IMG/VR virus record: IMGVR_UViG_3300021960_000129
Coordinates: 1-47,356 of that record
Source of the DNA: a virus
Direction: 5' to 3' (one strand)
Length of the DNA: 47,356 nucleotides
How positions within the stretch are numbered: the first letter of the stretch is position 1; each line of letters begins with the position of its first letter. Made by a program: the position numbers and the translations under genes. Positions 1 to 47,356 of the stretch are shown here, piece after piece. The notes beneath the pieces were generated by a model. It had not been told where the DNA came from, did not search any database, and saw only the letters and a program-made list of their open reading frames with translations.

Positions 1-81
1 TGCCTTAATCAATTGTTCTTTCATACTATTTCCTTTTTCTCTGGGATCTGATCCCCATTCTTTGTTTGACCACTTTGCCAT
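1..81 (-). CDS. Hypothetical protein, N-terminal part only
   Basis: An ATG at 81 reading leftwards opens a frame that runs off the window after 27 codons; it begins MAKWSNKEWGSDPREKGNSM. An AGGAG Shine-Dalgarno lies about 11 bases upstream. It follows tRNA-Pro on the same strand. I do not recognise the family and the rest of the gene is outside the window. Confidence 0.5.
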   Translation of the reverse strand, partial: MAKWSNKEWGSDPREKGNSMKEQLIKA

Positions 82-106
82 TTTCTTACTATCTCCTGTA
101 CCTTAT

Positions 107-183
<77 letters not shown>

Positions 184-762
184 TTATACTCTTTTTTCAC
201 ATATCCACGTTGTGTGTATCCACTTTTCGTGATTTGGTAAAACAGGTCTTCCCCCATGATAGGTAAGCCTATTAATATTATTATCAGGATAGTTATATTT
301 AAAATATAACAAATCCCCTTTTTGTGGTTTTACTGTTATGTTGAGTTTTGGAAAAACAGTTTCACCACCTTCTTCTACATCATTTAAATAACAGATTGCA
401 GTTGCAAGCCTTTTGTACTCGAGACCTTCTCCTTGATCAAAGTGTGGTTTATATTGTTGTCCATCTTTATAGTTTATGATAACACTGTGTTCAAAAAAAC
501 ATTTTTTTATATCAATTAATTTTGATAAAGCCCTTCTTTGTCTTTTGTTGGCTCCACATTTTTCATCACTTATGACTTTTTCACTACCCGTCCTGGCAGT
601 TGTGGCTGTTGTTGTTCCGTCGAAATGGGTTTCTTTTGATTTACGTAAATCATCTGCAACAAATTTAATAAGTTCATCGCAATCTGAATGACTCATAAAA
701 CCCTTTATAACACTCACTAATGGTTCAGAACATAAAATTTCTTTTTTCTGACGCCGAAACAT
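184..762 (-). CDS. 2OG-Fe(II) oxygenase, prolyl-4-hydroxylase type
   Basis: 192 aa, about the size of a bare P4Hc catalytic domain. The iron ligands are visible as H107-x-D109 (KPHFDQGEG) and distal H169 (TYHGGRPV), with K180 in HEKW as the likely 2-oxoglutarate-binding lysine; CYLNDVEEGGETVF is the typical core strand pair. Such enzymes hydroxylate prolyl or other residues using 2-oxoglutarate and O2, and are common in marine T4-like phages. The substrate is unknown. There is no signal peptide, so it is expected in the cytoplasm. The stop codon touches tRNA-Pro. Confidence 0.9.
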   Translation of the reverse strand: MFRRQKKEILCSEPLVSVIKGFMSHSDCDELIKFVADDLRKSKETHFDGTTTATTARTGSEKVISDEKCGANKRQRRALSKLIDIKKCFFEHSVIINYKDGQQYKPHFDQGEGLEYKRLATAICYLNDVEEGGETVFPKLNITVKPQKGDLLYFKYNYPDNNINRLTYHGGRPVLPNHEKWIHTTWICEKRV

Positions 763-764
763 TA

Positions 765-1058
765 TTACCTCTCCATTAGATATTCTACTTGATTATGTAG
801 CAGTTGGATCTCAATCTTATTGCCATCGATATCCTCTTTATTGACGTCAATATCATGCGCACGCCGTGCAGTTGCTGCAGCGCTTACGGCAGACAGCCTG
901 ATGAAATCATTCTCATACTTTACATAAAGATCTTCTGTTGCATACTTGAGTGTATTAACCTTTTGTTCTAATACTGCGTTTTCTGTTTTGAGCGTGTTCA
1001 TCTTATCAAAATGAACAATGCTACTCACCATCATTATAAATGCAAAAAATGGATCCAT
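765..1058 (-). CDS. Hypothetical membrane/coiled-coil protein
   Basis: 97 aa. The N-terminus (MDPFFAFIMMVSSIV) is hydrophobic enough for a signal anchor, and residues 20-95 are heptad-like (MNTLKTENAVLEQKVNTL), suggesting a coiled coil. The ATG is preceded by AAGGAAAATAAAC, a good Shine-Dalgarno. It lies 2 bases before the oxygenase gene and just after tRNA-Thr. Family not recognised; a structural or membrane-linked role is only a guess. Confidence 0.6.
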   Translation of the reverse strand: MDPFFAFIMMVSSIVHFDKMNTLKTENAVLEQKVNTLKYATEDLYVKYENDFIRLSAVSAAATARRAHDIDVNKEDIDGNKIEIQLLHNQVEYLMER

Positions 1059-1078
1059 GTTTATTTTCCTTTTTGTTT

Positions 1079-1154
1079 TGGTGCACTCAGTAGGACTCGA
1101 ACCTACAACCTACTGATTACAAATCAGTTGCTCTACCATTTGAGCCATGAGTGC
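1079..1154 (-). tRNA. tRNA-Thr (anticodon TGT), CCA encoded
   Basis: Minus-strand cloverleaf with acceptor GCACTCA/TGAGTGC, anticodon stem ACTGA/TCAGT and loop TTTGTAA (anticodon TGT), T arm GTAGG-TTCGAGT-CCTAC and an encoded ACCA end. All stems are well paired. Confidence 0.97.
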
Positions 1155-1161
1155 AATAATT

Positions 1162-1247
1162 TGGTGCGAGCAGAGGGACTCGAACCCACACACCATAATG
1201 ATAACGAATTTTAAGTCCGTTGCGTCTACCTATTCCGCCATGCTCGC
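1162..1247 (-). tRNA. tRNA-Leu (anticodon TAA), CCA encoded
   Basis: Minus-strand class II tRNA with a long variable arm. The acceptor is GCGAGCA/TGCTCGC, the anticodon loop CTTAAAA gives TAA (reads UUA/UUG), the T arm contains TTCGAGT, and ACCA is encoded. Confidence 0.96.
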
Positions 1248-1248
1248 T

Positions 1249-1325
1249 TGGTGCACCCAGTAGGACTCGAACCTACGACCAAAGCGTTATGAGCGCTCTG
1301 CTCTAACCAACTGAGCTACAGGTGC
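1249..1325 (-). tRNA. tRNA-Met (anticodon CAT), elongator-like, CCA encoded
   Basis: Minus-strand cloverleaf with D arm AGCTCAGTTGGTTAGAGC, anticodon loop CTCATAA (CAT), T arm GTAGG-TTCGAGT-CCTAC and encoded ACCA. The first acceptor pair is G-C and the anticodon stem lacks the three G-C pairs typical of initiators, so elongator Met is preferred. A lysidine-modified Ile(CAU) tRNA cannot be excluded by eye. Confidence 0.94.
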
Positions 1326-1329
1326 AATT

Positions 1330-1406
1330 TGGTGAACACGGAAGGATTCGAACCCTCGGCCTAGTGCTTAGAAGGCACTTGCTCTATCCAGCTGAGCTAC
1401 GTGTCC
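1330..1406 (-). tRNA. tRNA-Arg (anticodon TCT), CCA encoded
   Basis: Minus-strand cloverleaf with acceptor GGACACG/CGTGTTC (one G-U pair), anticodon stem AGTGC/GCACT with loop CTTCTAA (TCT, reads AGA/AGG), T loop TTCGAAT and encoded ACCA. It is the first tRNA of the four-tRNA run as transcribed, starting 11 bases after the end of the glycine-zipper gene. Confidence 0.96.
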
Positions 1407-1417
1407 AATTTGTTAAG

Positions 1418-1882
1418 TTATCGTTGAAATTCAAGACTATATATACGTCCGTTCTCACGCCATTTAATAACAGAATGGCTATATGCCTTTACTTTCACAT
1501 CTTCATATGTGGTAACATCTTCACATACACGTTCATTACGATAACCAGTGATGACTGTTTTACTCTTAGGTTTAGAACCTCGGTCGGCACCAATTAATCC
1601 ACCAATCACAGCACCGCCAGCAGCACCTTTATCTTTGCCAGAGATGGCCTTACCTGCCACACCACCAATAATCATACCAAGTAGTGCGCCACCAACTGCA
1701 TCACCTTGCCGCTGAACTGTGCCATACACAGGAACTTCTTTATTATAACACTGAAGTGATGTAGTGGGGCGTGTATCCCAAACATTTTTATATACGTGGT
1801 TTATTGTAGCATTTACCTTTCCGGCAGCTTCTACTGAAGTTGCGGTTAAAAGTATAGCGCAAATTGTTAAGCCCTTAATCAT
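1418..1882 (-). CDS. Secreted glycine-zipper protein
   Basis: 154 aa. The N-terminus MIKGLTICAILLTATSVEA is a cleavable signal peptide with no lipobox cysteine. Residues about 60-100 carry a glycine-zipper hairpin of the 17-kDa antigen / 2TM type (GGALLGMIIGGVAGKAI, then GAAGGAVIGGLIGADRG). The C-terminal third is polar with two cysteines overall. Members of this family sit in or across the envelope; in a phage this points to modification of the host envelope, but the role is unproven. It overlaps the upstream gene by 8 bases. Confidence 0.8.
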   Translation of the reverse strand: MIKGLTICAILLTATSVEAAGKVNATINHVYKNVWDTRPTTSLQCYNKEVPVYGTVQRQGDAVGGALLGMIIGGVAGKAISGKDKGAAGGAVIGGLIGADRGSKPKSKTVITGYRNERVCEDVTTYEDVKVKAYSHSVIKWRENGRIYSLEFQR

Positions 1883-2162
1883 TTTGTTTCTCCTTATAAT
1901 ATGTTTGATATAGATAGTCTAAGTGATGTTTTTCTGGATGATTTCTGATCCACATTCCAGTGTCTGATTCAAAATTCTTTTTAAAAAAGTTGTCCATCTT
2001 CTTGTTGCCAGTTTTCTCACCTGGGTTTATTTTTAATGAAAGAGAATCAAATTCCGCATCTGACATTATTGGATCATCTTTATATTCGTATGCATATGCT
2101 GCAACAGATAATTTAATTCTGTTACGGATTTCCTTAGAATAATCCACGTCAAATTCTAACAT
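1875..2162 (-). CDS. Small protein resembling the Ia domain of NAD+-dependent DNA ligase
   Basis: 95 aa. The stretch YEYKDDPIMSDAEFDSL resembles the ligA Ia signature (tyrosines, then P.ISDAEYD.L), which binds NMN in ligases. No adenylation domain follows, so this is not a ligase by itself. It might be a stand-alone Ia-like module or only a look-alike helix pair. Its start overlaps the stop of the 55-aa gene upstream (TAATG). Confidence 0.55.
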   Translation of the reverse strand: MLEFDVDYSKEIRNRIKLSVAAYAYEYKDDPIMSDAEFDSLSLKINPGEKTGNKKMDNFFKKNFESDTGMWIRNHPEKHHLDYLYQTYYKEKQND

Positions 2163-2329
2163 TATACACCCTTATCTTCAAGTTCTCTGATTCGCTCATC
2201 TGCCATACTAATAGCAACATTAATTTCTATTAATTTATTGCCATTTGCATTGACCTTGACATGCCTTAGATGCTGCAAATAAGTGCGCAGACCATGAAGT
2301 TCTTGCCACTCGACACTCGACTTACCCAT
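2162..2329 (-). CDS. Hypothetical 55-aa protein
   Basis: A short frame from ATG 2329 to TAA 2162, MGKSSVEWQELHGLRTY... ending RIRELEDKGV. It fills the gap between two neighbours, overlaps the next start as TAATG, and has the amphipathic helical composition of a real protein. Family not recognised. Confidence 0.65.
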   Translation of the reverse strand: MGKSSVEWQELHGLRTYLQHLRHVKVNANGNKLIEINVAISMADERIRELEDKGV

Positions 2330-2332
2330 TAC

Positions 2333-2668
2333 TTATCTCCGCATGTTAGCAGCATCTTTGAATGACTGCTTGTTATCCTTACGCACAGGCATAAGATTGG
2401 ATTTATGTGTAGTCACAATACCAGCAATTTCATTACCCGTGTATTTATTCTGTTCTTTACGGGTACCATTGCCAGCAACTTTGTCAGAAGTCATACGAGG
2501 TCCAGTATTATAATCTGGTATATCAAGATGGGCATTACCACCTTTACCAGTGACACCAAGTTCTTTTAACCTTTTTTCATGGTCGGCAATTGCCTTTTGC
2601 CAACCCGGTTTACGCTTTCTTTTTGATTTACCGTGGATTTGCACACCACGGATCATATGCATACTCAT
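2333..2668 (-). CDS. Hypothetical basic protein
   Basis: 111 aa, rich in Lys, Gly and Asn, with a basic patch KSKRKRKPGWQ near residue 15 and no hydrophobic segment. It overlaps the upstream gene by 4 bases (ATGA). The composition suggests nucleic-acid contact, but no family is recognised. Confidence 0.6.
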   Translation of the reverse strand: MSMHMIRGVQIHGKSKRKRKPGWQKAIADHEKRLKELGVTGKGGNAHLDIPDYNTGPRMTSDKVAGNGTRKEQNKYTGNEIAGIVTTHKSNLMPVRKDNKQSFKDAANMRR

Positions 2669-3180
2669 ACTTTCTGTGTACAGAAAATAAGGTCCTCACC
2701 TTGTTCCTCTGCAACTGCCGTTAAATGAGTTTCAACTTCACCATTCTGTGGCAACTCAATATCAATAGTCTCTTGAGTGATAGAACAAAAGAATGTATTT
2801 TTAATGCGAGGAACAGATAAACCATAAACATAGATTTTTGGATTTTTGGTTTTAAAGTCCTCAGCAAGATGTTTCAAGATTTTACGGTTCGTTGCCTCAC
2901 CAGCAGGATCAACAGCATATGTGCTTGCACGTACCACCCAACCCAGTGCACCACCTGCTTTACCAATCTTGACAAGTTTATTATCAACATACATGCCATA
3001 AACAATATCACCCATTGAAATTAAATCACGGCGCTCAATCCCATCGGCACGACGAAAAACAAGACGCTCATATGAACGGGATGGTTTATCATTGTTCACA
3101 TTTGTTGTATGTGTCTCTGGTTCGAAATAGCCAAGGTATGTGCCCTTGGTTGAAATTTGTTCTGATACTGTATTTTTCAT
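2665..3180 (-). CDS. Hypothetical protein, possible GIY-YIG-like fold
   Basis: 171 aa. The middle region (VYGMYVDNKLVKIGKAGG, then R..TY....GEATNRKIL) follows the order of a GIY-YIG nuclease: hydrophobic strand, KIGK, distant Arg and Glu. The canonical GIY and YIG triplets are degenerate. I therefore give the fold as possible only. It lies in a tight run of small genes on the same strand. Confidence 0.5.
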   Translation of the reverse strand: MKNTVSEQISTKGTYLGYFEPETHTTNVNNDKPSRSYERLVFRRADGIERRDLISMGDIVYGMYVDNKLVKIGKAGGALGWVVRASTYAVDPAGEATNRKILKHLAEDFKTKNPKIYVYGLSVPRIKNTFFCSITQETIDIELPQNGEVETHLTAVAEEQGEDLIFCTQKV

Positions 3181-3199
3181 TATGTATCTCCCATCTCCC

Positions 3200-3403
3200 T
3201 TAGTGAATTTGATTGTGAATGCATTCGTAAAGAAATGAACTTTCTGAATTCAAATCCTCAAGTTCTGCCTCAGTAGCTTCTACACCATCAATCATGGCAG
3301 ACTCAATATAAGCATCACAAAAATCAGGATAATCCATCATGTCGATGCCCTCCACGTAAATCTCAGTGATGTCTTTTTTCAACAGGTTCAATGTAACCAT
3401 CAT
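3200..3403 (-). CDS. Hypothetical acidic protein
   Basis: 67 aa, strongly acidic (DMMDYPDFCDAY, EATEAELEDL), starting in a 4-base overlap with the upstream gene. Small acidic proteins of this type are typical of early phage genes, and this one is second in a transcript from the promoter at 3707-3735. Function unknown. Confidence 0.6.
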   Translation of the reverse strand: MMVTLNLLKKDITEIYVEGIDMMDYPDFCDAYIESAMIDGVEATEAELEDLNSESSFLYECIHNQIH

Positions 3404-3675
3404 GCTTCAACTCCTACTGTAACCAGACCCATTTTATAAATTGGTTCACCATCTTGGATGCGAGCAAGATCAAACTGCTCATCAGCTTGCTCGGCAAGAA
3501 ATTCGAAACATGCATCAATATATGCTGAATTATATCTTTCGGACAATTCCATATACATATCGGATTCAACAAAGTTCCAAAAGTCTGTAGTACCAAACCC
3601 AGGATTCAGGTTGAATTCATTACGGATTGCTTTGTTGAAAGAGCGGATGATGTCTTCGTTGATTGAAAGTTTCAT
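3400..3675 (-). CDS. Hypothetical early protein, first gene of its transcript
   Basis: 91 aa from ATG 3675 (MKLSINEDIIRSFNKAIR). The frame is open further upstream, but that extension runs through the promoter at 3707-3735, and the ATG chosen has AAAAAGGAAAC in front of it, so the shorter start is preferred. It is acidic and helical with one cysteine. Family not recognised. Confidence 0.7.
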   Translation of the reverse strand: MKLSINEDIIRSFNKAIRNEFNLNPGFGTTDFWNFVESDMYMELSERYNSAYIDACFEFLAEQADEQFDLARIQDGEPIYKMGLVTVGVEA

Positions 3676-3706
3676 ATTGTGTTTCCTTTTTCTCATTTGA
3701 TAATTT

Positions 3707-3735
3707 AATATATCACATGTAGGCACAGATGTAAA
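3707..3735 (-). promoter_or_regulatory. Sigma70-type early promoter
   Basis: Reading leftwards: TTTACA, 17 bp, TATATT, preceded by AGGTG. It drives the genes from 3675 downwards. An 18-bp palindrome lies 46 bp upstream of the -35 box. Confidence 0.85.
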
Positions 3736-3781
3736 CACCTAATTAACACTTTTTAAAACTTTTTTCTAAATACCCTATAAG

Positions 3782-3799
3782 TGTAACATTTATGTTACG
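3782..3799. promoter_or_regulatory. 18-bp palindromic operator-like site, copy A
   Basis: TGTAACATTTATGTTACG: two 8-bp arms around a TT centre, 7 of 8 positions matched. It overlaps the last codons of the 49-aa gene and lies 46 bp from the -35 box of the promoter at 3707-3735. It is one of five strong copies in the window. Confidence 0.8.
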
Positions 3800-3939
3800 G
3801 TTCTAAATATTACCTTTGTGGGATAGTAAGCATCAACATGATCACGATATTCAATTGCATCGTGTACATCATAAAACTCTTGTGATACTTTATGACTCTT
3901 AAACCACGCAGTTACCCTATATTTTTTTAGTTTTAACAT
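3790..3939 (-). CDS. Hypothetical 49-aa protein
   Basis: Frame from ATG 3939 to TAA 3790 (MLKLKKYRVTAWFKSHKVSQ...), overlapping the upstream gene by 23 bases. The last codons contain palindrome copy A, so coding and regulatory sequence share bases. The composition is plausible for a real protein; family not recognised. Confidence 0.6.
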   Translation of the reverse strand: MLKLKKYRVTAWFKSHKVSQEFYDVHDAIEYRDHVDAYYPTKVIFRTVT

Positions 3940-4189
3940 TACCAGCATTGTCTGTAAAAGTGAATTGGAATAAGCCCTCTGGTAGCCTCATTGCCTTAAT
4001 CATCTGATAATACATCTCACAACTCATAACAACCAAATCGTGTTTATCAGTGTGGTCATTGTATTGCCTGATATAAACCTCATTGTCGTCTATGAAGATT
4101 TGAATGTCTTCATACATACCAAGGTCATCCATAACGGTTGTTACGGTTTCATCAAATTCCATCTCGTTTGTTATCATTTGCTTTTCCAA
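3917..4189 (-). CDS. Hypothetical acidic protein
   Basis: 90 aa, acidic N-terminal half (EMEFDETVTTVMDDLGMYED) followed by alternating beta-like segments. It overlaps both neighbours (38 and 23 bases). Family not recognised; it is an early-type small gene in the transcript from the promoter at 4560-4588. Confidence 0.6.
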   Translation of the reverse strand: MEKQMITNEMEFDETVTTVMDDLGMYEDIQIFIDDNEVYIRQYNDHTDKHDLVVMSCEMYYQMIKAMRLPEGLFQFTFTDNAGNVKTKKI

Positions 4190-4397
4190 TCAGATTTTCT
4201 CTTACGTCAACAATTTTATCGGATTCGACAAGGCTAATAATGGTATTGGTCAACTCTAGTTCTCGGTTCAACCAATACATCTTATCTTGTATTTCTTCTA
4301 GCTGTTTTTGGTAATATTCCAACTCCTTTTCTTTACGAACCCTGGAGTCTATAAAGTCACTGAGTAGAATAAGCTTTTTTGTTATTCCATCTTCCAT
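4152..4397 (-). CDS. Hypothetical coiled-coil protein
   Basis: 81 aa with a clear heptad region at residues 20-55 (RKEKELEYYQKQLEEIQDKM). It starts in a TAATG overlap with the 45-aa gene and overlaps the next gene by 38 bases. Likely oligomeric; function unknown. Confidence 0.6.
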   Translation of the reverse strand: MEDGITKKLILLSDFIDSRVRKEKELEYYQKQLEEIQDKMYWLNRELELTNTIISLVESDKIVDVRENLIGKANDNKRDGI

Positions 4398-4534
4398 TAG
4401 ATAAAGTCATCACCATATTTCTGTACATAGTATAAGTGCACCAATGGTTCTCCATTTTCTGTTAGGCGGCGGCGTAGTTCCTCTACAGAGATACCGTGCC
4501 ACTTAGCTGCGTCTGTCATTAACTTATCTACCAT
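4397..4534 (-). CDS. Hypothetical 45-aa protein
   Basis: Frame from ATG 4534 to TAA 4397, MVDKLMTDAAKWHGISVEEL..., with AAGGAG upstream and the promoter 4560-4588 directly before it, making it the first gene of that transcript. The K-W-H-G-I-S-V-E-E-L-R-R-R-L segment looks like a helix-turn-helix-like helix pair, but the protein is too short to call. Confidence 0.65.
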   Translation of the reverse strand: MVDKLMTDAAKWHGISVEELRRRLTENGEPLVHLYYVQKYGDDFI

Positions 4535-4559
4535 ATTGAATCTCCTTATTTATGTAATT

Positions 4560-4588
4560 ATTATAACACAAAAACTTATATATGTAAA
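4560..4588 (-). promoter_or_regulatory. Sigma70-type early promoter
   Basis: TTTACA, 17 bp, TATAAT on the minus strand, with GAGTG before the -35 box. No palindrome is nearby. It drives the small genes from 4534 to 3790. Confidence 0.85.
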
Positions 4589-4616
4589 CACTCAAGAGAA
4601 GACTTTTACACCATAC

Positions 4617-5807
4617 TTAGCTTGCCAACGTCGAGCATAGCTTATCCAACCTTGGTAATAATTTTTTCCAATATTCATCATCAGCACCGACAGGAATTAT
4701 AAATCTTATACCATCTATCTTATCAGAACGTACTGGATGAAATATACCACAATCTAGTATTTCTTTATAATCCTTTGGCTCATCAAAGTATATATGATTC
4801 AGTAATCCTTTAGAATTTGTCTTGCTTGGGAGCAACTCTGCAACCCTACGCATCTTTTCATCTATCTTATAGAATAGGTATCTTGCTTCCACTATTTTTT
4901 TGTATTCAAGAGCTGCTGCTACTCCACCCATAAATGGGTAGTGGCTGTTGCCGAATAAGAGCTTTGTCCTTACCCTATCCCAAATAAATTCTTTTGAGAA
5001 TGTCATGGCAAGAGGTGCATATCCACCAGTGAGAGCTTTACCTAAAATATTAATATCAGATTGTTGACCGTATTGTGCTGTATGAGTCGAATGCCAAGAA
5101 CCGAGTTTACCACAACCAGAACTTATATCATCTGTGATCAGAATAACATGGTAATTGTTACATAGTCTGCGTATATTAATCCAACAAAATTCAGATAGTG
5201 TTATGACTCCAGCATGTATTAATACAGGCTCTATAATAAAGCACCCTACACCACCAGATTTAAATTCTCGCTCTAACCGAAATAGAAGCTTCTTTTCTTC
5301 TTCAGTATCCATATTCTTTTCAATGGGTTTTAATACTTTGGTTCTAGACATTCTACCAAGAGGCAAATTCAAATCACTCATTGATCTTGCCAAATATGTG
5401 TTACCGTGATATGATGGAGACAGAGAAACGATTGTAGGCTTTACTTGATTTAAAGATTTCCAGTATTCATCGGATATGAGTATTGCTTGATCTACTGCAT
5501 CAGATCCAGATACTGCCCATGTAAATCCTGCCCAATCACTTCCGCACAAAGCTTCAGATAATTCTATTTGCATATCACATGTCAGACCACGTGTAGAAGG
5601 TGTTCGTGTCCAGTTTAAAACTCCATTGTGTACAGCGAGTGCCATACGAGTATTCAGTGCTCCCATAGGAGCTGTATTACCCCAAACTAAATCCATATAT
5701 TCTTTACCACTTTCAGTAGTAAAGGTCCACTTGTGCATTTTCTTTATTCGTGTATGAGCATCGTGTTTCTCAATAGAGTTACCCCAAAAGGTCATTTCTT
5801 TTCTCAT
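4617..5807 (-). CDS. Class III PLP-dependent aminotransferase (glutamate-1-semialdehyde aminomutase-like)
   Basis: 396 aa, normal length for fold-type I class III enzymes. SGSDAVDQAI (100-109) is the phosphate-binding loop, SYHGNTY (132-138) the aromatic stacking region, ITDDISSG (224-231) contains the Asp that holds the pyridine nitrogen, and K257 in NILGKALTGGYAPLA is the Schiff-base lysine. The family transfers amino groups to aldehydes, including keto-sugar-like substrates, or moves them within a molecule. It is the last gene of the glycan block and touches the radical SAM gene (shared base 5807), so the two probably act in one pathway. The substrate is unknown. Confidence 0.9.
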   Translation of the reverse strand: MRKEMTFWGNSIEKHDAHTRIKKMHKWTFTTESGKEYMDLVWGNTAPMGALNTRMALAVHNGVLNWTRTPSTRGLTCDMQIELSEALCGSDWAGFTWAVSGSDAVDQAILISDEYWKSLNQVKPTIVSLSPSYHGNTYLARSMSDLNLPLGRMSRTKVLKPIEKNMDTEEEKKLLFRLEREFKSGGVGCFIIEPVLIHAGVITLSEFCWINIRRLCNNYHVILITDDISSGCGKLGSWHSTHTAQYGQQSDINILGKALTGGYAPLAMTFSKEFIWDRVRTKLLFGNSHYPFMGGVAAALEYKKIVEARYLFYKIDEKMRRVAELLPSKTNSKGLLNHIYFDEPKDYKEILDCGIFHPVRSDKIDGIRFIIPVGADDEYWKKLLPRLDKLCSTLAS

Positions 5808-7750
5808 TATAACTCCAGTGACTGTGGATAGTGAGACATACCCTCACGTTTATTTGCTTGGTTCTTTATTTCAAATAGGTCTCTAAACTTTTCAAAAGAG
5901 AAAAATGAATTAATATCCTCTGGAAACTGTGTACCTATTCTAAACTTGTTTATCTTAACATTTCTTCGTTTAGGTTCTATGTCCATCAGATTGCTTCGTT
6001 CTCCAGGGATCAGATCATTCAGCATTTTAAATATCTCAGAAAAATTGTATTGCATTTCTAACTGCCTTGGCTTTCTCCACGAAACAATGGTCATATATTG
6101 TGCTTTCATCATATCTTTTAATTTATCATCAGACATAGGGGTGAGTTGCTGCATCAAAGCCGTTACATCATCTAACACACCTTCAAGTAATTCTATTGCT
6201 CGGTATTTTACATACATATCTGCTTGAAGCTTATTTCCACGAAACATTATTGCCTTTGAATCTACTTCACCTGCAACATATTTGTGCATATGATCTTTAA
6301 CTTCATTATAGATTTTATTACATGTAGGCATCTGAGATAGCTTATCATAAAACTCACCATAACTTACTGTATAATAATGCCGAGCAAAGTGAGACACAAA
6401 TTTGCTTATATTGAGTATATGAAACCCAATCAGAAACTGAGTGAATGCTTGCATATCAGCATAGTCATCCTTAGAATATGTATTGGTTTCAGTGACAAAC
6501 TCGGAGTGATATAGTGTTTTAAATGTAGAGTTCTCGTTCCTCAGCCGTGTTGTCTTGATGCCATATTTCTGAATATACTCTGGATCTGCGGCTGGAGCAT
6601 TTGGCAATAGCATGAAGTCATGGACACGTAGATCATGATGAAACCCAATCTCTAGCATATAGCCAAGATTGTGCTTCCACTTCTCCACTGTATCGCCTGG
6701 GTTTCCGAGAATGGATACTCCAACAAGAGGGATATTGTTCTTGAACGCTTCGTTCAGTTCCTCTTGTAGCTTGTCTTGTCTGATATTAGAACGGTCGATG
6801 GCATCGAGTACAGCATCATCTGTATGCTGATAGGATATTTGAGCACCTGTACACATGTTAGCCTCATAAAGTAATTTATGGGCTTGGTTGCTAACTTCTT
6901 TCTTATTCTTTGCTGCCGAGAACTGGATCTCTTGTGGATAGCCAGTGCTGTTCTTAAGTTCTACCGCTCTCTCAATGTACTTGATATCATCCTTGAATAT
7001 ACCAAAGTTGGCATCGGCATTGAACACATAGGTAACACCTAGTTTTGAAAATGCCTCAAGGTCCTCCATAACGGTATCTTCGGTCAGTCTACGGATCTTA
7101 TCTGATGTGGCAGAACCCCAATCGCAGAACGCACATTTATATGGGCAACCTCTGTTGGTTTCCCACATTGTAAATAGTGAACCATGTCGGTCTTTAATAG
7201 TTTGTGCAATATGAGTATACTCATCCCAATATAACTTATATGGAGATTGAAACTTTTTTAAAATAAGTCTTTTCGCTGATACTTTATCTACAGGGTACCT
7301 AGGATCTACAAGTAAATCATGTTCAACGGTTAGACCATTTACCTTTTGGTAAAGAATTGTAGCGAGAAGATCCTCGCCTTCCCAAGGAGTGATCCAATCA
7401 CAGACTTCGTATGCTTTTGTATTTTGGTGTGGTCTGTATTGCGCCTGTGGTCCACCAGCAAGAATAAGGATATTAGGGTTTGCCGCTCTTGCTCTCTTGG
7501 CAATTTCCAGTTGTCTTTCTTCGTTCCAGACATAGAACGATAATAATAGTACATCAACATTTTTTAGGTTATGTTCTTCCAAAAGACGATTAACATCAAA
7601 CCACCCTTCTATAAGAGGCGGTAACCATTTTACTTGTGTTAAATCGTGATTACTTTGATAGTCACAATACTCTCTAAACCTACCCCAAGCATAGGGTAAC
7701 CAAACCTGTCTTTCTTCGGCAGCAGGGTTGGAGTATAGAACTGTTATCAT
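5807..7750 (-). CDS. Radical SAM enzyme with B12-binding-type N-terminal domain
   Basis: 647 aa. Residues about 1-140 form a Rossmann-like B12-binding-type domain (VDVLLLSFYVWN, ILILAGGPQ, PWEGEDLLA) without the classical DxHxxG histidine, as is usual in class B radical SAM enzymes. C202, C206 and C209 in ETNRGCPYKCAFCDWG are the 4Fe-4S cysteines. The C-terminal about 200 residues are unassigned. Relatives methylate unactivated carbons or do ring and chain chemistry in antibiotic, hopanoid and tetrapyrrole pathways. Placement between a PLP aminotransferase and sugar-transfer genes suggests it alters a sugar or lipid, which is inference. Confidence 0.9.
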   Translation of the reverse strand: MITVLYSNPAAEERQVWLPYAWGRFREYCDYQSNHDLTQVKWLPPLIEGWFDVNRLLEEHNLKNVDVLLLSFYVWNEERQLEIAKRARAANPNILILAGGPQAQYRPHQNTKAYEVCDWITPWEGEDLLATILYQKVNGLTVEHDLLVDPRYPVDKVSAKRLILKKFQSPYKLYWDEYTHIAQTIKDRHGSLFTMWETNRGCPYKCAFCDWGSATSDKIRRLTEDTVMEDLEAFSKLGVTYVFNADANFGIFKDDIKYIERAVELKNSTGYPQEIQFSAAKNKKEVSNQAHKLLYEANMCTGAQISYQHTDDAVLDAIDRSNIRQDKLQEELNEAFKNNIPLVGVSILGNPGDTVEKWKHNLGYMLEIGFHHDLRVHDFMLLPNAPAADPEYIQKYGIKTTRLRNENSTFKTLYHSEFVTETNTYSKDDYADMQAFTQFLIGFHILNISKFVSHFARHYYTVSYGEFYDKLSQMPTCNKIYNEVKDHMHKYVAGEVDSKAIMFRGNKLQADMYVKYRAIELLEGVLDDVTALMQQLTPMSDDKLKDMMKAQYMTIVSWRKPRQLEMQYNFSEIFKMLNDLIPGERSNLMDIEPKRRNVKINKFRIGTQFPEDINSFFSFEKFRDLFEIKNQANKREGMSHYPQSLEL

Positions 7751-8346
7751 TTTGTATTGATTTCTACATTCTCTGGCAAAGGGATTCTAGCTGTAGTGTG
7801 ATTGTGGTGCAGAACAAACTGTTTGTCTGGAAACTCTTCAAATAACTTTACCCAAATAGGACGCCAATTATTAGCGAGGCGCACTTGGTTCATATCAGAT
7901 CTATCGCTGTTCAAGTAGAAATCTGAACAACTCTTGAGATTCATATCAAAGATGGAATCAAATCCATACAAGTGAATAGTATCACCATTGATTTTTTCTG
8001 GAAGGCAAGCATACCTTACAGCCATGTGACCGCAGTTCCAATCAGTGAGTGTTGGAGCATACGATGGCTTATCTGTAAAGTAATCTCGGATCTGAGAAGC
8101 CCAACGGATGCGAAGATCTGGATTCATCTCTAGGTATTTGTGTGGTCTGAAACCTAAGATCCAATCACCAGGAATTACAATCTCTTGCATATGCATAGCA
8201 TTCATAATCTTAAAATCTACAAGGCACGTTGCATATACACCTTCCACATTAAACGGTGGCAGGTTACACGTAATCTTAATACCTTTTTGATGTTTATATC
8301 TTACGGCTTGATCACCGTTACCTATGACATGTACTGTTCTAGCCAT
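7747..8346 (-). CDS. Hypothetical protein, nucleotide-sugar or DUF115-like
   Basis: 199 aa. It begins with a strand and glycine loop (VHVIGNGDQAVRYK) followed by ITCNLPPFNVEGVYAT and later IHLYGFDSIFD, the pattern seen in DUF115/GT29-like proteins, which act on activated sugars or alcohols. No catalytic residues can be assigned. It overlaps the radical SAM gene by 4 bases and the GT8-like gene by 8. Confidence 0.55.
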   Translation of the reverse strand: MARTVHVIGNGDQAVRYKHQKGIKITCNLPPFNVEGVYATCLVDFKIMNAMHMQEIVIPGDWILGFRPHKYLEMNPDLRIRWASQIRDYFTDKPSYAPTLTDWNCGHMAVRYACLPEKINGDTIHLYGFDSIFDMNLKSCSDFYLNSDRSDMNQVRLANNWRPIWVKLFEEFPDKQFVLHHNHTTARIPLPENVEINTK

Positions 8347-8980
8347 TAATCAACCTTTCAATGTGCAGTTTACCTTTTTTGCCTGTATGATGTAAAATGA
8401 GTTTTTGTTTCGGCTCCGTTTTATCAGATTTCTGTAATCGGAGCACGTTGTATTTATTAGGCAAATCTTCAATAAGAGACATCTTCATTATATCGTTGTT
8501 GCCAATCATATGATGCAAAACCTCTTGGTCTCCAGACTGTGCTGGTACAGCGCATTGGTGTTCCCATTCTCTGAGTATCTGTGGAGTTCCTTCAAACCCT
8601 ACCACACCAGAGTTGTGCCATTTAATTCCACTACGCATAGACCAAGGTTTATCCTCAACCATAAGAAGTTTTTTCGGAACAATGCAATCCCATATGCCAG
8701 ATATGTCTCCCAATATCTCACAGTCTGAGTCGATCCAACAAGTCATCTTTGACTGTTTACTCTGATGTAACATGGCTGCTGGTTTCTTGAACCAACCCCT
8801 AGCCACTATCTCCAGTTTTATAGCGGCGTACTGGCCAGCCATATCAGGCGTCATACCAAAATCATATACAAGAATCTTCTCTCCTTTGTTATGCTTTTTA
8901 AAGTTGTACATAAACCATGGTAGCATCCACTGAGTGTTCTGGTCAACTCCTGTTATAAATGTGCGCTCAGATAATGTCAT
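8339..8980 (-). CDS. GT8-like glycosyltransferase
   Basis: 213 aa from ATG 8980; AAGGAAACCT precedes this ATG, and a longer frame to 9058 would overlap the neighbour by 92 bases. TCWIDSDCEIL contains a DxD metal/nucleotide-sugar motif, and the second half (WHNSGVVGFEG, SGDQEVLHHM) has the conserved N.G and D-Q of GT-A enzymes that follow a sugar donor. Donor and acceptor are unknown. Part of the glycan block. Confidence 0.7.
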   Translation of the reverse strand: MTLSERTFITGVDQNTQWMLPWFMYNFKKHNKGEKILVYDFGMTPDMAGQYAAIKLEIVARGWFKKPAAMLHQSKQSKMTCWIDSDCEILGDISGIWDCIVPKKLLMVEDKPWSMRSGIKWHNSGVVGFEGTPQILREWEHQCAVPAQSGDQEVLHHMIGNNDIMKMSLIEDLPNKYNVLRLQKSDKTEPKQKLILHHTGKKGKLHIERLING

Positions 8981-9617
8981 AGGTTTCCTTATTGTATTTG
9001 TGCTTTGCCAAACACCCTTTCTCAACTTGTATTGTTGTAAAACTATCTCTTGCCTCAACGGGCCATGGATAATACTCTTGTAGGAATCTAAAATTATCTA
9101 GGTGAAGGTATACATCTGTGGGTGCTGCTTGGCTCTTTGCTTTCTTGATTAGAACCTCGGCTGCTTGCCATGATACTTGATAGGCATGTGCTCCACCAAA
9201 ATATTTCTTATGCTGTAGTTCTTGTACGCCCAAGTATCTAGGGATATTAAACTTACCGTATGATGGCTTGCCAAATGTAATGCACCCTTGGTAACCATTG
9301 ACTTCTGGGATTGTATCTACTATCACGGCATCGTGCTCAAAGATCAGTACATCAATCTTATCCTCTACAGCCTTCTTCCACAAGGAATAGTGTGATAAAA
9401 ATGCCGCCATACAATTATCTGTACGAGAATACACCTCATCAAATGCTTGTGGGTTGATGCCATACTCTTTCATAATCTTTTCTGGATTATCTTTTGGTAT
9501 AGTTGCTTTCCATTTTTCTATTTCAAGTCCATGCTTTTTGCCAGACTTGATACACCGTTCAGCCACTTGTACTGATCTCTCATTGTTAAGAATAGTAATA
9601 ACGTATGCTTTTCTCAT
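8967..9617 (-). CDS. GT25-type glycosyltransferase (LPS biosynthesis family)
   Basis: 216 aa. It starts with AYVITILNNERS and has the family's CMAAFLSHYSLWKKA helix followed by VLIFEHDAVI, where HD replaces the ExD-type motif, and AYQVSWQAAEVLI later. GT25 enzymes add galactose or glucose to LPS cores. It overlaps the sulfotransferase upstream by 4 bases. This is one of three GT25-type genes within 5 kb; they are divergent in sequence, so not a recent duplication. Confidence 0.85.
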   Translation of the reverse strand: MRKAYVITILNNERSVQVAERCIKSGKKHGLEIEKWKATIPKDNPEKIMKEYGINPQAFDEVYSRTDNCMAAFLSHYSLWKKAVEDKIDVLIFEHDAVIVDTIPEVNGYQGCITFGKPSYGKFNIPRYLGVQELQHKKYFGGAHAYQVSWQAAEVLIKKAKSQAAPTDVYLHLDNFRFLQEYYPWPVEARDSFTTIQVEKGCLAKHKYNKETYDII

Positions 9618-10243
9618 CTCACGTTCCTTGCAGTGGTTTCAAAGTCCCATCCAAACTTGTGAATGTCTATTCTGAACCAATCACGCACCTTTTGTATTTG
9701 GTCTGTACTATAGTAACACTTATAGTCCTCTTTGTAAACACCTTTGTTCGCATAAGTTTCGAGTTCTATTCCAAATAGGTTCTCATAATCTTCTGCCAAG
9801 TGCTCATATCTGAGAAGCTTAACCTCTCGTGTTAGCCAATCCCATTGTGATCCAAAATGATCATATGGGTGGTTGTAGTAAAAATGTGAGGTATGGGCAT
9901 ACACCTCTATACGATCAATGAACTCATCCCAAGAGATCTTGTCTCTTTGAAAATACTCCCCAACTCCATTCTCTCTTAAATGATCGGCATGCTCATATAG
10001 AGATACAAGCCTTGACCAAGGGTTTCGCACTACTGCTACCTTTGGATGTGATCTTAACTCTCTTTGTAAATATGTTGCTGGCGTATGATGTACCATTTGA
10101 GGTAGATGATCAGGCGTAAGAAACCTTCGATCCACCATTTGGTTATTTACATGTACAACATTATGAGAGTTTTCACGGATACTTGTACCACCGTTTTTAG
10201 GTATGTGGATCAGTATGTGTCTATTTGGATGTATGCGAATCAA
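9614..10243 (-). CDS. Sulfotransferase (PAPS-dependent, carbohydrate type)
   Basis: 209 aa. HIPKNGGTSIR near the N-terminus is the 5'-phosphosulfate loop and VAVVRNPWSRLVSLYEH the 3'-phosphate motif; both are intact. The HIPKNGG form resembles heparan-sulfate-type carbohydrate sulfotransferases. It would transfer sulfate from PAPS to a sugar hydroxyl. Neighbouring GT25 genes on both sides suggest a sulfated glycan. No signal peptide, so cytoplasmic or membrane-peripheral. Confidence 0.88.
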   Translation of the reverse strand: MIRIHPNRHILIHIPKNGGTSIRENSHNVVHVNNQMVDRRFLTPDHLPQMVHHTPATYLQRELRSHPKVAVVRNPWSRLVSLYEHADHLRENGVGEYFQRDKISWDEFIDRIEVYAHTSHFYYNHPYDHFGSQWDWLTREVKLLRYEHLAEDYENLFGIELETYANKGVYKEDYKCYYSTDQIQKVRDWFRIDIHKFGWDFETTARNVR

Positions 10244-10976
10244 TTTTCTGTACCTTTGTATACCAAGGGTAAACTTGTTGAAGTTTCCCTGGCATCAGTT
10301 GTTTACACATAATAGCATCATTAGGCCAAATGCCATGTTCAGCAGTGAGTTCAATTAATTTCTTAGCTCCTGCTGGTTTAATTATATATGCGCTATTTCC
10401 TGGTAAACCTTGTGGAACAATTTTATCATCAATCCAAGGCACAAGGACAATGGATATATTATCTTTAGGCTTTTTAGCTTTCTTATCAACTATTTCTCTT
10501 ATTTTATCTCTGTAAAGAGAAGCCCGTCGAGTTGCGCCAAGTGGGGAGTTTAGTGCTAGAATATCTCCTTTAAACCTATCCTCTATTTTAGAGTATTGAA
10601 ATTTATCTGTGAATAGTGCATCGTGTTCAAGTATCATGATAGGCTTATCATCTGTAATACATTTCAGCCATAGGTTATAGTGACTCATAAAACATGCAAT
10701 TCTCTTGCGGAGATCCTTTGTAGGATATGCACTCAATTGTAGACCTGATTTCATATCGAAGCGAGTGCCCTCTGTCGGATATGTATAACTAATAGGTGGT
10801 AAAATTGATGACTTCGGAAACACCTTATTCATGCTCTCCTCTAAATTTCTTGGTGTTACCGCATCATAAACAAACGCATTAATATCAGACTTACTGTCTT
10901 TGATGGACAGCATAAGCCTACGAGTAGCAACTGTGCTTTCGTGGTTATTGGTGATTGATATGATATATGCGTCCAT
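10221..10976 (-). CDS. GT25-type glycosyltransferase
   Basis: 251 aa from ATG 10976 (MDAYIISITNNHES); the open frame extends to 11054, but the conserved GT25 start and the lack of overlap with the methyltransferase favour the shorter form. RIACFMSHYNLWLKCI and IMILEHDALFTD are the family landmarks, followed by SAYIIKPAGAKKLIEL. Overlaps the sulfotransferase downstream by 23 bases. Donor unknown. Confidence 0.82.
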   Translation of the reverse strand: MDAYIISITNNHESTVATRRLMLSIKDSKSDINAFVYDAVTPRNLEESMNKVFPKSSILPPISYTYPTEGTRFDMKSGLQLSAYPTKDLRKRIACFMSHYNLWLKCITDDKPIMILEHDALFTDKFQYSKIEDRFKGDILALNSPLGATRRASLYRDKIREIVDKKAKKPKDNISIVLVPWIDDKIVPQGLPGNSAYIIKPAGAKKLIELTAEHGIWPNDAIMCKQLMPGKLQQVYPWYTKVQKIDSHTSK

Positions 10977-11025
10977 TCTATATTTTACTCTCTTTATTAC
11001 TTTTTCAAGTGTTGGTTTATCTACC

Positions 11026-11703
11026 TCAAGCGGAAGTGGTATTTGCATGTTCAACCATCATAATAGTGCTGTCAGGTACCCATTCTGGTTTGCCTTTTTT
11101 GCCTTTTGCCAATTGACGTTTCTGTCTAACATCATATAGTTTACTTGAGAATCCGTAATCAATTTCATTCATGAATTTACTATATGCAGCTAAATTATAT
11201 CTTTCTGGTTTTTTCTTAATCCAAGCGTGATTCATATCTTGAAAATCCATAATATCAAAAGGCCATACATCTTCTACAAAATATTTACCTTCTTTTTTCA
11301 GTAGGTGACTAAGGTGTTTAAATGTAAGTCGATTTGCTTCTGGCCAATGAGCGCCGTCATCAATAATAAAATCAAATTTAATAGAAGGCCAAGCCTTTTT
11401 ACATTGTTCTTTTACCATCGGGTCAAGTGTATCACCTTTAAACCATTTAACACGATCTTCTTTTAAAATAGCCAAATCTTCTGGATTCGTGCGAACAAAA
11501 ATATCAATACCGTAAATGGTAGCATTAGGAAAATACTCATGCAGTGCTGCTGTGGATTCACCTTTCCAAATACCGATTTCTAAAATATTAATCTTTTTAT
11601 CTCGCACCTTTTCAAAGTGTGGTTCATATACCTCTTGATAAAAGTGTTTACGACTACCCTTATCTGTATTATGTTTATCAAATAGTTTTAGCAAATCACT
11701 CAT
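11026..11703 (-). CDS. Class I SAM-dependent methyltransferase
   Basis: 225 aa from ATG 11703, in an ATGA overlap with the upstream stop and with GGAG 6 bases before it. ILEIGIWKGEST is motif I (SAM-binding glycine loop), IYGIDIF the motif II acidic residue, and FDFIIDDGAHWPE the later Asp-rich motif seen in macrocin O-methyltransferase / cephalosporin-hydroxylase-like proteins, which act on sugars of glycosides. HNTDKGSRKHFYQEVYE at the N-terminus fits the same group. Sugar O-methylation is likely but unproven. Confidence 0.85.
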   Translation of the reverse strand: MSDLLKLFDKHNTDKGSRKHFYQEVYEPHFEKVRDKKINILEIGIWKGESTAALHEYFPNATIYGIDIFVRTNPEDLAILKEDRVKWFKGDTLDPMVKEQCKKAWPSIKFDFIIDDGAHWPEANRLTFKHLSHLLKKEGKYFVEDVWPFDIMDFQDMNHAWIKKKPERYNLAAYSKFMNEIDYGFSSKLYDVRQKRQLAKGKKGKPEWVPDSTIMMVEHANTTSA

Positions 11704-12389
11704 TTCAATCTCCAAATATTTTTTGTTGGGCCACTACCAAAGTCATAGCCAAAGGCATCAACATCAGCCTTATACCAATCTCCAACAATGTTTCGTGTTT
11801 CTGATGTATATACATCCATATATGAACCTTCAAGCAAACCTGTTACATTACGTGCTCTCGGTACTTCTGCCAACCCAAGATACTTAGGAATATCTTCATT
11901 GTAGTGTTCGAAGGATAATACGTCTGGCATGATGTTGCCCTTTAGATCAGTAACATGATCAAGTGCTGGATACCAACCACGTGTGGCTCGGTGCCACATA
12001 AACTTGACGTTACCCCACTTATGCCTCTCCTCAAGGAATGCCTCAAAGGAACTTACATCTGCATAGCTGCCAGGTTCTTTTTTCTCCACCTCGATAATCT
12101 TTTTAATAAACATATAACGAGATACCACACGATCCCAAGGGTTTCTGATAATACAGAAAGATCCATGAGCTTCTAAGAGACTTCGGTTACAGTCTCTCCA
12201 CCGTGCGTGTTCAAAGCCGTGATGGTCTCTATGCTTGTCCATCACATCTTTGACGTTCTGTGTGTACTCACGAGACTTATGCACATCTGGACCTGCAGTA
12301 ATCATCTTACCCCTAAGTGCTGAGTTTCTTCTGAGTGTCATACCACCATTTTTGGGAATGTGGATAAAAACTTTTGGCAGTCCAATCAT
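11700..12389 (-). CDS. Sulfotransferase, second copy
   Basis: 229 aa. VFIHIPKNGGMTLRRN is the 5'-phosphosulfate loop and SFCIIRNPWDRVVSRYMF the 3'-phosphate motif. It differs in sequence from the copy at 9614, so the two probably sulfate different positions or acceptors. It overlaps both neighbours by 4 bases. Confidence 0.87.
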   Translation of the reverse strand: MIGLPKVFIHIPKNGGMTLRRNSALRGKMITAGPDVHKSREYTQNVKDVMDKHRDHHGFEHARWRDCNRSLLEAHGSFCIIRNPWDRVVSRYMFIKKIIEVEKKEPGSYADVSSFEAFLEERHKWGNVKFMWHRATRGWYPALDHVTDLKGNIMPDVLSFEHYNEDIPKYLGLAEVPRARNVTGLLEGSYMDVYTSETRNIVGDWYKADVDAFGYDFGSGPTKNIWRLK

Positions 12390-13162
12390 ATCTGTTCCAT
12401 CAACTCTTTCACGTTTTCACCCTTATTGGGTAGTTTATCTTTAAGGAAGAAATGCACAAAGTGACATTCTGATATTTTTTGGTTGGCAGAGAACAGTCCG
12501 TTCCATTTCCAATCCATATTTTTAATACTCATTTTCTCTTTACGGATCCACCAGTTTAGTAGTGTTTGATCAGTAGACCATTTCCAAGCACCATCACCGT
12601 TGATGAATCCTTGGAACTCACTGCGTTGTAGAAACTCTTTAGGCGTCTGACCTTTGAGGTACCTGGAAAAGCTTTTATTCATTACCATGATACCCATGTT
12701 CATAAATTCACCACCACGCTGATTCCATTTCCAATCAATCTTAGGCAATGGTTTATATTGCATACGGCTATAGTTTACAATCTTGTTAACGTATGCTTTT
12801 GAAAGAGGCATGTCTCTTTCTACTACGGCACCAAAGTCATACTCAGGAGGTAGATCATCAAATATAGATGTAGCATCGCTCCTGATATACACATCAGCAT
12901 CGATAATTGCCACTTGATGGAATCGGTCGAAGTATCCAAACGCATTCTCTTTTTCATATATAGGAAGGAATCCACCATACTTTTCATAACTTTCTTTGCT
13001 CCTATTAGTTTGGAAAACATCGGGTTTGATTTTTAAGATAGGATGCCGCTGGCAGATATATTCTGCCCCTATTTTCTTTGCGTATGCTTCTACGCTTTCT
13101 GTACACCAATCATATAATTTGGATGGTTTACCAGTATAGACTTGATAGATCAATTGTTTCAT
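12386..13162 (-). CDS. GT8-like glycosyltransferase
   Basis: 258 aa. It opens with QLIYQVYTGKPSKLYDWC, the first strand of a GT-A Rossmann-like fold. VAIIDADVYIRSDATSIF holds the DxD motif and GGEFMNMGIMVMNKS the downstream acceptor loop; STDQTLLNWW is the late D-Q motif of GT8-type enzymes. Donor unknown. Overlaps both neighbours by 4 bases. Confidence 0.75.
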   Translation of the reverse strand: MKQLIYQVYTGKPSKLYDWCTESVEAYAKKIGAEYICQRHPILKIKPDVFQTNRSKESYEKYGGFLPIYEKENAFGYFDRFHQVAIIDADVYIRSDATSIFDDLPPEYDFGAVVERDMPLSKAYVNKIVNYSRMQYKPLPKIDWKWNQRGGEFMNMGIMVMNKSFSRYLKGQTPKEFLQRSEFQGFINGDGAWKWSTDQTLLNWWIRKEKMSIKNMDWKWNGLFSANQKISECHFVHFFLKDKLPNKGENVKELMEQI

Positions 13163-13776
13163 TTTTTACCTACTGTCGGTTTTGTTGTGCCTACATTTGG
13201 ATTTATATAATGTGTTGCACATATATTTGTATCTATATATTCTGTTTTAAATGTACCTTTAGGATACCATGGATCTTGCTTAGAATGTAGATACCCATCA
13301 ACAGGCATATTAATTCGGTTGACAAACAAGAGTTCCTTCGCCATTGAAGGTTTTATATAGTAGCCCAAGGCGGCTAGGTTTCTACCATCCTCAGTCATAC
13401 CAAATGACCACAAACTTTTCTTTGTAATATATTCTGGCAATTCTTGCGTCATCATACAGTCGTGTTCAATTACAAGAGATGGTCCTAAGTGTGGACGATC
13501 ATTCTGCTTTGCTATTTTGTGCCATATCTTATAATGAGAATACCAAATTGCCTTTTCCTCTGGCAACCATTTTCTTGTTCTGTCGGCATCATATTCTCTC
13601 TCATCACTGAAAAACAGATAGTTTGGTATATTATCAGGAGTAGTGGCAGCTACTCTAATTATATTCGTGTAACCAAATTGATTAAAACTATCCACGGATT
13701 TCTCTGCGTAATATTCTGATATAGGATTGTTTGGGATTACAATCTGATAGATTGGTAGTGTTTTAGCGATAGTCAT
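13159..13776 (-). CDS. GT25-type glycosyltransferase, third copy
   Basis: 205 aa from ATG 13776 (MTIAKTLPIYQIVIPNN); the longer frame would overlap the radical SAM gene by 89 bases. AIWYSHYKIWHKIA and LVIEHDCMMTQ are the GT25 landmarks. More divergent than the other two. The downstream overlap is 4 bases. Confidence 0.72.
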   Translation of the reverse strand: MTIAKTLPIYQIVIPNNPISEYYAEKSVDSFNQFGYTNIIRVAATTPDNIPNYLFFSDEREYDADRTRKWLPEEKAIWYSHYKIWHKIAKQNDRPHLGPSLVIEHDCMMTQELPEYITKKSLWSFGMTEDGRNLAALGYYIKPSMAKELLFVNRINMPVDGYLHSKQDPWYPKGTFKTEYIDTNICATHYINPNVGTTKPTVGKK

Positions 13777-14722
13777 TAAGGTCAAATTCCGTACCGTGCA
13801 TCTTGTAGTTTTTTCTGTCGTGATTTGTGTATACAAGAACCTCTGGATCATCTATAAGGAAATCACAGCCCTTACAGAAGTCTGGAAAGTCTCCCATCTC
13901 GTGCTGCTTTCTCAGTTGGTTATACGGCTCACCATACCAAATCTCTTCAAGTGTGTTAGTGCTCATATGACCAAGGACTGCTTCATCATCTCTACCCAAT
14001 ACTTGACAGCAAGGATGTACGGCACCTTTGGCTCCATTAATACCGCCTGCTCGGATTACCACATCAGGCGAGAAAGGTCTGCCACAAGTCTTGAGTTTGC
14101 CTTCTCTTGCATACTCTGGTTCATAAACACCAGACCAGTTATGCATCTTCCAGATCTCGGTGCTTACACCAGCCCCTTCAACGATCTTCTTATATCGCTC
14201 AACCTCATAGTCGATGTTGTCATTATCAAGAACAAGATGATATGTAGCAACGACACAATCTGAGTTTGTCTTGGTCACATACTCTTGCATCTCATGTAGG
14301 TTTCTGATTACTTTACTAAAGTATGGGCTGTTCATCCATTTGGCATAGAGTTCTGCATTATAACCTACGATAGAGAACCGAAAGAAATCACAACCAGCAT
14401 CAACAGTCTCTCTCATAAACCCATCAGACATCCGCATACCATTGCTAAACATGAATGCCTTGGCACCATATTTCTTTACGATTTTGATATATTCTGGAAG
14501 ATTGCGGTTCAGTGTTACTTCGCCAGAGCCGTCTAGGTTTACCACATTCAGTCCTGCTTCTGCGCACTGAGCAACATTATCTTCAAACTCTGTAAGAGAC
14601 ATTTTCTTGAGCCAGTTCTTACCACGTGCGCCTGTTGTACCGTCAGCATGAGTCTGTGGGCACATCTGACAAGTGTAGTTACACCCACCGTTAATCTCTA
14701 TTACAGCTCTATCAATTTTCAT
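13763..14722 (-). CDS. Radical SAM protein with SPASM-like C-terminus
   Basis: 319 aa. C14, C18 and C21 in INGGCNYTCQMCPQT bind the radical SAM cluster. Later cysteines (KTCGRPF, HPCCQVL, DFCKGCDF) follow the spacing of a SPASM/Twitch auxiliary cluster domain, with LEEIWYG between them as is usual. SPASM enzymes modify peptides, alcohols or sugars. Within this glycan block a sugar dehydrogenation, epimerisation or deoxygenation step is plausible but not shown. Confidence 0.88.
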   Translation of the reverse strand: MKIDRAVIEINGGCNYTCQMCPQTHADGTTGARGKNWLKKMSLTEFEDNVAQCAEAGLNVVNLDGSGEVTLNRNLPEYIKIVKKYGAKAFMFSNGMRMSDGFMRETVDAGCDFFRFSIVGYNAELYAKWMNSPYFSKVIRNLHEMQEYVTKTNSDCVVATYHLVLDNDNIDYEVERYKKIVEGAGVSTEIWKMHNWSGVYEPEYAREGKLKTCGRPFSPDVVIRAGGINGAKGAVHPCCQVLGRDDEAVLGHMSTNTLEEIWYGEPYNQLRKQHEMGDFPDFCKGCDFLIDDPEVLVYTNHDRKNYKMHGTEFDLNDYR

Positions 14723-15575
14723 ATAGAAGTCTCATTCTTTTCTTTTGTTTTTCTGCTAAGTGTTTAGCTTCAATTATCTTATTTTCTACATCATAGAAGT
14801 AACTGATCTCATGTTGCAAGACCTTTCTCACTTTATACTTGAGAGCGTCCGGTGTATGAAACCCAGTGATTAGATCCTTTGTCAAGACAATCATCGGTTT
14901 ACTCATATTCCTAGATATATAGTGCCACATTCCTTCATAACATATTATACACTCACAACTAGCAATGTGGTATAGCACTTCACGTATTGGCGTTCTGTAA
15001 TCTATAAAGGTGACTGAATATCCTTGTATTTCCAATACTCGTTTTAGATGATCCCATTCCTTGAGATTAAAGGTTCTTTTAAAAGGTCTTGGTAACTCGC
15101 TGTTTAATGCAGAATGCCATATTGTAATCTTTTTATCAACAACAGGTATATCTATATCTCTGAAATGCCAATCATTTGTCTTAATACTACTTGGACGTTT
15201 TCCCCCTTTTAATATCTCTCCATATTGTTGAAAGTGTGAGAATTTTTTTGAATAGAGCGAGTAGTTATTGGAATTAAATACGTGATTTATATTAACCTCT
15301 GCTGTGTCATTCGCATAAAACGAAAGTAAATACTCTGCTCTTTCTGGTAGAGTTTCTGGATCCTCAAAATGGTGAAGGTAGTTTTCTGGGTTATACCAAT
15401 GCACTTCTAAGTCTATAGGTGCTTGTATTACATGTGATCTAAGGTGGGCAACATTATAAAGGTACATGATATCACCTGCACCTACAGTTGCCCTACCTAT
15501 TATTTTTTTACGTCTGTTTATTGGAAGCCAGTTTTCAGTTATTCTCTGGCTTGTTATAAGGTTTGGCTTCTTCAT
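14712..15575 (-). CDS. Hypothetical protein, possible GT-B glycosyltransferase
   Basis: 287 aa. The C-terminal half (ITIWHSALNSELPRP, YSVTFIDYRTPIREVL, CECIICYEGMWHYISRN, PMIVLTKD) resembles heptosyltransferase-like GT-B proteins: a nucleotide-sugar strand followed by a conserved E-G-M-W-H helix start and a hydrophobic strand. The N-terminal domain is unassigned. It overlaps the radical SAM gene by 11 bases and the next by 41. Fold assignment is tentative. Confidence 0.5.
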   Translation of the reverse strand: MKKPNLITSQRITENWLPINRRKKIIGRATVGAGDIMYLYNVAHLRSHVIQAPIDLEVHWYNPENYLHHFEDPETLPERAEYLLSFYANDTAEVNINHVFNSNNYSLYSKKFSHFQQYGEILKGGKRPSSIKTNDWHFRDIDIPVVDKKITIWHSALNSELPRPFKRTFNLKEWDHLKRVLEIQGYSVTFIDYRTPIREVLYHIASCECIICYEGMWHYISRNMSKPMIVLTKDLITGFHTPDALKYKVRKVLQHEISYFYDVENKIIEAKHLAEKQKKRMRLLYEN

Positions 15576-15777
15576 ATTTGTTTTCCAAAATCACTTGTGC
15601 CAAACGAATTGCTTCTGGGCAGTTTTTTCGTCGTGCATTACTTTTTTTACCCTCAGATAAAAACCACACCAAATTTTCTATTGTGCCTTGATGTTTGGAT
15701 ATATCAGGAAATTTAAATGCTCTGGTTATTTCTTCCCATTGTGATCTAGCATTAAGTGCTGTAAATACATTTTGCAT
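15535..15777 (-). CDS. Hypothetical small protein
   Basis: 80 aa, polar, mostly helical (QWEEITRAFKFPDISKH, CPEAIRLAQVILENKY). It lies 2 bases after the HAD gene and overlaps the next by 41 bases. Family not recognised. Confidence 0.6.
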   Translation of the reverse strand: MQNVFTALNARSQWEEITRAFKFPDISKHQGTIENLVWFLSEGKKSNARRKNCPEAIRLAQVILENKYEEAKPYNKPENN

Positions 15778-15779
15778 AT

Positions 15780-16370
15780 TTATTCTCCTGTTAGTGTATA
15801 GAAAATAGATTTCCAGTTTTTATGTGTTGATCCTGGTGCATATTCCATATTGTGACCATGTTCCATAATCATACTGTTAAGACCCATACGCCAACCTAAT
15901 TCAGCATTCTCTGGTTTATCCTCAAGCCAAGGCAATCCAGTATCACGGTATGGTTCAAGTGCATTATCTTTATCAGCCCCTGTATCAAGAAATACAAACT
16001 TCTCAAACGCAGTCTCGCCGAAAAGCTTTTTGGTATTAGCAATTCTTAACTGTTGCGCTTGGGGATCTAAACTCAATGAAGTGATCATGTGAAATACATA
16101 GCCATACTTACGGTGTAGCAAATCAATATAATGAATAGCGTCTCGCAGAGGTGGTAGAAAGCCGATAGCAGCAGATTCATTGAACAACCGCACGTATTTA
16201 CGGCTCTCCTCTTTCTCCATACCAAACCGTTTGGCTACATCATAATCGGTTTTATTTATCTGTTCAAAACCTTTACGAGCCATCCATGTGATGAATGCAT
16301 ATTCCCAGTTCATTAGGACGCCATCGCAATCAGTAAGGATTAGATTTTCACTGTATTCATAGTAGTGCAT
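15780..16370 (-). CDS. HAD-superfamily phosphatase, 5'-nucleotidase-like
   Basis: 196 aa. LILTDCDGVLMNWEYAF is HAD motif I (nucleophile Asp and DxD acid), MITSL motif II, and PWLEDKPENAELG motif IV with the acidic pair; the cap lies between about 25 and 95. Similar proteins are annotated as 5'(3')-nucleotidases in T4-like phages. The product could remove phosphate from nucleotides or, given its place at the head of the glycan block, from a sugar phosphate. Confidence 0.8.
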   Translation of the reverse strand: MHYYEYSENLILTDCDGVLMNWEYAFITWMARKGFEQINKTDYDVAKRFGMEKEESRKYVRLFNESAAIGFLPPLRDAIHYIDLLHRKYGYVFHMITSLSLDPQAQQLRIANTKKLFGETAFEKFVFLDTGADKDNALEPYRDTGLPWLEDKPENAELGWRMGLNSMIMEHGHNMEYAPGSTHKNWKSIFYTLTGE

Positions 16371-16543
16371 TATATATCTTCTTTTTGTGTAATCTCAGCC
16401 AGTTTTTCTGCCTGATATGACTTCAATTTTAGTTTAGAGCCTTTTAATGTGGAGTCTTTGATCCGATTATCTTTCTCCAGTGCTCGGTCTTTCTGTTTAC
16501 CTTTGTTCTTATTTCTAGGATCGTAACGAGAGTATTTTGCCAT
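16370..16543 (-). CDS. Hypothetical basic 57-aa protein
   Basis: Frame from ATG 16543 to TAA 16370 (MAKYSRYDPRNKNKGKQKD...), with about one third Lys/Arg. It is the first gene after the promoter 16585-16613 and overlaps the next start (TAATG). Probably binds nucleic acid; family not recognised. Confidence 0.7.
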   Translation of the reverse strand: MAKYSRYDPRNKNKGKQKDRALEKDNRIKDSTLKGSKLKLKSYQAEKLAEITQKEDI

Positions 16544-16584
16544 TTTGGGGTTTGTGCCTTTTCACATTTAATTAATTATGGTTT

Positions 16585-16613
16585 ATTATATCATACATTT
16601 GATGATATGTAAA
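16585..16613 (-). promoter_or_regulatory. Sigma70-type early promoter for the glycan block
   Basis: TTTACA, 17 bp, TATAAT on the minus strand, preceded by TTAGGTG. I see no other promoter or terminator between here and 4617, so it may drive the whole block of about 12 kb. No palindrome nearby. Confidence 0.85.
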
Positions 16614-16616
16614 CAC

Positions 16617-17279
16617 CTAAGTTATTTTCATTAGTTCTTTTGTCATGATATATTCACGAACAAGATCAGATCGTACAATATCTTTCCAAGTAAATTCTAT
16701 TGTTTCAAAGACTGTTAGTTGATCCAGAATGTTAAGAAATTGTATCAACCCATTCTTATCTCTATCCTTTTCAAAATCTGACTGGTAATAATCTCCACAG
16801 AATATCAATTTACAGTTTTCTCCAACACGTGTGATTACTGAATCCAATTCATGAAAGTTTAAATTTTGCATTTCATCAACCAGTACAACACAGTTATCAA
16901 ATGTGGTTCCACGAATAAATGATGTACTTAAAAATTCTGCCTTTCCTTGCAGAACCAATTTAAAATAGGCACCACGTTCATCTATAATTTCACTACATAT
17001 ATCTACATATGGTAATGTATAAGGTGATTCCTTTTCTTCCTTTGTACCAGGAAGGTAACCTATTTCACGAGTTGGTACAATGGACCGAATTATAACAAGT
17101 TTTTCAATTGCATTATCCTTAGCTAATACCTGTTCAAGTGCAAAGTACATACCGAGATATGTTTTGCCAGTACCAGCAGCTCCACTGAGTACAAGGTGTG
17201 AATTATTAGTCCAAGCATCTCTAGCCTTTTTCTGATTATCAGTAAGAGGCTCAAATTCATACATGTCAGAAATTTTCAT
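16617..17279 (-). CDS. phoH: PhoH-like ATPase
   Basis: 220 aa. LSGAAGTGKT (31-40) is the Walker A loop, VVLVDEMQN (about 131-139) Walker B, and LIFCGDYYQSD the following sensor strand; IIRSIVPTREIGYLPGTKEEK is the PhoH-specific segment. Length and motifs match the phage PhoH family, which is widespread in marine phages; its biochemical role is still uncertain (ATPase, possible RNA helicase or nuclease partner). It overlaps the upstream gene by 4 bases. Confidence 0.95.
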   Translation of the reverse strand: MKISDMYEFEPLTDNQKKARDAWTNNSHLVLSGAAGTGKTYLGMYFALEQVLAKDNAIEKLVIIRSIVPTREIGYLPGTKEEKESPYTLPYVDICSEIIDERGAYFKLVLQGKAEFLSTSFIRGTTFDNCVVLVDEMQNLNFHELDSVITRVGENCKLIFCGDYYQSDFEKDRDKNGLIQFLNILDQLTVFETIEFTWKDIVRSDLVREYIMTKELMKIT

Positions 17280-17506
17280 AGATTTATTGAATTACCTCTA
17301 CCAGAATGCTTTTTAATTTGTTTTTTTAGATCAGTAAAACCATCAGGTACTTTCTGTGCTTCACCACCACTTCTGCCTGAAATAATTTTAGGTGTTGCTA
17401 GAACCTGTTTTACGTTTGGATCTTCTAGGATTTTTTGCAGGTCTGTCCACTTGCAATTTACTTTCCACTGGACTCCTTCGCTGTTTTTTAGTGTATATTC
17501 GGGCAT
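17276..17506 (-). CDS. Small protein resembling FmdB-like phage proteins
   Basis: 76 aa. It starts MPEYTLKNSEGVQW with strong GGAAGGAAACCC before the ATG and ends with a GFTDLKKQIKKHSGRGN-type tail. Phage FmdB-like proteins have this plan with a CxxC zinc ribbon; here only one cysteine remains, so no zinc site. It overlaps the preceding gene by 119 bases in another frame. Confidence 0.65.
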   Translation of the reverse strand: MPEYTLKNSEGVQWKVNCKWTDLQKILEDPNVKQVLATPKIISGRSGGEAQKVPDGFTDLKKQIKKHSGRGNSINL

Positions 17507-17777
17507 GGGTTTCCTTCCAATTTTGCCAATTTTCTTCTATATTATGTCTACTAGTTATAACCCAATTTTTGGTTAAATCGCTATATGATTGTATATATCT
17601 TTTGCCAGAAGGTGATTCCATTAAACGTAACCAGACGCCTGGGTTTTTAGGATCTCCTATAATAACCTCATCAATCTTTTTTAAATCAAGATCAAAACCC
17701 AACGCTTTTTTCGAATTTTGAGCAGGAGTTTTCTTCAATGTATTTTTTGATTTTGAAGTTCTTTTTGAGTTTGCCAT
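17388..17777 (-). CDS. Hypothetical basic protein
   Basis: 129 aa with a Lys/Ser-rich N-terminus (MANSKRTSKSKNTLKK) and a central GDPKNPGVWLRLMESPSGKR strand-rich region. AAGGAAATAT precedes the ATG. It overlaps the SprT-like gene by 86 bases and the FmdB-like gene by 119 bases, both out of frame; the terminal RRSKRK-rich tail lies wholly inside the overlap and may be low-value sequence. Confidence 0.6.
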   Translation of the reverse strand: MANSKRTSKSKNTLKKTPAQNSKKALGFDLDLKKIDEVIIGDPKNPGVWLRLMESPSGKRYIQSYSDLTKNWVITSRHNIEENWQNWKETHARIYTKKQRRSPVESKLQVDRPAKNPRRSKRKTGSSNT

Positions 17778-18201
17778 ATATTTCCTTTTCTAAGGCATGT
17801 GCCTCGATTTCCCAAGGGCGATCATCATATTCGATTTCTTGAGTGTTGTAGTGTTCCTTTCCCCATGCTACAGCATAAGAACCAGAAAGGCACCTCATCC
17901 GACGTTGAGCATATTGAGCAACATGAACAAGTTCGTGACATAGTGTGCTGATAAGAACATTGAATGATTTTTTACCAGAGTAATTTAACTCGATGGTAAA
18001 AAATTTAGGAGATGCTGCGTCATCTTCAAGACCACAGTTTCCAAGATTGCCAGTTTTCTTATATAGATCCTTTGTTATCTCTATAGTAATATCAAGAGAA
18101 TTTGCCATGCGCTTTGAAACAAGAGAATCCAAAGCAATAGCAGCAGCCTCTTTAATAAGAGCCTGCTGTTTATAACTGATATGATAACCTTCGATTATCA
18201 T
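17692..18201 (-). CDS. SprT-like zinc metallopeptidase
   Basis: 169 aa from ATG 18201; the frame is open to 18351 but that extension lies inside the neighbouring gene. CHELVHVAQYAQRRM carries HExxH (89-93), and the surrounding helix and the following YAVAWGKEHYNTQEIEYDDRPWEIEAHALEKE contain further ligand candidates (E in WEIEAHA). SprT-type proteins act on DNA-protein crosslinks; the phage role is unknown. The last 86 bases overlap the next gene. Confidence 0.8.
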   Translation of the reverse strand: MIIEGYHISYKQQALIKEAAAIALDSLVSKRMANSLDITIEITKDLYKKTGNLGNCGLEDDAASPKFFTIELNYSGKKSFNVLISTLCHELVHVAQYAQRRMRCLSGSYAVAWGKEHYNTQEIEYDDRPWEIEAHALEKEIYGKLKKNFKIKKYIEENSCSKFEKSVGF

Positions 18202-18202
18202 T

Positions 18203-18448
18203 TTATTTACCTGCAAACAAGGGTTGCATTTTGTTGAATACAACGTTGAAGGCGTTAACCTCATAGATCCAAGTGTCATAGAAGTCATCATCTTCATCTT
18301 CATTGAAACAATGCTCGTTCCACATGTTGTCCATATACTCAAGACCATCAAGCAGACTCTGGCTTTTTACGCCAAGACGTGAGATAATTGATTTTGCCTC
18401 CTCAAAAGTCATTTCGGACATTAGGTTGTGTGCTGGGATTCTAAACAT
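18203..18448 (-). CDS. Hypothetical acidic protein
   Basis: 81 aa with an acidic run NEDEDDDFYDTW around residue 50. It is the first gene after the minus-strand promoter 18474-18502. Family not recognised. Confidence 0.65.
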   Translation of the reverse strand: MFRIPAHNLMSEMTFEEAKSIISRLGVKSQSLLDGLEYMDNMWNEHCFNEDEDDDFYDTWIYEVNAFNVVFNKMQPLFAGK

Positions 18449-18473
18449 GATATTCTCCTCATTTGATATATAG

Positions 18474-18502
18474 AATATACCACAAACAGAGATGTATGTA
18501 AA
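18474..18502 (-). promoter_or_regulatory. Sigma70-type early promoter (left arm of a divergent pair)
   Basis: TTTACA, 17 bp, TATATT on the minus strand, preceded by TAGGGG. Palindrome copy B lies 46 bp upstream of the -35 box and also serves the plus-strand promoter 18580-18608. Confidence 0.88.
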
Positions 18503-18548
18503 CCCCTAAAATACACTTTTTAAAACTTTTTTCTAAAAAAGGCGTAAG

Positions 18549-18566
18549 TGTAACATTTATGATACA
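18549..18566. promoter_or_regulatory. 18-bp palindromic operator-like site, copy B
   Basis: TGTAACATTTATGATACA, identical to copy C at 45173. It lies 46 bp from the -35 box on its left and 13 bp from the plus-strand -35 box on its right. Confidence 0.85.
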
Positions 18567-18579
18567 TACATTTTAGGGG

Positions 18580-18608
18580 TTTACAAAACCAGAAAAGTGT
18601 GGTATAAT
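18580..18608 (+). promoter_or_regulatory. Sigma70-type promoter, plus strand
   Basis: TAGGGG then TTTACA, 17 bp and TATAAT. It is one of only two plus-strand promoters seen, driving the SDR-like gene. Confidence 0.9.
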
Positions 18609-18637
18609 AAAGAGTATAGGTTTGAGGATAGGGATAT

Positions 18638-19078
18638 ATGGAATACTTTATTAATGGTACAAGAAGAGGTCTTGGAAAGTATTGGATTAATCGGTACCCT
18701 AATGAGTGCGTTGCTACTTTAGATGATTGTGAAGTATTTATTAACAATAAACATGATGGGTATCTACAAGTACATCGTCTATATCAGGCTGCAGAACAAG
18801 GTAAGAGAATCATTAACATTGGTTCTGCTGGATCTGATTGGACTAAGGGGTATAAAGACAACTTCCGATATGGTCTAGAAAAGAAACAATTGAGAGATGC
18901 CAATGATGCTCTATTCTGGCAAAACGTGAACACAACCATTATCAACTTTGGCTATTTCGATACAGAGAGATCTGCACATAAGGATGTTCCAAAGATGAGT
19001 CTTAATTATGTCCACGATGTAATTATATGGGTACTAGATCAGCCCCATCGCATTAAAGAAATTACTGTTACTCCCTAA
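18638..19078 (+). CDS. Miniature short-chain dehydrogenase/reductase-like protein
   Basis: 146 aa on the plus strand, against about 250 for a normal SDR. NGTRRGLGK corresponds to TGxxxGxG (cofactor loop), FINNKHDG to NNAG, INIGSAGSDW to the catalytic-Ser strand, YGLEK to YxxxK and INFGYFDTE to the PG..T turn. Only about 30 residues separate the glycine loop from NN, so the second and third strands of the Rossmann fold appear deleted. It has its own promoter and overlaps the minus-strand gene tail-to-tail by 4 bases. NAD(P) binding and activity are uncertain. Confidence 0.8.
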   Translation: MEYFINGTRRGLGKYWINRYPNECVATLDDCEVFINNKHDGYLQVHRLYQAAEQGKRIINIGSAGSDWTKGYKDNFRYGLEKKQLRDANDALFWQNVNTTIINFGYFDTERSAHKDVPKMSLNYVHDVIIWVLDQPHRIKEITVTP

Positions 19079-19245
19079 CTTGCTGTTTTGTGTTCTTGCA
19101 TCTCAAATATTTGATCATCTAGGAATTTTTGCTTTTTGAGCACCTTATACATTCGGTCTGTCTTACCTTGCTTCTTATATCTTTCAGCGTAGTAACCGAG
19201 TTGCTTTGAATCTTTTTTTAGACGATCTATTTGGATTGATAGCAT
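19075..19245 (-). CDS. Hypothetical 56-aa basic coiled-coil protein
   Basis: Frame from ATG 19245 to TAG 19075 (MLSIQIDRLKKDSKQLGYYAE...). Repeated K and hydrophobic spacing suggests one long helix. It lies just after the terminator 19276-19307 and converges with the SDR-like gene. Which promoter drives it is unclear. Confidence 0.6.
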   Translation of the reverse strand: MLSIQIDRLKKDSKQLGYYAERYKKQGKTDRMYKVLKKQKFLDDQIFEMQEHKTAS

Positions 19246-19275
19246 ATATTAGTATCCTTAATGTTAATAGAAATG

Positions 19276-19307
19276 AAAAAGGGACGAGCCACAAAGTGAC
19301 ACGCCCC
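19276..19307 (-). terminator. Intrinsic terminator after the RNase H transcript
   Basis: On the minus strand GGGGCGTGTCAC, loop TTT, GTGGCTCGTCCC (11 of 12 positions pair) followed by TTTTT. It closes the transcript carrying the genes at 20620-19344. Confidence 0.85.
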
Positions 19308-19343
19308 GAAACTAAAAGTATTATCCTTTTTTCCTAGTTGTAC

Positions 19344-19760
19344 TCATATAAGATTTGGAAATACCTCCTTTACAAGTTTGGGTGTTAGTCCTGTTGCTAG
19401 GGTCTTGTCCTTATTGATCATCTTGACCACTAGCTTTGCATCTTCGGGATGAACTGATTCCAGTATCCCCAAGAAGATCTTTTCTCTTTTATAGGCTGGC
19501 ATTTTAGTGCCTGGACCACCTGGGACAAAGAACTTCAACTGCTTGTGCTGCCTCTTCCAGTTGGAAGGTGCGTTGTGTTCTTCGCATGCGGTGTATGGAA
19601 CCTCGCCTTTTGGTAAGAGAAACTCAAGTGAGTCATCGAAGGTTCCTTTGAGAAGATCCTTCATTGCCCATTCATCTTTATTTTCTAGCAAAATATCTTT
19701 CTTAGCGGCTCTTGTTTTAGCCTTGCTCACTGCTTCAAATATTTCATATACGTATTTCAT
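19344..19760 (-). CDS. DUF6433-like protein, resembling the N-terminal region of T4-type DNA ligase
   Basis: 138 aa. The opening (YEIFEAVSKAKTRAAKKDIL, then LKDLLKGTFDDSLEFLLPKG in outline) matches a family of small T4-like marine phage proteins that share the N-terminal helical region of phage ATP-dependent ligases without the catalytic part. Function unknown. Directly follows the RNase H gene, sharing base 19760, in line with a replication role. Confidence 0.6.
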   Translation of the reverse strand: MKYVYEIFEAVSKAKTRAAKKDILLENKDEWAMKDLLKGTFDDSLEFLLPKGEVPYTACEEHNAPSNWKRQHKQLKFFVPGGPGTKMPAYKREKIFLGILESVHPEDAKLVVKMINKDKTLATGLTPKLVKEVFPNLI

Positions 19761-20620
19761 TAAAAAAATTCCTCAACACTACTTATCAATAGTTTACATC
19801 GTTTTGCAACAAGATAGGGAAAGATCATTCCCTTTTTATCGTGTCGACCACTCTGGGATTCAAAGGTATTTATAATCTCAGAACGTGTGGATTCGGGTAA
19901 ATCGTGTTTTTTGTCTGTAAGTGAAACTAATTTCTCGTTACGTAGATAGTTCCGATATATTGTTTCTCCGAGAGCCTTAGGGTCCTCTAGTAAAGCATTG
20001 CGCTTTTTCTTGGATAAAGGTGTTTGCCGTTTGGATTCATTAATAAATGTATCATCATCTGATAGCACATTAGGTACTCCATCACCGGAACAACCTTTTA
20101 GAATATGCTCCATACGGTAACCCTCACCAGAAGGTTCTGCTTTTACAAATTTCTTAGTCACAGGCGAAAACTGTTTTACATTATCATAGACTTGTAGTTG
20201 TTTAAAGTCATGATCACCTGATACAATCATAACAGGTTCATACTTACCAAACTCTTGTGTTTCTTGACACAGTGTAGCAATAACATCGTCTGCTTCACAT
20301 CCCCATTGGTGAATAACACGCCAGTGAAAATTTTCTTGAATCTCCTCACGTACCATATGTATGATACGGAAAACCTCTGTCCAATCAATTGTTGAATCAT
20401 CCCGGTTCTTTTTACGTGCTGCTTTATATTCAGGAAATACATCTTTACGCCAGTTACCACCAGCATCTGATGCAATAACCATTTCACCATATTCCTTAAA
20501 TTTGTGTTTATACATACGGAGCGAATTAAGAATCATGTGCCTAAGAAGGTTTTCATCAGGAGCTAGTTTCTGTACAACGAAGTTACCTATAGCAATAGCG
20601 TTGTAGTCTACAATAATCAT
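19760..20620 (-). CDS. rnh: T4-type RNase H (5'-3' exonuclease / flap endonuclease family)
   Basis: 286 aa (T4 RNase H is 305). VDYNAIAIGN holds the first metal Asp, VIASDAGGNWRK and FPEYKAARKKNR the DNA-contact region, CEADDVIATL the acidic cluster and VSGDHDFKQL the next metal ligands, followed by a helix-hairpin-helix-like CSGDGVPNVLSDDDTF. The enzyme removes RNA primers and flaps during lagging-strand synthesis. First gene after promoter 20647-20675. Confidence 0.93.
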   Translation of the reverse strand: MIIVDYNAIAIGNFVVQKLAPDENLLRHMILNSLRMYKHKFKEYGEMVIASDAGGNWRKDVFPEYKAARKKNRDDSTIDWTEVFRIIHMVREEIQENFHWRVIHQWGCEADDVIATLCQETQEFGKYEPVMIVSGDHDFKQLQVYDNVKQFSPVTKKFVKAEPSGEGYRMEHILKGCSGDGVPNVLSDDDTFINESKRQTPLSKKKRNALLEDPKALGETIYRNYLRNEKLVSLTDKKHDLPESTRSEIINTFESQSGRHDKKGMIFPYLVAKRCKLLISSVEEFF

Positions 20621-20646
20621 AACATACCTCTTTGTTGTTCGGTATT

Positions 20647-20675
20647 ATTATATCATATAATAAAGTATATGTAAA
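20647..20675 (-). promoter_or_regulatory. Sigma70-type early promoter for rnh
   Basis: TTTACA, 17 bp, TATAAT on the minus strand; the -35 region is AGTTG TTTACA rather than the usual AGGGG/AGGTG. No palindrome. It starts 3 bases past the stop of the upstream gene. Confidence 0.85.
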
Positions 20676-20678
20676 CAA

Positions 20679-21104
20679 CTATTTTAAATTTTTTACATGT
20701 GTTCTGTGTATTTTACAATTTATAATGCCGTTATAATATGAATCATCTAACAGAACACGTCTATCAAATTGTTCTTTAGCCTCGAGGTAGGACATTTCAC
20801 CTTTTGCTTTACAGAGATGTAATATTTCACGACTAAAGCTTTTTTCTCCGTGTTCGAGTAATTGTTGCTTGACCTGATCCGAGGATCCATAATAGTCTTG
20901 CCAGTTGGATTCAACGATGCTTCGCCGTTTTCTTGTTTTACCTTTAAGCGGTGCTCTGGTAACCTTCGACCAAAATCCCTTCTTTCCGACATACTTTTTG
21001 TTATTGGTGTTATCGGTAATAACATAAACAAATCCTTGCCATTCTTTTAGTTCATCTTCAGTTGGCTCATATAGTTTATCTTTATAATACCACATTACAC
21101 CCAA
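20679..21104 (-). CDS. GIY-YIG nuclease, Seg-type homing endonuclease-like
   Basis: 141 aa. FVYVITDNTNNKKYVGKK is the GIY...YVG motif; the following R-rich stretch and YYGSS, then SYLEAKEQFDR with the catalytic Glu, complete the domain, ending in NGIINCKIHR. Free-standing enzymes like this occur between T4 genes and can be mobile. It overlaps the upstream gene by 10 bases, so if mobile it is well integrated. It may instead be a repair nuclease. Confidence 0.8.
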   Translation of the reverse strand: MGVMWYYKDKLYEPTEDELKEWQGFVYVITDNTNNKKYVGKKGFWSKVTRAPLKGKTRKRRSIVESNWQDYYGSSDQVKQQLLEHGEKSFSREILHLCKAKGEMSYLEAKEQFDRRVLLDDSYYNGIINCKIHRTHVKNLK

Positions 21105-21682
21105 TCCTTTACAACGTCAAGAGCCTTGTCTAACTGTTTCTCTTTTAAAAACAGAGAACCGACAATCCTATAATCATAAGATTCATTCATCCAACTATGT
21201 GGTATTTTTGTGTTTAATATAATAGGTTGATCAAGCGGCACTTTCTCAAAATCTTTTTCTGTATAACCAAACTGATTGGTCTCCATACCATTCATGGTAA
21301 CGGATTCTTTCCAATCATAATACTTATATTGTCTGTGATAACCAGATAGGAAACAACCTTTTTCTCGATCCACTCTAATAGGAAAGTTTAAGGAATAGTT
21401 TCTTGATTTATCTGTGTGTATATTAGATATACCCGAGCGAGGATCTGATATAAGAAATAAACATTTGTCATATATCAGAGAAGAGTTTATCTCTATTTCT
21501 CTCATAAACATTCGAGCATAACCATCACCAACACAGTCAACTTCATTCGGTTTTGTACGGATGTCGTCTTCACTAAACTCTGATAAAAACACTTCGATTA
21601 AATTGCTAAGAATGTCTACAGGAAACTTAGGTAGATATTGCCATCTAAAATCACTGGGGGACTCAATCATCCCAATCCTCAT
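21095..21682 (-). CDS. Probable 2OG-Fe(II) oxygenase
   Basis: 195 aa. H89-x-D91 (ISNIHTDKSRNYSLNF) and H162 (TKIPHSWMNES) with R172 (YRIVGSLFL) have the order and spacing of a double-stranded beta-helix oxygenase. The substrate is unknown. It overlaps the zinc-ribbon gene by 20 bases and sits in the transcript of the ribonucleotide reductase. Confidence 0.7.
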   Translation of the reverse strand: MRIGMIESPSDFRWQYLPKFPVDILSNLIEVFLSEFSEDDIRTKPNEVDCVGDGYARMFMREIEINSSLIYDKCLFLISDPRSGISNIHTDKSRNYSLNFPIRVDREKGCFLSGYHRQYKYYDWKESVTMNGMETNQFGYTEKDFEKVPLDQPIILNTKIPHSWMNESYDYRIVGSLFLKEKQLDKALDVVKDWV

Positions 21683-21827
21683 CGTCCACTAGCGTTGCCG
21701 CTGTTGCTTCTCCACACATAGGACAGAAGTCAGGGACATCCCCAACTTCTGCTTCACTAAACTTGTGTATAAAACTATCTTCGTTACAGAAACTACAATT
21801 TATTTCATAAATAGTTCTAATTGTCAT
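21663..21827 (-). CDS. 54-aa zinc-ribbon protein
   Basis: Frame from ATG 21827 to TGA 21663. CSFC and CPMC, 22 residues apart, form a four-cysteine zinc ribbon; the tail is acidic (VDDEDWDD). GAGAG lies before the ATG. It sits immediately downstream of the reductase gene. Such ribbons often bind nucleic acid or a protein partner. Confidence 0.75.
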   Translation of the reverse strand: MTIRTIYEINCSFCNEDSFIHKFSEAEVGDVPDFCPMCGEATAATLVDDEDWDD

Positions 21828-21843
21828 GCTCTCTCCTCAGTTA

Positions 21844-24066
21844 TTAAAAGGAGATTTCACATGCTCCACCTTGACATGCTATTGCTCCCATTGTATCTAT
21901 ATCAGTAAACGTCTTCTGCGTTAGCTGATTATCAAAATCAATAGGGTTCAAGTTCTGTTGGATTTTGGTCCACTTGTGTAGTAAGAACACATCTTTCAAA
22001 CAATACTCTGCCTGTTTCATATCGTTCATAAAATAGTTCTCACTGAAGTTATTGAACCTACGTACCCACTCTTTTCTCATATCGGAAACCTCACCACCAA
22101 CAGCATATTGTGCTGCAGATGTTGCTTCCCATAGATCCCTAAACCCTGCCTTATATGTATCAACAATTAAACCACTGGCAAATAGAGATCCTACACCATA
22201 TTCTGAAATGATTTCACCTTCTGACTTGACTTCAGTGTTAGGTGCTTGTGCGAAGTCCTTGTCACCGGATCCAGCAAGGAATGAGATACCAGAGAATGAG
22301 TGACGATTATCAAACACATAATCTTCTACCTCTGTCCACATATGCGGTAGCACTGTAATGGTGTTGGAAACGTTGTGGCGAATGCGTTTGTCTGCGCACT
22401 GCTTTTCATTGGTACCAGCTTCTACCCAGTTCTGTTGTACCAGCTTTACTTTCTCAAGCAAATCAGTGCCCATCAAATCCTCACGATACAGTGAGTTTGC
22501 TGGAGTAATCACAGGGAATGCCACACAATAGTCTGTACCATTGTTTGACCAAACTGATTCATCTACCATGTAAGGGTTAGACTGTGCAATCAACTGAGCA
22601 ACTTCGGACTCCTTATTCAACTGAATGTGGCGAATATAACGTGGTGAGTGTTCTGCATGGATACCAGAAGCAGTCTGTAGAAGCACAGATGCGTTGCCGC
22701 TTGGTTTTACACAAGTGGTACGTGCCGCTGGATTAATACCGATAAGTTTAGCAACATCTTTGTTTACTTTCTTTACGATAGCGGCACCTTCACGCTGTAC
22801 ATCAGCATCAAGCAATACGTCTGGGTTATTCATCCAACCTGTAACCGATACACCAAGCAATGCTTCACGATCAAAGATTTGTTTGGATGTGTCATCAAGG
22901 TATTTAAAATCTGTATAACCAGCTTGTAGTGTACCAAGAATAGAACCAGCACGACAAGCCTTATGGAACTCCTCTGGAGATGTGCACTTCGAGCCATTGA
23001 TCTCTGTTAGGTTACAACCTTGCCAACCAGACTTGCCATCAATCTGTGGATACATACCGATTTCAACACACGGGTTCGTAGTAAAATCTTTATCATCTAC
23101 AAAGTAGAAACCTGGTTCACCAAACTCTTTAATGGATACCATAATCTCTTTAAACTGTTCACGTGTGATTTCATCACGCACAATGACAGCAGAGTTGTTA
23201 GAACGACCACGCTGTGGATTATCAATGAACCAGTTACCAGTTTTAGCTTTGGTCATTTCCTCATCATCTGCCGAAAACAAACAAATTGTAGCAGAACGAC
23301 GAACACCACCAGCAAGCACTGCATCAGCAGCATGCATAGCAATATCGTATACGTCGATAGGACGCAGACGATCTGCACCACCCAAGATACGAGACTGTAC
23401 AAGATGTTCGATCTTGTCGAGTGCCTTACGAAGTGGTTCTGGACCTGGTGCTTTAAATCCACCAGAAATCATAGCACCCTTTGGGCGGATCTGCGATAGG
23501 TCAAAATATACACGACGACCTTCGAAGTCTGGGAACTGACCACCACCTTCAAAGAATGTAGACAACAACACGCCCAGCGCATCTGCCCAACCTTCGATGG
23601 AATCCTCAATAACCCAACCTTTTGCTTGTTTCTTACGATCAGCAATGTTTGGCACTTTAGCTACATGGTGTTTCTGTACAGAGAAGCCAGCACCAGCACC
23701 ACACAATAGGACATAGAACAGTTCGGAAAAGAACCGTGGACGATCTGCATAGGATGATGTACAGTTGTACATACGCATCATGTGCTTCATAATCTGGTCA
23801 CCACCAAACTGCAATGCACGTTGAGCACCAAGAACATACTGTAGCTTGTAGTATGATTCTGCTTCATTGATCAACTGATTCAAGGCAGGTGTCATCTTAT
23901 CTTTGTAGAAGTTTCTATGCATATCCATAACTCGTGTTACAGATTCATCCCATGTTTCGTACCTTTCCTTATCATCATCCCATCGACTGTAGGCTTCATA
24001 AAATTTAGTTTGTGACATGATGTTTCGTGTGTCTGTGTCACGGTTATTAGGTACGACTTTAAGCAT
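21844..24066 (-). CDS. nrdJ: Class II (adenosylcobalamin-dependent) ribonucleotide reductase, monomeric type
   Basis: 740 aa, nearly the length of the monomeric Lactobacillus-type enzyme (739). Visible landmarks are CGAGAGFSVQ, NPCVEIGMYP and GCNLTEING (active-site loop with Cys and Glu), RTTCVKPSGNASVLL and a C-terminal CQGGAC that can serve as the redox-shuttle cysteine pair. It makes deoxyribonucleotides for phage DNA using coenzyme B12, without O2 or a second subunit. GGAG 9 bases before ATG 24066 supports the start. Two promoters and a leader hairpin precede it. Confidence 0.95.
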   Translation of the reverse strand: MLKVVPNNRDTDTRNIMSQTKFYEAYSRWDDDKERYETWDESVTRVMDMHRNFYKDKMTPALNQLINEAESYYKLQYVLGAQRALQFGGDQIMKHMMRMYNCTSSYADRPRFFSELFYVLLCGAGAGFSVQKHHVAKVPNIADRKKQAKGWVIEDSIEGWADALGVLLSTFFEGGGQFPDFEGRRVYFDLSQIRPKGAMISGGFKAPGPEPLRKALDKIEHLVQSRILGGADRLRPIDVYDIAMHAADAVLAGGVRRSATICLFSADDEEMTKAKTGNWFIDNPQRGRSNNSAVIVRDEITREQFKEIMVSIKEFGEPGFYFVDDKDFTTNPCVEIGMYPQIDGKSGWQGCNLTEINGSKCTSPEEFHKACRAGSILGTLQAGYTDFKYLDDTSKQIFDREALLGVSVTGWMNNPDVLLDADVQREGAAIVKKVNKDVAKLIGINPAARTTCVKPSGNASVLLQTASGIHAEHSPRYIRHIQLNKESEVAQLIAQSNPYMVDESVWSNNGTDYCVAFPVITPANSLYREDLMGTDLLEKVKLVQQNWVEAGTNEKQCADKRIRHNVSNTITVLPHMWTEVEDYVFDNRHSFSGISFLAGSGDKDFAQAPNTEVKSEGEIISEYGVGSLFASGLIVDTYKAGFRDLWEATSAAQYAVGGEVSDMRKEWVRRFNNFSENYFMNDMKQAEYCLKDVFLLHKWTKIQQNLNPIDFDNQLTQKTFTDIDTMGAIACQGGACEISF

Positions 24067-24102
24067 TTATTATTCTCCAAAGTATGACGCGCAGAAGCAT
24101 AT

Positions 24103-24124
24103 AGCCGGGATCTGTACCCCGGCT
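24103..24124 (-). promoter_or_regulatory. Leader hairpin of the nrdJ mRNA
   Basis: AGCCGGG and CCCGGCT form a perfect 7-bp GC stem with an 8-base loop, about 36 bases before the nrdJ start and after both promoters. No U-tract follows, so it is not an ordinary terminator. It could stabilise the mRNA or be a binding site; I see no B12-riboswitch consensus. Confidence 0.5.
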
Positions 24125-24165
24125 CTTCTTTAGCAAAGTTGTGATTAATTAGTTTTATTATGTGT

Positions 24166-24194
24166 ATTATATATTACTTTAGGTTTCTTGTAAA
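24166..24194 (-). promoter_or_regulatory. Sigma70-type early promoter for nrdJ, proximal
   Basis: TAGGGG TTTACA, 17 bp, TATAAT on the minus strand, about 100 bases before the nrdJ start. Confidence 0.87.
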
Positions 24195-24242
24195 CCCCTA
24201 ATACCCACTAAATGTAGAAAAAAAATTAATTAATTTTCTATA

Positions 24243-24260
24243 TGTCGCATATATGTTACG
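24243..24260. promoter_or_regulatory. Degenerate copy F of the 18-bp palindrome
   Basis: TGTCGCATATATGTTACG keeps the CAT/ATG core and GT..AC positions but only 5 of 8 arm pairs. It lies 48 bp from the proximal -35 box, off the 2-plus-11n spacing of the others. It may be decayed or unrelated. Confidence 0.4.
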
Positions 24261-24311
24261 GGTTATTAGCCTTAGCCGTTTCTGCTTCTAATGTTTTGAT
24301 TTGTTGGTAGT

Positions 24312-24340
24312 ATTATATATGGTATCTAGCAGTTTGTAAA
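24312..24340 (-). promoter_or_regulatory. Sigma70-type early promoter for nrdJ, distal
   Basis: GGGGA TTTACA, 17 bp, TATAAT on the minus strand, 146 bp upstream of the proximal one. The roughly 290-base gap 24067-24358 holds only these two promoters, the degenerate palindrome and the leader hairpin. Confidence 0.8.
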
Positions 24341-24358
24341 TCCCCATATATGGTATTT

Positions 24359-25120
24359 TTAATCTTTTTTTTGTAAATAAGATTGTCTAATTGGTCCCAT
24401 GCGAAGAATCTTATTAATGACCTCGGGCACTTTTTCCTCGTGCACAAAAAATTGATCTTGCCTTTTCTGATGCATAAACACATAGCCCCAATTTTTCAAT
24501 ACCCTGTGTATTTTTTCACCGAGCTCTATATGGGATTTTGCGACCTCTAATACTATAGTGGGTCTATTGTAAAGGATCGTGTCTTTCCCGCCTATAATCG
24601 CTAGAAGCTCATATCCTTCTACATCAAGTTTTATAAGATCCACTTCCATAAAATTATAGCTATCAAGGGTTTGAATCTCGAGATCAGGTATTTGCGTAGG
24701 GGTAAATCTAGGATCAACGCTGTATCTGCCTCCTGTTTCACCATGGACTTCAAATCTGCTTATGCCAGAACTATTTTGGACATACTTAAAGCTTTTTGTT
24801 TCACTTTTATCGCCTAACCCAACCATGTGCGCAGTAACGTTCTTGACTTCATACTTGTCTAGATTTGGTTGGATGCATTCAAATGCATACGGATTTGGTT
24901 CAAAGGATATTACTTCATTGAAATATGGAGAAAATCCTACAGACGTTTGCCCTAAGTTTGCCCCGCCATCAATACAGATTCTTCTTTTACCAGGAAGAAA
25001 TACAACTGCAGTAAATTTACAGAAGCGGTCTTGCCAACCTGCAGGTCCCCATCGTTTAAGAGAGTTAGATTCTTCGTGATCTGGTACCCACCATTTATTC
25101 CACTGCTGCATCTTCGTCAA
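24359..25120 (-). CDS. FkbM-family methyltransferase
   Basis: 253 aa. CIDGGANLGQTSVGF is the SAM-binding glycine loop, VISFEPNPYAFECI the motif II acidic strand, and LIKLDVEGYELLAIIGG the FkbM signature. The family methylates hydroxyls of sugars and glycoside antibiotics. It may finish glycans built by the 4.6-16.5 kb block although it is placed apart from it, next to the spanin genes, with 26 bases of overlap with the outer spanin. Confidence 0.9.
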   Translation of the reverse strand: MTKMQQWNKWWVPDHEESNSLKRWGPAGWQDRFCKFTAVVFLPGKRRICIDGGANLGQTSVGFSPYFNEVISFEPNPYAFECIQPNLDKYEVKNVTAHMVGLGDKSETKSFKYVQNSSGISRFEVHGETGGRYSVDPRFTPTQIPDLEIQTLDSYNFMEVDLIKLDVEGYELLAIIGGKDTILYNRPTIVLEVAKSHIELGEKIHRVLKNWGYVFMHQKRQDQFFVHEEKVPEVINKILRMGPIRQSYLQKKD

Positions 25121-25514
25121 CCGGTTCTTCAGTCACCGCCTTTTCATAGTACACTATAATCTCTTTCTGTTGTCCAATATAACGTTTTAGATCACCTATG
25201 TTTAATGCTAGGTTTTCATAGTCACGCATAGACAAGGCAACGAATGCTACCTCTCCATATTGCTCTTTAAAGTCTTTGATAAACTCTTCTAGGTTTTCTT
25301 CAGTAACTACCCATACACGGGTGTCATTCAGCTGTACCGGTTTTGGCTGTGCTACTGTCGGGATTGTCGTTGGAACTATCTTCGTTACTACTTTGATCTC
25401 CGTTTCGGGCTTCCTCGACAGGCTGCTGCAACCAGCTAGGAAGAGGCCTGCTACTACCGTCACTGCTGCCACTTTCGCCCATGATTTCACGCCATAGATT
25501 TGCTGTTGCGCCAT
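25095..25514 (-). CDS. Outer-membrane lipoprotein spanin subunit (Rz1-like)
   Basis: 139 aa. A signal peptide ends in the lipobox LAGC (Cys 29), followed by a proline-rich linker (TKIVPTTIPTVAQPKPV) and a helical region. Its first 191 bases lie inside the inner-spanin gene in another frame, the usual Rz/Rz1 arrangement. It would sit in the outer membrane and join the inner subunit to fuse the membranes at lysis. Larger than lambda Rz1, closer to overlapping spanins of myophages. Confidence 0.75.
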   Translation of the reverse strand: MAQQQIYGVKSWAKVAAVTVVAGLFLAGCSSLSRKPETEIKVVTKIVPTTIPTVAQPKPVQLNDTRVWVVTEENLEEFIKDFKEQYGEVAFVALSMRDYENLALNIGDLKRYIGQQKEIIVYYEKAVTEEPVDEDAAVE

Positions 25515-25839
25515 TCATCTTTCCTTCCAATATCTCACTGTTCCTGAGTGCTTCTTGAACCAGATTCAGTCTTGAAAATTTGGACCGTAGTTCATCACTA
25601 TAAGCCTCTGCTGCTTGTAGATCAGTCTGGAGTTGTTTGTTTAATTTATTTGTTTTCTCTACAGTTGCTTGCATAGTTTCAAGACTCTCTGTAGCAGTAT
25701 CTAGTGCAACTTCAAGCTTTGCATTGTTGGTTCTCAACGTAGCAATAGTGGCTTGTGTGCTAGTATAATAAGCATACGCACCATAACCAGCACCACCTAG
25801 GATACCTAGGACGATGAACATTAAATATAGTTTAGCCAT
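25324..25839 (-). CDS. Inner-membrane spanin subunit (Rz-like)
   Basis: 171 aa. One N-terminal transmembrane helix (about 4-26) is followed by a long coiled coil (about 30-95; NAKLEVALDTATESLETM) and a disordered, Ser/Asp/Asn-rich C-terminus in the overlap region. This is the standard inner-spanin plan. The disordered tail is probably shaped by the embedded lipoprotein frame. Confidence 0.72.
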   Translation of the reverse strand: MAKLYLMFIVLGILGGAGYGAYAYYTSTQATIATLRTNNAKLEVALDTATESLETMQATVEKTNKLNKQLQTDLQAAEAYSDELRSKFSRLNLVQEALRNSEILEGKMNGATANLWREIMGESGSSDGSSRPLPSWLQQPVEEARNGDQSSNEDSSNDNPDSSTAKTGTAE

Positions 25840-26045
25840 TAATGTGTTTCCATATATCTTTTAAATCGAGATAGCAACACTGTTTTACCATTCTTATATC
25901 TTCGATCAGATACTTGAATTGTCTCATAGCCGTCTTTTTTCTTTTTCTTTCTTGGCCCCATTGCGGTAACAGCGGGGTTAGGAATAGAACCAGTGTTAAC
26001 AGCAGGAGCAGCTGCATTTTCTTCTTCGTCTAGTTTCTTGCTCAT
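25839..26045 (-). CDS. Hypothetical small basic virion-type protein
   Basis: 68 aa. A disordered Ala/Pro/Asn-rich start is followed by KKKKKDGYETIQVSDRR and a basic C-terminus (TVLLSRFKRYMETH). It touches the inner spanin gene and precedes the virion block. Function unknown. Confidence 0.6.
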   Translation of the reverse strand: MSKKLDEEENAAAPAVNTGSIPNPAVTAMGPRKKKKKDGYETIQVSDRRYKNGKTVLLSRFKRYMETH

Positions 26046-26046
26046 T

Positions 26047-27084
26047 CTACCATTTCTCTTTGTCTGCCCAATAGGCGGCCGAGGATTTACCTTTTGCTAT
26101 ATTTTTGGCGTGTCTAGCTTTAAATGATTTACGTTTGGCTTTCATCTTATCAGACTCGCCTTCTTTAGGATCACCTGCTGTCGATGCGCCTTGTTGCCCA
26201 AAGCGAATAGTTTTTGGTTTACCATCCACTTTAGTAACTACTATGTGACTCTTGGTAGCATGGCCGGGTGTTCTTTTTGGTTTATTAAACCCAGACACTC
26301 CTGCTCTTTTAAGTGCAGGATCTTTCTCTTCGTTTTGTGCGTTGAGAGGTTTTTTCATACCCATGCCCGTGACAGGCTGTACTGTCTTTTTCAAACCTTT
26401 TTTAAGTCTGGCAAGGTCAGTTTTAAGTTTACCAACGTCCCGCATTCTGTGCTTTCGTGCAGTATCCGCTCTGGTCTTCATCATAACTTGGTTGGCTACA
26501 TCTTTGACAGAGATCTCATCTAAGTCAGTTTCTTCCTTCTTCTTATCCACTCGTGATGGTGCTTCCAATGCTTTCTTAGCTGCCGGAGATGCTTTTTTCA
26601 TTTTGTTGATGAGTTTCATTTTCATCATAGCATTTTCTTTGATGTTCATATCAATGTCAGTTAGTGTGTCATATACGTCAGTTAACGAGTTGCTAATCTG
26701 TTTAAATTCTTTACCTCTGCCAGACTCAGCAATTACTTTTTTACCAATTGCAGAGGTTGGGTTTATTACTTTCTGTAATTCTTTTAATTTAACTTGCATC
26801 ATTCTAACGTATGTTTTTTCGATGCCTTCGTCTAGTTCAACTCCTTCGTTGCGCAGGGAGGCAAGAGAGCGTTGAGTAGAGGTCATAGTGCGTACTGGTT
26901 TCTTACGCCCAGTCTTAGTACGACCCATTGCTTTGTTATGTTCAGCATCTTTTGCACGTTGAATTGCAACAGAGTCACCAGTCATCTTAGGCGCACGTTT
27001 ACGGCGTGGGGCTTCGTCAAGTTCGTTAATTGATGTCTCTCCATCAAATTTTATATTTTCACGAATTTCGAAAAATGTTTTCAT
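26047..27084 (-). CDS. Virion-type protein with CTS-like start and DUF6321-like C-terminus
   Basis: 345 aa, very basic. The N-terminus MKTFFEIRENIKF resembles the T4 capsid-targeting sequence (MKTYQEFIAEA). The C-terminus (FKARHAKNIAKGK, SSAAYWADKEKW) matches a tail shared by marine T4-like phage proteins. The middle is Lys-rich and partly coiled. Likely a head-internal or core protein processed by the head protease; the evidence is pattern only. Confidence 0.65.
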   Translation of the reverse strand: MKTFFEIRENIKFDGETSINELDEAPRRKRAPKMTGDSVAIQRAKDAEHNKAMGRTKTGRKKPVRTMTSTQRSLASLRNEGVELDEGIEKTYVRMMQVKLKELQKVINPTSAIGKKVIAESGRGKEFKQISNSLTDVYDTLTDIDMNIKENAMMKMKLINKMKKASPAAKKALEAPSRVDKKKEETDLDEISVKDVANQVMMKTRADTARKHRMRDVGKLKTDLARLKKGLKKTVQPVTGMGMKKPLNAQNEEKDPALKRAGVSGFNKPKRTPGHATKSHIVVTKVDGKPKTIRFGQQGASTAGDPKEGESDKMKAKRKSFKARHAKNIAKGKSSAAYWADKEKW

Positions 27085-27662
27085 GTTAACTCCTGAGTCG
27101 TAACGTAAATTTTTTGATTGCTTTTAATATGTAATGCTTCGTATATATTTATACCAAAAAGATCCCCAACAGGGAAGCTATCTTCTTCTATTCGAATCTG
27201 ATCTCTTGGTCTCACGATGTTCTCACCTGTGAGGTTTAGAGCCTTTTCACCTTTTACTCTATAAACGCCTGGTGATATGGCACCATCCTCTAACAAGAAC
27301 CACTGGTTATCCTCTACCAAATAATCATCTGGTGTAGCACCAACACTTTTTAAACCTTTTCTAATAGCAATCTCTGGTACAGAATAGTGATCCTTTAGAA
27401 GGTATAGTGCTGCGGCATATGATCCAAGTTTTCCTGCTGGGATTAACTTCTTAATATTAAACACAAGCCTATGGAATTTTGTATAGTAGTTTCTATAGGC
27501 CTCTCTATTATCAATTGTATTAAAGGAAAAGTTTTTATTCTTTTTACCTTTTTCATCAATAATACCTGCTTCAAAAGCTTTGGTCTTTTCAAACGGCGTA
27601 ATAAGTAGTGCTAGAAACCTAAATGTATATACGGTATCTGCTGCTGTTTTTAAAATACCCAT
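27081..27662 (-). CDS. Conserved T4-like marine phage protein of unknown function
   Basis: 193 aa. It starts MGILKTAADTVYTFRFL, a hydrophobic helix followed by TPFEKTKAFEAGIIDEKGK; the C-terminal half reads as a beta-rich domain (GVYRVKGEKALNLTGENIV). I recall similar sequences in T4-like cyanophages but no function. It is in the virion block, with 4-base overlap downstream. Confidence 0.6.
   Translation of the reverse strand: MGILKTAADTVYTFRFLALLITPFEKTKAFEAGIIDEKGKKNKNFSFNTIDNREAYRNYYTKFHRLVFNIKKLIPAGKLGSYAAALYLLKDHYSVPEIAIRKGLKSVGATPDDYLVEDNQWFLLEDGAISPGVYRVKGEKALNLTGENIVRPRDQIRIEEDSFPVGDLFGINIYEALHIKSNQKIYVTTQELT
27146..27153 (-). promoter_or_regulatory. Possible T4-type late promoter box, inside a gene
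   Basis: TATAAATA on the minus strand, about 62 bases before the start at 27084 but inside the upstream coding region. A chance match is quite possible. Confidence 0.4.
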
Positions 27663-28024
27663 TATATTTTCCTTAGTATTTCTGCGATATATTCATCTGA
27701 TTTTATATGAGACAACTGATGAGGTTTCAAATAATTTAAAAATAATAAAAATGGCTTTACTGCTGATAGATGGTTTTCATCTAGTTTATTTACAGTAAGC
27801 TTTAATCCGGCATATTGCCCAAACACATTAAATATCACAATAAAATGATTTAATACCAACCTTTCACTAATTTTACCAGTTTCTGTATAGCGATTTAGTA
27901 ACCGTTTTACATACTTAAATCTTTTCAAATCATCATAAAATTCTTCTGGGTCAACTTTACCAGATGGTTTATAATAATTATTCGCTGCAAAGATTATTAG
28001 ATCACCATCTAAATCTTCGTTCAT
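27662..28024 (-). CDS. Conserved phage protein of unknown function
   Basis: 120 aa, all-helical in appearance (EEFYDDLKRFKYVKRLLNRY, SERLVLNHFIVIFNVFG). The tyrosine- and leucine-rich pattern matches small T4-like phage proteins that I cannot name. It starts in a TAATG-type overlap with the Cys-rich gene upstream. Confidence 0.6.
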   Translation of the reverse strand: MNEDLDGDLIIFAANNYYKPSGKVDPEEFYDDLKRFKYVKRLLNRYTETGKISERLVLNHFIVIFNVFGQYAGLKLTVNKLDENHLSAVKPFLLFLNYLKPHQLSHIKSDEYIAEILRKI

Positions 28025-28164
28025 TAATCTTCTTTCTTGTTACACTCACATTCACCTGGTGCACATCCGCACACCTTGCCACATTCTTCACACCAGTTTG
28101 GGTCCATCATATCTGGGATGGACTTATCTGGATTTTCTTCAGTCAGAAAGGTTTTATCTGTCAT
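28024..28164 (-). CDS. 46-aa cysteine-rich protein
   Basis: Frame from ATG 28164 to TAA 28024. The last 23 residues hold six cysteines as CEEC, CGC, CEC (NWCEECGKVCGCAPGECEC), enough for one or two metal sites. It overlaps both neighbours in TAATG style. Family not recognised. Confidence 0.65.
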   Translation of the reverse strand: MTDKTFLTEENPDKSIPDMMDPNWCEECGKVCGCAPGECECNKKED

Positions 28165-29189
28165 TATTTACCATCATTTTTAGGGGGCGTTTTATCACCT
28201 TGTGCATTATCGCCAGAACGCATCGCTGCTTTCTTACCTGATGCACGAATAGCATCGAATGTCTTCTTATCTACCACTGGTTCATTTACTGCATCTGGCA
28301 TAGGCGTTTTCATAGCCATCATCTTTTTACCATTCGGTGTGAGACCTTCGCCTGCAGGAGAACCGTTATTCATGTTGCCGTGGTTTTTGGATTCTTTCGT
28401 AAGCTTATCAGTGGCCATTGCGATACCTTTTCTGCGCTTGAAAGATTTACTCCATGAACCTTTTTTTCCTAAAGGATCTCTTGCGCCAAGATTATATGCA
28501 TTATCTGCTTTGTCAGCGGCAGCTTTTTTAATATATGAACCTAGGGTCTTTTTTGAAATTTCATCAAGTGCAGCCTCTTGAACTTTAACATCAACAGATT
28601 CTCTCTGGTTTGATATGAAATTATATTTCTTGAATAGAATGTCCAGAACGCCATCAATAAATTCTCTATCAGTAGCAAGACTTTTTTGCTTTGGTGATTT
28701 GTTCAAAATACCTTTAATTACTGCAATTTGGTCATAACGGTCTGTATTTTTCTTATTACCTAATTTTTTAGCAACCATTTTTGCAACATCGTCATCTGAC
28801 ATTAACTTTGCTTCAACTATATTCTGTTTTGATTCTTGAACTTCAGCTTCAGCATCTTTTTCTGCACTCGATTTTTTCTTAGAAGCCATAGCTATAGCTT
28901 TACTAACTGCCTTACGACGTTTGTGCAAGAACTTGTCAGAGGAATCAACATCACCATCATTGTCGATGTCTTTGTCTTTACGATCTTTATGTTTACCCTT
29001 TAATTCTTTTTTATCAACAGGGTCCATAGCTTCACGTGTTCCTACTCTTTTACCAACTGGCGGTTTACCTTTAGGTTGATTGTATCCACCCTTAGCAGGA
29101 TTGTAATCCATACCTTCTTCTTTTTTCTTAGCAGCTTCTCTGATACCTTTAAGAGCCGTTGCTATATTTTTGATGTCTTGTGTTTTCAT
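28164..29189 (-). CDS. Virion-type protein with an EF-hand loop
   Basis: 341 aa. DIDNDGDVDSSD at residues 74-85 is a canonical 12-residue EF-hand loop (D at 1, 3, 5, 12; G at 6), followed by a Lys/Arg-rich helix. The rest is Lys/Ala/Asp-rich and partly disordered, ending in a PPKNDGK tail. Similar proteins occur in virion blocks of marine T4-like phages. Calcium binding is probable from the motif; location in the particle is inferred. Confidence 0.65.
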   Translation of the reverse strand: MKTQDIKNIATALKGIREAAKKKEEGMDYNPAKGGYNQPKGKPPVGKRVGTREAMDPVDKKELKGKHKDRKDKDIDNDGDVDSSDKFLHKRRKAVSKAIAMASKKKSSAEKDAEAEVQESKQNIVEAKLMSDDDVAKMVAKKLGNKKNTDRYDQIAVIKGILNKSPKQKSLATDREFIDGVLDILFKKYNFISNQRESVDVKVQEAALDEISKKTLGSYIKKAAADKADNAYNLGARDPLGKKGSWSKSFKRRKGIAMATDKLTKESKNHGNMNNGSPAGEGLTPNGKKMMAMKTPMPDAVNEPVVDKKTFDAIRASGKKAAMRSGDNAQGDKTPPKNDGK

Positions 29190-29202
29190 TTTGGTTGTCC
29201 TC

Positions 29203-29481
29203 TTACATCCATATGTTTGTTGCCATAGCGCCGGCTGCCGCTACTATTACTGCCCAGAATAGTTTATTTATGGTTGAAACTGTTCTGTGGTTATCATCTA
29301 CTGCTTTTTCAATTCTATCTAATTTTTCACTAAAACGATTCATTCGTGCCCAAGATTCATCTCTGTACTTTTCATAATTATCTATCTTGGCTTCTAGTCG
29401 AGCCATCTGAACAATGGCCTCGGACATTTTGTCAATTTTTTCTTCTATTCGGTTTAACCGTTGATCTGATCCTTGGGTCAT
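29203..29481 (-). CDS. XhlA-like coiled-coil membrane protein
   Basis: 92 aa. A long N-terminal heptad region (RLNRIEEKIDKMSEAIVQM and onward to about 65) precedes one C-terminal transmembrane helix (LFWAVIVAAAGAMATNIW). This plan matches XhlA/hemolysin-type phage membrane proteins, some of which assist lysis. Role here uncertain. Confidence 0.65.
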   Translation of the reverse strand: MTQGSDQRLNRIEEKIDKMSEAIVQMARLEAKIDNYEKYRDESWARMNRFSEKLDRIEKAVDDNHRTVSTINKLFWAVIVAAAGAMATNIWM

Positions 29482-30011
29482 TACTTTTTAACAGCCTTTT
29501 TTGCTTTCATAAACATTTGATCATCACCTGTAATCATACCAATAAGTTCATTTAACATTGTGAAAAGGATCTTTCTTTCAACTTTACCAACAGGTTTGCC
29601 TTCCTTTACCATATCAAGGGCACGGATCATGCGCTGTAAATCTTTCTTATCCATCATACCCATGTTCACAAGCATCTTTAAACGTTGTGTGGTTTGATCC
29701 TGTGCTTCATGCAACACAGATTCCTCTACCTTCTTTGATTTAGGATCATCATGTGTATAGCTTTTCTTTTTCATTCGCAAATGATCTGACTCTTTTTCTG
29801 CTTTATAACCCTTACCTGTTTTAGGATCATACATCATATGCTTTTTAAAACTATCCATGGTGGATTCCTTTTGGTCATCTTTATCATCTAAATATGCTGC
29901 AATAGCCATCTGCTGTTTCTTTTTATCAGACTTGCCCTTAAATTGAGGAGCCTTTGATTTTCTAAAGTCCTTCACATATGCTCCAGCACCGTCTGATGGT
30001 TTAAGTGGCAT
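29481..30011 (-). CDS. Conserved Lys-rich virion-type protein
   Basis: 176 aa. VKDFRKSKAPQFKGKSDKKK near the N-terminus is a pattern seen in cyanophage structural-region proteins; the C-terminal 60 residues are helical (TQRLKMLVNMGMMDKKDL). There are no hydrophobic segments. Shares a base with each neighbour. Function unknown. Confidence 0.6.
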   Translation of the reverse strand: MPLKPSDGAGAYVKDFRKSKAPQFKGKSDKKKQQMAIAAYLDDKDDQKESTMDSFKKHMMYDPKTGKGYKAEKESDHLRMKKKSYTHDDPKSKKVEESVLHEAQDQTTQRLKMLVNMGMMDKKDLQRMIRALDMVKEGKPVGKVERKILFTMLNELIGMITGDDQMFMKAKKAVKK

Positions 30012-30259
30012 TATCCTTTTACCTTTGCTGCAAGGTCTTTATCTGCCTTACCCCATGTACCAGAGGACTTGGTTACAAAAGAATTTACTCTAGCAAATCC
30101 CCATTGTTGCGGAGTTGTGCCTGGGCGGTGTCCGGTTTTCCACGCAGCAACACCACGGTTATAAACCTTTCTAAGGATACCTAAAGGCATACCAGATTTT
30201 TCAGCCTTCTTTTTTAGACCTTCTTCTGCTTCCGTAATGTACTGCGAGAATCTAATCAT
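30011..30259 (-). CDS. DUF5824 protein with CTS-like start
   Basis: 82 aa. The body (LKKKAEKSGMPLGILRKVYN, AAWKTGHRPGTTPQQWGFA) is the DUF5824 pattern common in T4-like marine phages. The first residues MIRFSQYITEAEEG resemble the T4 capsid-targeting peptide with its E-A cleavage point. Probably a packaged or capsid-associated protein; function unknown. Confidence 0.75.
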   Translation of the reverse strand: MIRFSQYITEAEEGLKKKAEKSGMPLGILRKVYNRGVAAWKTGHRPGTTPQQWGFARVNSFVTKSSGTWGKADKDLAAKVKG

Positions 30260-31551
30260 TTGCTTTCCTTATTCTTAGCCTTTGTATCTTTTAATCTGGC
30301 ACGATCCATCATACGATCATGGCGTTTAATGTCTGCTGCTTTTTCTCTTTCGATACGAGACTTTGCTAAGTCCTGTGCTTCGGATTCACCGAACATTTTC
30401 TTGAACCTAAGAGTATGCTTGCTTGTTTTGGTTTTGGCTGTAGCATCACCTGGAGCTGGTTTATATGCAGAGTTATCATCGTCAGCTTTTTTACCATGTT
30501 TAGCGAAGTGTGCGGCACGTTTTAATTTTGTACCCTTTTTAAGCCCTTTATAATACCCAGCAGGTTGTGCACCTTTTTTGTGCCCAATTTCTGGATCCTC
30601 TGCCTCTTCAATGTCTTCACTTGCACGTTTAATAGAATCTATAGCATCTTGTGTGGGTGCGCCAGGAGCACCTTTCTTGCGCATCTTTTCACCACGTGCT
30701 CTCTTAGCACGGATGTTTGCCCAAAGACCTTCTTCAATAGGTTCTACATCATCTAGCCATTTACGTACAACTTTACCGTCTTGTTTTTCGATGATCAGAT
30801 AGTTTGCACCGCACTGCTTTACTATAGCAAGCTCTTCAGTTTCTTTAATTATAATTTGATCATCAATGTTAAATAAATCTCCAGAAACAAATGCTTCACG
30901 CATATCAGATACAGGTTCTAGCTGAATGTGTCTCTTAAACTCAGTCTGTTCTTCCAGACCCATGCCTTTGCGAACCATATTAAAAATCTTTTTAGATTCG
31001 GCGTTGTTTACTGTCTTTGGTAGCCCCTGTGAGAACTTAGTGAAATTATTACTAGATGCAGCGGCACGCATTTTAGTTGCAGACATGCCAGCGGCACCTT
31101 CTGAATCTGGGTCACGATCACCTGCCGATACAACTTTAATATCCATAAAGTTATAAAAGCCGTGCACACCTTTTTTACCATTGTACTTTGATAATAGAAT
31201 ATCAAATTCATTAATACGATCAGATCCAACTACCATAATCAGATTACGGTAACCTTCTTTGTATAAATCTGTAGCAACTTGAAATATATTTTTAGAATTA
31301 GATTTTAATATATTTCTAGCATGTCGAGGGAACATAGTTCTTGCTGTTTTGAGCTTATCTTTATATACAAGTGGATTCGTTTTATTATCTTGGCTATGTG
31401 AAAGATACATCCGGTAAGGATTTTTACCAGCTGTTTTTGCCATAGCGTCTAACACTTTTCCATGTCCAATTGTTGGGGGATTCATACGCCCAAACGAGAA
31501 AACAACTATTTTGTTTTCTTCTACTAAGTATTGTTTAAAAGAGCCAACCAT
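30256..31551 (-). CDS. Nucleotidyltransferase-like (NMNAT/cytidylyltransferase fold) protein with CTS-like start
   Basis: 431 aa. After MVGSFKQYLVEEN, a CTS-like leader, IVVFSFGRMNPPTIGH (15-30) gives the HIGH-type motif, VVGSDR (106-111) the second nucleotide strand, and GMSATKMR (154-161) the ISxTxxR motif. These are the three signatures of the nicotinamide/cytidylyl transferase fold. The C-terminal 200 residues are Lys-rich and low in complexity, as in packaged proteins. It would join NMP-like and NTP substrates; the substrate is unknown. Confidence 0.82.
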   Translation of the reverse strand: MVGSFKQYLVEENKIVVFSFGRMNPPTIGHGKVLDAMAKTAGKNPYRMYLSHSQDNKTNPLVYKDKLKTARTMFPRHARNILKSNSKNIFQVATDLYKEGYRNLIMVVGSDRINEFDILLSKYNGKKGVHGFYNFMDIKVVSAGDRDPDSEGAAGMSATKMRAAASSNNFTKFSQGLPKTVNNAESKKIFNMVRKGMGLEEQTEFKRHIQLEPVSDMREAFVSGDLFNIDDQIIIKETEELAIVKQCGANYLIIEKQDGKVVRKWLDDVEPIEEGLWANIRAKRARGEKMRKKGAPGAPTQDAIDSIKRASEDIEEAEDPEIGHKKGAQPAGYYKGLKKGTKLKRAAHFAKHGKKADDDNSAYKPAPGDATAKTKTSKHTLRFKKMFGESEAQDLAKSRIEREKAADIKRHDRMMDRARLKDTKAKNKESK

Positions 31552-31985
31552 TATCCACGTGACCCACTTTGTTTACGGTCTCTTTCACGCTTCTTAACAT
31601 CTTTAATAATTTTTCTTTGTATCTTTTTAACCTTGTTTACCATCATTGGTTTGGACATACGTTTTTCAATTTCACTTTTCCGACCAGCCGACATATTGGT
31701 TGCGCCTTTAGAAAGTTTAGTATATATTGCTTTATAGGCAGATCTACGAGCTCTCTTTTTAAGTGTTTTTAAATCGGCAAACTTCCGAGCAGCTTTTGCT
31801 CTACCCATTTTTAGCTTTGCCTTGTTCCGTTTTGCAGAACGAGACTTTGCTAATCTGGCTGACATAGAAAGTTTTTCGTCAACAGTTTCCTCACCTATGT
31901 GGTGACGCCTGCTGGCACGATAGTTAGTAAGCTCGTCCTCTCCTGGGCGATACTCTACTACATACATATCTTTAAATCTTAACAT
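31551..31985 (-). CDS. Highly basic internal virion-type protein
   Basis: 144 aa, with about 40 Lys/Arg and almost no acidic residues after residue 35 (ARLAKSRSAKRNKAKLK, LKKRARRSAYKAI). It begins MLRFKDMYVVEYRPG. It resembles DNA-binding proteins from the virion blocks of marine T4-like phages and could coat or neutralise packaged DNA. Function is inferred from composition. Confidence 0.65.
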   Translation of the reverse strand: MLRFKDMYVVEYRPGEDELTNYRASRRHHIGEETVDEKLSMSARLAKSRSAKRNKAKLKMGRAKAARKFADLKTLKKRARRSAYKAIYTKLSKGATNMSAGRKSEIEKRMSKPMMVNKVKKIQRKIIKDVKKRERDRKQSGSRG

Positions 31986-31997
31986 TCGGTTTCCCCA

Positions 31998-33218
31998 TTA
32001 ACGGCCTTTATCCCAGCCTTTTAAAACATCCGGCGAAAAGTTGTTGTAAGAAAATTCCATCCTATCAACAATCTTTAACGCATCACCACCAATTTTATCA
32101 ATAGCCACATAACCTTCAGGTCCTGTGGTAGCATAACCTTTGTTTGTTTTAACAAAAGTATTAACAGAAGATAATTTATTAAGTTTATTTATAAGGATTA
32201 GCTTTGCTAAAACTAATTCTTTTTGTAAATCAAATAACAATTTTAAATTATTTTTGTTTTTTGGTGTGAAAAAATCAAGAAGTGCATTTAGTTTTGCCTG
32301 CTGAGCTCCCTTACCTCTTTCAGTTTTTCTTGAATCAATTTCTTTTTGATACTTTTTTGAAATCCAGGTGATGAGACTAGATACATGTCTTGTTGTATTT
32401 CCGATGACAGTTCCTGCTCTGACATAGGTATTGTTATGGGTTTCAATGTGCTGGGCAAGCGTCGGATTCGCTTCAATTGTCCGAAGAGTTGTCCCAGAAA
32501 TTTTGTTGAATATTTTACCAGCATTTGAAAGATGTGCATTTACAGCTCCAGTTTCTTTTTTTGTCATTGTATATTTTGAAAGGTCTCTTAACATTGCATC
32601 TTGTGACCAAACAGTTTTCGATTTAAACTTGGAAATATCTACTCCATAAGATGCCGACATCGTTTCGAATGATGAGCCTTTGTATGTAGTGTGCCAGACA
32701 ATCCCCAGTTTCGCTGATGTGATATTCTTCGCCGTTCTGCTATTGCTTGGAACGGCATAAACAATAGTATTGGGATGAAATGTAACATAGGATTCTCCTT
32801 TAATCTTTTTAGTTTTAACGTCACCAGGTCCGTATAAAAAATCACCTTGAATAACACCTTTAATGCCTATTGTAGGCAATTCTTTAAGAGCAAGTTTTAA
32901 CTTACTAGCAAGATCACCAGAAGTATCAGCGTCAACATCCGCAGCAGTCTTATATACTTTAGGGTTCTTGTTAAAGATACCCTTCTTTGCCACAAAAAAC
33001 TTTCCATCACTAGGGTCAGTACCAGCAAAAATAGCAGGAGCACCGTCCCACTTAACAGAAACATTTCCATCGTGTTCCCCTTTTAACATATCTCGTACGG
33101 ATCTTAAAGCCAAAATACTTTCTCGTGCACCATTTACACCACCATATATGATAGCATCTTCAATGTGCGTCATATGAGTATTCTTTTGTTCTGTTAATGT
33201 TTCTCTGAACGTTTTCAT
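31998..33218 (-). CDS. Ligase-like nucleotidyltransferase (DUF6267-type) with CTS-like start
   Basis: 406 aa. It begins MKTFRETLTEQKN, a CTS-like peptide. VSVKWDGAPAIF puts K56 in a KxDG motif; FFVAKKGIFN (74-83) follows as the motif often written RxG; QGDFLYG (124-130), TFHPNTIVYAVP (146-157) and LGIVWH (171-176) resemble motifs III, IIIa and IV of DNA/RNA ligases. Together these suggest a covalent-nucleotidyl enzyme that joins or caps RNA or DNA ends. Motif V is not obvious. I recall DUF6267 as the family name but cannot check it. Confidence 0.65.
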   Translation of the reverse strand: MKTFRETLTEQKNTHMTHIEDAIIYGGVNGARESILALRSVRDMLKGEHDGNVSVKWDGAPAIFAGTDPSDGKFFVAKKGIFNKNPKVYKTAADVDADTSGDLASKLKLALKELPTIGIKGVIQGDFLYGPGDVKTKKIKGESYVTFHPNTIVYAVPSNSRTAKNITSAKLGIVWHTTYKGSSFETMSASYGVDISKFKSKTVWSQDAMLRDLSKYTMTKKETGAVNAHLSNAGKIFNKISGTTLRTIEANPTLAQHIETHNNTYVRAGTVIGNTTRHVSSLITWISKKYQKEIDSRKTERGKGAQQAKLNALLDFFTPKNKNNLKLLFDLQKELVLAKLILINKLNKLSSVNTFVKTNKGYATTGPEGYVAIDKIGGDALKIVDRMEFSYNNFSPDVLKGWDKGR

Positions 33219-33223
33219 ATTTT

Positions 33224-33952
33224 TTACCTATCAACTCCGTCTATGATAATCAAATCAAAGATTGCGCCAATCTCTGATGTAGCTCCAGCTTTAGCACGAA
33301 CTTCAATGTCTGTTTTCTCTGTAAACTTTATTGGAACAGGATAATCATAATTAACTGATGCAGCAAATGTTCCCCATAAACCTTTTGTATTCCAAGCACT
33401 TTCTTCACTTTTTCTTGTTCTAATTTGAAACTGGGCTTCTTGATTTTTAGATAAGGAACCCTGAAACTTGATAAGATATGCTGTCTTATTTGCAGGAACG
33501 GTATAGACAGCCATAAGAGTTTGACCTTCATTTGCAGCAATACGAGCAACATCTGAGGAAGAAATAGATGCAGTAATATTACCTGCATTGATTTCACCTG
33601 TGCCAGCACTTGCTACTCTCATTCTAAATACACGAATGAATGTTGCAGTAGTTGTTACTGCTGACTGCCCATTCATAGTTACAGTTTCTGTTTTTTCTAT
33701 ATAATTTGCATCCAGACCTTGAATTTCTACAGTACGAGCACCAGTTCCTGCAGAAGTATCTGCTGTAGATGCAGAAACTATAGAAACAACTGCAGCCGAT
33801 GATGGCAAGTTATTTGTTCCAAGGTCTGTAACAGTTTCATATGAAGTACCAACTGCGGAGTTGTAACCAAATTTATTAACATGACTAGTGTCTTTTACAC
33901 GTCCAGCCGAAATTTGAATAAAGTGTTCTGGGGAAAGATACATTGAAGCCAT
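33224..33952 (-). CDS. Virion structural protein, beta-rich
   Basis: 242 aa, Ser/Thr/Ala-rich with alternating strands and few charges (TVTDLGTNNLPSSAAVVSIV; MNGQSAVTTTATFIRVFRMR). It lacks a signal peptide. Composition and position match small particle proteins of T4-like cyanophages, such as decoration or fibre proteins. The exact role is not visible. Confidence 0.65.
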   Translation of the reverse strand: MASMYLSPEHFIQISAGRVKDTSHVNKFGYNSAVGTSYETVTDLGTNNLPSSAAVVSIVSASTADTSAGTGARTVEIQGLDANYIEKTETVTMNGQSAVTTTATFIRVFRMRVASAGTGEINAGNITASISSSDVARIAANEGQTLMAVYTVPANKTAYLIKFQGSLSKNQEAQFQIRTRKSEESAWNTKGLWGTFAASVNYDYPVPIKFTEKTDIEVRAKAGATSEIGAIFDLIIIDGVDR

Positions 33953-33963
33953 TGTAATTCTCC

Positions 33964-34710
33964 TTAAAAAGTGATCTGTGATCTTGATTTAGATGGTTTA
34001 TCTGTCACAACAATTCTACCTTTACTATCACCACGTGAAGGAGATTTACCATATACAGTTGGAATGCCTGCTCTATCTTTTTTAGTGGGATCAAATGTCT
34101 GATCTTCTCTACGTGCTCTTAGTCTAAAGAACAAGTCTTTTGAGTTTGCATATTTCTTAGCATCAGAAATTTTACCATTCAGTGTTAGAATATTTTTCTT
34201 CTTGTCAAAACTAGATACAACATCCATAGGGCCGATATACATGTAATGAATTGGTCCTCCCATGGAAGTATTACCGATTACAAGTAGGTTCTTATCTTTG
34301 TCATTGAGTTTTGCAAATAGGTCTGGTACCTTATCACCAGGTTTTAAACTCTTTTTATGATGAGCCAAAGCTGCTTTCATAAAATTCATACCAATACCTG
34401 GTATCACAAGCTCCATGCCTGCAAGTCCGCCACCAGCAAGAGATGGTGCAGAATTACCTTTCATTGAAAGATTATATTTTTTATTCTTAGCTGTTGTAAT
34501 AATAACATCTGTATATGGTTCGGTATTTGCTTTACTTCTTCCAGTAAATTTTTCTGCCTTTACGATATCACGCACAGTCATATCTTTTGTTTTAACAGTA
34601 ATACCTTTTTTAGCAAGTTTAAAAGCATCATTGATAGCTTTTACAAATCCATTTTCTTGGCGTTCGGCTCCTGCTCCAGCCTCACGTAAATATGTGGTAA
34701 ACTTAATCAT
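33964..34710 (-). CDS. Packaged-type protein, possibly a nuclease, with CTS-like start
   Basis: 248 aa. MIKFTTYLREAGAG resembles the T4 capsid-targeting sequence with an E-A cleavage point. TDVIITTAKNKKYNLSMKG has the order of a PD-(D/E)xK-type core (Asp, then S-x-K) followed by a glycine-rich loop, so a nuclease is possible but weakly supported. A late promoter at 34740-34747 lies 30 bases before the start. Confidence 0.6.
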   Translation of the reverse strand: MIKFTTYLREAGAGAERQENGFVKAINDAFKLAKKGITVKTKDMTVRDIVKAEKFTGRSKANTEPYTDVIITTAKNKKYNLSMKGNSAPSLAGGGLAGMELVIPGIGMNFMKAALAHHKKSLKPGDKVPDLFAKLNDKDKNLLVIGNTSMGGPIHYMYIGPMDVVSSFDKKKNILTLNGKISDAKKYANSKDLFFRLRARREDQTFDPTKKDRAGIPTVYGKSPSRGDSKGRIVVTDKPSKSRSQITF

Positions 34711-34739
34711 CGATGCACTCTTTTATTGTTTGTTTACAC

Positions 34740-34747
34740 TATTTATA
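34740..34747 (-). promoter_or_regulatory. T4-type late promoter box
   Basis: TATAAATA on the minus strand, 30 bases before the start at 34710. It begins in the U-tract of the terminator 34746-34775. Confidence 0.75.
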
Positions 34748-34775
34748 TAAAAATAAAAGGGAGCCTAAGCCCCCT
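34746..34775 (-). terminator. Intrinsic terminator overlapping a stop codon and a late promoter
   Basis: AGGGGGC, loop TTAG, GCTCCCT (one G-U pair) then TTTATTTTTA on the minus strand. The TAG in the loop is the stop codon of the 65-aa gene. It ends the DUF932 transcript. Confidence 0.8.
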
Positions 34776-34962
34776 CTTTTTGTTCTATGTAAACTTTTTT
34801 ACCTCGTGTTACAACTTCATATTGGTATTTTTCATAGCCTGAATCAGTTAAGTCTCGATTAAGGGATCCGATCCAACCAATTACTTCTAATGCCTCTCCA
34901 TCCGAGTCAAGGATCCCCACTAGATGAGGATCCTCCTTGTCATTCACTAGTTTCATTCTCAC
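34765..34962 (-). CDS. Hypothetical 65-aa protein
   Basis: Beta-rich small protein (PHLVGILDSDGEALEVIGWI, YQYEVVTRGKKVYIEQKEG). Its stop codon is in the terminator loop. It overlaps the upstream 45-aa gene by 23 bases. Last gene of the transcript from promoter 36069-36097. Confidence 0.65.
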   Translation of the reverse strand: MRMKLVNDKEDPHLVGILDSDGEALEVIGWIGSLNRDLTDSGYEKYQYEVVTRGKKVYIEQKEGA

Positions 34963-35077
34963 GTTCCTCTTTTAACTTTCTCAATATATATTCATGATAG
35001 TGCTCATAGGGTTGGGCCGAGTCCTTAAAAAAGAACTCAAAGAACTCGATCCAATCTTGATTAATATCATGCCGCAT
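34940..35077 (-). CDS. Hypothetical 45-aa protein
   Basis: Frame from ATG 35077 to TGA 34940 (MRHDINQDWIEFFEFFFKDS...). It overlaps both neighbours (11 and 23 bases). Aromatic-rich amphipathic helix then an acidic-basic tail (LRKLKEERENETSE). Function unknown. Confidence 0.6.
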   Translation of the reverse strand: MRHDINQDWIEFFEFFFKDSAQPYEHYHEYILRKLKEERENETSE

Positions 35078-36035
35078 TTGCAAATTCAACTGCTTTCTCA
35101 GCCGCTTTTACTTTACGCAACTGGTTAGAACCGAACCACTGATTAAACAAACGGGAGTCAGCAGACCGACCCTGTACGTGATCTGTCATATATGTGACAG
35201 AATTAAATGCCTGCCACCAGGATCCTTCACCATATTCTGCACCTGGTTGTGAGTCCAAAACATCGAGTGCTTGTTTTGCTGGACGAGAAAGATTTTCAGC
35301 TGTAACAACTTCTTGTTTCTCTCCAGTAGACAATGGGAACACTTCGTTGTAGTAGTTTAACAGGGACTCAACAGTAAAGCGTTTCGAGCCGAGGTATTGT
35401 GCCATGTCTTTGTATGTAGCAAATTTCTCGTGAGCTAGACCCAAAGTTTCTTTTACACTATCTGGGTTAAATTCGGTACGGTGACCAACTTTAACAGCAC
35501 GCTGTGCATCTCGGTTAATAGCAAAAGTGAGTGTGTTGTTACATACAACACGGATAGGTGTGAACCGTACATCGATTGCCTTACCATACTGATGAGGGTT
35601 AGAAAACAACATATATGAGTCAACTTGGTCACCACCAAATACATCAAAGGATTCTTTGATTTTTGCTAGGGCCCAAACATACTTGCCATCTTTCAAAGAA
35701 CCTGCTGTATGCATTTCCATATCTCCAGCAAGTACAAACTCATTGAAAAATTCGAATGCTGTTTCATTCTGGCATGGGTGCCAGTCTTTACCCACATTAG
35801 TAAGAATTGAACCATCTGTAGAACGGACAAGAGATTTTTGTCCGGTAGGGATTTTTTCACCTTGGTGATCAATGTATGATTCAACCTCTTCAACAGTCCA
35901 ATCAACACCTGCTTTTTCCATCATCATACGAGGGGTGAGTTCGTTGGACACTTTTGTGCCCAGACCATGCCAAGGTAGATCACCTGCATAGGCCATTTGA
36001 GCTTCACCGTTGATAATTTCTAGTTCGTGTGCCAT
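35067..36035 (-). CDS. DUF932 protein
   Basis: 322 aa from ATG 36035 (MAHELEIINGEAQMAYAGDL), which has GAGGAAC before it; the longer frame to 36080 would run into the promoter. GDLPWHGLGTKV, then a central CNNTLTFAI and a C-terminal TYMTDHVQGR are typical of the DUF932 phage/plasmid family, whose function is unknown though it is common in T4-like phages. First gene after promoter 36069-36097. Confidence 0.85.
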   Translation of the reverse strand: MAHELEIINGEAQMAYAGDLPWHGLGTKVSNELTPRMMMEKAGVDWTVEEVESYIDHQGEKIPTGQKSLVRSTDGSILTNVGKDWHPCQNETAFEFFNEFVLAGDMEMHTAGSLKDGKYVWALAKIKESFDVFGGDQVDSYMLFSNPHQYGKAIDVRFTPIRVVCNNTLTFAINRDAQRAVKVGHRTEFNPDSVKETLGLAHEKFATYKDMAQYLGSKRFTVESLLNYYNEVFPLSTGEKQEVVTAENLSRPAKQALDVLDSQPGAEYGEGSWWQAFNSVTYMTDHVQGRSADSRLFNQWFGSNQLRKVKAAEKAVEFANAA

Positions 36036-36068
36036 TATATAGTTCCTCTTTTTTGATCTGATGTGTTT

Positions 36069-36097
36069 ATTATAACACATTTTAAAACAGTTGTAAA
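36069..36097 (-). promoter_or_regulatory. Sigma70-type early promoter for DUF932
   Basis: TTAGGGG TTTACA, 17 bp, TATAAT on the minus strand. The AT-rich element that usually lies between promoter and palindrome is present (TTTTAAAAAATGCAC) but the palindrome itself is absent. Confidence 0.88.
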
Positions 36098-36122
36098 CCC
36101 CTAAAGTGCATTTTTTAAAACT

Positions 36123-36527
36123 TTATGCGTACTCCTTGAAGGTTACGATTGATTTGAGTTTCTTGACTAGGTTACGACCATAGTCAGTAAACAAGATGCC
36201 TTTATTCCACACCCAATGTTCTACACACTGGTCATTGTAGAACTTTTCGTTCTGGGTCATCCACCGCAGAGCGGTCTCACGATCACCAGCACCAAGAGCA
36301 ATATGCTGGTTGATATCGTACTTAAAGTCCTTGACGCATTCGTCTGCTATCCGACGTTCCTGAAGTTCGCTATACTCGAACTCTTCGATCAGAGAATCCC
36401 AGATGCTCTGCTTTTCTTCGTCAGTGGAAGCATTCCACTGGTTCCACCAGTATTCTCCCGGACGGGAACCACGAGCATCTTTGTGAAGGTCGGAAATGGT
36501 GTTCTCATCGAAAGTGTAAACAGTCAT
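36123..36527 (-). CDS. Hypothetical acidic protein
   Basis: 134 aa, Trp- and Glu-rich (GEYWWNQWNASTDEEKQSIW, TALRWMTQNEKFYNDQ). It is the only gene downstream of promoter 36551-36579 before the next promoter. Family not recognised. Confidence 0.7.
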   Translation of the reverse strand: MTVYTFDENTISDLHKDARGSRPGEYWWNQWNASTDEEKQSIWDSLIEEFEYSELQERRIADECVKDFKYDINQHIALGAGDRETALRWMTQNEKFYNDQCVEHWVWNKGILFTDYGRNLVKKLKSIVTFKEYA

Positions 36528-36550
36528 ATTTTTCTCCTTTTGACTCTGTT

Positions 36551-36579
36551 ACTATACCACATGTAGGCATAGATGTAAA
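36551..36579 (-). promoter_or_regulatory. Sigma70-type early promoter (left arm of a divergent pair)
   Basis: AGGTG TTTACA, 17 bp, TATAGT on the minus strand. Palindrome copy D is 35 bp upstream of the -35 box and 2 bp from the plus-strand -35 box at 36635. Confidence 0.85.
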
Positions 36580-36614
36580 CACCTTTTAAAACTTTTTTCG
36601 AAAAAAGGTGTTTG

Positions 36615-36632
36615 TGTAACATTTATGTAACA
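36615..36632. promoter_or_regulatory. 18-bp palindromic operator-like site, copy D
   Basis: TGTAACATTTATGTAACA, shared by a minus-strand promoter (35 bp away) and a plus-strand promoter (2 bp away). Confidence 0.82.
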
Positions 36633-36634
36633 GG

Positions 36635-36663
36635 TTTACACTTAGCCAAATACGTGTTATAAT
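36635..36663 (+). promoter_or_regulatory. Sigma70-type promoter, plus strand
   Basis: TTTACA, 17 bp, TATAAT, then a short leader with GAGGGAAG before the mini-gene. Confidence 0.88.
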
Positions 36664-36691
36664 ATATAAACACACTATGAGGGAAGAAGAT

Positions 36692-36778
36692 ATGCCTTTA
36701 TGCTTTGGACATGACCCCTGCGACGATTGCATTCACTGGCTAAAGTGGATCAACGAACAGTGGCGTAGAAATCCTTAG
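36692..36778 (+). CDS. 28-aa plus-strand mini-protein with three cysteines
   Basis: MPLCFGHDPCDDCIHWLKWI and onward, ending WRRNP. Cys 4, 10 and 13 plus His 7 and His 15 could bind one metal ion. An in-frame ATG at 36677 would leave only about 7 bases of leader, whereas the ATG at 36692 has AGGGAAG before it, so it is preferred. It has a strong dedicated promoter and overlaps the minus-strand gene tail-to-tail by 4 bases, as at 19075-19078. Confidence 0.65.
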   Translation: MPLCFGHDPCDDCIHWLKWINEQWRRNP

Positions 36779-37242
36779 TCGGAAACACAACCAACTATGT
36801 GTATGCGGTTGTGTTTTGAACCATTCATTGCTGAGTGGTATTTTCGAGTATCTACTCTATAGACACTACCCGCTTCCAGATGCATCGCCTCGTTCTCTAC
36901 GATCATGATGCAACCAGGGTCTGTCTGTATGGGAATGTGTATTCTCGGTAATCTATCTCGATGCCAACTGAGACACGTCTTCGGATTACTGACAAAGATC
37001 CGTGTCCTATGCATATTGTATTTGTTGATATAATGGTTTATAAGAGGGTAGGCAAATACAGGATATATGAAATCAGTTTCCTTCATATATGTGCCTTTAC
37101 CAATACCATCTCTCCAAGAGCCATTGTGTTTGTCAGACTGCAAACCGACTTGTAAAGAGTCACGAGAGGATAATATCTCGTGACATTCTTCTCTGAGTCC
37201 ATTTAAATCTACACTGTTCGAGATTTTACGAAAAGGCATCAT
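36775..37242 (-). CDS. Aspartyl/asparaginyl beta-hydroxylase-like 2OG oxygenase
   Basis: 155 aa. H94-x-D96 (LSWHRDRLPRIHIPIQT), H136 (KYHSAMN) and R146 (RIHIVG) are the expected iron and 2-oxoglutarate residues, and GSVYRVDTRKYHS is typical of this branch. It acts on protein or small-molecule side chains; the substrate is unknown. Fourth oxygenase-like gene in the window. Starts in an ATGA overlap with the 33-aa gene. Confidence 0.8.
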   Translation of the reverse strand: MMPFRKISNSVDLNGLREECHEILSSRDSLQVGLQSDKHNGSWRDGIGKGTYMKETDFIYPVFAYPLINHYINKYNMHRTRIFVSNPKTCLSWHRDRLPRIHIPIQTDPGCIMIVENEAMHLEAGSVYRVDTRKYHSAMNGSKHNRIHIVGCVSD

Positions 37243-37340
37243 CTTTTATCTTCTAACCTTTTACCACCAAGGTAATTTACAGGTGGTGATACATTTATTT
37301 TCAAAACTTTTATTAGCCAAGTGTTAAATCGTTCTAACAT
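37239..37340 (-). CDS. Hypothetical 33-aa protein
   Basis: MLERFNTWLIKVLKINVSPP... from ATG 37340, the first gene after promoter 37369-37397, with AGAGGTACCT before it. It may be a leader peptide or membrane-associated helix; the evidence is position and composition only. Confidence 0.5.
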   Translation of the reverse strand: MLERFNTWLIKVLKINVSPPVNYLGGKRLEDKR

Positions 37341-37368
37341 AGGTACCTCTGTTTTTACATTACTATAT

Positions 37369-37397
37369 ATTATAACATAAAATCACGCATGTGTAAA
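37369..37397 (-). promoter_or_regulatory. Sigma70-type early promoter
   Basis: TTAGATG TTTACA, 17 bp, TATAAT on the minus strand. It is 3 bases downstream of the coiled-coil membrane gene and drives the genes at 37340-36775. No palindrome. Confidence 0.85.
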
Positions 37398-37400
37398 CAT

Positions 37401-37955
37401 CTAATCTGCTAATGGATTGTCAAGTGCCTCTTGTAGTATCTCTTTTAAATCTCTTTCGAGCAATCTCATCTTCTCATCAATACGAGTTTCAGTTGCTCTC
37501 ATGGTATCACGAACATCTTTCTCGTTTATTCTGCTATTGGCTTCTACCTCACGAATGGATGCGGTGACATCTTTCTGCAAAGAGTTCATCTCATTACGCA
37601 CACCTTCAAGAGTTGTTTCGATGCCATTCTGAGATTCCTTGATACGGTTCTCTGCCACGTCAACCTTCGCCTCGATCTTATCCACTAGGTCTTCCATTGC
37701 CATCACATCGGATCTCAAGTCGTTCTTGATATCTCTTGTGTAGTCGATTGCTTCACCAAGCTTTGTTTCAATCACGTCGTTACGTGCCGCAATTGCTTGC
37801 GTGTCTATGTTGGCTATGATTTCTTTCATATCCATATAGTCTTTGTAAAATTCAAAACCACCCCATAGTCCACCGCCAAGTGTACCGAGCAATGGAATCA
37901 GAAGCAGCAGCTTTGAGCCACCTACTTTGATTCCTTCATATTCGATCTCTGCCAT
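37401..37955 (-). CDS. Membrane-anchored coiled-coil protein
   Basis: 184 aa. A transmembrane segment with glycine motif (LLLLIPLLGTLGGGLWGG, about 15-35) is followed by a long Glu/Lys/Arg-rich coiled coil to the C-terminus. No signal cleavage site. It could be a spanin-like, holin-linked or structural protein; no family recognised. Confidence 0.65.
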   Translation of the reverse strand: MAEIEYEGIKVGGSKLLLLIPLLGTLGGGLWGGFEFYKDYMDMKEIIANIDTQAIAARNDVIETKLGEAIDYTRDIKNDLRSDVMAMEDLVDKIEAKVDVAENRIKESQNGIETTLEGVRNEMNSLQKDVTASIREVEANSRINEKDVRDTMRATETRIDEKMRLLERDLKEILQEALDNPLAD

Positions 37956-38255
37956 CTAACAACCTTTCCCACCTAATGTATAAATTCTATTTCTGCCCCA
38001 GCACTTATTCAATGGCTTGATTACATTATTTGGTAATGCTTGACCAGGGTATCTGTAATGGGGATATTTCTTTACGAAATCTGCGAGTTCTTTCTTTTCT
38101 ATATGACCTTTTGCTTGTAATAGTTCTGCTTGGCAAGCCGCAAGAGAGTTCCAATCAAGTTGCTCTCCTGCGACTACCTCTTGTTGTTTAACGCAATATT
38201 TTGTTATTTCATTAGACTTCATGTCAATCAGAACTTCTAATAATGTGTCAATCAT
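37956..38255 (-). CDS. Hypothetical protein
   Basis: 99 aa with three Cys and a C-terminal NKCWGRNRIYTLGGKGC; the middle is helical (QAELLQAKGHIEKKELADFV). It starts 11 bases after the EF-hand gene ends and stops one base before the coiled-coil gene. Family not recognised. Confidence 0.6.
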   Translation of the reverse strand: MIDTLLEVLIDMKSNEITKYCVKQQEVVAGEQLDWNSLAACQAELLQAKGHIEKKELADFVKKYPHYRYPGQALPNNVIKPLNKCWGRNRIYTLGGKGC

Positions 38256-38266
38256 ATTACCTCACT

Positions 38267-38590
38267 TTACTTTTTCTTTGCGTATGCCTGCCCACCAAAG
38301 AATGCGGCTACGATTGCTGCAACCGACACAAAGTATGTCGCTGCCATATCGCCTAGGATCTTACCTGCTTGGTCTAGACCAATCCACATTGCCAAGACAA
38401 CAGCAAACGGATAGAGCAACAAACCAGCCAAGGCGAACCAAGTCATGTTACGTTGTGCATCTCTCATTGCATCTGCATCTTCGAGTTCTTTACGTTTAAA
38501 CTCTAGGTACATTGCCTCTTCTTCGGCACTTACTTTTCCGTCACCGTTACTATCGGCTGGGTGATAAGCTTTTACTTCTTCTTCAGACAT
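38267..38590 (-). CDS. EF-hand membrane protein
   Basis: 107 aa. DSNGDGKVSAEE (13-24) is a canonical EF-hand loop. It is followed by a charged helix and two transmembrane segments (WFALAGLLLYPFAVVLAMWI; YFVSVAAIVAAFFGG). Calcium sensing by a small membrane protein is suggested. Similar proteins are known from T4-like marine phages; the function, possibly a holin partner, is inferred. Confidence 0.75.
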   Translation of the reverse strand: MSEEEVKAYHPADSNGDGKVSAEEEAMYLEFKRKELEDADAMRDAQRNMTWFALAGLLLYPFAVVLAMWIGLDQAGKILGDMAATYFVSVAAIVAAFFGGQAYAKKK

Positions 38591-38743
38591 CTATTGTTTT
38601 TTCCAAATTGTAAATGCACCCCAAGCAATCATTGCATAGGCTACAAGTGAAATCGGCATGAGTATCATTGCTACTCCGCCAGCGATAAGAACCATACCGT
38701 CATATGACGTTCGCTCCTTAAGTCTACCTTTTATCCAGTTCAT
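38591..38743 (-). CDS. Hypothetical 50-aa membrane protein
   Basis: MNWIKGRLKERTSYDGMVLI... has one or two hydrophobic segments (LIAGGVAMILMPISLVAYA and AMIAWGAFTIW) and a positively charged end. Holin-like in size and plan. It overlaps the upstream gene by 20 bases. Its stop abuts the start of the EF-hand gene (38590). Confidence 0.65.
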   Translation of the reverse strand: MNWIKGRLKERTSYDGMVLIAGGVAMILMPISLVAYAMIAWGAFTIWKKQ

Positions 38744-39002
38744 CGATTCTGTCCTCCAGTTCATCTATTTTTCTGGTTATTTTTGGATATTTTTTCCGCC
38801 AAGCATCAGGTGGTTCTTGTAGCCAAGTCCACCCCCACCTGTTAACAAGATGATCTAGTAACTGGTCAAACTTTGAGTAACCCCAAATCCCAGCCCTTGT
38901 TTCTTTAAACCATGCGAGAAATGCCGCACCGAGTAAAGCACCAGCGATAGCCGTCCAAATCCATAGCGTATCGCCAAACATTCTTTCTAACATTTCCATC
39001 AT
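38724..39002 (-). CDS. Hypothetical membrane protein
   Basis: 92 aa. One transmembrane helix (WIWTAIAGALLGAAFLAWF) is followed by a Trp-rich region and a C-terminal charged heptad (ITRKIDELEDRIDELDKR). It overlaps the nuclease gene by 4 bases. The start could be the second Met. Family not recognised. Confidence 0.6.
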   Translation of the reverse strand: MMEMLERMFGDTLWIWTAIAGALLGAAFLAWFKETRAGIWGYSKFDQLLDHLVNRWGWTWLQEPPDAWRKKYPKITRKIDELEDRIDELDKR

Positions 39003-39466
39003 TTCATTAGTTCCTCTGCAGCATCAACATCTGCTTGTGCCACAACACCCTCTGCTAATAGTTTTACCCTATTACTCAGATGTTGCTGCTCTAGTTCTTC
39101 TTTAGAACCACCCCAGTAACCAACAGCATGACCTTCTTCAATCATTATCTGTGTTACTGTTTTATCACCTACTTGGAAATCTCCTAATACTCTACCAAAC
39201 TTGCCTTTCATATCCTCGCCTTTTTTATCTTCATGAGTAATAAGAATGCATTCACCTTCTAAAATTTCTTTCAGTCTGTTTTTAGCAGCAGTGCCAAAAA
39301 CTTTTTCTACCTTATTAGATGTACGTGATTCGGGTGTATCAATACCCATAATCCGTACACGTTCGTTTGTAAGTGTTATACCAAAACCAAGGTTGATATC
39401 TACATCGCAAGTATCACCGTCAACTACTTTTATAAGTGTTGCTTCGTAAAGATTAGTGTCGCCCAT
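38999..39466 (-). CDS. Staphylococcal-nuclease (SNase)-like thermonuclease
   Basis: 155 aa. IKVVDGDTCDVDI, VRIMGIDTPES and the later KFGRVLGDFQVG have the SNase order: first Asp pair, then R...D..E and a third catalytic region. The size equals a bare nuclease domain. It cleaves DNA or RNA with calcium. There is no signal peptide, so export or a role in degrading host nucleic acid remains open. It touches the lipase gene. Confidence 0.85.
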   Translation of the reverse strand: MGDTNLYEATLIKVVDGDTCDVDINLGFGITLTNERVRIMGIDTPESRTSNKVEKVFGTAAKNRLKEILEGECILITHEDKKGEDMKGKFGRVLGDFQVGDKTVTQIMIEEGHAVGYWGGSKEELEQQHLSNRVKLLAEGVVAQADVDAAEELMK

Positions 39467-40183
39467 TTATTTCTCCTCCAGATATTTGACATAATTTTGC
39501 ATGCCATGATCTCTGGCACCATCAAATGGTTGTTTCTTTTTCCAAGCTGTTACACGACCTCTCCAACCATCCTTAAATCTTTGCCACTTTGTCATCTTAC
39601 GGATATTGCCGTAAAAGTTAATGTAGCGCAGATCACCGTGATGTTTGTAGCCCATAATTGCAAATGGGACTTTCGTAACAATGTCGTTATTGTTTACATG
39701 CCTATGATGTTCGCAAGTAATATTGCGCACGAACTTACGTGTGCCAACTCTTGGAGATCCATATGTGAAAAGAGCAAGAGGTTTTAGCCTACTTGCACAT
39801 ACTGTAGCCATAGCACCGCCAAGAGAATGACCGCAGATAAAGAGTTTTTTCTTTTTACCTTTATCTTTCACTAACTCATTAACTTGAGGCCAAACCTTCT
39901 CTAGTTCGTTTTGGAATCCGTTATGGACCCAACCACCAACTTGAGCACGGTCAGGGAAAGCATTTAGATCAGCAGTAATATCGGAAAATTCGGATGGTTC
40001 GGTACCACGGAAACAGATAACCATTTCGCCTTGGTTCCACACTACGTGCACTTGAGCGCCGTGCACATTATAAAATCTATGGTATGGATATCCCATCTCT
40101 TTGAAATCCATCCAAGCTTCCTTGCTCTTGTAAGCAAGTTGAGCCATAACAGCCATCTTGTGGCTCTTGTCTATGTAAGGCAT
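39467..40183 (-). CDS. Class 3 lipase-like alpha/beta hydrolase
   Basis: 238 aa. ICFRGTEPSEFSD gives the oxyanion loop, ICGHSLGGAMA the nucleophile S120, NNNDIVTKVP the acid D167 and GYKHHGDL the His (181 or 182). This is a complete class 3 lipase triad. It would hydrolyse acyl glycerols or phospholipids. No signal peptide is visible, so it may act on the inner membrane or be released at lysis. A 7-bp stem can cover its Shine-Dalgarno. Confidence 0.87.
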   Translation of the reverse strand: MPYIDKSHKMAVMAQLAYKSKEAWMDFKEMGYPYHRFYNVHGAQVHVVWNQGEMVICFRGTEPSEFSDITADLNAFPDRAQVGGWVHNGFQNELEKVWPQVNELVKDKGKKKKLFICGHSLGGAMATVCASRLKPLALFTYGSPRVGTRKFVRNITCEHHRHVNNNDIVTKVPFAIMGYKHHGDLRYINFYGNIRKMTKWQRFKDGWRGRVTAWKKKQPFDGARDHGMQNYVKYLEEK

Positions 40184-40188
40184 AGTAA

Positions 40189-40236
40189 ACCCCTTGTAAT
40201 GTGTTAAACATAGTGTAAATCACACCCAAAAGGGGT
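40189..40236 (-). promoter_or_regulatory. Possible RBS-sequestering stem before the lipase gene
   Basis: The lipase Shine-Dalgarno AAGGGGT (40189-40195) is perfectly complementary to ACCCCTT at 40230-40236, 34 bases upstream, with a further GTGT/ACAC pairing in the loop. This could control lipase translation. Confidence 0.4.
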
Positions 40237-40248
40237 AGTAGTAATAAA

Positions 40249-40650
40249 TCAGTTCTCGAACGAAAGTTCTTGTAGTTTCTTTAATTCAGCCTCTAGTCTC
40301 ATAAGTTCTAGCTGCTTTTCTCTTATCGCTAACTCGAATAATCTATTGCAGTCGATTCTCTTTTTGACCCTTCGACCCAAGGGTATTGTAATTCTAGCAA
40401 ACACACCAATGTCAGGCTTTTGGTCCATAGTTGATGTGCCAATAGGCGGATTGCCATCAATGATTCCTGTCACCCCAAACTCTAGGTTCGTTGCCGAGCC
40501 TATAGCGTTAGAACAATCTAAATCACCATCTCTAAACTTATCTGATTGGTAGTTGCTGGTGCTATTTGGAATTTGTAAGTTCAAAGAACTACTATCCGCA
40601 TATACTTTACCAGCAAACATAATCAGAAGGAACACATATAGTATTCTCAT
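40249..40650 (-). CDS. Secreted protein
   Basis: 133 aa. MRILYVFLLIMFAGKVYA is a signal peptide. The mature part has two Cys, a FARITIPLGRR strand and a C-terminal helix (EKQLELMRLEAELKKL) suited to oligomerisation. It is one of five consecutive secreted proteins. Family not recognised. Confidence 0.7.
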   Translation of the reverse strand: MRILYVFLLIMFAGKVYADSSSLNLQIPNSTSNYQSDKFRDGDLDCSNAIGSATNLEFGVTGIIDGNPPIGTSTMDQKPDIGVFARITIPLGRRVKKRIDCNRLFELAIREKQLELMRLEAELKKLQELSFEN

Positions 40651-40658
40651 ATATCACC

Positions 40659-41063
40659 TCACTTAATCTTCGAACAAACCCTCGAAGATATGACCGTATT
40701 AGCATTATTTTCAGCATTAACAAGTCTGTTTAATTTTGAGACAGTACAAACATATACTGCCCTTTTCACGTCCTTTTTCCGTATATACACAGAAAAATTC
40801 TTTCTTGACAGATGCGGCAGACTTATAATTCTGTCTGTAGTAGCAAATACCATAGGTTCCATATCTTTATCCAATACTTGGATTTCATAGAACCGCACAT
40901 CTTCCCTTCTATTATATGTCTCCAGTTTTACCACATATACATTTGGTATATGCGATTCTTTTATCTCTGGATATGTCGGAGTCAGTTCATGTGCTGCCGC
41001 ATAATAGATGCTACAGCTAGTGAAAACTAAACCCAAGACAATGCATAATATGAACGTCCTCAT
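40659..41063 (-). CDS. Secreted protein, possibly chaperone-like
   Basis: 134 aa from ATG 41063, in overlap with the upstream stop; MRTFILCIVLGLVFTSCS is a signal peptide, with a cysteine that could be a lipobox (FTSC). The mature part is beta-rich (FYEIQVLDKDMEPMVFATTD, NFSVYIRKKDVKRAVYVC), reminiscent of fimbrial chaperone strands; no family is certain. Confidence 0.6.
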   Translation of the reverse strand: MRTFILCIVLGLVFTSCSIYYAAAHELTPTYPEIKESHIPNVYVVKLETYNRREDVRFYEIQVLDKDMEPMVFATTDRIISLPHLSRKNFSVYIRKKDVKRAVYVCTVSKLNRLVNAENNANTVISSRVCSKIK

Positions 41064-41563
41064 TATTTCGGAATACATTCACTGGTTACAACAGCGGTAT
41101 ATACACCACCTGGAAATGACTTAGTAGAGCCATAAAGGGCAGTAGATGTTACCTTGAACCAAGTGCTTCCAGACAGAACTAGGTCAAATTCTGTGTGATT
41201 ATTATATTCTACTTTGTTTGTTTCATACGAAGACATATTTGCATCAGATACTGCACTCACTTCTACTTCACCTGTCCATACTACACTATCTGTAAGTGTA
41301 GGGCTTGATGAGAATGAATCGGGCCAAGTAATCTTGACCTTATATGAATCTGCTTGAATAACGTCTACACGAATGATTGGTAGTACACCACTATCAGCGG
41401 CAACAGTTGTTAGTTTGTCTGCTGTAGGGTTTCCGTAGACACCAGAAGTTTCTGTGACAATCGAACAACGTGACTGAACATTCCCTTGAATGTTTGTGTT
41501 ATTTGCGTATGCTGCACTTGTTCCCATAATAACCAAAGCAGTAGTTGCTAAGAATTTTTTCAT
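41063..41563 (-). CDS. Secreted pilin-like protein
   Basis: 166 aa. MKKFLATTALVIMGTSAAYA is a cleavable signal peptide. The mature chain is beta-rich with few charges; the final FPGGVYTAVVTSEC and an early CSIV give a two-cysteine pattern like DUF4402/pilin domains. A late promoter at 41594-41601 lies 31 bases before the start. A role in a surface fibre or in blocking receptors is speculative. Confidence 0.65.
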   Translation of the reverse strand: MKKFLATTALVIMGTSAAYANNTNIQGNVQSRCSIVTETSGVYGNPTADKLTTVAADSGVLPIIRVDVIQADSYKVKITWPDSFSSSPTLTDSVVWTGEVEVSAVSDANMSSYETNKVEYNNHTEFDLVLSGSTWFKVTSTALYGSTKSFPGGVYTAVVTSECIPK

Positions 41564-41592
41564 GGTATTTCCTTCTTTAGTAAGTTTATAGT

Positions 41593-42462
41593 TTATTTAT
41601 ATTGAGAGCGTACTATTTCTCTATGTTTTGTATCACTAGCTAAACTTCTCAATGCTCTTTTGTTGTCAACAATTACATTATCTTTGAGCGTTATGTTTTC
41701 TTTATATTCGCCACCTTGTATGTCTTGCGCATAATATGAGTTAAGTTTTGGTACTTGACTGAGTGCTAACATCATAGCATTCTGTTCTGCTGCATTAGCA
41801 ATCTTCTCTGTTGCGCCGCCAACCGCAAGTTGTTCTTGTAAGGTTTCTTCTTCTTTTTCTTCTTCCTCTGCAATCTCTTCCTTATTGCCATCGGCTTCTT
41901 CTTGTTCGGCTTTTCGATCTAACTGCATCTGAACATATTCATCCAAATACGGATCTTTTACATCAGGGTCATCAAGCAAACCATTGTCTAACAAATACTG
42001 CAAGAGAGCCGATTCATAGTTCGGACACCTTGGATCATTCAATGGATCATCACATGTATCATATACATAATCATAATGGATTATAGATTCTGTTATCGTA
42101 CCATCACCTTCAACAGTAATAGAACCATTCCCTAATAGTTCTCCTGCTATACTTACTGGATCATAACCAATCTTTGTGGAACCTGGCAGTTGGTTCCAGT
42201 TATCAATGTGCAAATATGAGCAACCATTTCCATTCGGATTCTCATTACAAATTCTAACCGTAGCATCTGTATTTGGATCTTTCTCAATGGTATAACGGTG
42301 ATACACCCCATTTACCTTTAAACCCAAGGCTTGAGGTATAACATTTGTCATAGCCCAGTTTAGCTCTGCCGTAGTGCCTCTTCCGAATATTACTTCAGAG
42401 AGCGAGTAGGAGGGCCAAAAGAGCACCAATGCCAAGACTAGCTTTTGCAGTATCCGAGTCAT
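41593..42462 (-). CDS. Secreted acidic protein
   Basis: 289 aa. MTRILQKLVLALVLFWPSYSLS is a signal peptide. After a beta-rich domain with Cys pairs (RICNENPNGNGCS, DTCDDPLNDPRCP) it contains a Glu-rich linker (KEEIAEEEEKEEETLQEQL) and a helical end. The first 68 bases overlap the gene upstream out of frame. Function unknown. Confidence 0.65.
   Translation of the reverse strand: MTRILQKLVLALVLFWPSYSLSEVIFGRGTTAELNWAMTNVIPQALGLKVNGVYHRYTIEKDPNTDATVRICNENPNGNGCSYLHIDNWNQLPGSTKIGYDPVSIAGELLGNGSITVEGDGTITESIIHYDYVYDTCDDPLNDPRCPNYESALLQYLLDNGLLDDPDVKDPYLDEYVQMQLDRKAEQEEADGNKEEIAEEEEKEEETLQEQLAVGGATEKIANAAEQNAMMLALSQVPKLNSYYAQDIQGGEYKENITLKDNVIVDNKRALRSLASDTKHREIVRSQYK
41594..41601 (-). promoter_or_regulatory. 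T4-type late promoter box
   Basis: TATAAATA on the minus strand, 31 bases before the pilin-like gene start at 41563, overlapping the stop codon of the gene upstream. Confidence 0.7.
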
Positions 42463-42976
42463 CCTTATCCCAATTTTTAAAAATGTTTAAATCTTTATTT
42501 GTATTCTCTTCTTGTTTCTTTGGATCATTTTGCCAAGCATCTTTAGCCATCTGACCAATCATTCCATCGTAAGGGCATGGAGTCCCAGCATCCATCATTG
42601 CATCAAAGATCCTAGTATCTTGGCACATCACAGAAACTGCGGCAACCTTCATACCCATATCATATAATGTCTTTGCATTCTTGAGTCTCTCACAGTTAAA
42701 ATCTCGAACAGTCTTACCAGCACTGATGCCGAGGATCTGCGTCTGTACCGCACCTGATACACCAACGGTACAACTATCACTGTTACTTGTGTTAATCGAA
42801 GGGCTAATAGCTGATGGAGGGGGAGACTTGACAGTGGTATTACTGTCTATTGTTTGTTTACCATTTGTAGTAGACTCGGTACAGATATATCCTTCTGGAC
42901 AAGTAATCGCATCTTCTTGTGCATAACTAACGGTACCCATAATAATAAAAAATAATGTTAGTAAAATTCTGTACAT
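42395..42976 (-). CDS. Secreted protein with C-terminal hydrophobic segment
   Basis: 193 aa from ATG 42976 (GGGA 7 bases upstream, whereas an ATG at 42988 has none). MYRILLTLFFIIMGTVSYA is a signal peptide; CPEGYIC and further cysteines (DSCTVGV, FNCERL, VMCQD) suggest disulfides. The last residues ASLGIGALLALLLAL form a membrane segment. First gene after the late promoter 43013-43020. Family not recognised. Confidence 0.7.
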   Translation of the reverse strand: MYRILLTLFFIIMGTVSYAQEDAITCPEGYICTESTTNGKQTIDSNTTVKSPPPSAISPSINTSNSDSCTVGVSGAVQTQILGISAGKTVRDFNCERLKNAKTLYDMGMKVAAVSVMCQDTRIFDAMMDAGTPCPYDGMIGQMAKDAWQNDPKKQEENTNKDLNIFKNWDKDDSDTAKASLGIGALLALLLAL

Positions 42977-43012
42977 ATTATATCCCATTGCGTAAATATT
43001 TCATTCAAACTC

Positions 43013-43020
43013 TATTTATA
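43013..43020 (-). promoter_or_regulatory. T4-type late promoter box
   Basis: TATAAATA on the minus strand, 36 bases before the start at 42976, joined directly to the U-tract of the terminator 43019-43049. Confidence 0.75.
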
Positions 43021-43049
43021 AAAAAAGGAACCGCTAGGGTTCCTTTTTC
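43019..43049 (-). terminator. Intrinsic terminator
   Basis: AAAAAGGAACC, short loop, GGTTCCTTTTTTT on the minus strand: a perfect GC-containing stem plus a seven-T tract, after the beta-barrel gene. Also readable from the plus strand. Confidence 0.92.
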
Positions 43050-43072
43050 TGTTTTAAAATGTTTTATTTGGG

Positions 43073-43417
43073 TCAGAACTGAAATCTTACACCCATTTTA
43101 AGGTCTTGGTAGTCAAGGTCTTTGTCAGCGGATACTTCGCCAAACAATTCTAGGTTATCAGACAAGCCGTATGTGGCTTCTACTTCAACACCGACCATAT
43201 CAAAGTCCATGTCACCGTCTACGGTAGTCAAGAGTTTCGGGGCAACACCAATGTTTCCCATATCGATTGTGGGACCAACTTCCATAGCGAGGCTTTCGTT
43301 TTCAACGCTGTATTCCACTTCACCAGCAGCGCCGATGTGGAACATAGAAGTTTTTTCTTCTGCGAGTGCGCCAGTGGCAGCAAGAGCAAAAGCAGTTGCG
43401 AGAATAGTAGTTTTCAT
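43073..43417 (-). CDS. Small outer-membrane beta-barrel-like protein
   Basis: 114 aa. MKTTILATAFALAATGALA is a signal peptide. The mature chain is a run of alternating strands (VEYSVENESLAMEVG, MVGVEVEATYGLSDNLELFG) and ends in MGVRFQF, whose terminal Phe is the usual beta-signal for BAM insertion. About 95 residues suffice for a short barrel or part of one. A phage-made outer-membrane protein could alter surface receptors; this is inference. Confidence 0.65.
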   Translation of the reverse strand: MKTTILATAFALAATGALAEEKTSMFHIGAAGEVEYSVENESLAMEVGPTIDMGNIGVAPKLLTTVDGDMDFDMVGVEVEATYGLSDNLELFGEVSADKDLDYQDLKMGVRFQF

Positions 43418-43474
43418 TGTAGTTTGTTTCCTATTTTTAAGATTTTCATGATAAAGAGGCCCGTTCTGTTGCTA

Positions 43475-43774
43475 GGTGGAACCCATACCCCCTGTGGTTA
43501 TGCTGCTAGAGCAAACTCAGATGGTGCAAAGTTATCGTTTGCATTTAGTAGTTTTGGCTGAATAACGTAGGCCAACACGGTAAACTCCACTTCATTTTCA
43601 CACCTGTCGATCCTATTTCGACCCCATCAAAGATACACTAGCGAGAACAAAGGGAGGATCCTAAGACTGTCCCAGAGACTTATTACTCTCAAAAGACGCT
43701 AATGTAGCTATGGTGGAGTCGCTGGGTACCGCCCCCAGGTCCAGAATGTGTCCACGTTGCTTCAACGCTTACAA
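43475..43774 (-). ncRNA. ssrA: Circularly permuted (two-piece) tmRNA
   Basis: As transcribed leftwards, the acceptor piece comes first and ends CGACTCC-A-CCA (43721-43711), after a T arm CTGGG/CCCAG whose 7-base loop GGCGGTA lacks the usual TTC. A spacer follows, then the 5' piece starting GGGGTCG (43625-43619) and GGATCGACAGG. GGGGTCG pairs fully with CGACTCC, with G3-U70, the alanine identity pair. The tag frame at 43542-43498 encodes 14 residues then TAA. TCCAC (43480-43476) pairs with GTGGA (43755-43751). The outer ends are estimated. It rescues stalled ribosomes and tags products. Confidence 0.9.
43498..43542 (-). other. tmRNA tag reading frame
   Basis: GCA AAC GAT AAC ... GCA GCA TAA encodes ANDNFAPSEFALAA. 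The AND-N start and -LAA end are those of proteolysis tags recognised by ClpXP. Confidence 0.9.
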
Positions 43775-43780
43775 GAGTAT

Positions 43781-43809
43781 ATATTAACATACTCTACTGA
43801 TAATGTAAA
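43781..43809 (-). promoter_or_regulatory. Promoter of the tmRNA gene
   Basis: TTTACA, 17 bp, TAATAT on the minus strand; the -10 is weaker than in other promoters. Palindrome copy E lies 24 bp upstream. Confidence 0.7.
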
Positions 43810-43833
43810 CACCCTTACAGTTTATATTTTAGG

Positions 43834-43851
43834 TGTTACATTTATGATACA
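43834..43851. promoter_or_regulatory. 18-bp palindromic operator-like site, copy E
   Basis: TGTTACATTTATGATACA, 24 bp from the -35 box of the tmRNA promoter and 19 bp from the stop of the DUF3310-like gene. Confidence 0.78.
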
Positions 43852-43870
43852 CTATGATCTAAATGTTTAA

Positions 43871-44146
43871 TCATAATTCATTATCGTGTATATACAATTG
43901 TATTAACGCATAGTGAAGAACCTTTTGTAGATCCTTACGAGCATCTGCACGAGTTCCTTTGTTTCCATATCGGTTAGAATACTTGTCAATATTGCCCATA
44001 CAGAAACCAGTTCCATGACCACGTTCAATAATCACTTCAGTGGACTGAAACTTGTTCTTTGAATAGTGACCAGTATATGTTGAGTCAATATAGTCTTGAA
44101 ACTCATCAATCAAGTCACCTTCATTAAATTTATAATCAATAGCCAT
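43871..44146 (-). CDS. DUF3310-like protein
   Basis: 91 aa. TEVIIERGHGTGFCMGNIDKYSNRYGNKG, split as TEVIIERGHGTGFCM and GNIDKYSNRYGNKG, then DARKDLQKVLHYAL match the DUF3310 plan (GN..KY..R...K, then DL.K). The family is widespread in phages, once called a nucleotide kinase-like domain, with no proven function. Shares a base with the SleB-like gene. Confidence 0.7.
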   Translation of the reverse strand: MAIDYKFNEGDLIDEFQDYIDSTYTGHYSKNKFQSTEVIIERGHGTGFCMGNIDKYSNRYGNKGTRADARKDLQKVLHYALIQLYIHDNEL

Positions 44147-44661
44147 TAATGTATATCCTTATTCCAATAAAATATGTGACGACCAATCTTCACTACTTTA
44201 CGATCCATTTTCTTTGCCCATGCTGGACTTACATAATCAGCATGATAGAATGTAGAACCTTCGGTAATATCTTCTATCTGCCCAGTATACACCATTTGAG
44301 CAAGTTTGTAAATATCGTTGTATTGTTTTCCAACTAATGGAATATCACTCTTTCCATCGTGAGTCCACGAGAACTGTTTATTCTGCCAAACAACTTCACA
44401 TACAGTATTTGGAAACCACTCAGATTTTACACGATTCATAGTCACATTGGCTACTGCGATTTGTCCCGCAACAGGTTCAATCAAACTTTCGAAATAGATG
44501 TTGTCTGCAAGACACCGGATCTGTTTAGGTGGTAACTGCACAACTTCTTTTTGGTTCATATAGTTATAGATGTAGCCATCTTTACTACACGCACTTACTA
44601 TAGTGGCAATAAATGTTACATTTACTGCTAGTGCCAGTGTTGCCATTTTTGTATTTTTCAA
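44146..44661 (-). CDS. SleB-like cell-wall hydrolase, lipoprotein
   Basis: 171 aa if started at TTG 44661, preceded by GAGGAAG, giving a signal peptide KNTKMATLALAVNVTFIAT and a lipobox IVSAC (Cys 25). NIYFESLIEPVAGQIAVANV is the Hydrolase_2/SleB core with the catalytic Glu, followed by NRVKSEWFPNTVCEVV and FYHADYVSPAWA. The enzyme cuts peptidoglycan. A start at 44709 would add a charged stretch and overlap more of the next gene. Confidence 0.82.
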   Translation of the reverse strand: MKNTKMATLALAVNVTFIATIVSACSKDGYIYNYMNQKEVVQLPPKQIRCLADNIYFESLIEPVAGQIAVANVTMNRVKSEWFPNTVCEVVWQNKQFSWTHDGKSDIPLVGKQYNDIYKLAQMVYTGQIEDITEGSTFYHADYVSPAWAKKMDRKVVKIGRHIFYWNKDIH

Positions 44662-44662
44662 T

Positions 44663-44851
44663 TTAAACTTCCTCGTTTTCAGACATTTCTGAATCAATTC
44701 GATCCACATTCTTTTGTAGATCCTCGATGATCATATCTAGTTCTACTAGCATATGTTCTTTAGAATAGTTAAATGTGTTAGAACGACGAACAAAGCTGTT
44801 AAGAGCTTTCTGCATTGTAGATGCATCTTGGATATCTTTTAGGATAATCAT
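44663..44851 (-). CDS. Hypothetical helical protein
   Basis: 62 aa; helical and acidic at the C-terminus (IIEDLQKNVDRIDSEMSENE). It overlaps the upstream gene by 4 bases (ATGA) and its stop is one base from the TTG start of the SleB-like gene. Function unknown. Confidence 0.6.
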   Translation of the reverse strand: MIILKDIQDASTMQKALNSFVRRSNTFNYSKEHMLVELDMIIEDLQKNVDRIDSEMSENEEV

Positions 44852-45081
44852 ACTTCATCTCCATTCACTTTACGGCAACGTACCAAACATTTGGCCAGAT
44901 CATCTAAAAGAGAATCAAGGGTCGTTATCTGGTCATAGTGATCGCATTCATCTTTGTCGAGCGCATCAAACAAATGTGCATTTTTTACAAGTGATTTGAG
45001 GTCATATTCCATACGGTTTAGAACCTCTGATTTCATTTGGCGGTTTGTTAGTTGCAATTGCGCCCATATCTTCTGTTCCAT
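44848..45081 (-). CDS. Hypothetical early protein
   Basis: 77 aa with three Cys, helical (MEQKIWAQLQLTNRQMKSEV, SLLDDLAKCLVRC). First gene after promoter 45109-45137, with GAGAGGTACAAG before the ATG. Family not recognised. Confidence 0.65.
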   Translation of the reverse strand: MEQKIWAQLQLTNRQMKSEVLNRMEYDLKSLVKNAHLFDALDKDECDHYDQITTLDSLLDDLAKCLVRCRKVNGDEV

Positions 45082-45108
45082 CTTGTACCTCTCTTGATTT
45101 GATAATTT

Positions 45109-45137
45109 AATATACCATATGCAGATACAGATGTAAA
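45109..45137 (-). promoter_or_regulatory. Sigma70-type early promoter
   Basis: TTAGGGG TTTACA, 17 bp, TATATT on the minus strand. Drives the genes from 45081 to 43871. Palindrome copy C is 35 bp upstream. Confidence 0.88.
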
Positions 45138-45172
45138 CCCCTAATGTGCACTTTTTAAAACTTTTTTATAAG

Positions 45173-45190
45173 TGTAACATTTATGATACA
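45173..45190. promoter_or_regulatory. 18-bp palindromic operator-like site, copy C
   Basis: TGTAACATTTATGATACA, identical to copy B, immediately after the stop codon of the oxygenase gene (45191). Confidence 0.85.
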
Positions 45191-45874
45191 CTAATAATCC
45201 TCTGAAATATCTGCAATAATATCATCACGTAATCGTCTTGCTCGAGCATCTATTGGATCTTTCAATCCTGTACCATTCACAACTTTGAACGCCAAAGTAA
45301 TCCGTTCACAGTCAGTATACATCGCATGCCAACAGTGATGGTCTCTCTCGGATTTATGACCAAAGTAATAGTGTCTACAGTTCCAACCTGGTTTATCTTT
45401 TACTGTAACAACTTCTTTAGTTTCTGGATCACGATACTTGAACCAACTGTCTCCAGTTTCAGACCAAGAAAACAATATCTGATAGGCATTTGCATTCCAA
45501 TTAGTATGCCATCCGACATAACCACCTGGTGGGTAGTAGTTGAATAGAGCATTCGAATGAGCGCCGATGTATGCTGGCAACTCTTTCTTTAATTCAAACA
45601 TAATACTATGCCATTTATTAGGATCTTGTTTCGCCATATTACCTAGAGGAGATGCAAAGTGTTCCTCTGGAAATCCACTGTGTTTATCACCAATAGCAAG
45701 TTTGTTTTCAACATAGGTATCGCTGGTATAATGTTCTCCAGATTGCTTACCCACATCAGTTGGACTCCAGACGTGATATTTTGAATCATCTCTACCATCA
45801 ATGGCTAAAAACTTTTCAAGACCAGAGTTGAGTTTTTCCAGAAGTTCATTATTTCTGATAGTTACTTCAGACAT
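45191..45874 (-). CDS. 2OG-Fe(II) oxygenase-like protein
   Basis: 227 aa. YPPGGYVGWHTNWNANAYQI (112-131) and CWHAMYTDCERITLAFKV have the shape of a phage 2OG oxygenase: first His H123, distal H183, R191 for 2-oxoglutarate. The Asp of HxD is replaced by Asn in H-T-N, which is unusual and could reduce iron binding or mark a halogenase-like or non-catalytic variant. T4-like marine phages carry similar genes. Overlaps the upstream gene by 8 bases. Confidence 0.75.
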   Translation of the reverse strand: MSEVTIRNNELLEKLNSGLEKFLAIDGRDDSKYHVWSPTDVGKQSGEHYTSDTYVENKLAIGDKHSGFPEEHFASPLGNMAKQDPNKWHSIMFELKKELPAYIGAHSNALFNYYPPGGYVGWHTNWNANAYQILFSWSETGDSWFKYRDPETKEVVTVKDKPGWNCRHYYFGHKSERDHHCWHAMYTDCERITLAFKVVNGTGLKDPIDARARRLRDDIIADISEDY

Positions 45875-46097
45875 TTTTATTTTTCTCTAGCTTCTTATAA
45901 CCCAATGCCCAGTTCTCGGCTGCATCTTCACACCATCGCAATGACTTGCCTAGATGTTCTGTATCTTCACGAAAATATACTTTATCCTCAGCATTGAAAT
46001 ATTTAATATAGAAACCTTCTTCCCTTGAATTAAATTTAATTTCACAGTAATGTCCTTTATCAACATCACTCCAGAAGGTTGATATCTTTTTACCCAC
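45867..46097 (-). CDS. Hypothetical protein
   Basis: 76 aa, aromatic-rich and mixed alpha/beta (HYCEIKFNSREEGFYIKYF, SLRWCEDAAENWALGYKKL). It overlaps both neighbours by 8 bases. Family not recognised. Confidence 0.6.
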   Translation of the reverse strand: MGKKISTFWSDVDKGHYCEIKFNSREEGFYIKYFNAEDKVYFREDTEHLGKSLRWCEDAAENWALGYKKLEKNKNV

Positions 46098-46794
46098 TTA
46101 TAATCTCCTTAATCAAGGGGAACACTTTAGCAATCTCCAAAGCGCATTGTTCTGCTAGTTCAATATGTTCTTTCTGTGTTCCGTTTGCTGTTCTTAGTTC
46201 TATATAGTGAACCCAAGACCTTAGTGTTCCGTTTGCAATAACAACAGACTTGGTATTACCCTCTGGCAATACAGCACGTGCTTGCTCTTTTGCAATCCCA
46301 TTATCAATAGCCCACTTGTATGCCATCTTAGCTTCAAAAATAATTTGAGCCTGTTTCATAGCCCATGATTTTGCAAGTTGCTCATCATCTGTCTCTACTG
46401 AGTTCTGGCGGTTCTTGGTATCTTGTAGACGTGCTTCACGCAATACAAATGTGTCATCCATATCTCTTGGATCTGCATATCGTTGAGAAAACTCTTGAAA
46501 AGAGAACGAGCGATGACGTAGAAATTGTCGTGCAATATCACGTGTCGTAGTAACCTCAAGGGTAACAGATGCCATTTCCAATGGAGACCAGTGCTTGTGC
46601 TTTACCAAATATCGGATAAGCTTTTCACTTGTTTCTTTGTTCACCTGATTTGATGGATTAGATACCCTTGCACAATATGCAATCAAGTCTTGTGCAGTTT
46701 CTAGTTCAGATAGTTGACCTAACTGTTCTGCGTCATTTCTCCAATCTGGCTGGGTAAACCCAACGAGTCTTGCTGATGGTTCACATATGTTCAT
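46090..46794 (-). CDS. thyX: Flavin-dependent thymidylate synthase ThyX
   Basis: 234 aa. RHRSFSFQEFSQRY (93-106) is the ThyX motif RHRxxSxNExSxRY with Gln for Asn. It makes dTMP from dUMP using FAD, NADPH and methylene-tetrahydrofolate for phage DNA synthesis. The length fits the family. Follows the helicase gene with a 4-base overlap. Confidence 0.95.
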   Translation of the reverse strand: MNICEPSARLVGFTQPDWRNDAEQLGQLSELETAQDLIAYCARVSNPSNQVNKETSEKLIRYLVKHKHWSPLEMASVTLEVTTTRDIARQFLRHRSFSFQEFSQRYADPRDMDDTFVLREARLQDTKNRQNSVETDDEQLAKSWAMKQAQIIFEAKMAYKWAIDNGIAKEQARAVLPEGNTKSVVIANGTLRSWVHYIELRTANGTQKEHIELAEQCALEIAKVFPLIKEIISG

Positions 46795-47356
46795 AGTTTA
46801 AAATCCTTAAATCGTTCATTGGTTTCTGTGTTCTCAAATACTGGTACATCCTTAACTAGGTTCTGTTCACTATCTTGAACATCATATAACCGCATCTTAG
46901 ACCGATCAATGCCTACTAGGAATCTCTTGTTCTTGTTTGGGTCATTGTATCGGTTTTTAAGTTGCTTGACCATGATCTGACCTTGGGCATCCAGTTCTTC
47001 TGTAGCAACCAAGGCAAGCATGAGGTCGGCAGTAGCAGGTAGTCCAAAAGACTCGGAAGTGTCCTCAAGTCCAGGATCTGACGAGCCAAAACCAGAGCGT
47101 GTCGTTTGGGTTGCAGAGACAATCGGCAATTTAAATTCAACGGCAAGTCCTCTTAATTCTTCTGCTATGGATTTAATGTATGTATATGAGTTTACAGATG
47201 CGCCCATTTTAATCCTAGAAGATGCACAGATATTGAGATAATCAATGAATACAATATCGGGTTCAAAGCCTTTTTTAAGTTTTAATTCATTGAGGAGAGC
47301 ACGAAAGTGGTTAGCATTAGCGGCAGATGTTGGGTATTCTTTGACAACCATTCTAC
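46791..47356 (-). CDS. DnaB-like replicative helicase (T4 gp41 type), C-terminal part only
   Basis: At least 186 aa of the C-terminal RecA-like domain; the gene runs off the right edge, so the Met at 47351 may be internal. PDIVFIDYLNICASSR is the Walker B/H2 strand, IVSATQTTRSGFG the H3 motif and MVKQLKNRYNDPNKNKRFLV the arginine-finger region (Q-x-K-x-R). In T4 this helicase unwinds the fork with gp61 primase. Which end of the gene holds the start cannot be seen. Confidence 0.9.
   Translation of the reverse strand, partial: RMVVKEYPTSAANANHFRALLNELKLKKGFEPDIVFIDYLNICASSRIKMGASVNSYTYIKSIAEELRGLAVEFKLPIVSATQTTRSGFGSSDPGLEDTSESFGLPATADLMLALVATEELDAQGQIMVKQLKNRYNDPNKNKRFLVGIDRSKMRLYDVQDSEQNLVKDVPVFENTETNERFKDFKL

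Follow-up and report, generated by a model that had tools for sequence, protein, structure and literature searches.

Helix-phased arrays of TGTNACA heptamers upstream of promoters in T4-like phages, candidate sites for a transcriptional activator

The window, a stretch of 47,356 nucleotides that makes up positions 1 to 47,356 of virus record IMGVR_UViG_3300021960_000129, comes from a T4-like phage. A first-pass annotation had described five close copies of an 18-bp palindrome serving seven promoters. All five copies and all seven distances to the −35 box were confirmed (Table 1), as were the divergent promoter pairs served by two of the copies and the 48 bp that separate a sixth, degenerate copy from its −35 box. 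With up to three mismatches allowed, the 18-mer was found five times in the window, a number reached by none of 100 dinucleotide shuffles (mean 0.23). Each of the seven promoters consists of TTTACA, a 17-bp spacer and a TATAAT-like box, and one of them belongs to a tmRNA gene. Five ORFs that the sites serve were compared with PHROG families and gave a single match, to one of unknown function; the short ORF downstream of the rightward promoter at 36635 resembles a short ORF of the relative L400.

Table 1. Sites, promoters and genes served in the window; gaps are distances in bp from site to −35 box.
Feature	Positions	Strand	Remarks
Two-heptamer site TGTAACA-N4-TGTTACG	3782..3799	.	gap 46 to minus-strand −35 box
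Promoter TTTACA-N17-TATATT	3707..3735	-	reads into ORF 3400-3675 (-)
Two-heptamer site TGTAACA-N4-TGATACA	18549..18566	.	common to divergent pair; gaps 46 left, 13 right
Promoter TTTACA-N17-TATATT	18474..18502	-	reads into ORF 18203-18448 (-)
Promoter TTTACA-N17-TATAAT	18580..18608	+	reads into ORF 18638-19078 (+)
Degenerate site TGTCGCA-N4-TGTTACG	24243..24260	.	gap 48
Promoter TTTACA-N17-TATAAT	24166..24194	-	adjoins degenerate site 24243
Perfect two-heptamer site TGTAACA-N4-TGTAACA	36615..36632	.	common to divergent pair; gaps 35 left, 2 right
Promoter TTTACA-N17-TATAGT	36551..36579	-	reads into ORF 36123-36527 (-)
Promoter TTTACA-N17-TATAAT	36635..36663	+	reads into short ORF 36692-36778 (+); ORF ends read by eye
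Two-heptamer site TGTTACA-N4-TGATACA	43834..43851	.	gap 24; tmRNA promoter
Promoter TTTACA-N17-TAATAT of tmRNA gene	43781..43809	-
Permuted two-piece tmRNA gene (RF04321)	43498..43772	-	transcript served by site 43834
Two-heptamer site TGTAACA-N4-TGATACA	45173..45190	.	gap 35
Promoter TTTACA-N17-TATATT	45109..45137	-	reads into ORF 44848-45081 (-)

The 18-bp palindrome held up as a recurring element but not as the unit, which is a 7-bp word present twice at a distance of 11 bp. A more apt description is a series of TGTNACA heptamers (mostly TGTWACA) repeated every 11 bp, two to four per promoter, with the 18-mer as the two-copy case. In contigs fetched by the motif, heptamer pairs at exactly 11, 22 and 33 bp numbered 90, 25 and 5, while six control heptamers gave at most four pairs at any distance from 7 to 40. 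Among 42 promoter clusters the perfect-heptamer arrays had two copies in 34 cases, three in six and four in two. The heptamers of the window are TGTAACA, TGTTACA, TGATACA or TGTTACG, and some relatives also have TGTCACA variants. A palindrome in its own right, the heptamer has no readable orientation; its centre base is A at a frequency of 0.34 and T at 0.48. At the tmRNA promoter the array is kept in the relative G022, where the flanks have diverged and the array lies in place but reverse-complemented with respect to the window; the array thus behaves as if symmetric.

Next to the 11-bp repeat stands a second regularity, the distance from array to −35 box, which had been proposed to equal 2 + 11n always. 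For the seven gaps of the window this is exact, and the chance of such a coincidence at any modulus from 9 to 13 is about 2e-6 if the gaps are independent. The promoters at 3735, 18502 and 45137 have an A-tract spacer in common and may be copies of one another, and with this allowed for the probability rises to about 4e-4. The common spacer also favours a different account, that the phasing is a by-product of duplicating one ancestral promoter cassette. The relatives speak against it. When each promoter contributed one value and near-copies had been collapsed, so that clusters shared less than 65 or 75% identity, 37 of the 42 gaps measured from perfect heptamer pairs fell within 1 bp of 2 + 11n (Rayleigh p ~5e-14), one of the 37 being a gap of 79 that lies far outside the others. 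The phase persisted when the window's own clade was removed (n = 39, p ~2e-13). When one mismatch was allowed the count was 49 of 67, and uniform simulations with a free period reached 37/42 or 49/67 in none of 20,000 runs. Duplication of a cassette is therefore largely refuted, and we give it next to no credence.

The gaps peaked at 2, 13, 24–27, 35–37 and 46–47 bp. Outside the window, 23 of 79 clusters had a gap of exactly 2 + 11n and 56 of 79 came within 1 bp of it; a strict modulus of 11 is too tight, and a helical period of 10.3–10.6 bp fits better (10.6 bp was best in the 42-gap set). The wider proposal, that the site keeps one face of the helix at several distances, is supported by these phased gaps in related viral contigs, which are far from evenly spread modulo 11.

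The arrays are also tied to promoters. All 28 perfect two-heptamer sites in 17 sequences (near-identical contigs counted repeatedly) lay within 60 bp of a promoter, so that copies are not equally common elsewhere, and three motif-free genomes of about 450 kb contained no sites. The factor had been left as an activator or a repressor, and an activator fits better because the sites lie mostly upstream of the −35 box and seldom over the core promoter, the numbers being 163 and 11 site–promoter pairs. Six of the 11 are doubtful, their supposed −10 box TAACAT consisting of heptamer letters. In favour of a repressor, palindromes close to phage promoters frequently serve as operators, and one copy in the window is only 2 bp from a −35 box. 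However, most sites are helix-phased at 24–47 bp upstream of the −35 box, where a lone site would make a poor steric repressor, and together with the scarcity of core overlaps this makes a repressor operator very improbable. Class I activation, as by CRP and its relatives, works from several promoter distances that all keep one helix face, and helix-phased distances upstream of the −35 box are what was found here.

Which protein would bind such arrays is suggested by their layout. OmpR/PhoB-family proteins occupy tandem half-sites, with OmpR dimers arranged head-to-tail or head-to-head (PMC4117788, in excerpt) and PhoB on GTCA(C/T) repeats that have a spacing of 6 bp (PMC8041468, in excerpt). 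The arrays, with two to four heptamers repeated every 11 bp, likewise have tandem half-sites about one helical turn apart. The half-site, TGTWACA, matches, in sequence only, that of a documented member, Salmonella OmpR, whose motif TGTWACAW is present two or three times in each of seven regions according to the excerpted text of PMC3586657. Those sites resemble the phage arrays in heptamer, copy number and upstream position; they differ in serving host genes rather than phage genes, and the excerpt states no 11-bp spacing rule.

The likeliest reading, for which we take the odds to be about even, is that a host response regulator of the OmpR/PhoB family activates the promoters from these helix-phased sites. 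On this proposal, the tandem TGTNACA half-sites, one helical turn apart upstream of ordinary sigma-70-type phage promoters, would be bound by a winged-helix protein, most like OmpR and most likely host-encoded, that occupies at least two adjacent heptamers. Transcription would be activated from upstream, probably through the C-terminal domain of the RNA polymerase alpha subunit, and the flexible alpha linker would permit several distances provided that the helix face is kept. We infer that promoters with arrays act early, and that some of the phage's genes would in this way be linked by the phage to signalling of the host.

Several observations weaken the OmpR/PhoB assignment. The heptamer is palindromic and most half-sites of the family are not. 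Half-sites of enteric OmpR are spaced about 10 bp apart, against 11 in the phage arrays. According to the excerpted text of PMC3586657, the classical ompC and ompF sites lack the Salmonella motif. The GTCA(C/T) half-sites of a Pho box are not formed by the window heptamers. A precedent is nevertheless available in the T4-like marine cyanophage S-PM2d, whose promoters are bound by the host PhoB, a regulator of the same family (PMC10976474, in excerpt). There the Pho box half-site is PyTTAAPyPyT/A, few genes are involved and the prediction is called unreliable in the excerpt, whereas the arrays described here have TGTNACA, a strict 11-bp repeat and helix-phased distances.

A different host regulator, such as a CRP/FNR-like or NarL-like dimer taking the 18-mer as one palindrome, was also considered. 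Near-symmetry of the window 18-mer speaks for it, as do helical phasing, which is a hallmark of class I activators, and the lack of any CRP domain in the 19 phage records searched. Three or four heptamers in a row at 11-bp intervals, however, misfit a single 18-bp dimer site, and the spacing differs from that of the CRP consensus, TGTGA-N6-TCACA, the window copies being TGTNACATTTATGNNACR. The likeness to CRP-type class I promoters thus extends to several distances on one face and not to the sequence or the array form of the sites, and we regard such a dimer as improbable.

Whether the factor is phage- or host-encoded had been left open, with the remark that no regulator gene was obvious in the window, and none was recognised here either. 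The OmpR DNA-binding domain (PF00486) was found in none of 19 phage records, several of them fragments, and in 10 of 14 control genomes; CRP and RHH_1 domains were likewise absent from the 19 records, and a phage-encoded regulator of these three kinds was rejected on that basis. Pfam scans covered 60 window proteins and 135 from G002, G003 and the window's flanking contigs. The matches listed (125 of 197 family lines in part of the scans) included T4-type factors (late coactivator, DsbA and RegA), an AraC_binding match, in a set to which cupins also belong, and proteins of WYL_2, a possible regulator family. WYL_2 does not track the array, being present in 7 of the 14 records with the motif and in 7 of the other 12. 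A search for families confined to groups A, B and C, which bear the motif, with respect to three motif-free genomes gave no convincing candidate among incomplete groups from which small diverged proteins may escape, and most hits common to the motif-bearing groups looked antisense or spurious.

These results lean towards a host factor, and they weigh against its main rival, a phage-encoded activator of an unrecognised family, for example a small dimer on each 7-bp palindrome, that would turn on delayed-early or middle genes and replace T4 MotA. The palindromic heptamer would suit one symmetric dimer apiece, and the related phage Melnitz has no identifiable middle promoters according to the excerpt of PMC9004378. 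The distribution of the module bears on both readings. Every examined array locus with a TTTACA or TGTACA box has T4-like homologues, and within those loci the module does not extend beyond one virus supergroup. Across 84,980 bacterial and archaeal genomes the promoter-plus-array pattern was found in two stretches (a Bacillota MAG and Enterococcus), although the same pattern recovers 57 of the 91 viral site–promoter pairs in its gap range; host genes are therefore rarely if ever served by exactly this architecture. The near-absence weakens the host reading and favours a phage activator, which we consider possible but on the unlikely side.

Among relatives, which an Hsp20 and a nucleotidase-like protein of G002 helped to place, the module is patchy, with six changes on the tree, at least five of them forced. 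Similar TTTACA promoters are retained in sister phages, where the arrays are missing. Both features would be expected of an array that follows the host. The tree label is also clustered (1 of 500 shuffles was as low), which counts against a host regulator because inheritance with the phage explains it too. The tree left out L223, in which the gene is absent, six contigs whose sites are weak or doubtful (L155, L170, L173, L180, L184 and L193) and L199, though a true phased pair is present there. A contig had to be about 25 kb or longer to count as negative, and positives were of any length; L214, L222, L245 and L274 were called negative by the stricter scan only, L245 having a single one-mismatch site and no promoter. 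The five named phages scanned, C48C1, Melnitz, HTVC008M, phiM12 and DLP_6, all lacked the array. A blastn search with one array region returned, among the matches listed, only short and weak ones to unrelated phages (best E 0.01, ~75% identity over 62–72 bases).

In T4 middle promoters a MotA box stands in place of the −35 box. The array promoters would likewise form an activator-dependent subset in the T4 superfamily, but their −35 box is intact (TTTACA at 7 of 7 in the window), the site lies upstream of it and no MotA-type box replaces it. A rather unlikely extension of the phage-activator idea is that marine T4-like phages without a MotA box use an unrecognised activator of their own on TGTNACA 11-bp arrays, at any helix turn from about −46 to −90, giving a third promoter class of the T4 superfamily beside early and late.

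The arrays would show marine T4-like phages wiring the expression of some genes, the tmRNA gene included, to an upstream activator, by a rule of geometry so strong that the sequence itself reveals it. The natural set of distances would then be evolution's record of the helical rule for upstream activation. If the activator is encoded by the phage, it would add a new transcription switch to those of the T4 superfamily. If it is a host response regulator, infection would be tuned by host signalling, in parallel to the use of host PhoB by cyanophages, and the array would be a sequence clue to host range.

TGTWACA pairs in the loci fetched by motif numbered 90 at 11 bp, 25 at 22 bp and 5 at 33 bp; since the motif itself helped to select these loci, the counts at 22 and 33 bp give a fairer picture. 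Six control heptamers, counted at distances of 7–40 bp, never gave more than 4 pairs at any distance. Among promoter clusters (n = 42), 34 had two perfect heptamers, six had three and two had four, and the viral contigs G002 and G023 have perfect runs of three TGTTACA/TGTAACA, 11 bp apart, upstream of promoters. The 18-bp palindrome described by the first-pass annotation is therefore the two-copy case of a heptamer array, and its apparent symmetry arises because the heptamer is itself palindromic. The five palindrome copies, seven gaps and two divergent promoter pairs reported for the window were all exact on recheck.

The site is present at seven TTTACA-N17-TATAAT-like promoters of the window; others, e.g. 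at 4588, 16613, 20675, 24340, 36097 and 37397, are without it. L400, a viral locus aligned with the window, retains the divergent pair at 36615. Copies lying as often away from promoters as near them had been set beforehand as one refuting outcome. Across 17 sequences, each a contig in full or in large part, 28/28 perfect two-heptamer sites lay within 60 bp of a promoter, some being repeated through near-identical contigs, compared with 0.1–3% of random positions (one strand). Perfect two-heptamer sites were absent in phage C48C1 and the contigs G010 and G012 (~450 kb together). With the pattern reversed as a control, one batch of records had no match, and further records had two matching places in contig G007, one in phage HTVC008M and one in phage phiM12.

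Relatives came from scanning 2.9 million viral contigs for the pattern and from two protein searches (best 80 loci each), giving at least several hundred loci. In a first tabulation, a promoter was found at 102 oriented sites among 446 unique, with gap peaks at 2, 13, 24–27, 35–36 and 46 bp. For 89 clusters (sites with ≤1 mismatch, near-copies merged, <65% spacer identity), R was 0.73 at 10.5 bp (p ~2e-21). Because one array can enter this set twice, through two overlapping sites, the test was repeated with one value per promoter. Perfect heptamer pairs then gave R = 0.86 (42 clusters, p ~5e-14), and sites with ≤1 mismatch R = 0.73 (67 clusters, p ~4e-16). Removing the window clade left p ~2e-13 (n = 39) and p ~8e-14 (n = 58), respectively. 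With the period left free between 9 and 12.5 bp, 0/20,000 uniform simulations reached the observed value in each of four cases. The phase proposed for the window, 2 + 11n, thus extends to relatives, with 37/42 and 49/67 clusters within 1 bp of it, but not as an invariable rule, as off-lattice gaps (e.g. 16, 19, 20, 32, 53 and 64) also occur.

An array of this kind could be a repressor operator. However, the site was upstream in 163 site–promoter pairs and over the core promoter in 11, of which 6 are doubtful, their −10 box being part of a heptamer; this argues against a repressor. As for activation from upstream, if the spacer is 17 bp and transcription begins ~7 bp beyond the −10 box, gaps of 2 to 46 bp would put the centre of a two-heptamer site near −46 to −90. 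In class I activation, via the alpha subunit, it is phase rather than distance that is kept, and the arrays behave likewise.

The window, an IMG/VR record (47,356 bp, 38% G+C), belongs to a T4-like phage, with ribonucleotide reductase, cytidyltransferase, PhoH, SegE, DUF6433 and DUF7207 among its matches (PHROG, Pfam). Judged by a single protein, phage C48C1 (Kyanoviridae; 63% identity over 406 aa) is the closest named record; next come Stenotrophomonas DLP_6, Methylophilales phage Melnitz and Pelagibacter phage HTVC008M. The window encodes tRNA genes and a permuted tmRNA that fits the alphaproteobacterial model. The tmRNA start was placed at 43805 by ARAGORN and 43812 by the alpha_tmRNA model, both within the promoter, and at 43772 by RF04321, near where the −10 box predicts transcription to begin. 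Between the window and contig G022 the flanks of the tmRNA promoter have diverged, while the site, in reverse-complement orientation, and the −35 region are kept; the gap is 24 bp in one and 25 bp in the other.

RNA genes of the window
Feature	Position	Strand	Basis
tRNA cluster, four genes (Thr, Leu, Met, Arg)	1079–1406	−	
tRNA-Pro	107–183		
Permuted two-piece tmRNA, tag ANDNFAPSEFALAA	43498–43812	−	ARAGORN, alpha_tmRNA model, RF04321

The site with ≤1 mismatch occurred in 13/50 contigs (48 found by protein, two by motif), several of these cases being weak. On a tree of the DUF932 protein (40 rows; array present in 13, absent in 27) the array label changed 6 times, with at least 5 changes forced by well-supported branches and 5–7 over bootstraps. 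Shuffled labels required 11.1 changes, and were as low as observed in 1/500 shuffles; the distribution is therefore patchy, yet not a random scatter. The array was not found in the five named phages tested (C48C1, Melnitz, HTVC008M, phiM12 and DLP_6). Array-free sister phages keep similar promoters, with a G run preceding TTTACA and A-rich DNA often lying upstream. Motif-free G010 (loci L435, L436 and L437) has a near-identical promoter core, TTTACAAATGAGTCGAAAAGGCTTATATT, at several places, some of them preceded by a stretch of the TTCGAAAAAA type. Among the loci tabulated, every one with a TTTACA or TGTACA box had T4-like homologues. The strict promoter-plus-array pattern, which recovers 57/91 viral cases in its gap range, matched 2 stretches among 84,980 species in genome_contigs.

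Related loci also vary. In L008, L010, L036, L046, L060, L089, L452, L453 and L456 the −35 box is TGTACA and the heptamer centre often G or C (TGTGACA, TGTCACA); the two seem to vary together. In L019, L062, L115, L321 and L406 the TTGACA promoters are preceded by another recurring site, TGTTGCATAAATGTCACA; its gaps of 26–57 bp do not, as a set, fit the lattice, and this site may belong to another regulator. Read by eye, L289, L299, L311 and L452 have a terminator-like inverted repeat and T run between array and −35 box.

Tandem half-sites are described, in excerpts of the cited papers, for RstA (TACATNTNGTTACA) and for OmpR in either orientation (PMC4117788), for PhoB (GTCA(C/T), 6-bp spacing; PMC8041468) and for PmrA (hexamers with five bp between; PMC3973317). 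A published Salmonella OmpR motif, TGTWACAW (PMC3586657), has the heptamer of the arrays, and in the excerpt of that paper the classical ompC and ompF sites are without it. Since OmpR/PhoB proteins bind tandem half-sites, a regulator of this type would best explain the arrays, which we infer to be its putative sites upstream of phage promoters. A bolder alternative is that a phage-encoded activator acts on the array. None of 19 phage records, of which several are fragments, had an OmpR-type (PF00486), CRP-type (PF13545) or RHH_1 (PF01402) domain; the same profiles were found in 10/14, 14/14 and 10/14 control genomes, respectively. Pfam scans covered 60 window proteins and 135 others. Among the 125 of 197 family lines listed, those related to transcription were the T4-type late coactivator, DsbA, WYL_2 and an AraC_binding match, with RegA for translation; cupins occur in the set with the AraC_binding match, and the listing of the last set is complete, with 23 families at E ≤0.001. 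WYL_2 was present in 7/14 motif-bearing and 7/12 other records, and so does not track the array.

Our literature search found no phage report of this array, a weak statement as subscription literature is thinly covered. For an OmpR/PhoB-type regulator at phage promoters, the nearest precedent is that of cyanophage promoters bound by host PhoB, as described in an excerpt of PMC10976474. Host PhoB at cyanophage promoters was already known, and the TGTNACA array in phage promoters is, tentatively, what is new here.

Follow-up and report, generated by a model that had tools for sequence, protein, structure and literature searches.

The window analysed here, 47,356 nucleotides of viral DNA in IMG/VR record IMGVR_UViG_3300021960_000129, comes from a marine, T4-like phage and contains, between positions 4617 and 16543 on the minus strand, a 12-kb block of 16 close-packed, co-directional open-reading frames (Table 1). 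An earlier note on this DNA had counted 14 genes, but its own list, like the reading frames, adds up to 16.

Table 1 Features of the glycan block and its boundaries, in window coordinates
Feature	Position	Strand	Basis or remark
Early promoter of the next operon	4560..4588	-	11/12 matches; downstream boundary of the block
AT3, class-III PLP aminotransferase	4617..5807	-	Aminotran_3; Lys257 conserved
B12-binding radical SAM, KedN5-like C-methyltransferase	5807..7750	-	NF033712
u199, Rossmann-like	7747..8346	-	Weak MptE/GT42 sialyltransferase-type resemblance; 3′ end marker of the conserved frame
GTa239, GT-A-like transferase	8339..9058	-	Invariant DxD; start probably 8980
GT25a	8967..9617	-	PF01755
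ST1, sulfotransferase	9614..10243	-	PF03567, phrog_3347
GT25b	10221..11054	-	PF01755
MT, SAM-dependent methyltransferase	11026..11715	-	phrog_21658; start probably 11703
ST2, PAPS-type sulfotransferase	11700..12389	-	PF03567, phrog_3347
GT8b, GT8-like GT-A transferase	12386..13162	-	DxD (D88, D90) invariant
GT25c	13159..13851	-	PF01755; start probably 13776
rSAM, Twitch-type auxiliary-cluster domain	13763..14722	-	Radical_SAM and SPASM Pfam
u287, GT-B fold, GT9/heptosyltransferase-like	14712..15575	-	AlphaFold and Foldseek
u80, small, near-universal cassette marker	15535..15777	-	Present in 60/69 loci
HAD-fold phosphatase-like	15780..16370	-	phrog_420
u57, small basic protein	16370..16543	-	Homologs in the same place
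Sigma70-type early promoter	16585..16613	-	TTTACA-N17-TATAAT, 11/12 matches

Position and transcription of the block

The block adjoins phoH (16617-17279) and lies upstream of a gp32-like gene, with tRNAs at 1079-1406 and the gp32-like gene beyond, and it is not next to tail fibre genes in the window. A single strong early-type promoter (16613-16585) precedes all 16 genes; its hexamers and their spacing are kept in relatives L004-L008, where the spacer sequence has diverged. On the coding strand, 7 sites match this promoter type strictly, where mononucleotide shuffles predict 0.165; when the scan is relaxed to 9 of 12 matches, the excess disappears (50 sites against 53 expected). The same early promoter type also serves the exonuclease and RNR genes, while candidate late TATAAATA sites are found ahead of other genes, including some that look structural, and none precedes the block. 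These patterns support the earlier proposal that one promoter serves the whole block, which would form an early-transcribed operon. An FkbM gene (24359-25120) that the same note had tentatively included falls outside it, given the distance and the intervening RNR and exonuclease genes and early promoters at 20675, 24194, and 24340.

Enzymes encoded in the block

All three GT25-type transferases score above the curated PF01755 cut-off of 24 bits (43.8, 62.9, and 30.6 bits; E = 3e-11, 5e-17, and 4e-7). In GT25c, Met26, kept in at least 90% of 12 relatives, is probably the true start, and overlap geometry places the probable starts of GTa239 and MT as listed in Table 1. Two further transferases had been described as GT8-like, and both carry an invariant DxD (D110 and D112 across relatives of GTa239), but neither reaches the PF01501 cut-off: GT8b is sub-threshold (E = 4e-4, 20.6 bits against 24.3) and GTa239 matches no Pfam family. 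By sequence they are GT8-like only. Of two unknowns thought possibly to act on sugars, u287 has no sequence-family match; its AlphaFold model (pLDDT 90) found TibC as the best Foldseek match (4rap, E = 3e-4, probability 1.0), with WaaF (1psw) at probability 0.99, and these comparisons (E = 3e-4 to 2e-3, probability about 1, TMq 0.47-0.48) predict a GT-B fold resembling the GT9 heptosyltransferases. The other, u199, is weakly MptE/sialyltransferase-like, since its relatives match PF01973 weakly (E = 0.03-0.09) and it is 27% identical to a phage gene annotated as a sialyltransferase; a fold search returned weak Rossmann-like matches, none of them significant among PDB folds. For u199, u287, GT8b, HAD, and GTa239, profile searches of the PDB yielded nothing useful.

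The decorating enzymes largely proved to be as first described. Both sulfotransferases exceed the PF03567 cut-off of 22 bits (24.0 and 34.5 bits; E = 5e-5 and 3e-8), and their 5′-PSB and 3′-PB motifs for PAPS, IPKNxG and RNPWxR, are at least 90% conserved in 34 sequences. The methyltransferase is recognized through phrog_21658 (E = 6e-18), its Pfam Methyltransf match being sub-threshold, and the aminotransferase through Aminotran_3 (E = 6e-27). The B12-domain radical SAM enzyme matches Radical_SAM, with the B12-binding match and NF033712 (E = 3e-46) below their cut-offs, and its close homologs are restricted to the nearest relatives. The HAD protein has no Pfam family or PDB profile match, but its motif residues (D14, D16, T97/S98, K134, and E150/D151) are invariant across relatives and, with its phrog, mark it as phosphatase-like. 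Enzyme families, intact catalytic motifs, and organization in one operon agree with the earlier view of a block that builds and decorates a glycan.

The second radical SAM enzyme, rSAM, had been called a SPASM protein, and Pfam does find Radical_SAM (E = 1e-14) and an above-cut-off SPASM-type tail (PF13186, E = 1e-8). SPASM proteins are defined, however, by a seven-cysteine motif, CX9-15GX4C-gap-CX2CX5CX3C-gap-C, holding two auxiliary clusters (PMC6231123). In 42 sequences, CX3CX2C (C14/C18/C21) is invariant, but the only invariant cysteines of the auxiliary region are C213, C238, C239, C283, and C286, a single set ending in CX2C that is of the short Twitch (BtrN-like) type. BtrN, a radical SAM dehydrogenase of twitch type from the butirosin pathway, is also the best PDB profile match (E = 2e-8); this match lies in the N-terminal half and spans residues 8-114 only, and the invariant tail DDPExxxYTN...DYR of rSAM is specific to the phage family.

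These features bear on the idea that the radical SAM enzymes produce a RiPP-like peptide or peptide-sugar, with glycosylation to follow. The SPASM-type match, the nearby small genes u57 and u80, and the fact that maturase models come nearest to rSAM in NCBIfam (TIGR04317, 2e-18, well short of the cut-off) would fit such a product. With only 13 residues before its first cysteine, however, rSAM has no RRE domain, and this, together with the short cysteine set, makes a peptide product highly improbable; in addition, no precursor gene, protease, or exporter was seen, and u80, found in most cassettes, also occurs in some without rSAM.

Relatives of rSAM are encoded in at least 371 IMG/VR stretches. 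A scan of 84,980 genomes for a bacterial source gave 2 matches, both on MAG contigs with a phage PhoH and cassette genes; rSAM was found only in phage-like contigs. This phage-specific enzyme offers a defined biochemical target. It is encoded outside the cassette as well, next to RNR genes (L066/L068) or another B12 radical SAM enzyme (L019-L021, L050), indicating that its link to the glycan is not exclusive.

Gene order and selection in related phages

The earlier note had proposed a search for the same gene order in other phages, and a chance assembly confined to one genome would have refuted its view; this refutation clearly fails. Across 69 distinct loci, 2038 of 2039 gene pairs follow the order of the window, and on this sequence comparison the arrangement is shared by dozens to hundreds of environmental phages. 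Such recurrence indicates a maintained, functional module. Megablast with the complete block as query found no match among phages. GT8b and GT25b are each present in 65 of these loci, GT25a in 61, GTa239 in 56, rSAM in 31 (29 of them with u287), and a sulfotransferase in 22. The ends are conserved as HAD-u80-[u287-rSAM]-GT8 ... GT25-GT25-GT-u199, and the middle is swappable, containing sulfotransferases, methyltransferases, sugar (NAD) epimerases, UDP-galactopyranose mutase, or a HAD-nucleotidyltransferase. A NodU-type carbamoyltransferase lies beside AT3 in L084 and upstream of u287 in other relatives. Because the frame is fixed and the middle exchangeable, it becomes possible to test whether a phage-made glycan diversifies in a serotype-like way.

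Nearly all comparisons gave dN/dS values of 0.04-0.22, similar to those of PhoH, with a partial-gene outlier at 0.44, which points to strong purifying selection throughout the 16 genes. Selection, promoter, and gene order together argue that the cluster lineage is functional and old. They already contradict the notion of stuffer DNA, that is, acquired host genes without function kept for headful packaging: presence does differ among phages and the middle is exchangeable, as filler might be, but a conserved promoter and an order held strictly across deep divergence leave this explanation next to no probability. For the LPS clusters of cyanophages P-SSM2, S-SM2, and S-SSM7, the original description (PMC3037559) did not decide between function and packaging filler.

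Those clusters, near phoH/hli03 and tRNAs in T4-like marine phages, share GT25, sugar epimerase, and carbamoyltransferase types with the cassettes (PMC3037559). The block differs in having no heptose pathway, in its two sulfotransferases, two radical SAM enzymes, and conserved frame, and in a window without visible photosynthesis genes; when stretches of P-SSM2 and S-SSM7 were searched at E ≤ 0.01, PhoH alone matched and no block gene had a detectable homolog. With its glycan genes neighbouring phoH and tRNAs in a T4-like phage genome, the block is, by these comparisons, of a known kind but of a distinct lineage. Pelagimyophages, T4-like phages of alphaproteobacteria, likewise carry GT8-rich glycan genes, with radical SAM cassettes gained and lost between close relatives, but their transferases, proposed to change the host O-chain, are reported to lie largely inside a host-recognition cluster with tail fibres (PMC7029224), whereas the block occupies a fixed locus between phoH and the tRNAs/gp32 in invariant order. 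The host here is probably also an alphaproteobacterium, given an alpha_tmRNA in 7 of 16 related contigs. The only GenBank phage found with rSAM (64%) is C48C1 (OQ984149, Kyanoviridae), on which a literature search found nothing; it has u287 (31%), u199 (42%), and HAD (51%), arranged as in the window, and a NodU-type carbamoyltransferase, but neither GT8b nor the GT25 genes nor the sulfotransferases have a detectable counterpart in it.

Proposed acceptor and product of the pathway

No flippase, polymerase, exporter, or other multi-TM protein is present in the block, and in the cassettes of 134 loci proteins with at least two TM segments amount to one small family and one singleton. The acceptor must therefore be reachable from the cytoplasm, and we favour the host LPS core over a virion protein; the early promoter, the lack of export machinery, and the GT25/GT9-like enzymes lean in this direction. 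That the operon builds and decorates a glycan on host LPS, rewriting the cell surface early in infection, has in our estimate about an even chance. Six or seven cytoplasmic transferases at most (three GT25, GT8b, GTa239, u287, and possibly u199) would extend a short oligosaccharide from sugar nucleotides that are mostly the host's, most likely on host lipid A-core while it still faces the cytoplasm at the inner membrane, ahead of its export by host machinery. The sulfotransferases, using host PAPS, and the methyltransferase would cap it; rSAM probably acts on a sugar, oxidizing a hydroxyl or changing a carbon in some other way; a ketone formed by such oxidation could be aminated by the aminotransferase, and C-methylation could fall to the B12 enzyme. 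The likely outcome would be a surface that keeps competing phages from adsorbing or progeny from re-adsorbing. Such adsorption-blocking change is also proposed for gtrABC/Oac serotype conversion by temperate P22, Sf6, and D3, which differs in relying on the flippase GtrA and the bactoprenol transferase GtrB (PMC11436027).

Should the enzymes instead build the oligosaccharide in the cytoplasm on proteins of the capsid or tail, so that adsorption changes or the particle is shielded, no export genes would be needed, and none is present; the nearest fold to u287 is that of TibC, a protein heptosyltransferase; GT25 and GT8 enzymes can glycosylate proteins as well. Glycans on mycobacteriophage capsids and tail tubes are known from work cited in PMC12619734. 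We consider this a possible but clearly less probable reading, since the promoter is early-type, with candidate late sites elsewhere, and the cassette in the window lies beside phoH and upstream of a gp32-like gene, with no tail fibre genes next to it. A collagen-like GXY acceptor was sought in the window and none was found. Counter to the LPS reading, TibC acts on protein, and early promoters are compatible with enzymes acting later on virions.

Attachment of the sugars to hydroxymethylated pyrimidines of phage DNA, for evasion of restriction, is very doubtful. GT25, GT8, and sulfotransferases are not known as DNA enzymes, and PF00303, the thymidylate synthase/pyrimidine hydroxymethylase family, has a weak homolog in two related contigs (G006 and G024) but is absent from G003 (121 kb), G004 (147 kb), G007, and G025, all with the cassette frame, and from the complete C48C1, which bears part of it; the window itself is a fragment. 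Viral transferase clusters that place diverse glycans on DNA are nevertheless known (Pyle 2024, cited in PMC12619734).

A rather unlikely variant is a surface-antigen locus belonging to the phages themselves, with fixed ends and a swappable middle as in bacterial O-antigen loci, in which rSAM would oxidize a sugar within the growing chain and the aminotransferase and B12 enzyme would then add amino and C-methyl groups to the assembled glycan. If true, this would be a sulfated amino-sugar chemistry peculiar to viruses, with no known counterpart in hosts.

An early-type operon of glycan enzymes

The glycan block of this phage forms an early-type operon whose genes are intact and under selection and encode soluble glycan enzymes. 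Its 16 ORFs, two more than the earlier note had counted, overlap or lie a few bases apart, and some gene starts are uncertain, with that of the GT25b glycosyltransferase possible at 11048 or 10976. The main enzyme assignments of that note were borne out by family searches. Both transferases that it called GT8-like keep an invariant DxD in their relatives; GT8b, however, scores below the GT8 cut-off and GTa239 matches no family. The HAD gene retains the HAD motif residues, though it matches no Pfam family. The promoter proposed at 16585 also held, and its hexamers and spacing are retained in five close relatives. On the coding strand, strict early motifs clearly outnumber expectation (7 found vs 0.165 under a simple mononucleotide shuffle), and they occur also upstream of the exonuclease and RNR genes. 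T4-late-like TATAAATA sites are located elsewhere in the window, with none upstream of the block; because this motif is just mildly enriched (6 sites on one strand, none on the other, vs 2.5 expected on each), its distribution is suggestive only.

Coordinates of features in the window and in related phage loci
Feature	Position	Strand	Remark
Glycan block	4617-16543	-	16 ORFs
Aminotransferase, class III (AT3)	4617-5807	-	
B12 radical SAM	5807-7750	-	
u199	7747-8346	-	
Twitch-type radical SAM	13763-14722	-	
u287	14712-15575	-	
HAD	15780-16370	-	
Block promoter	16613-16585	-	11/12 consensus bases
Permuted tmRNA, alphaproteobacterial type	43455-43812	-	RF01849, 129.9 bits; tag ANDNFAPSEFALAA
2OG-Fe(II) oxygenase-like genes	184-762, 21095-21682, 36775-37242, 45191-45874		by eye from sequence
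NodU/TobZ-type carbamoyltransferase	L084:13116-14627, L002:20705-22222		
Transporter-like genes	L009:713-2149, L097:17774-18880		by eye

Conserved frame, variable middle and selection

Pairwise gene order was compared in 69 distinct loci that carry u199 and have sufficient sequence upstream of it, and 2038 of 2039 orders match the window. Many of the contigs are fragments, and the loci, collected through similarity searches and sharing ancestry, do not amount to 69 independent trials. Their identity falls to about 44-62% in u199 and 54-61% in PhoH. The conserved frame reads PhoH - (HAD) - u80 - (u287 - twitch radical SAM) - GT8 - variable - GT25b - GT25a - GTa239 or another glycosyltransferase - u199. 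The variable middle holds sulfotransferases in 22 of the 69 loci, and also methyltransferases, NAD-dependent sugar epimerases, UDP-galactopyranose mutase, HAD-nucleotidyltransferase fusions and extra glycosyltransferases. The B12 radical SAM occurs in the nearest relatives alone, as does a close aminotransferase. In L010, L011, L013 and L015 the gene after u199 is a distant aminotransferase (28-32%). Some loci have a NodU-type carbamoyltransferase immediately upstream of u287; in L084 it comes after AT3. A NodU/TobZ-type gene adjoins or lies close to the cassette of the nearest relative and that of C48C1 (GenBank OQ984149, Kyanoviridae). A simple hydropathy scan of the cassettes of 134 loci, some contigs being included twice, found no multi-TM proteins except one family of ~110 residues and one singleton. 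Tripartite tricarboxylate transporter-like genes (TctA-like membrane and TctC-like binding protein) were seen between PhoH and the cassette on two related phage contigs, and in L022 too.

Among published systems the block comes closest to the phage LPS cluster adjoining phoH (PMC3037559) and to the glycosyltransferase-rich regions of pelagimyophages (PMC7029224). In the stretches of P-SSM2 and S-SSM7 searched, however, PhoH alone of the window genes compared is homologous, and no block gene is detectably so. Unlike gtrABC, the block is without membrane parts. A stuffer-DNA role for phage LPS clusters was left open as a possibility in PMC3037559. In pairwise comparisons with G002, L007 and L005, block genes give dN/dS of 0.04-0.22 where dS is unsaturated, close to PhoH (0.08-0.12), with one outlier of 0.44 for a partial GT25a in L005. 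These values contradict the idea of mere stuffer, at least for this lineage.

Candidate transferases, the twitch radical SAM and the likely acceptor

AlphaFold modelled both u199 and u287 with high confidence (pLDDT 90), and the predicted u287 fold matches the GT-B heptosyltransferases TibC and WaaF. For u199, a PDB fold search gave no significant match; its relatives reach an MptE-like profile weakly (E 0.03-0.09), and one distant phage relative carries a sialyltransferase annotation. Its GNG...CN...SG/CG...GFD pattern resembles GT42 enzymes, and u199 is possibly a glycosyltransferase.

The radical SAM gene described earlier as SPASM has the twitch set of cysteines, not the full SPASM set, and no RRE. 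By profile its nearest solved structure is BtrN, an aminocyclitol dehydrogenase, the match being confined to the N-terminal half. In IMG/VR at least 371 stretches match the family, and among 84,980 prokaryote genomes there are just 2 matches, from a scan with two conserved peptide patterns that would therefore miss more distant cellular relatives. Both matches, L103 (JAAXIF010000028.1, binned in a Sphingobacteriales MAG) and L104 (JABJFP010000319.1, Euryarchaeota MAG), lie on contigs with phage PhoH and cassette genes, probably misbinned phage. In more distant phages, the conservation of this gene exceeds that of PhoH from the same phage (0.81 vs 0.61, 0.80 vs 0.57). It usually directly follows u287, both being present in 29 of 31 cassette loci, and it also occurs outside the cassette, adjoining another B12 radical SAM or RNR genes; it is thus a mobile partner rather than a fixed member of the frame. 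A second B12-binding radical SAM family (c40, ~530 aa) directly follows the non-cassette twitch gene in L019-L021 and L050.

We propose that the block enzymes would extend, stepwise, an acceptor reachable from the cytoplasm, that sulfation and methylation would come after extension, and that radical oxidation, amination and C-methylation may be further steps. An independent polymer is an unlikely product, since the block lacks an initiating transferase, a flippase and a polymerase. The early promoter and the GT25/GT9-like enzyme types moderately favour LPS core over virion protein as acceptor.

Phage and host

The window is a 47-kb fragment, in IMG/VR, of a T4-like phage, with PhoH, RNR, Rz-like spanin, exonuclease, ThyX, five tRNAs and an alpha-type permuted tmRNA. 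A second contig shares 38.8 kb with it at 99.94% identity and extends 13 kb beyond position 1; this extension holds a gp32-like gene, recognized by eye from its sequence and its position relative to C48C1. The tmRNA type suggests a putative alphaproteobacterial host. Of 16 related phage contigs, 7 carry an RF01849 tmRNA, and phage-borne tmRNA is therefore common in this group. The window also carries four separate 2OG-Fe(II) oxygenase-like genes.
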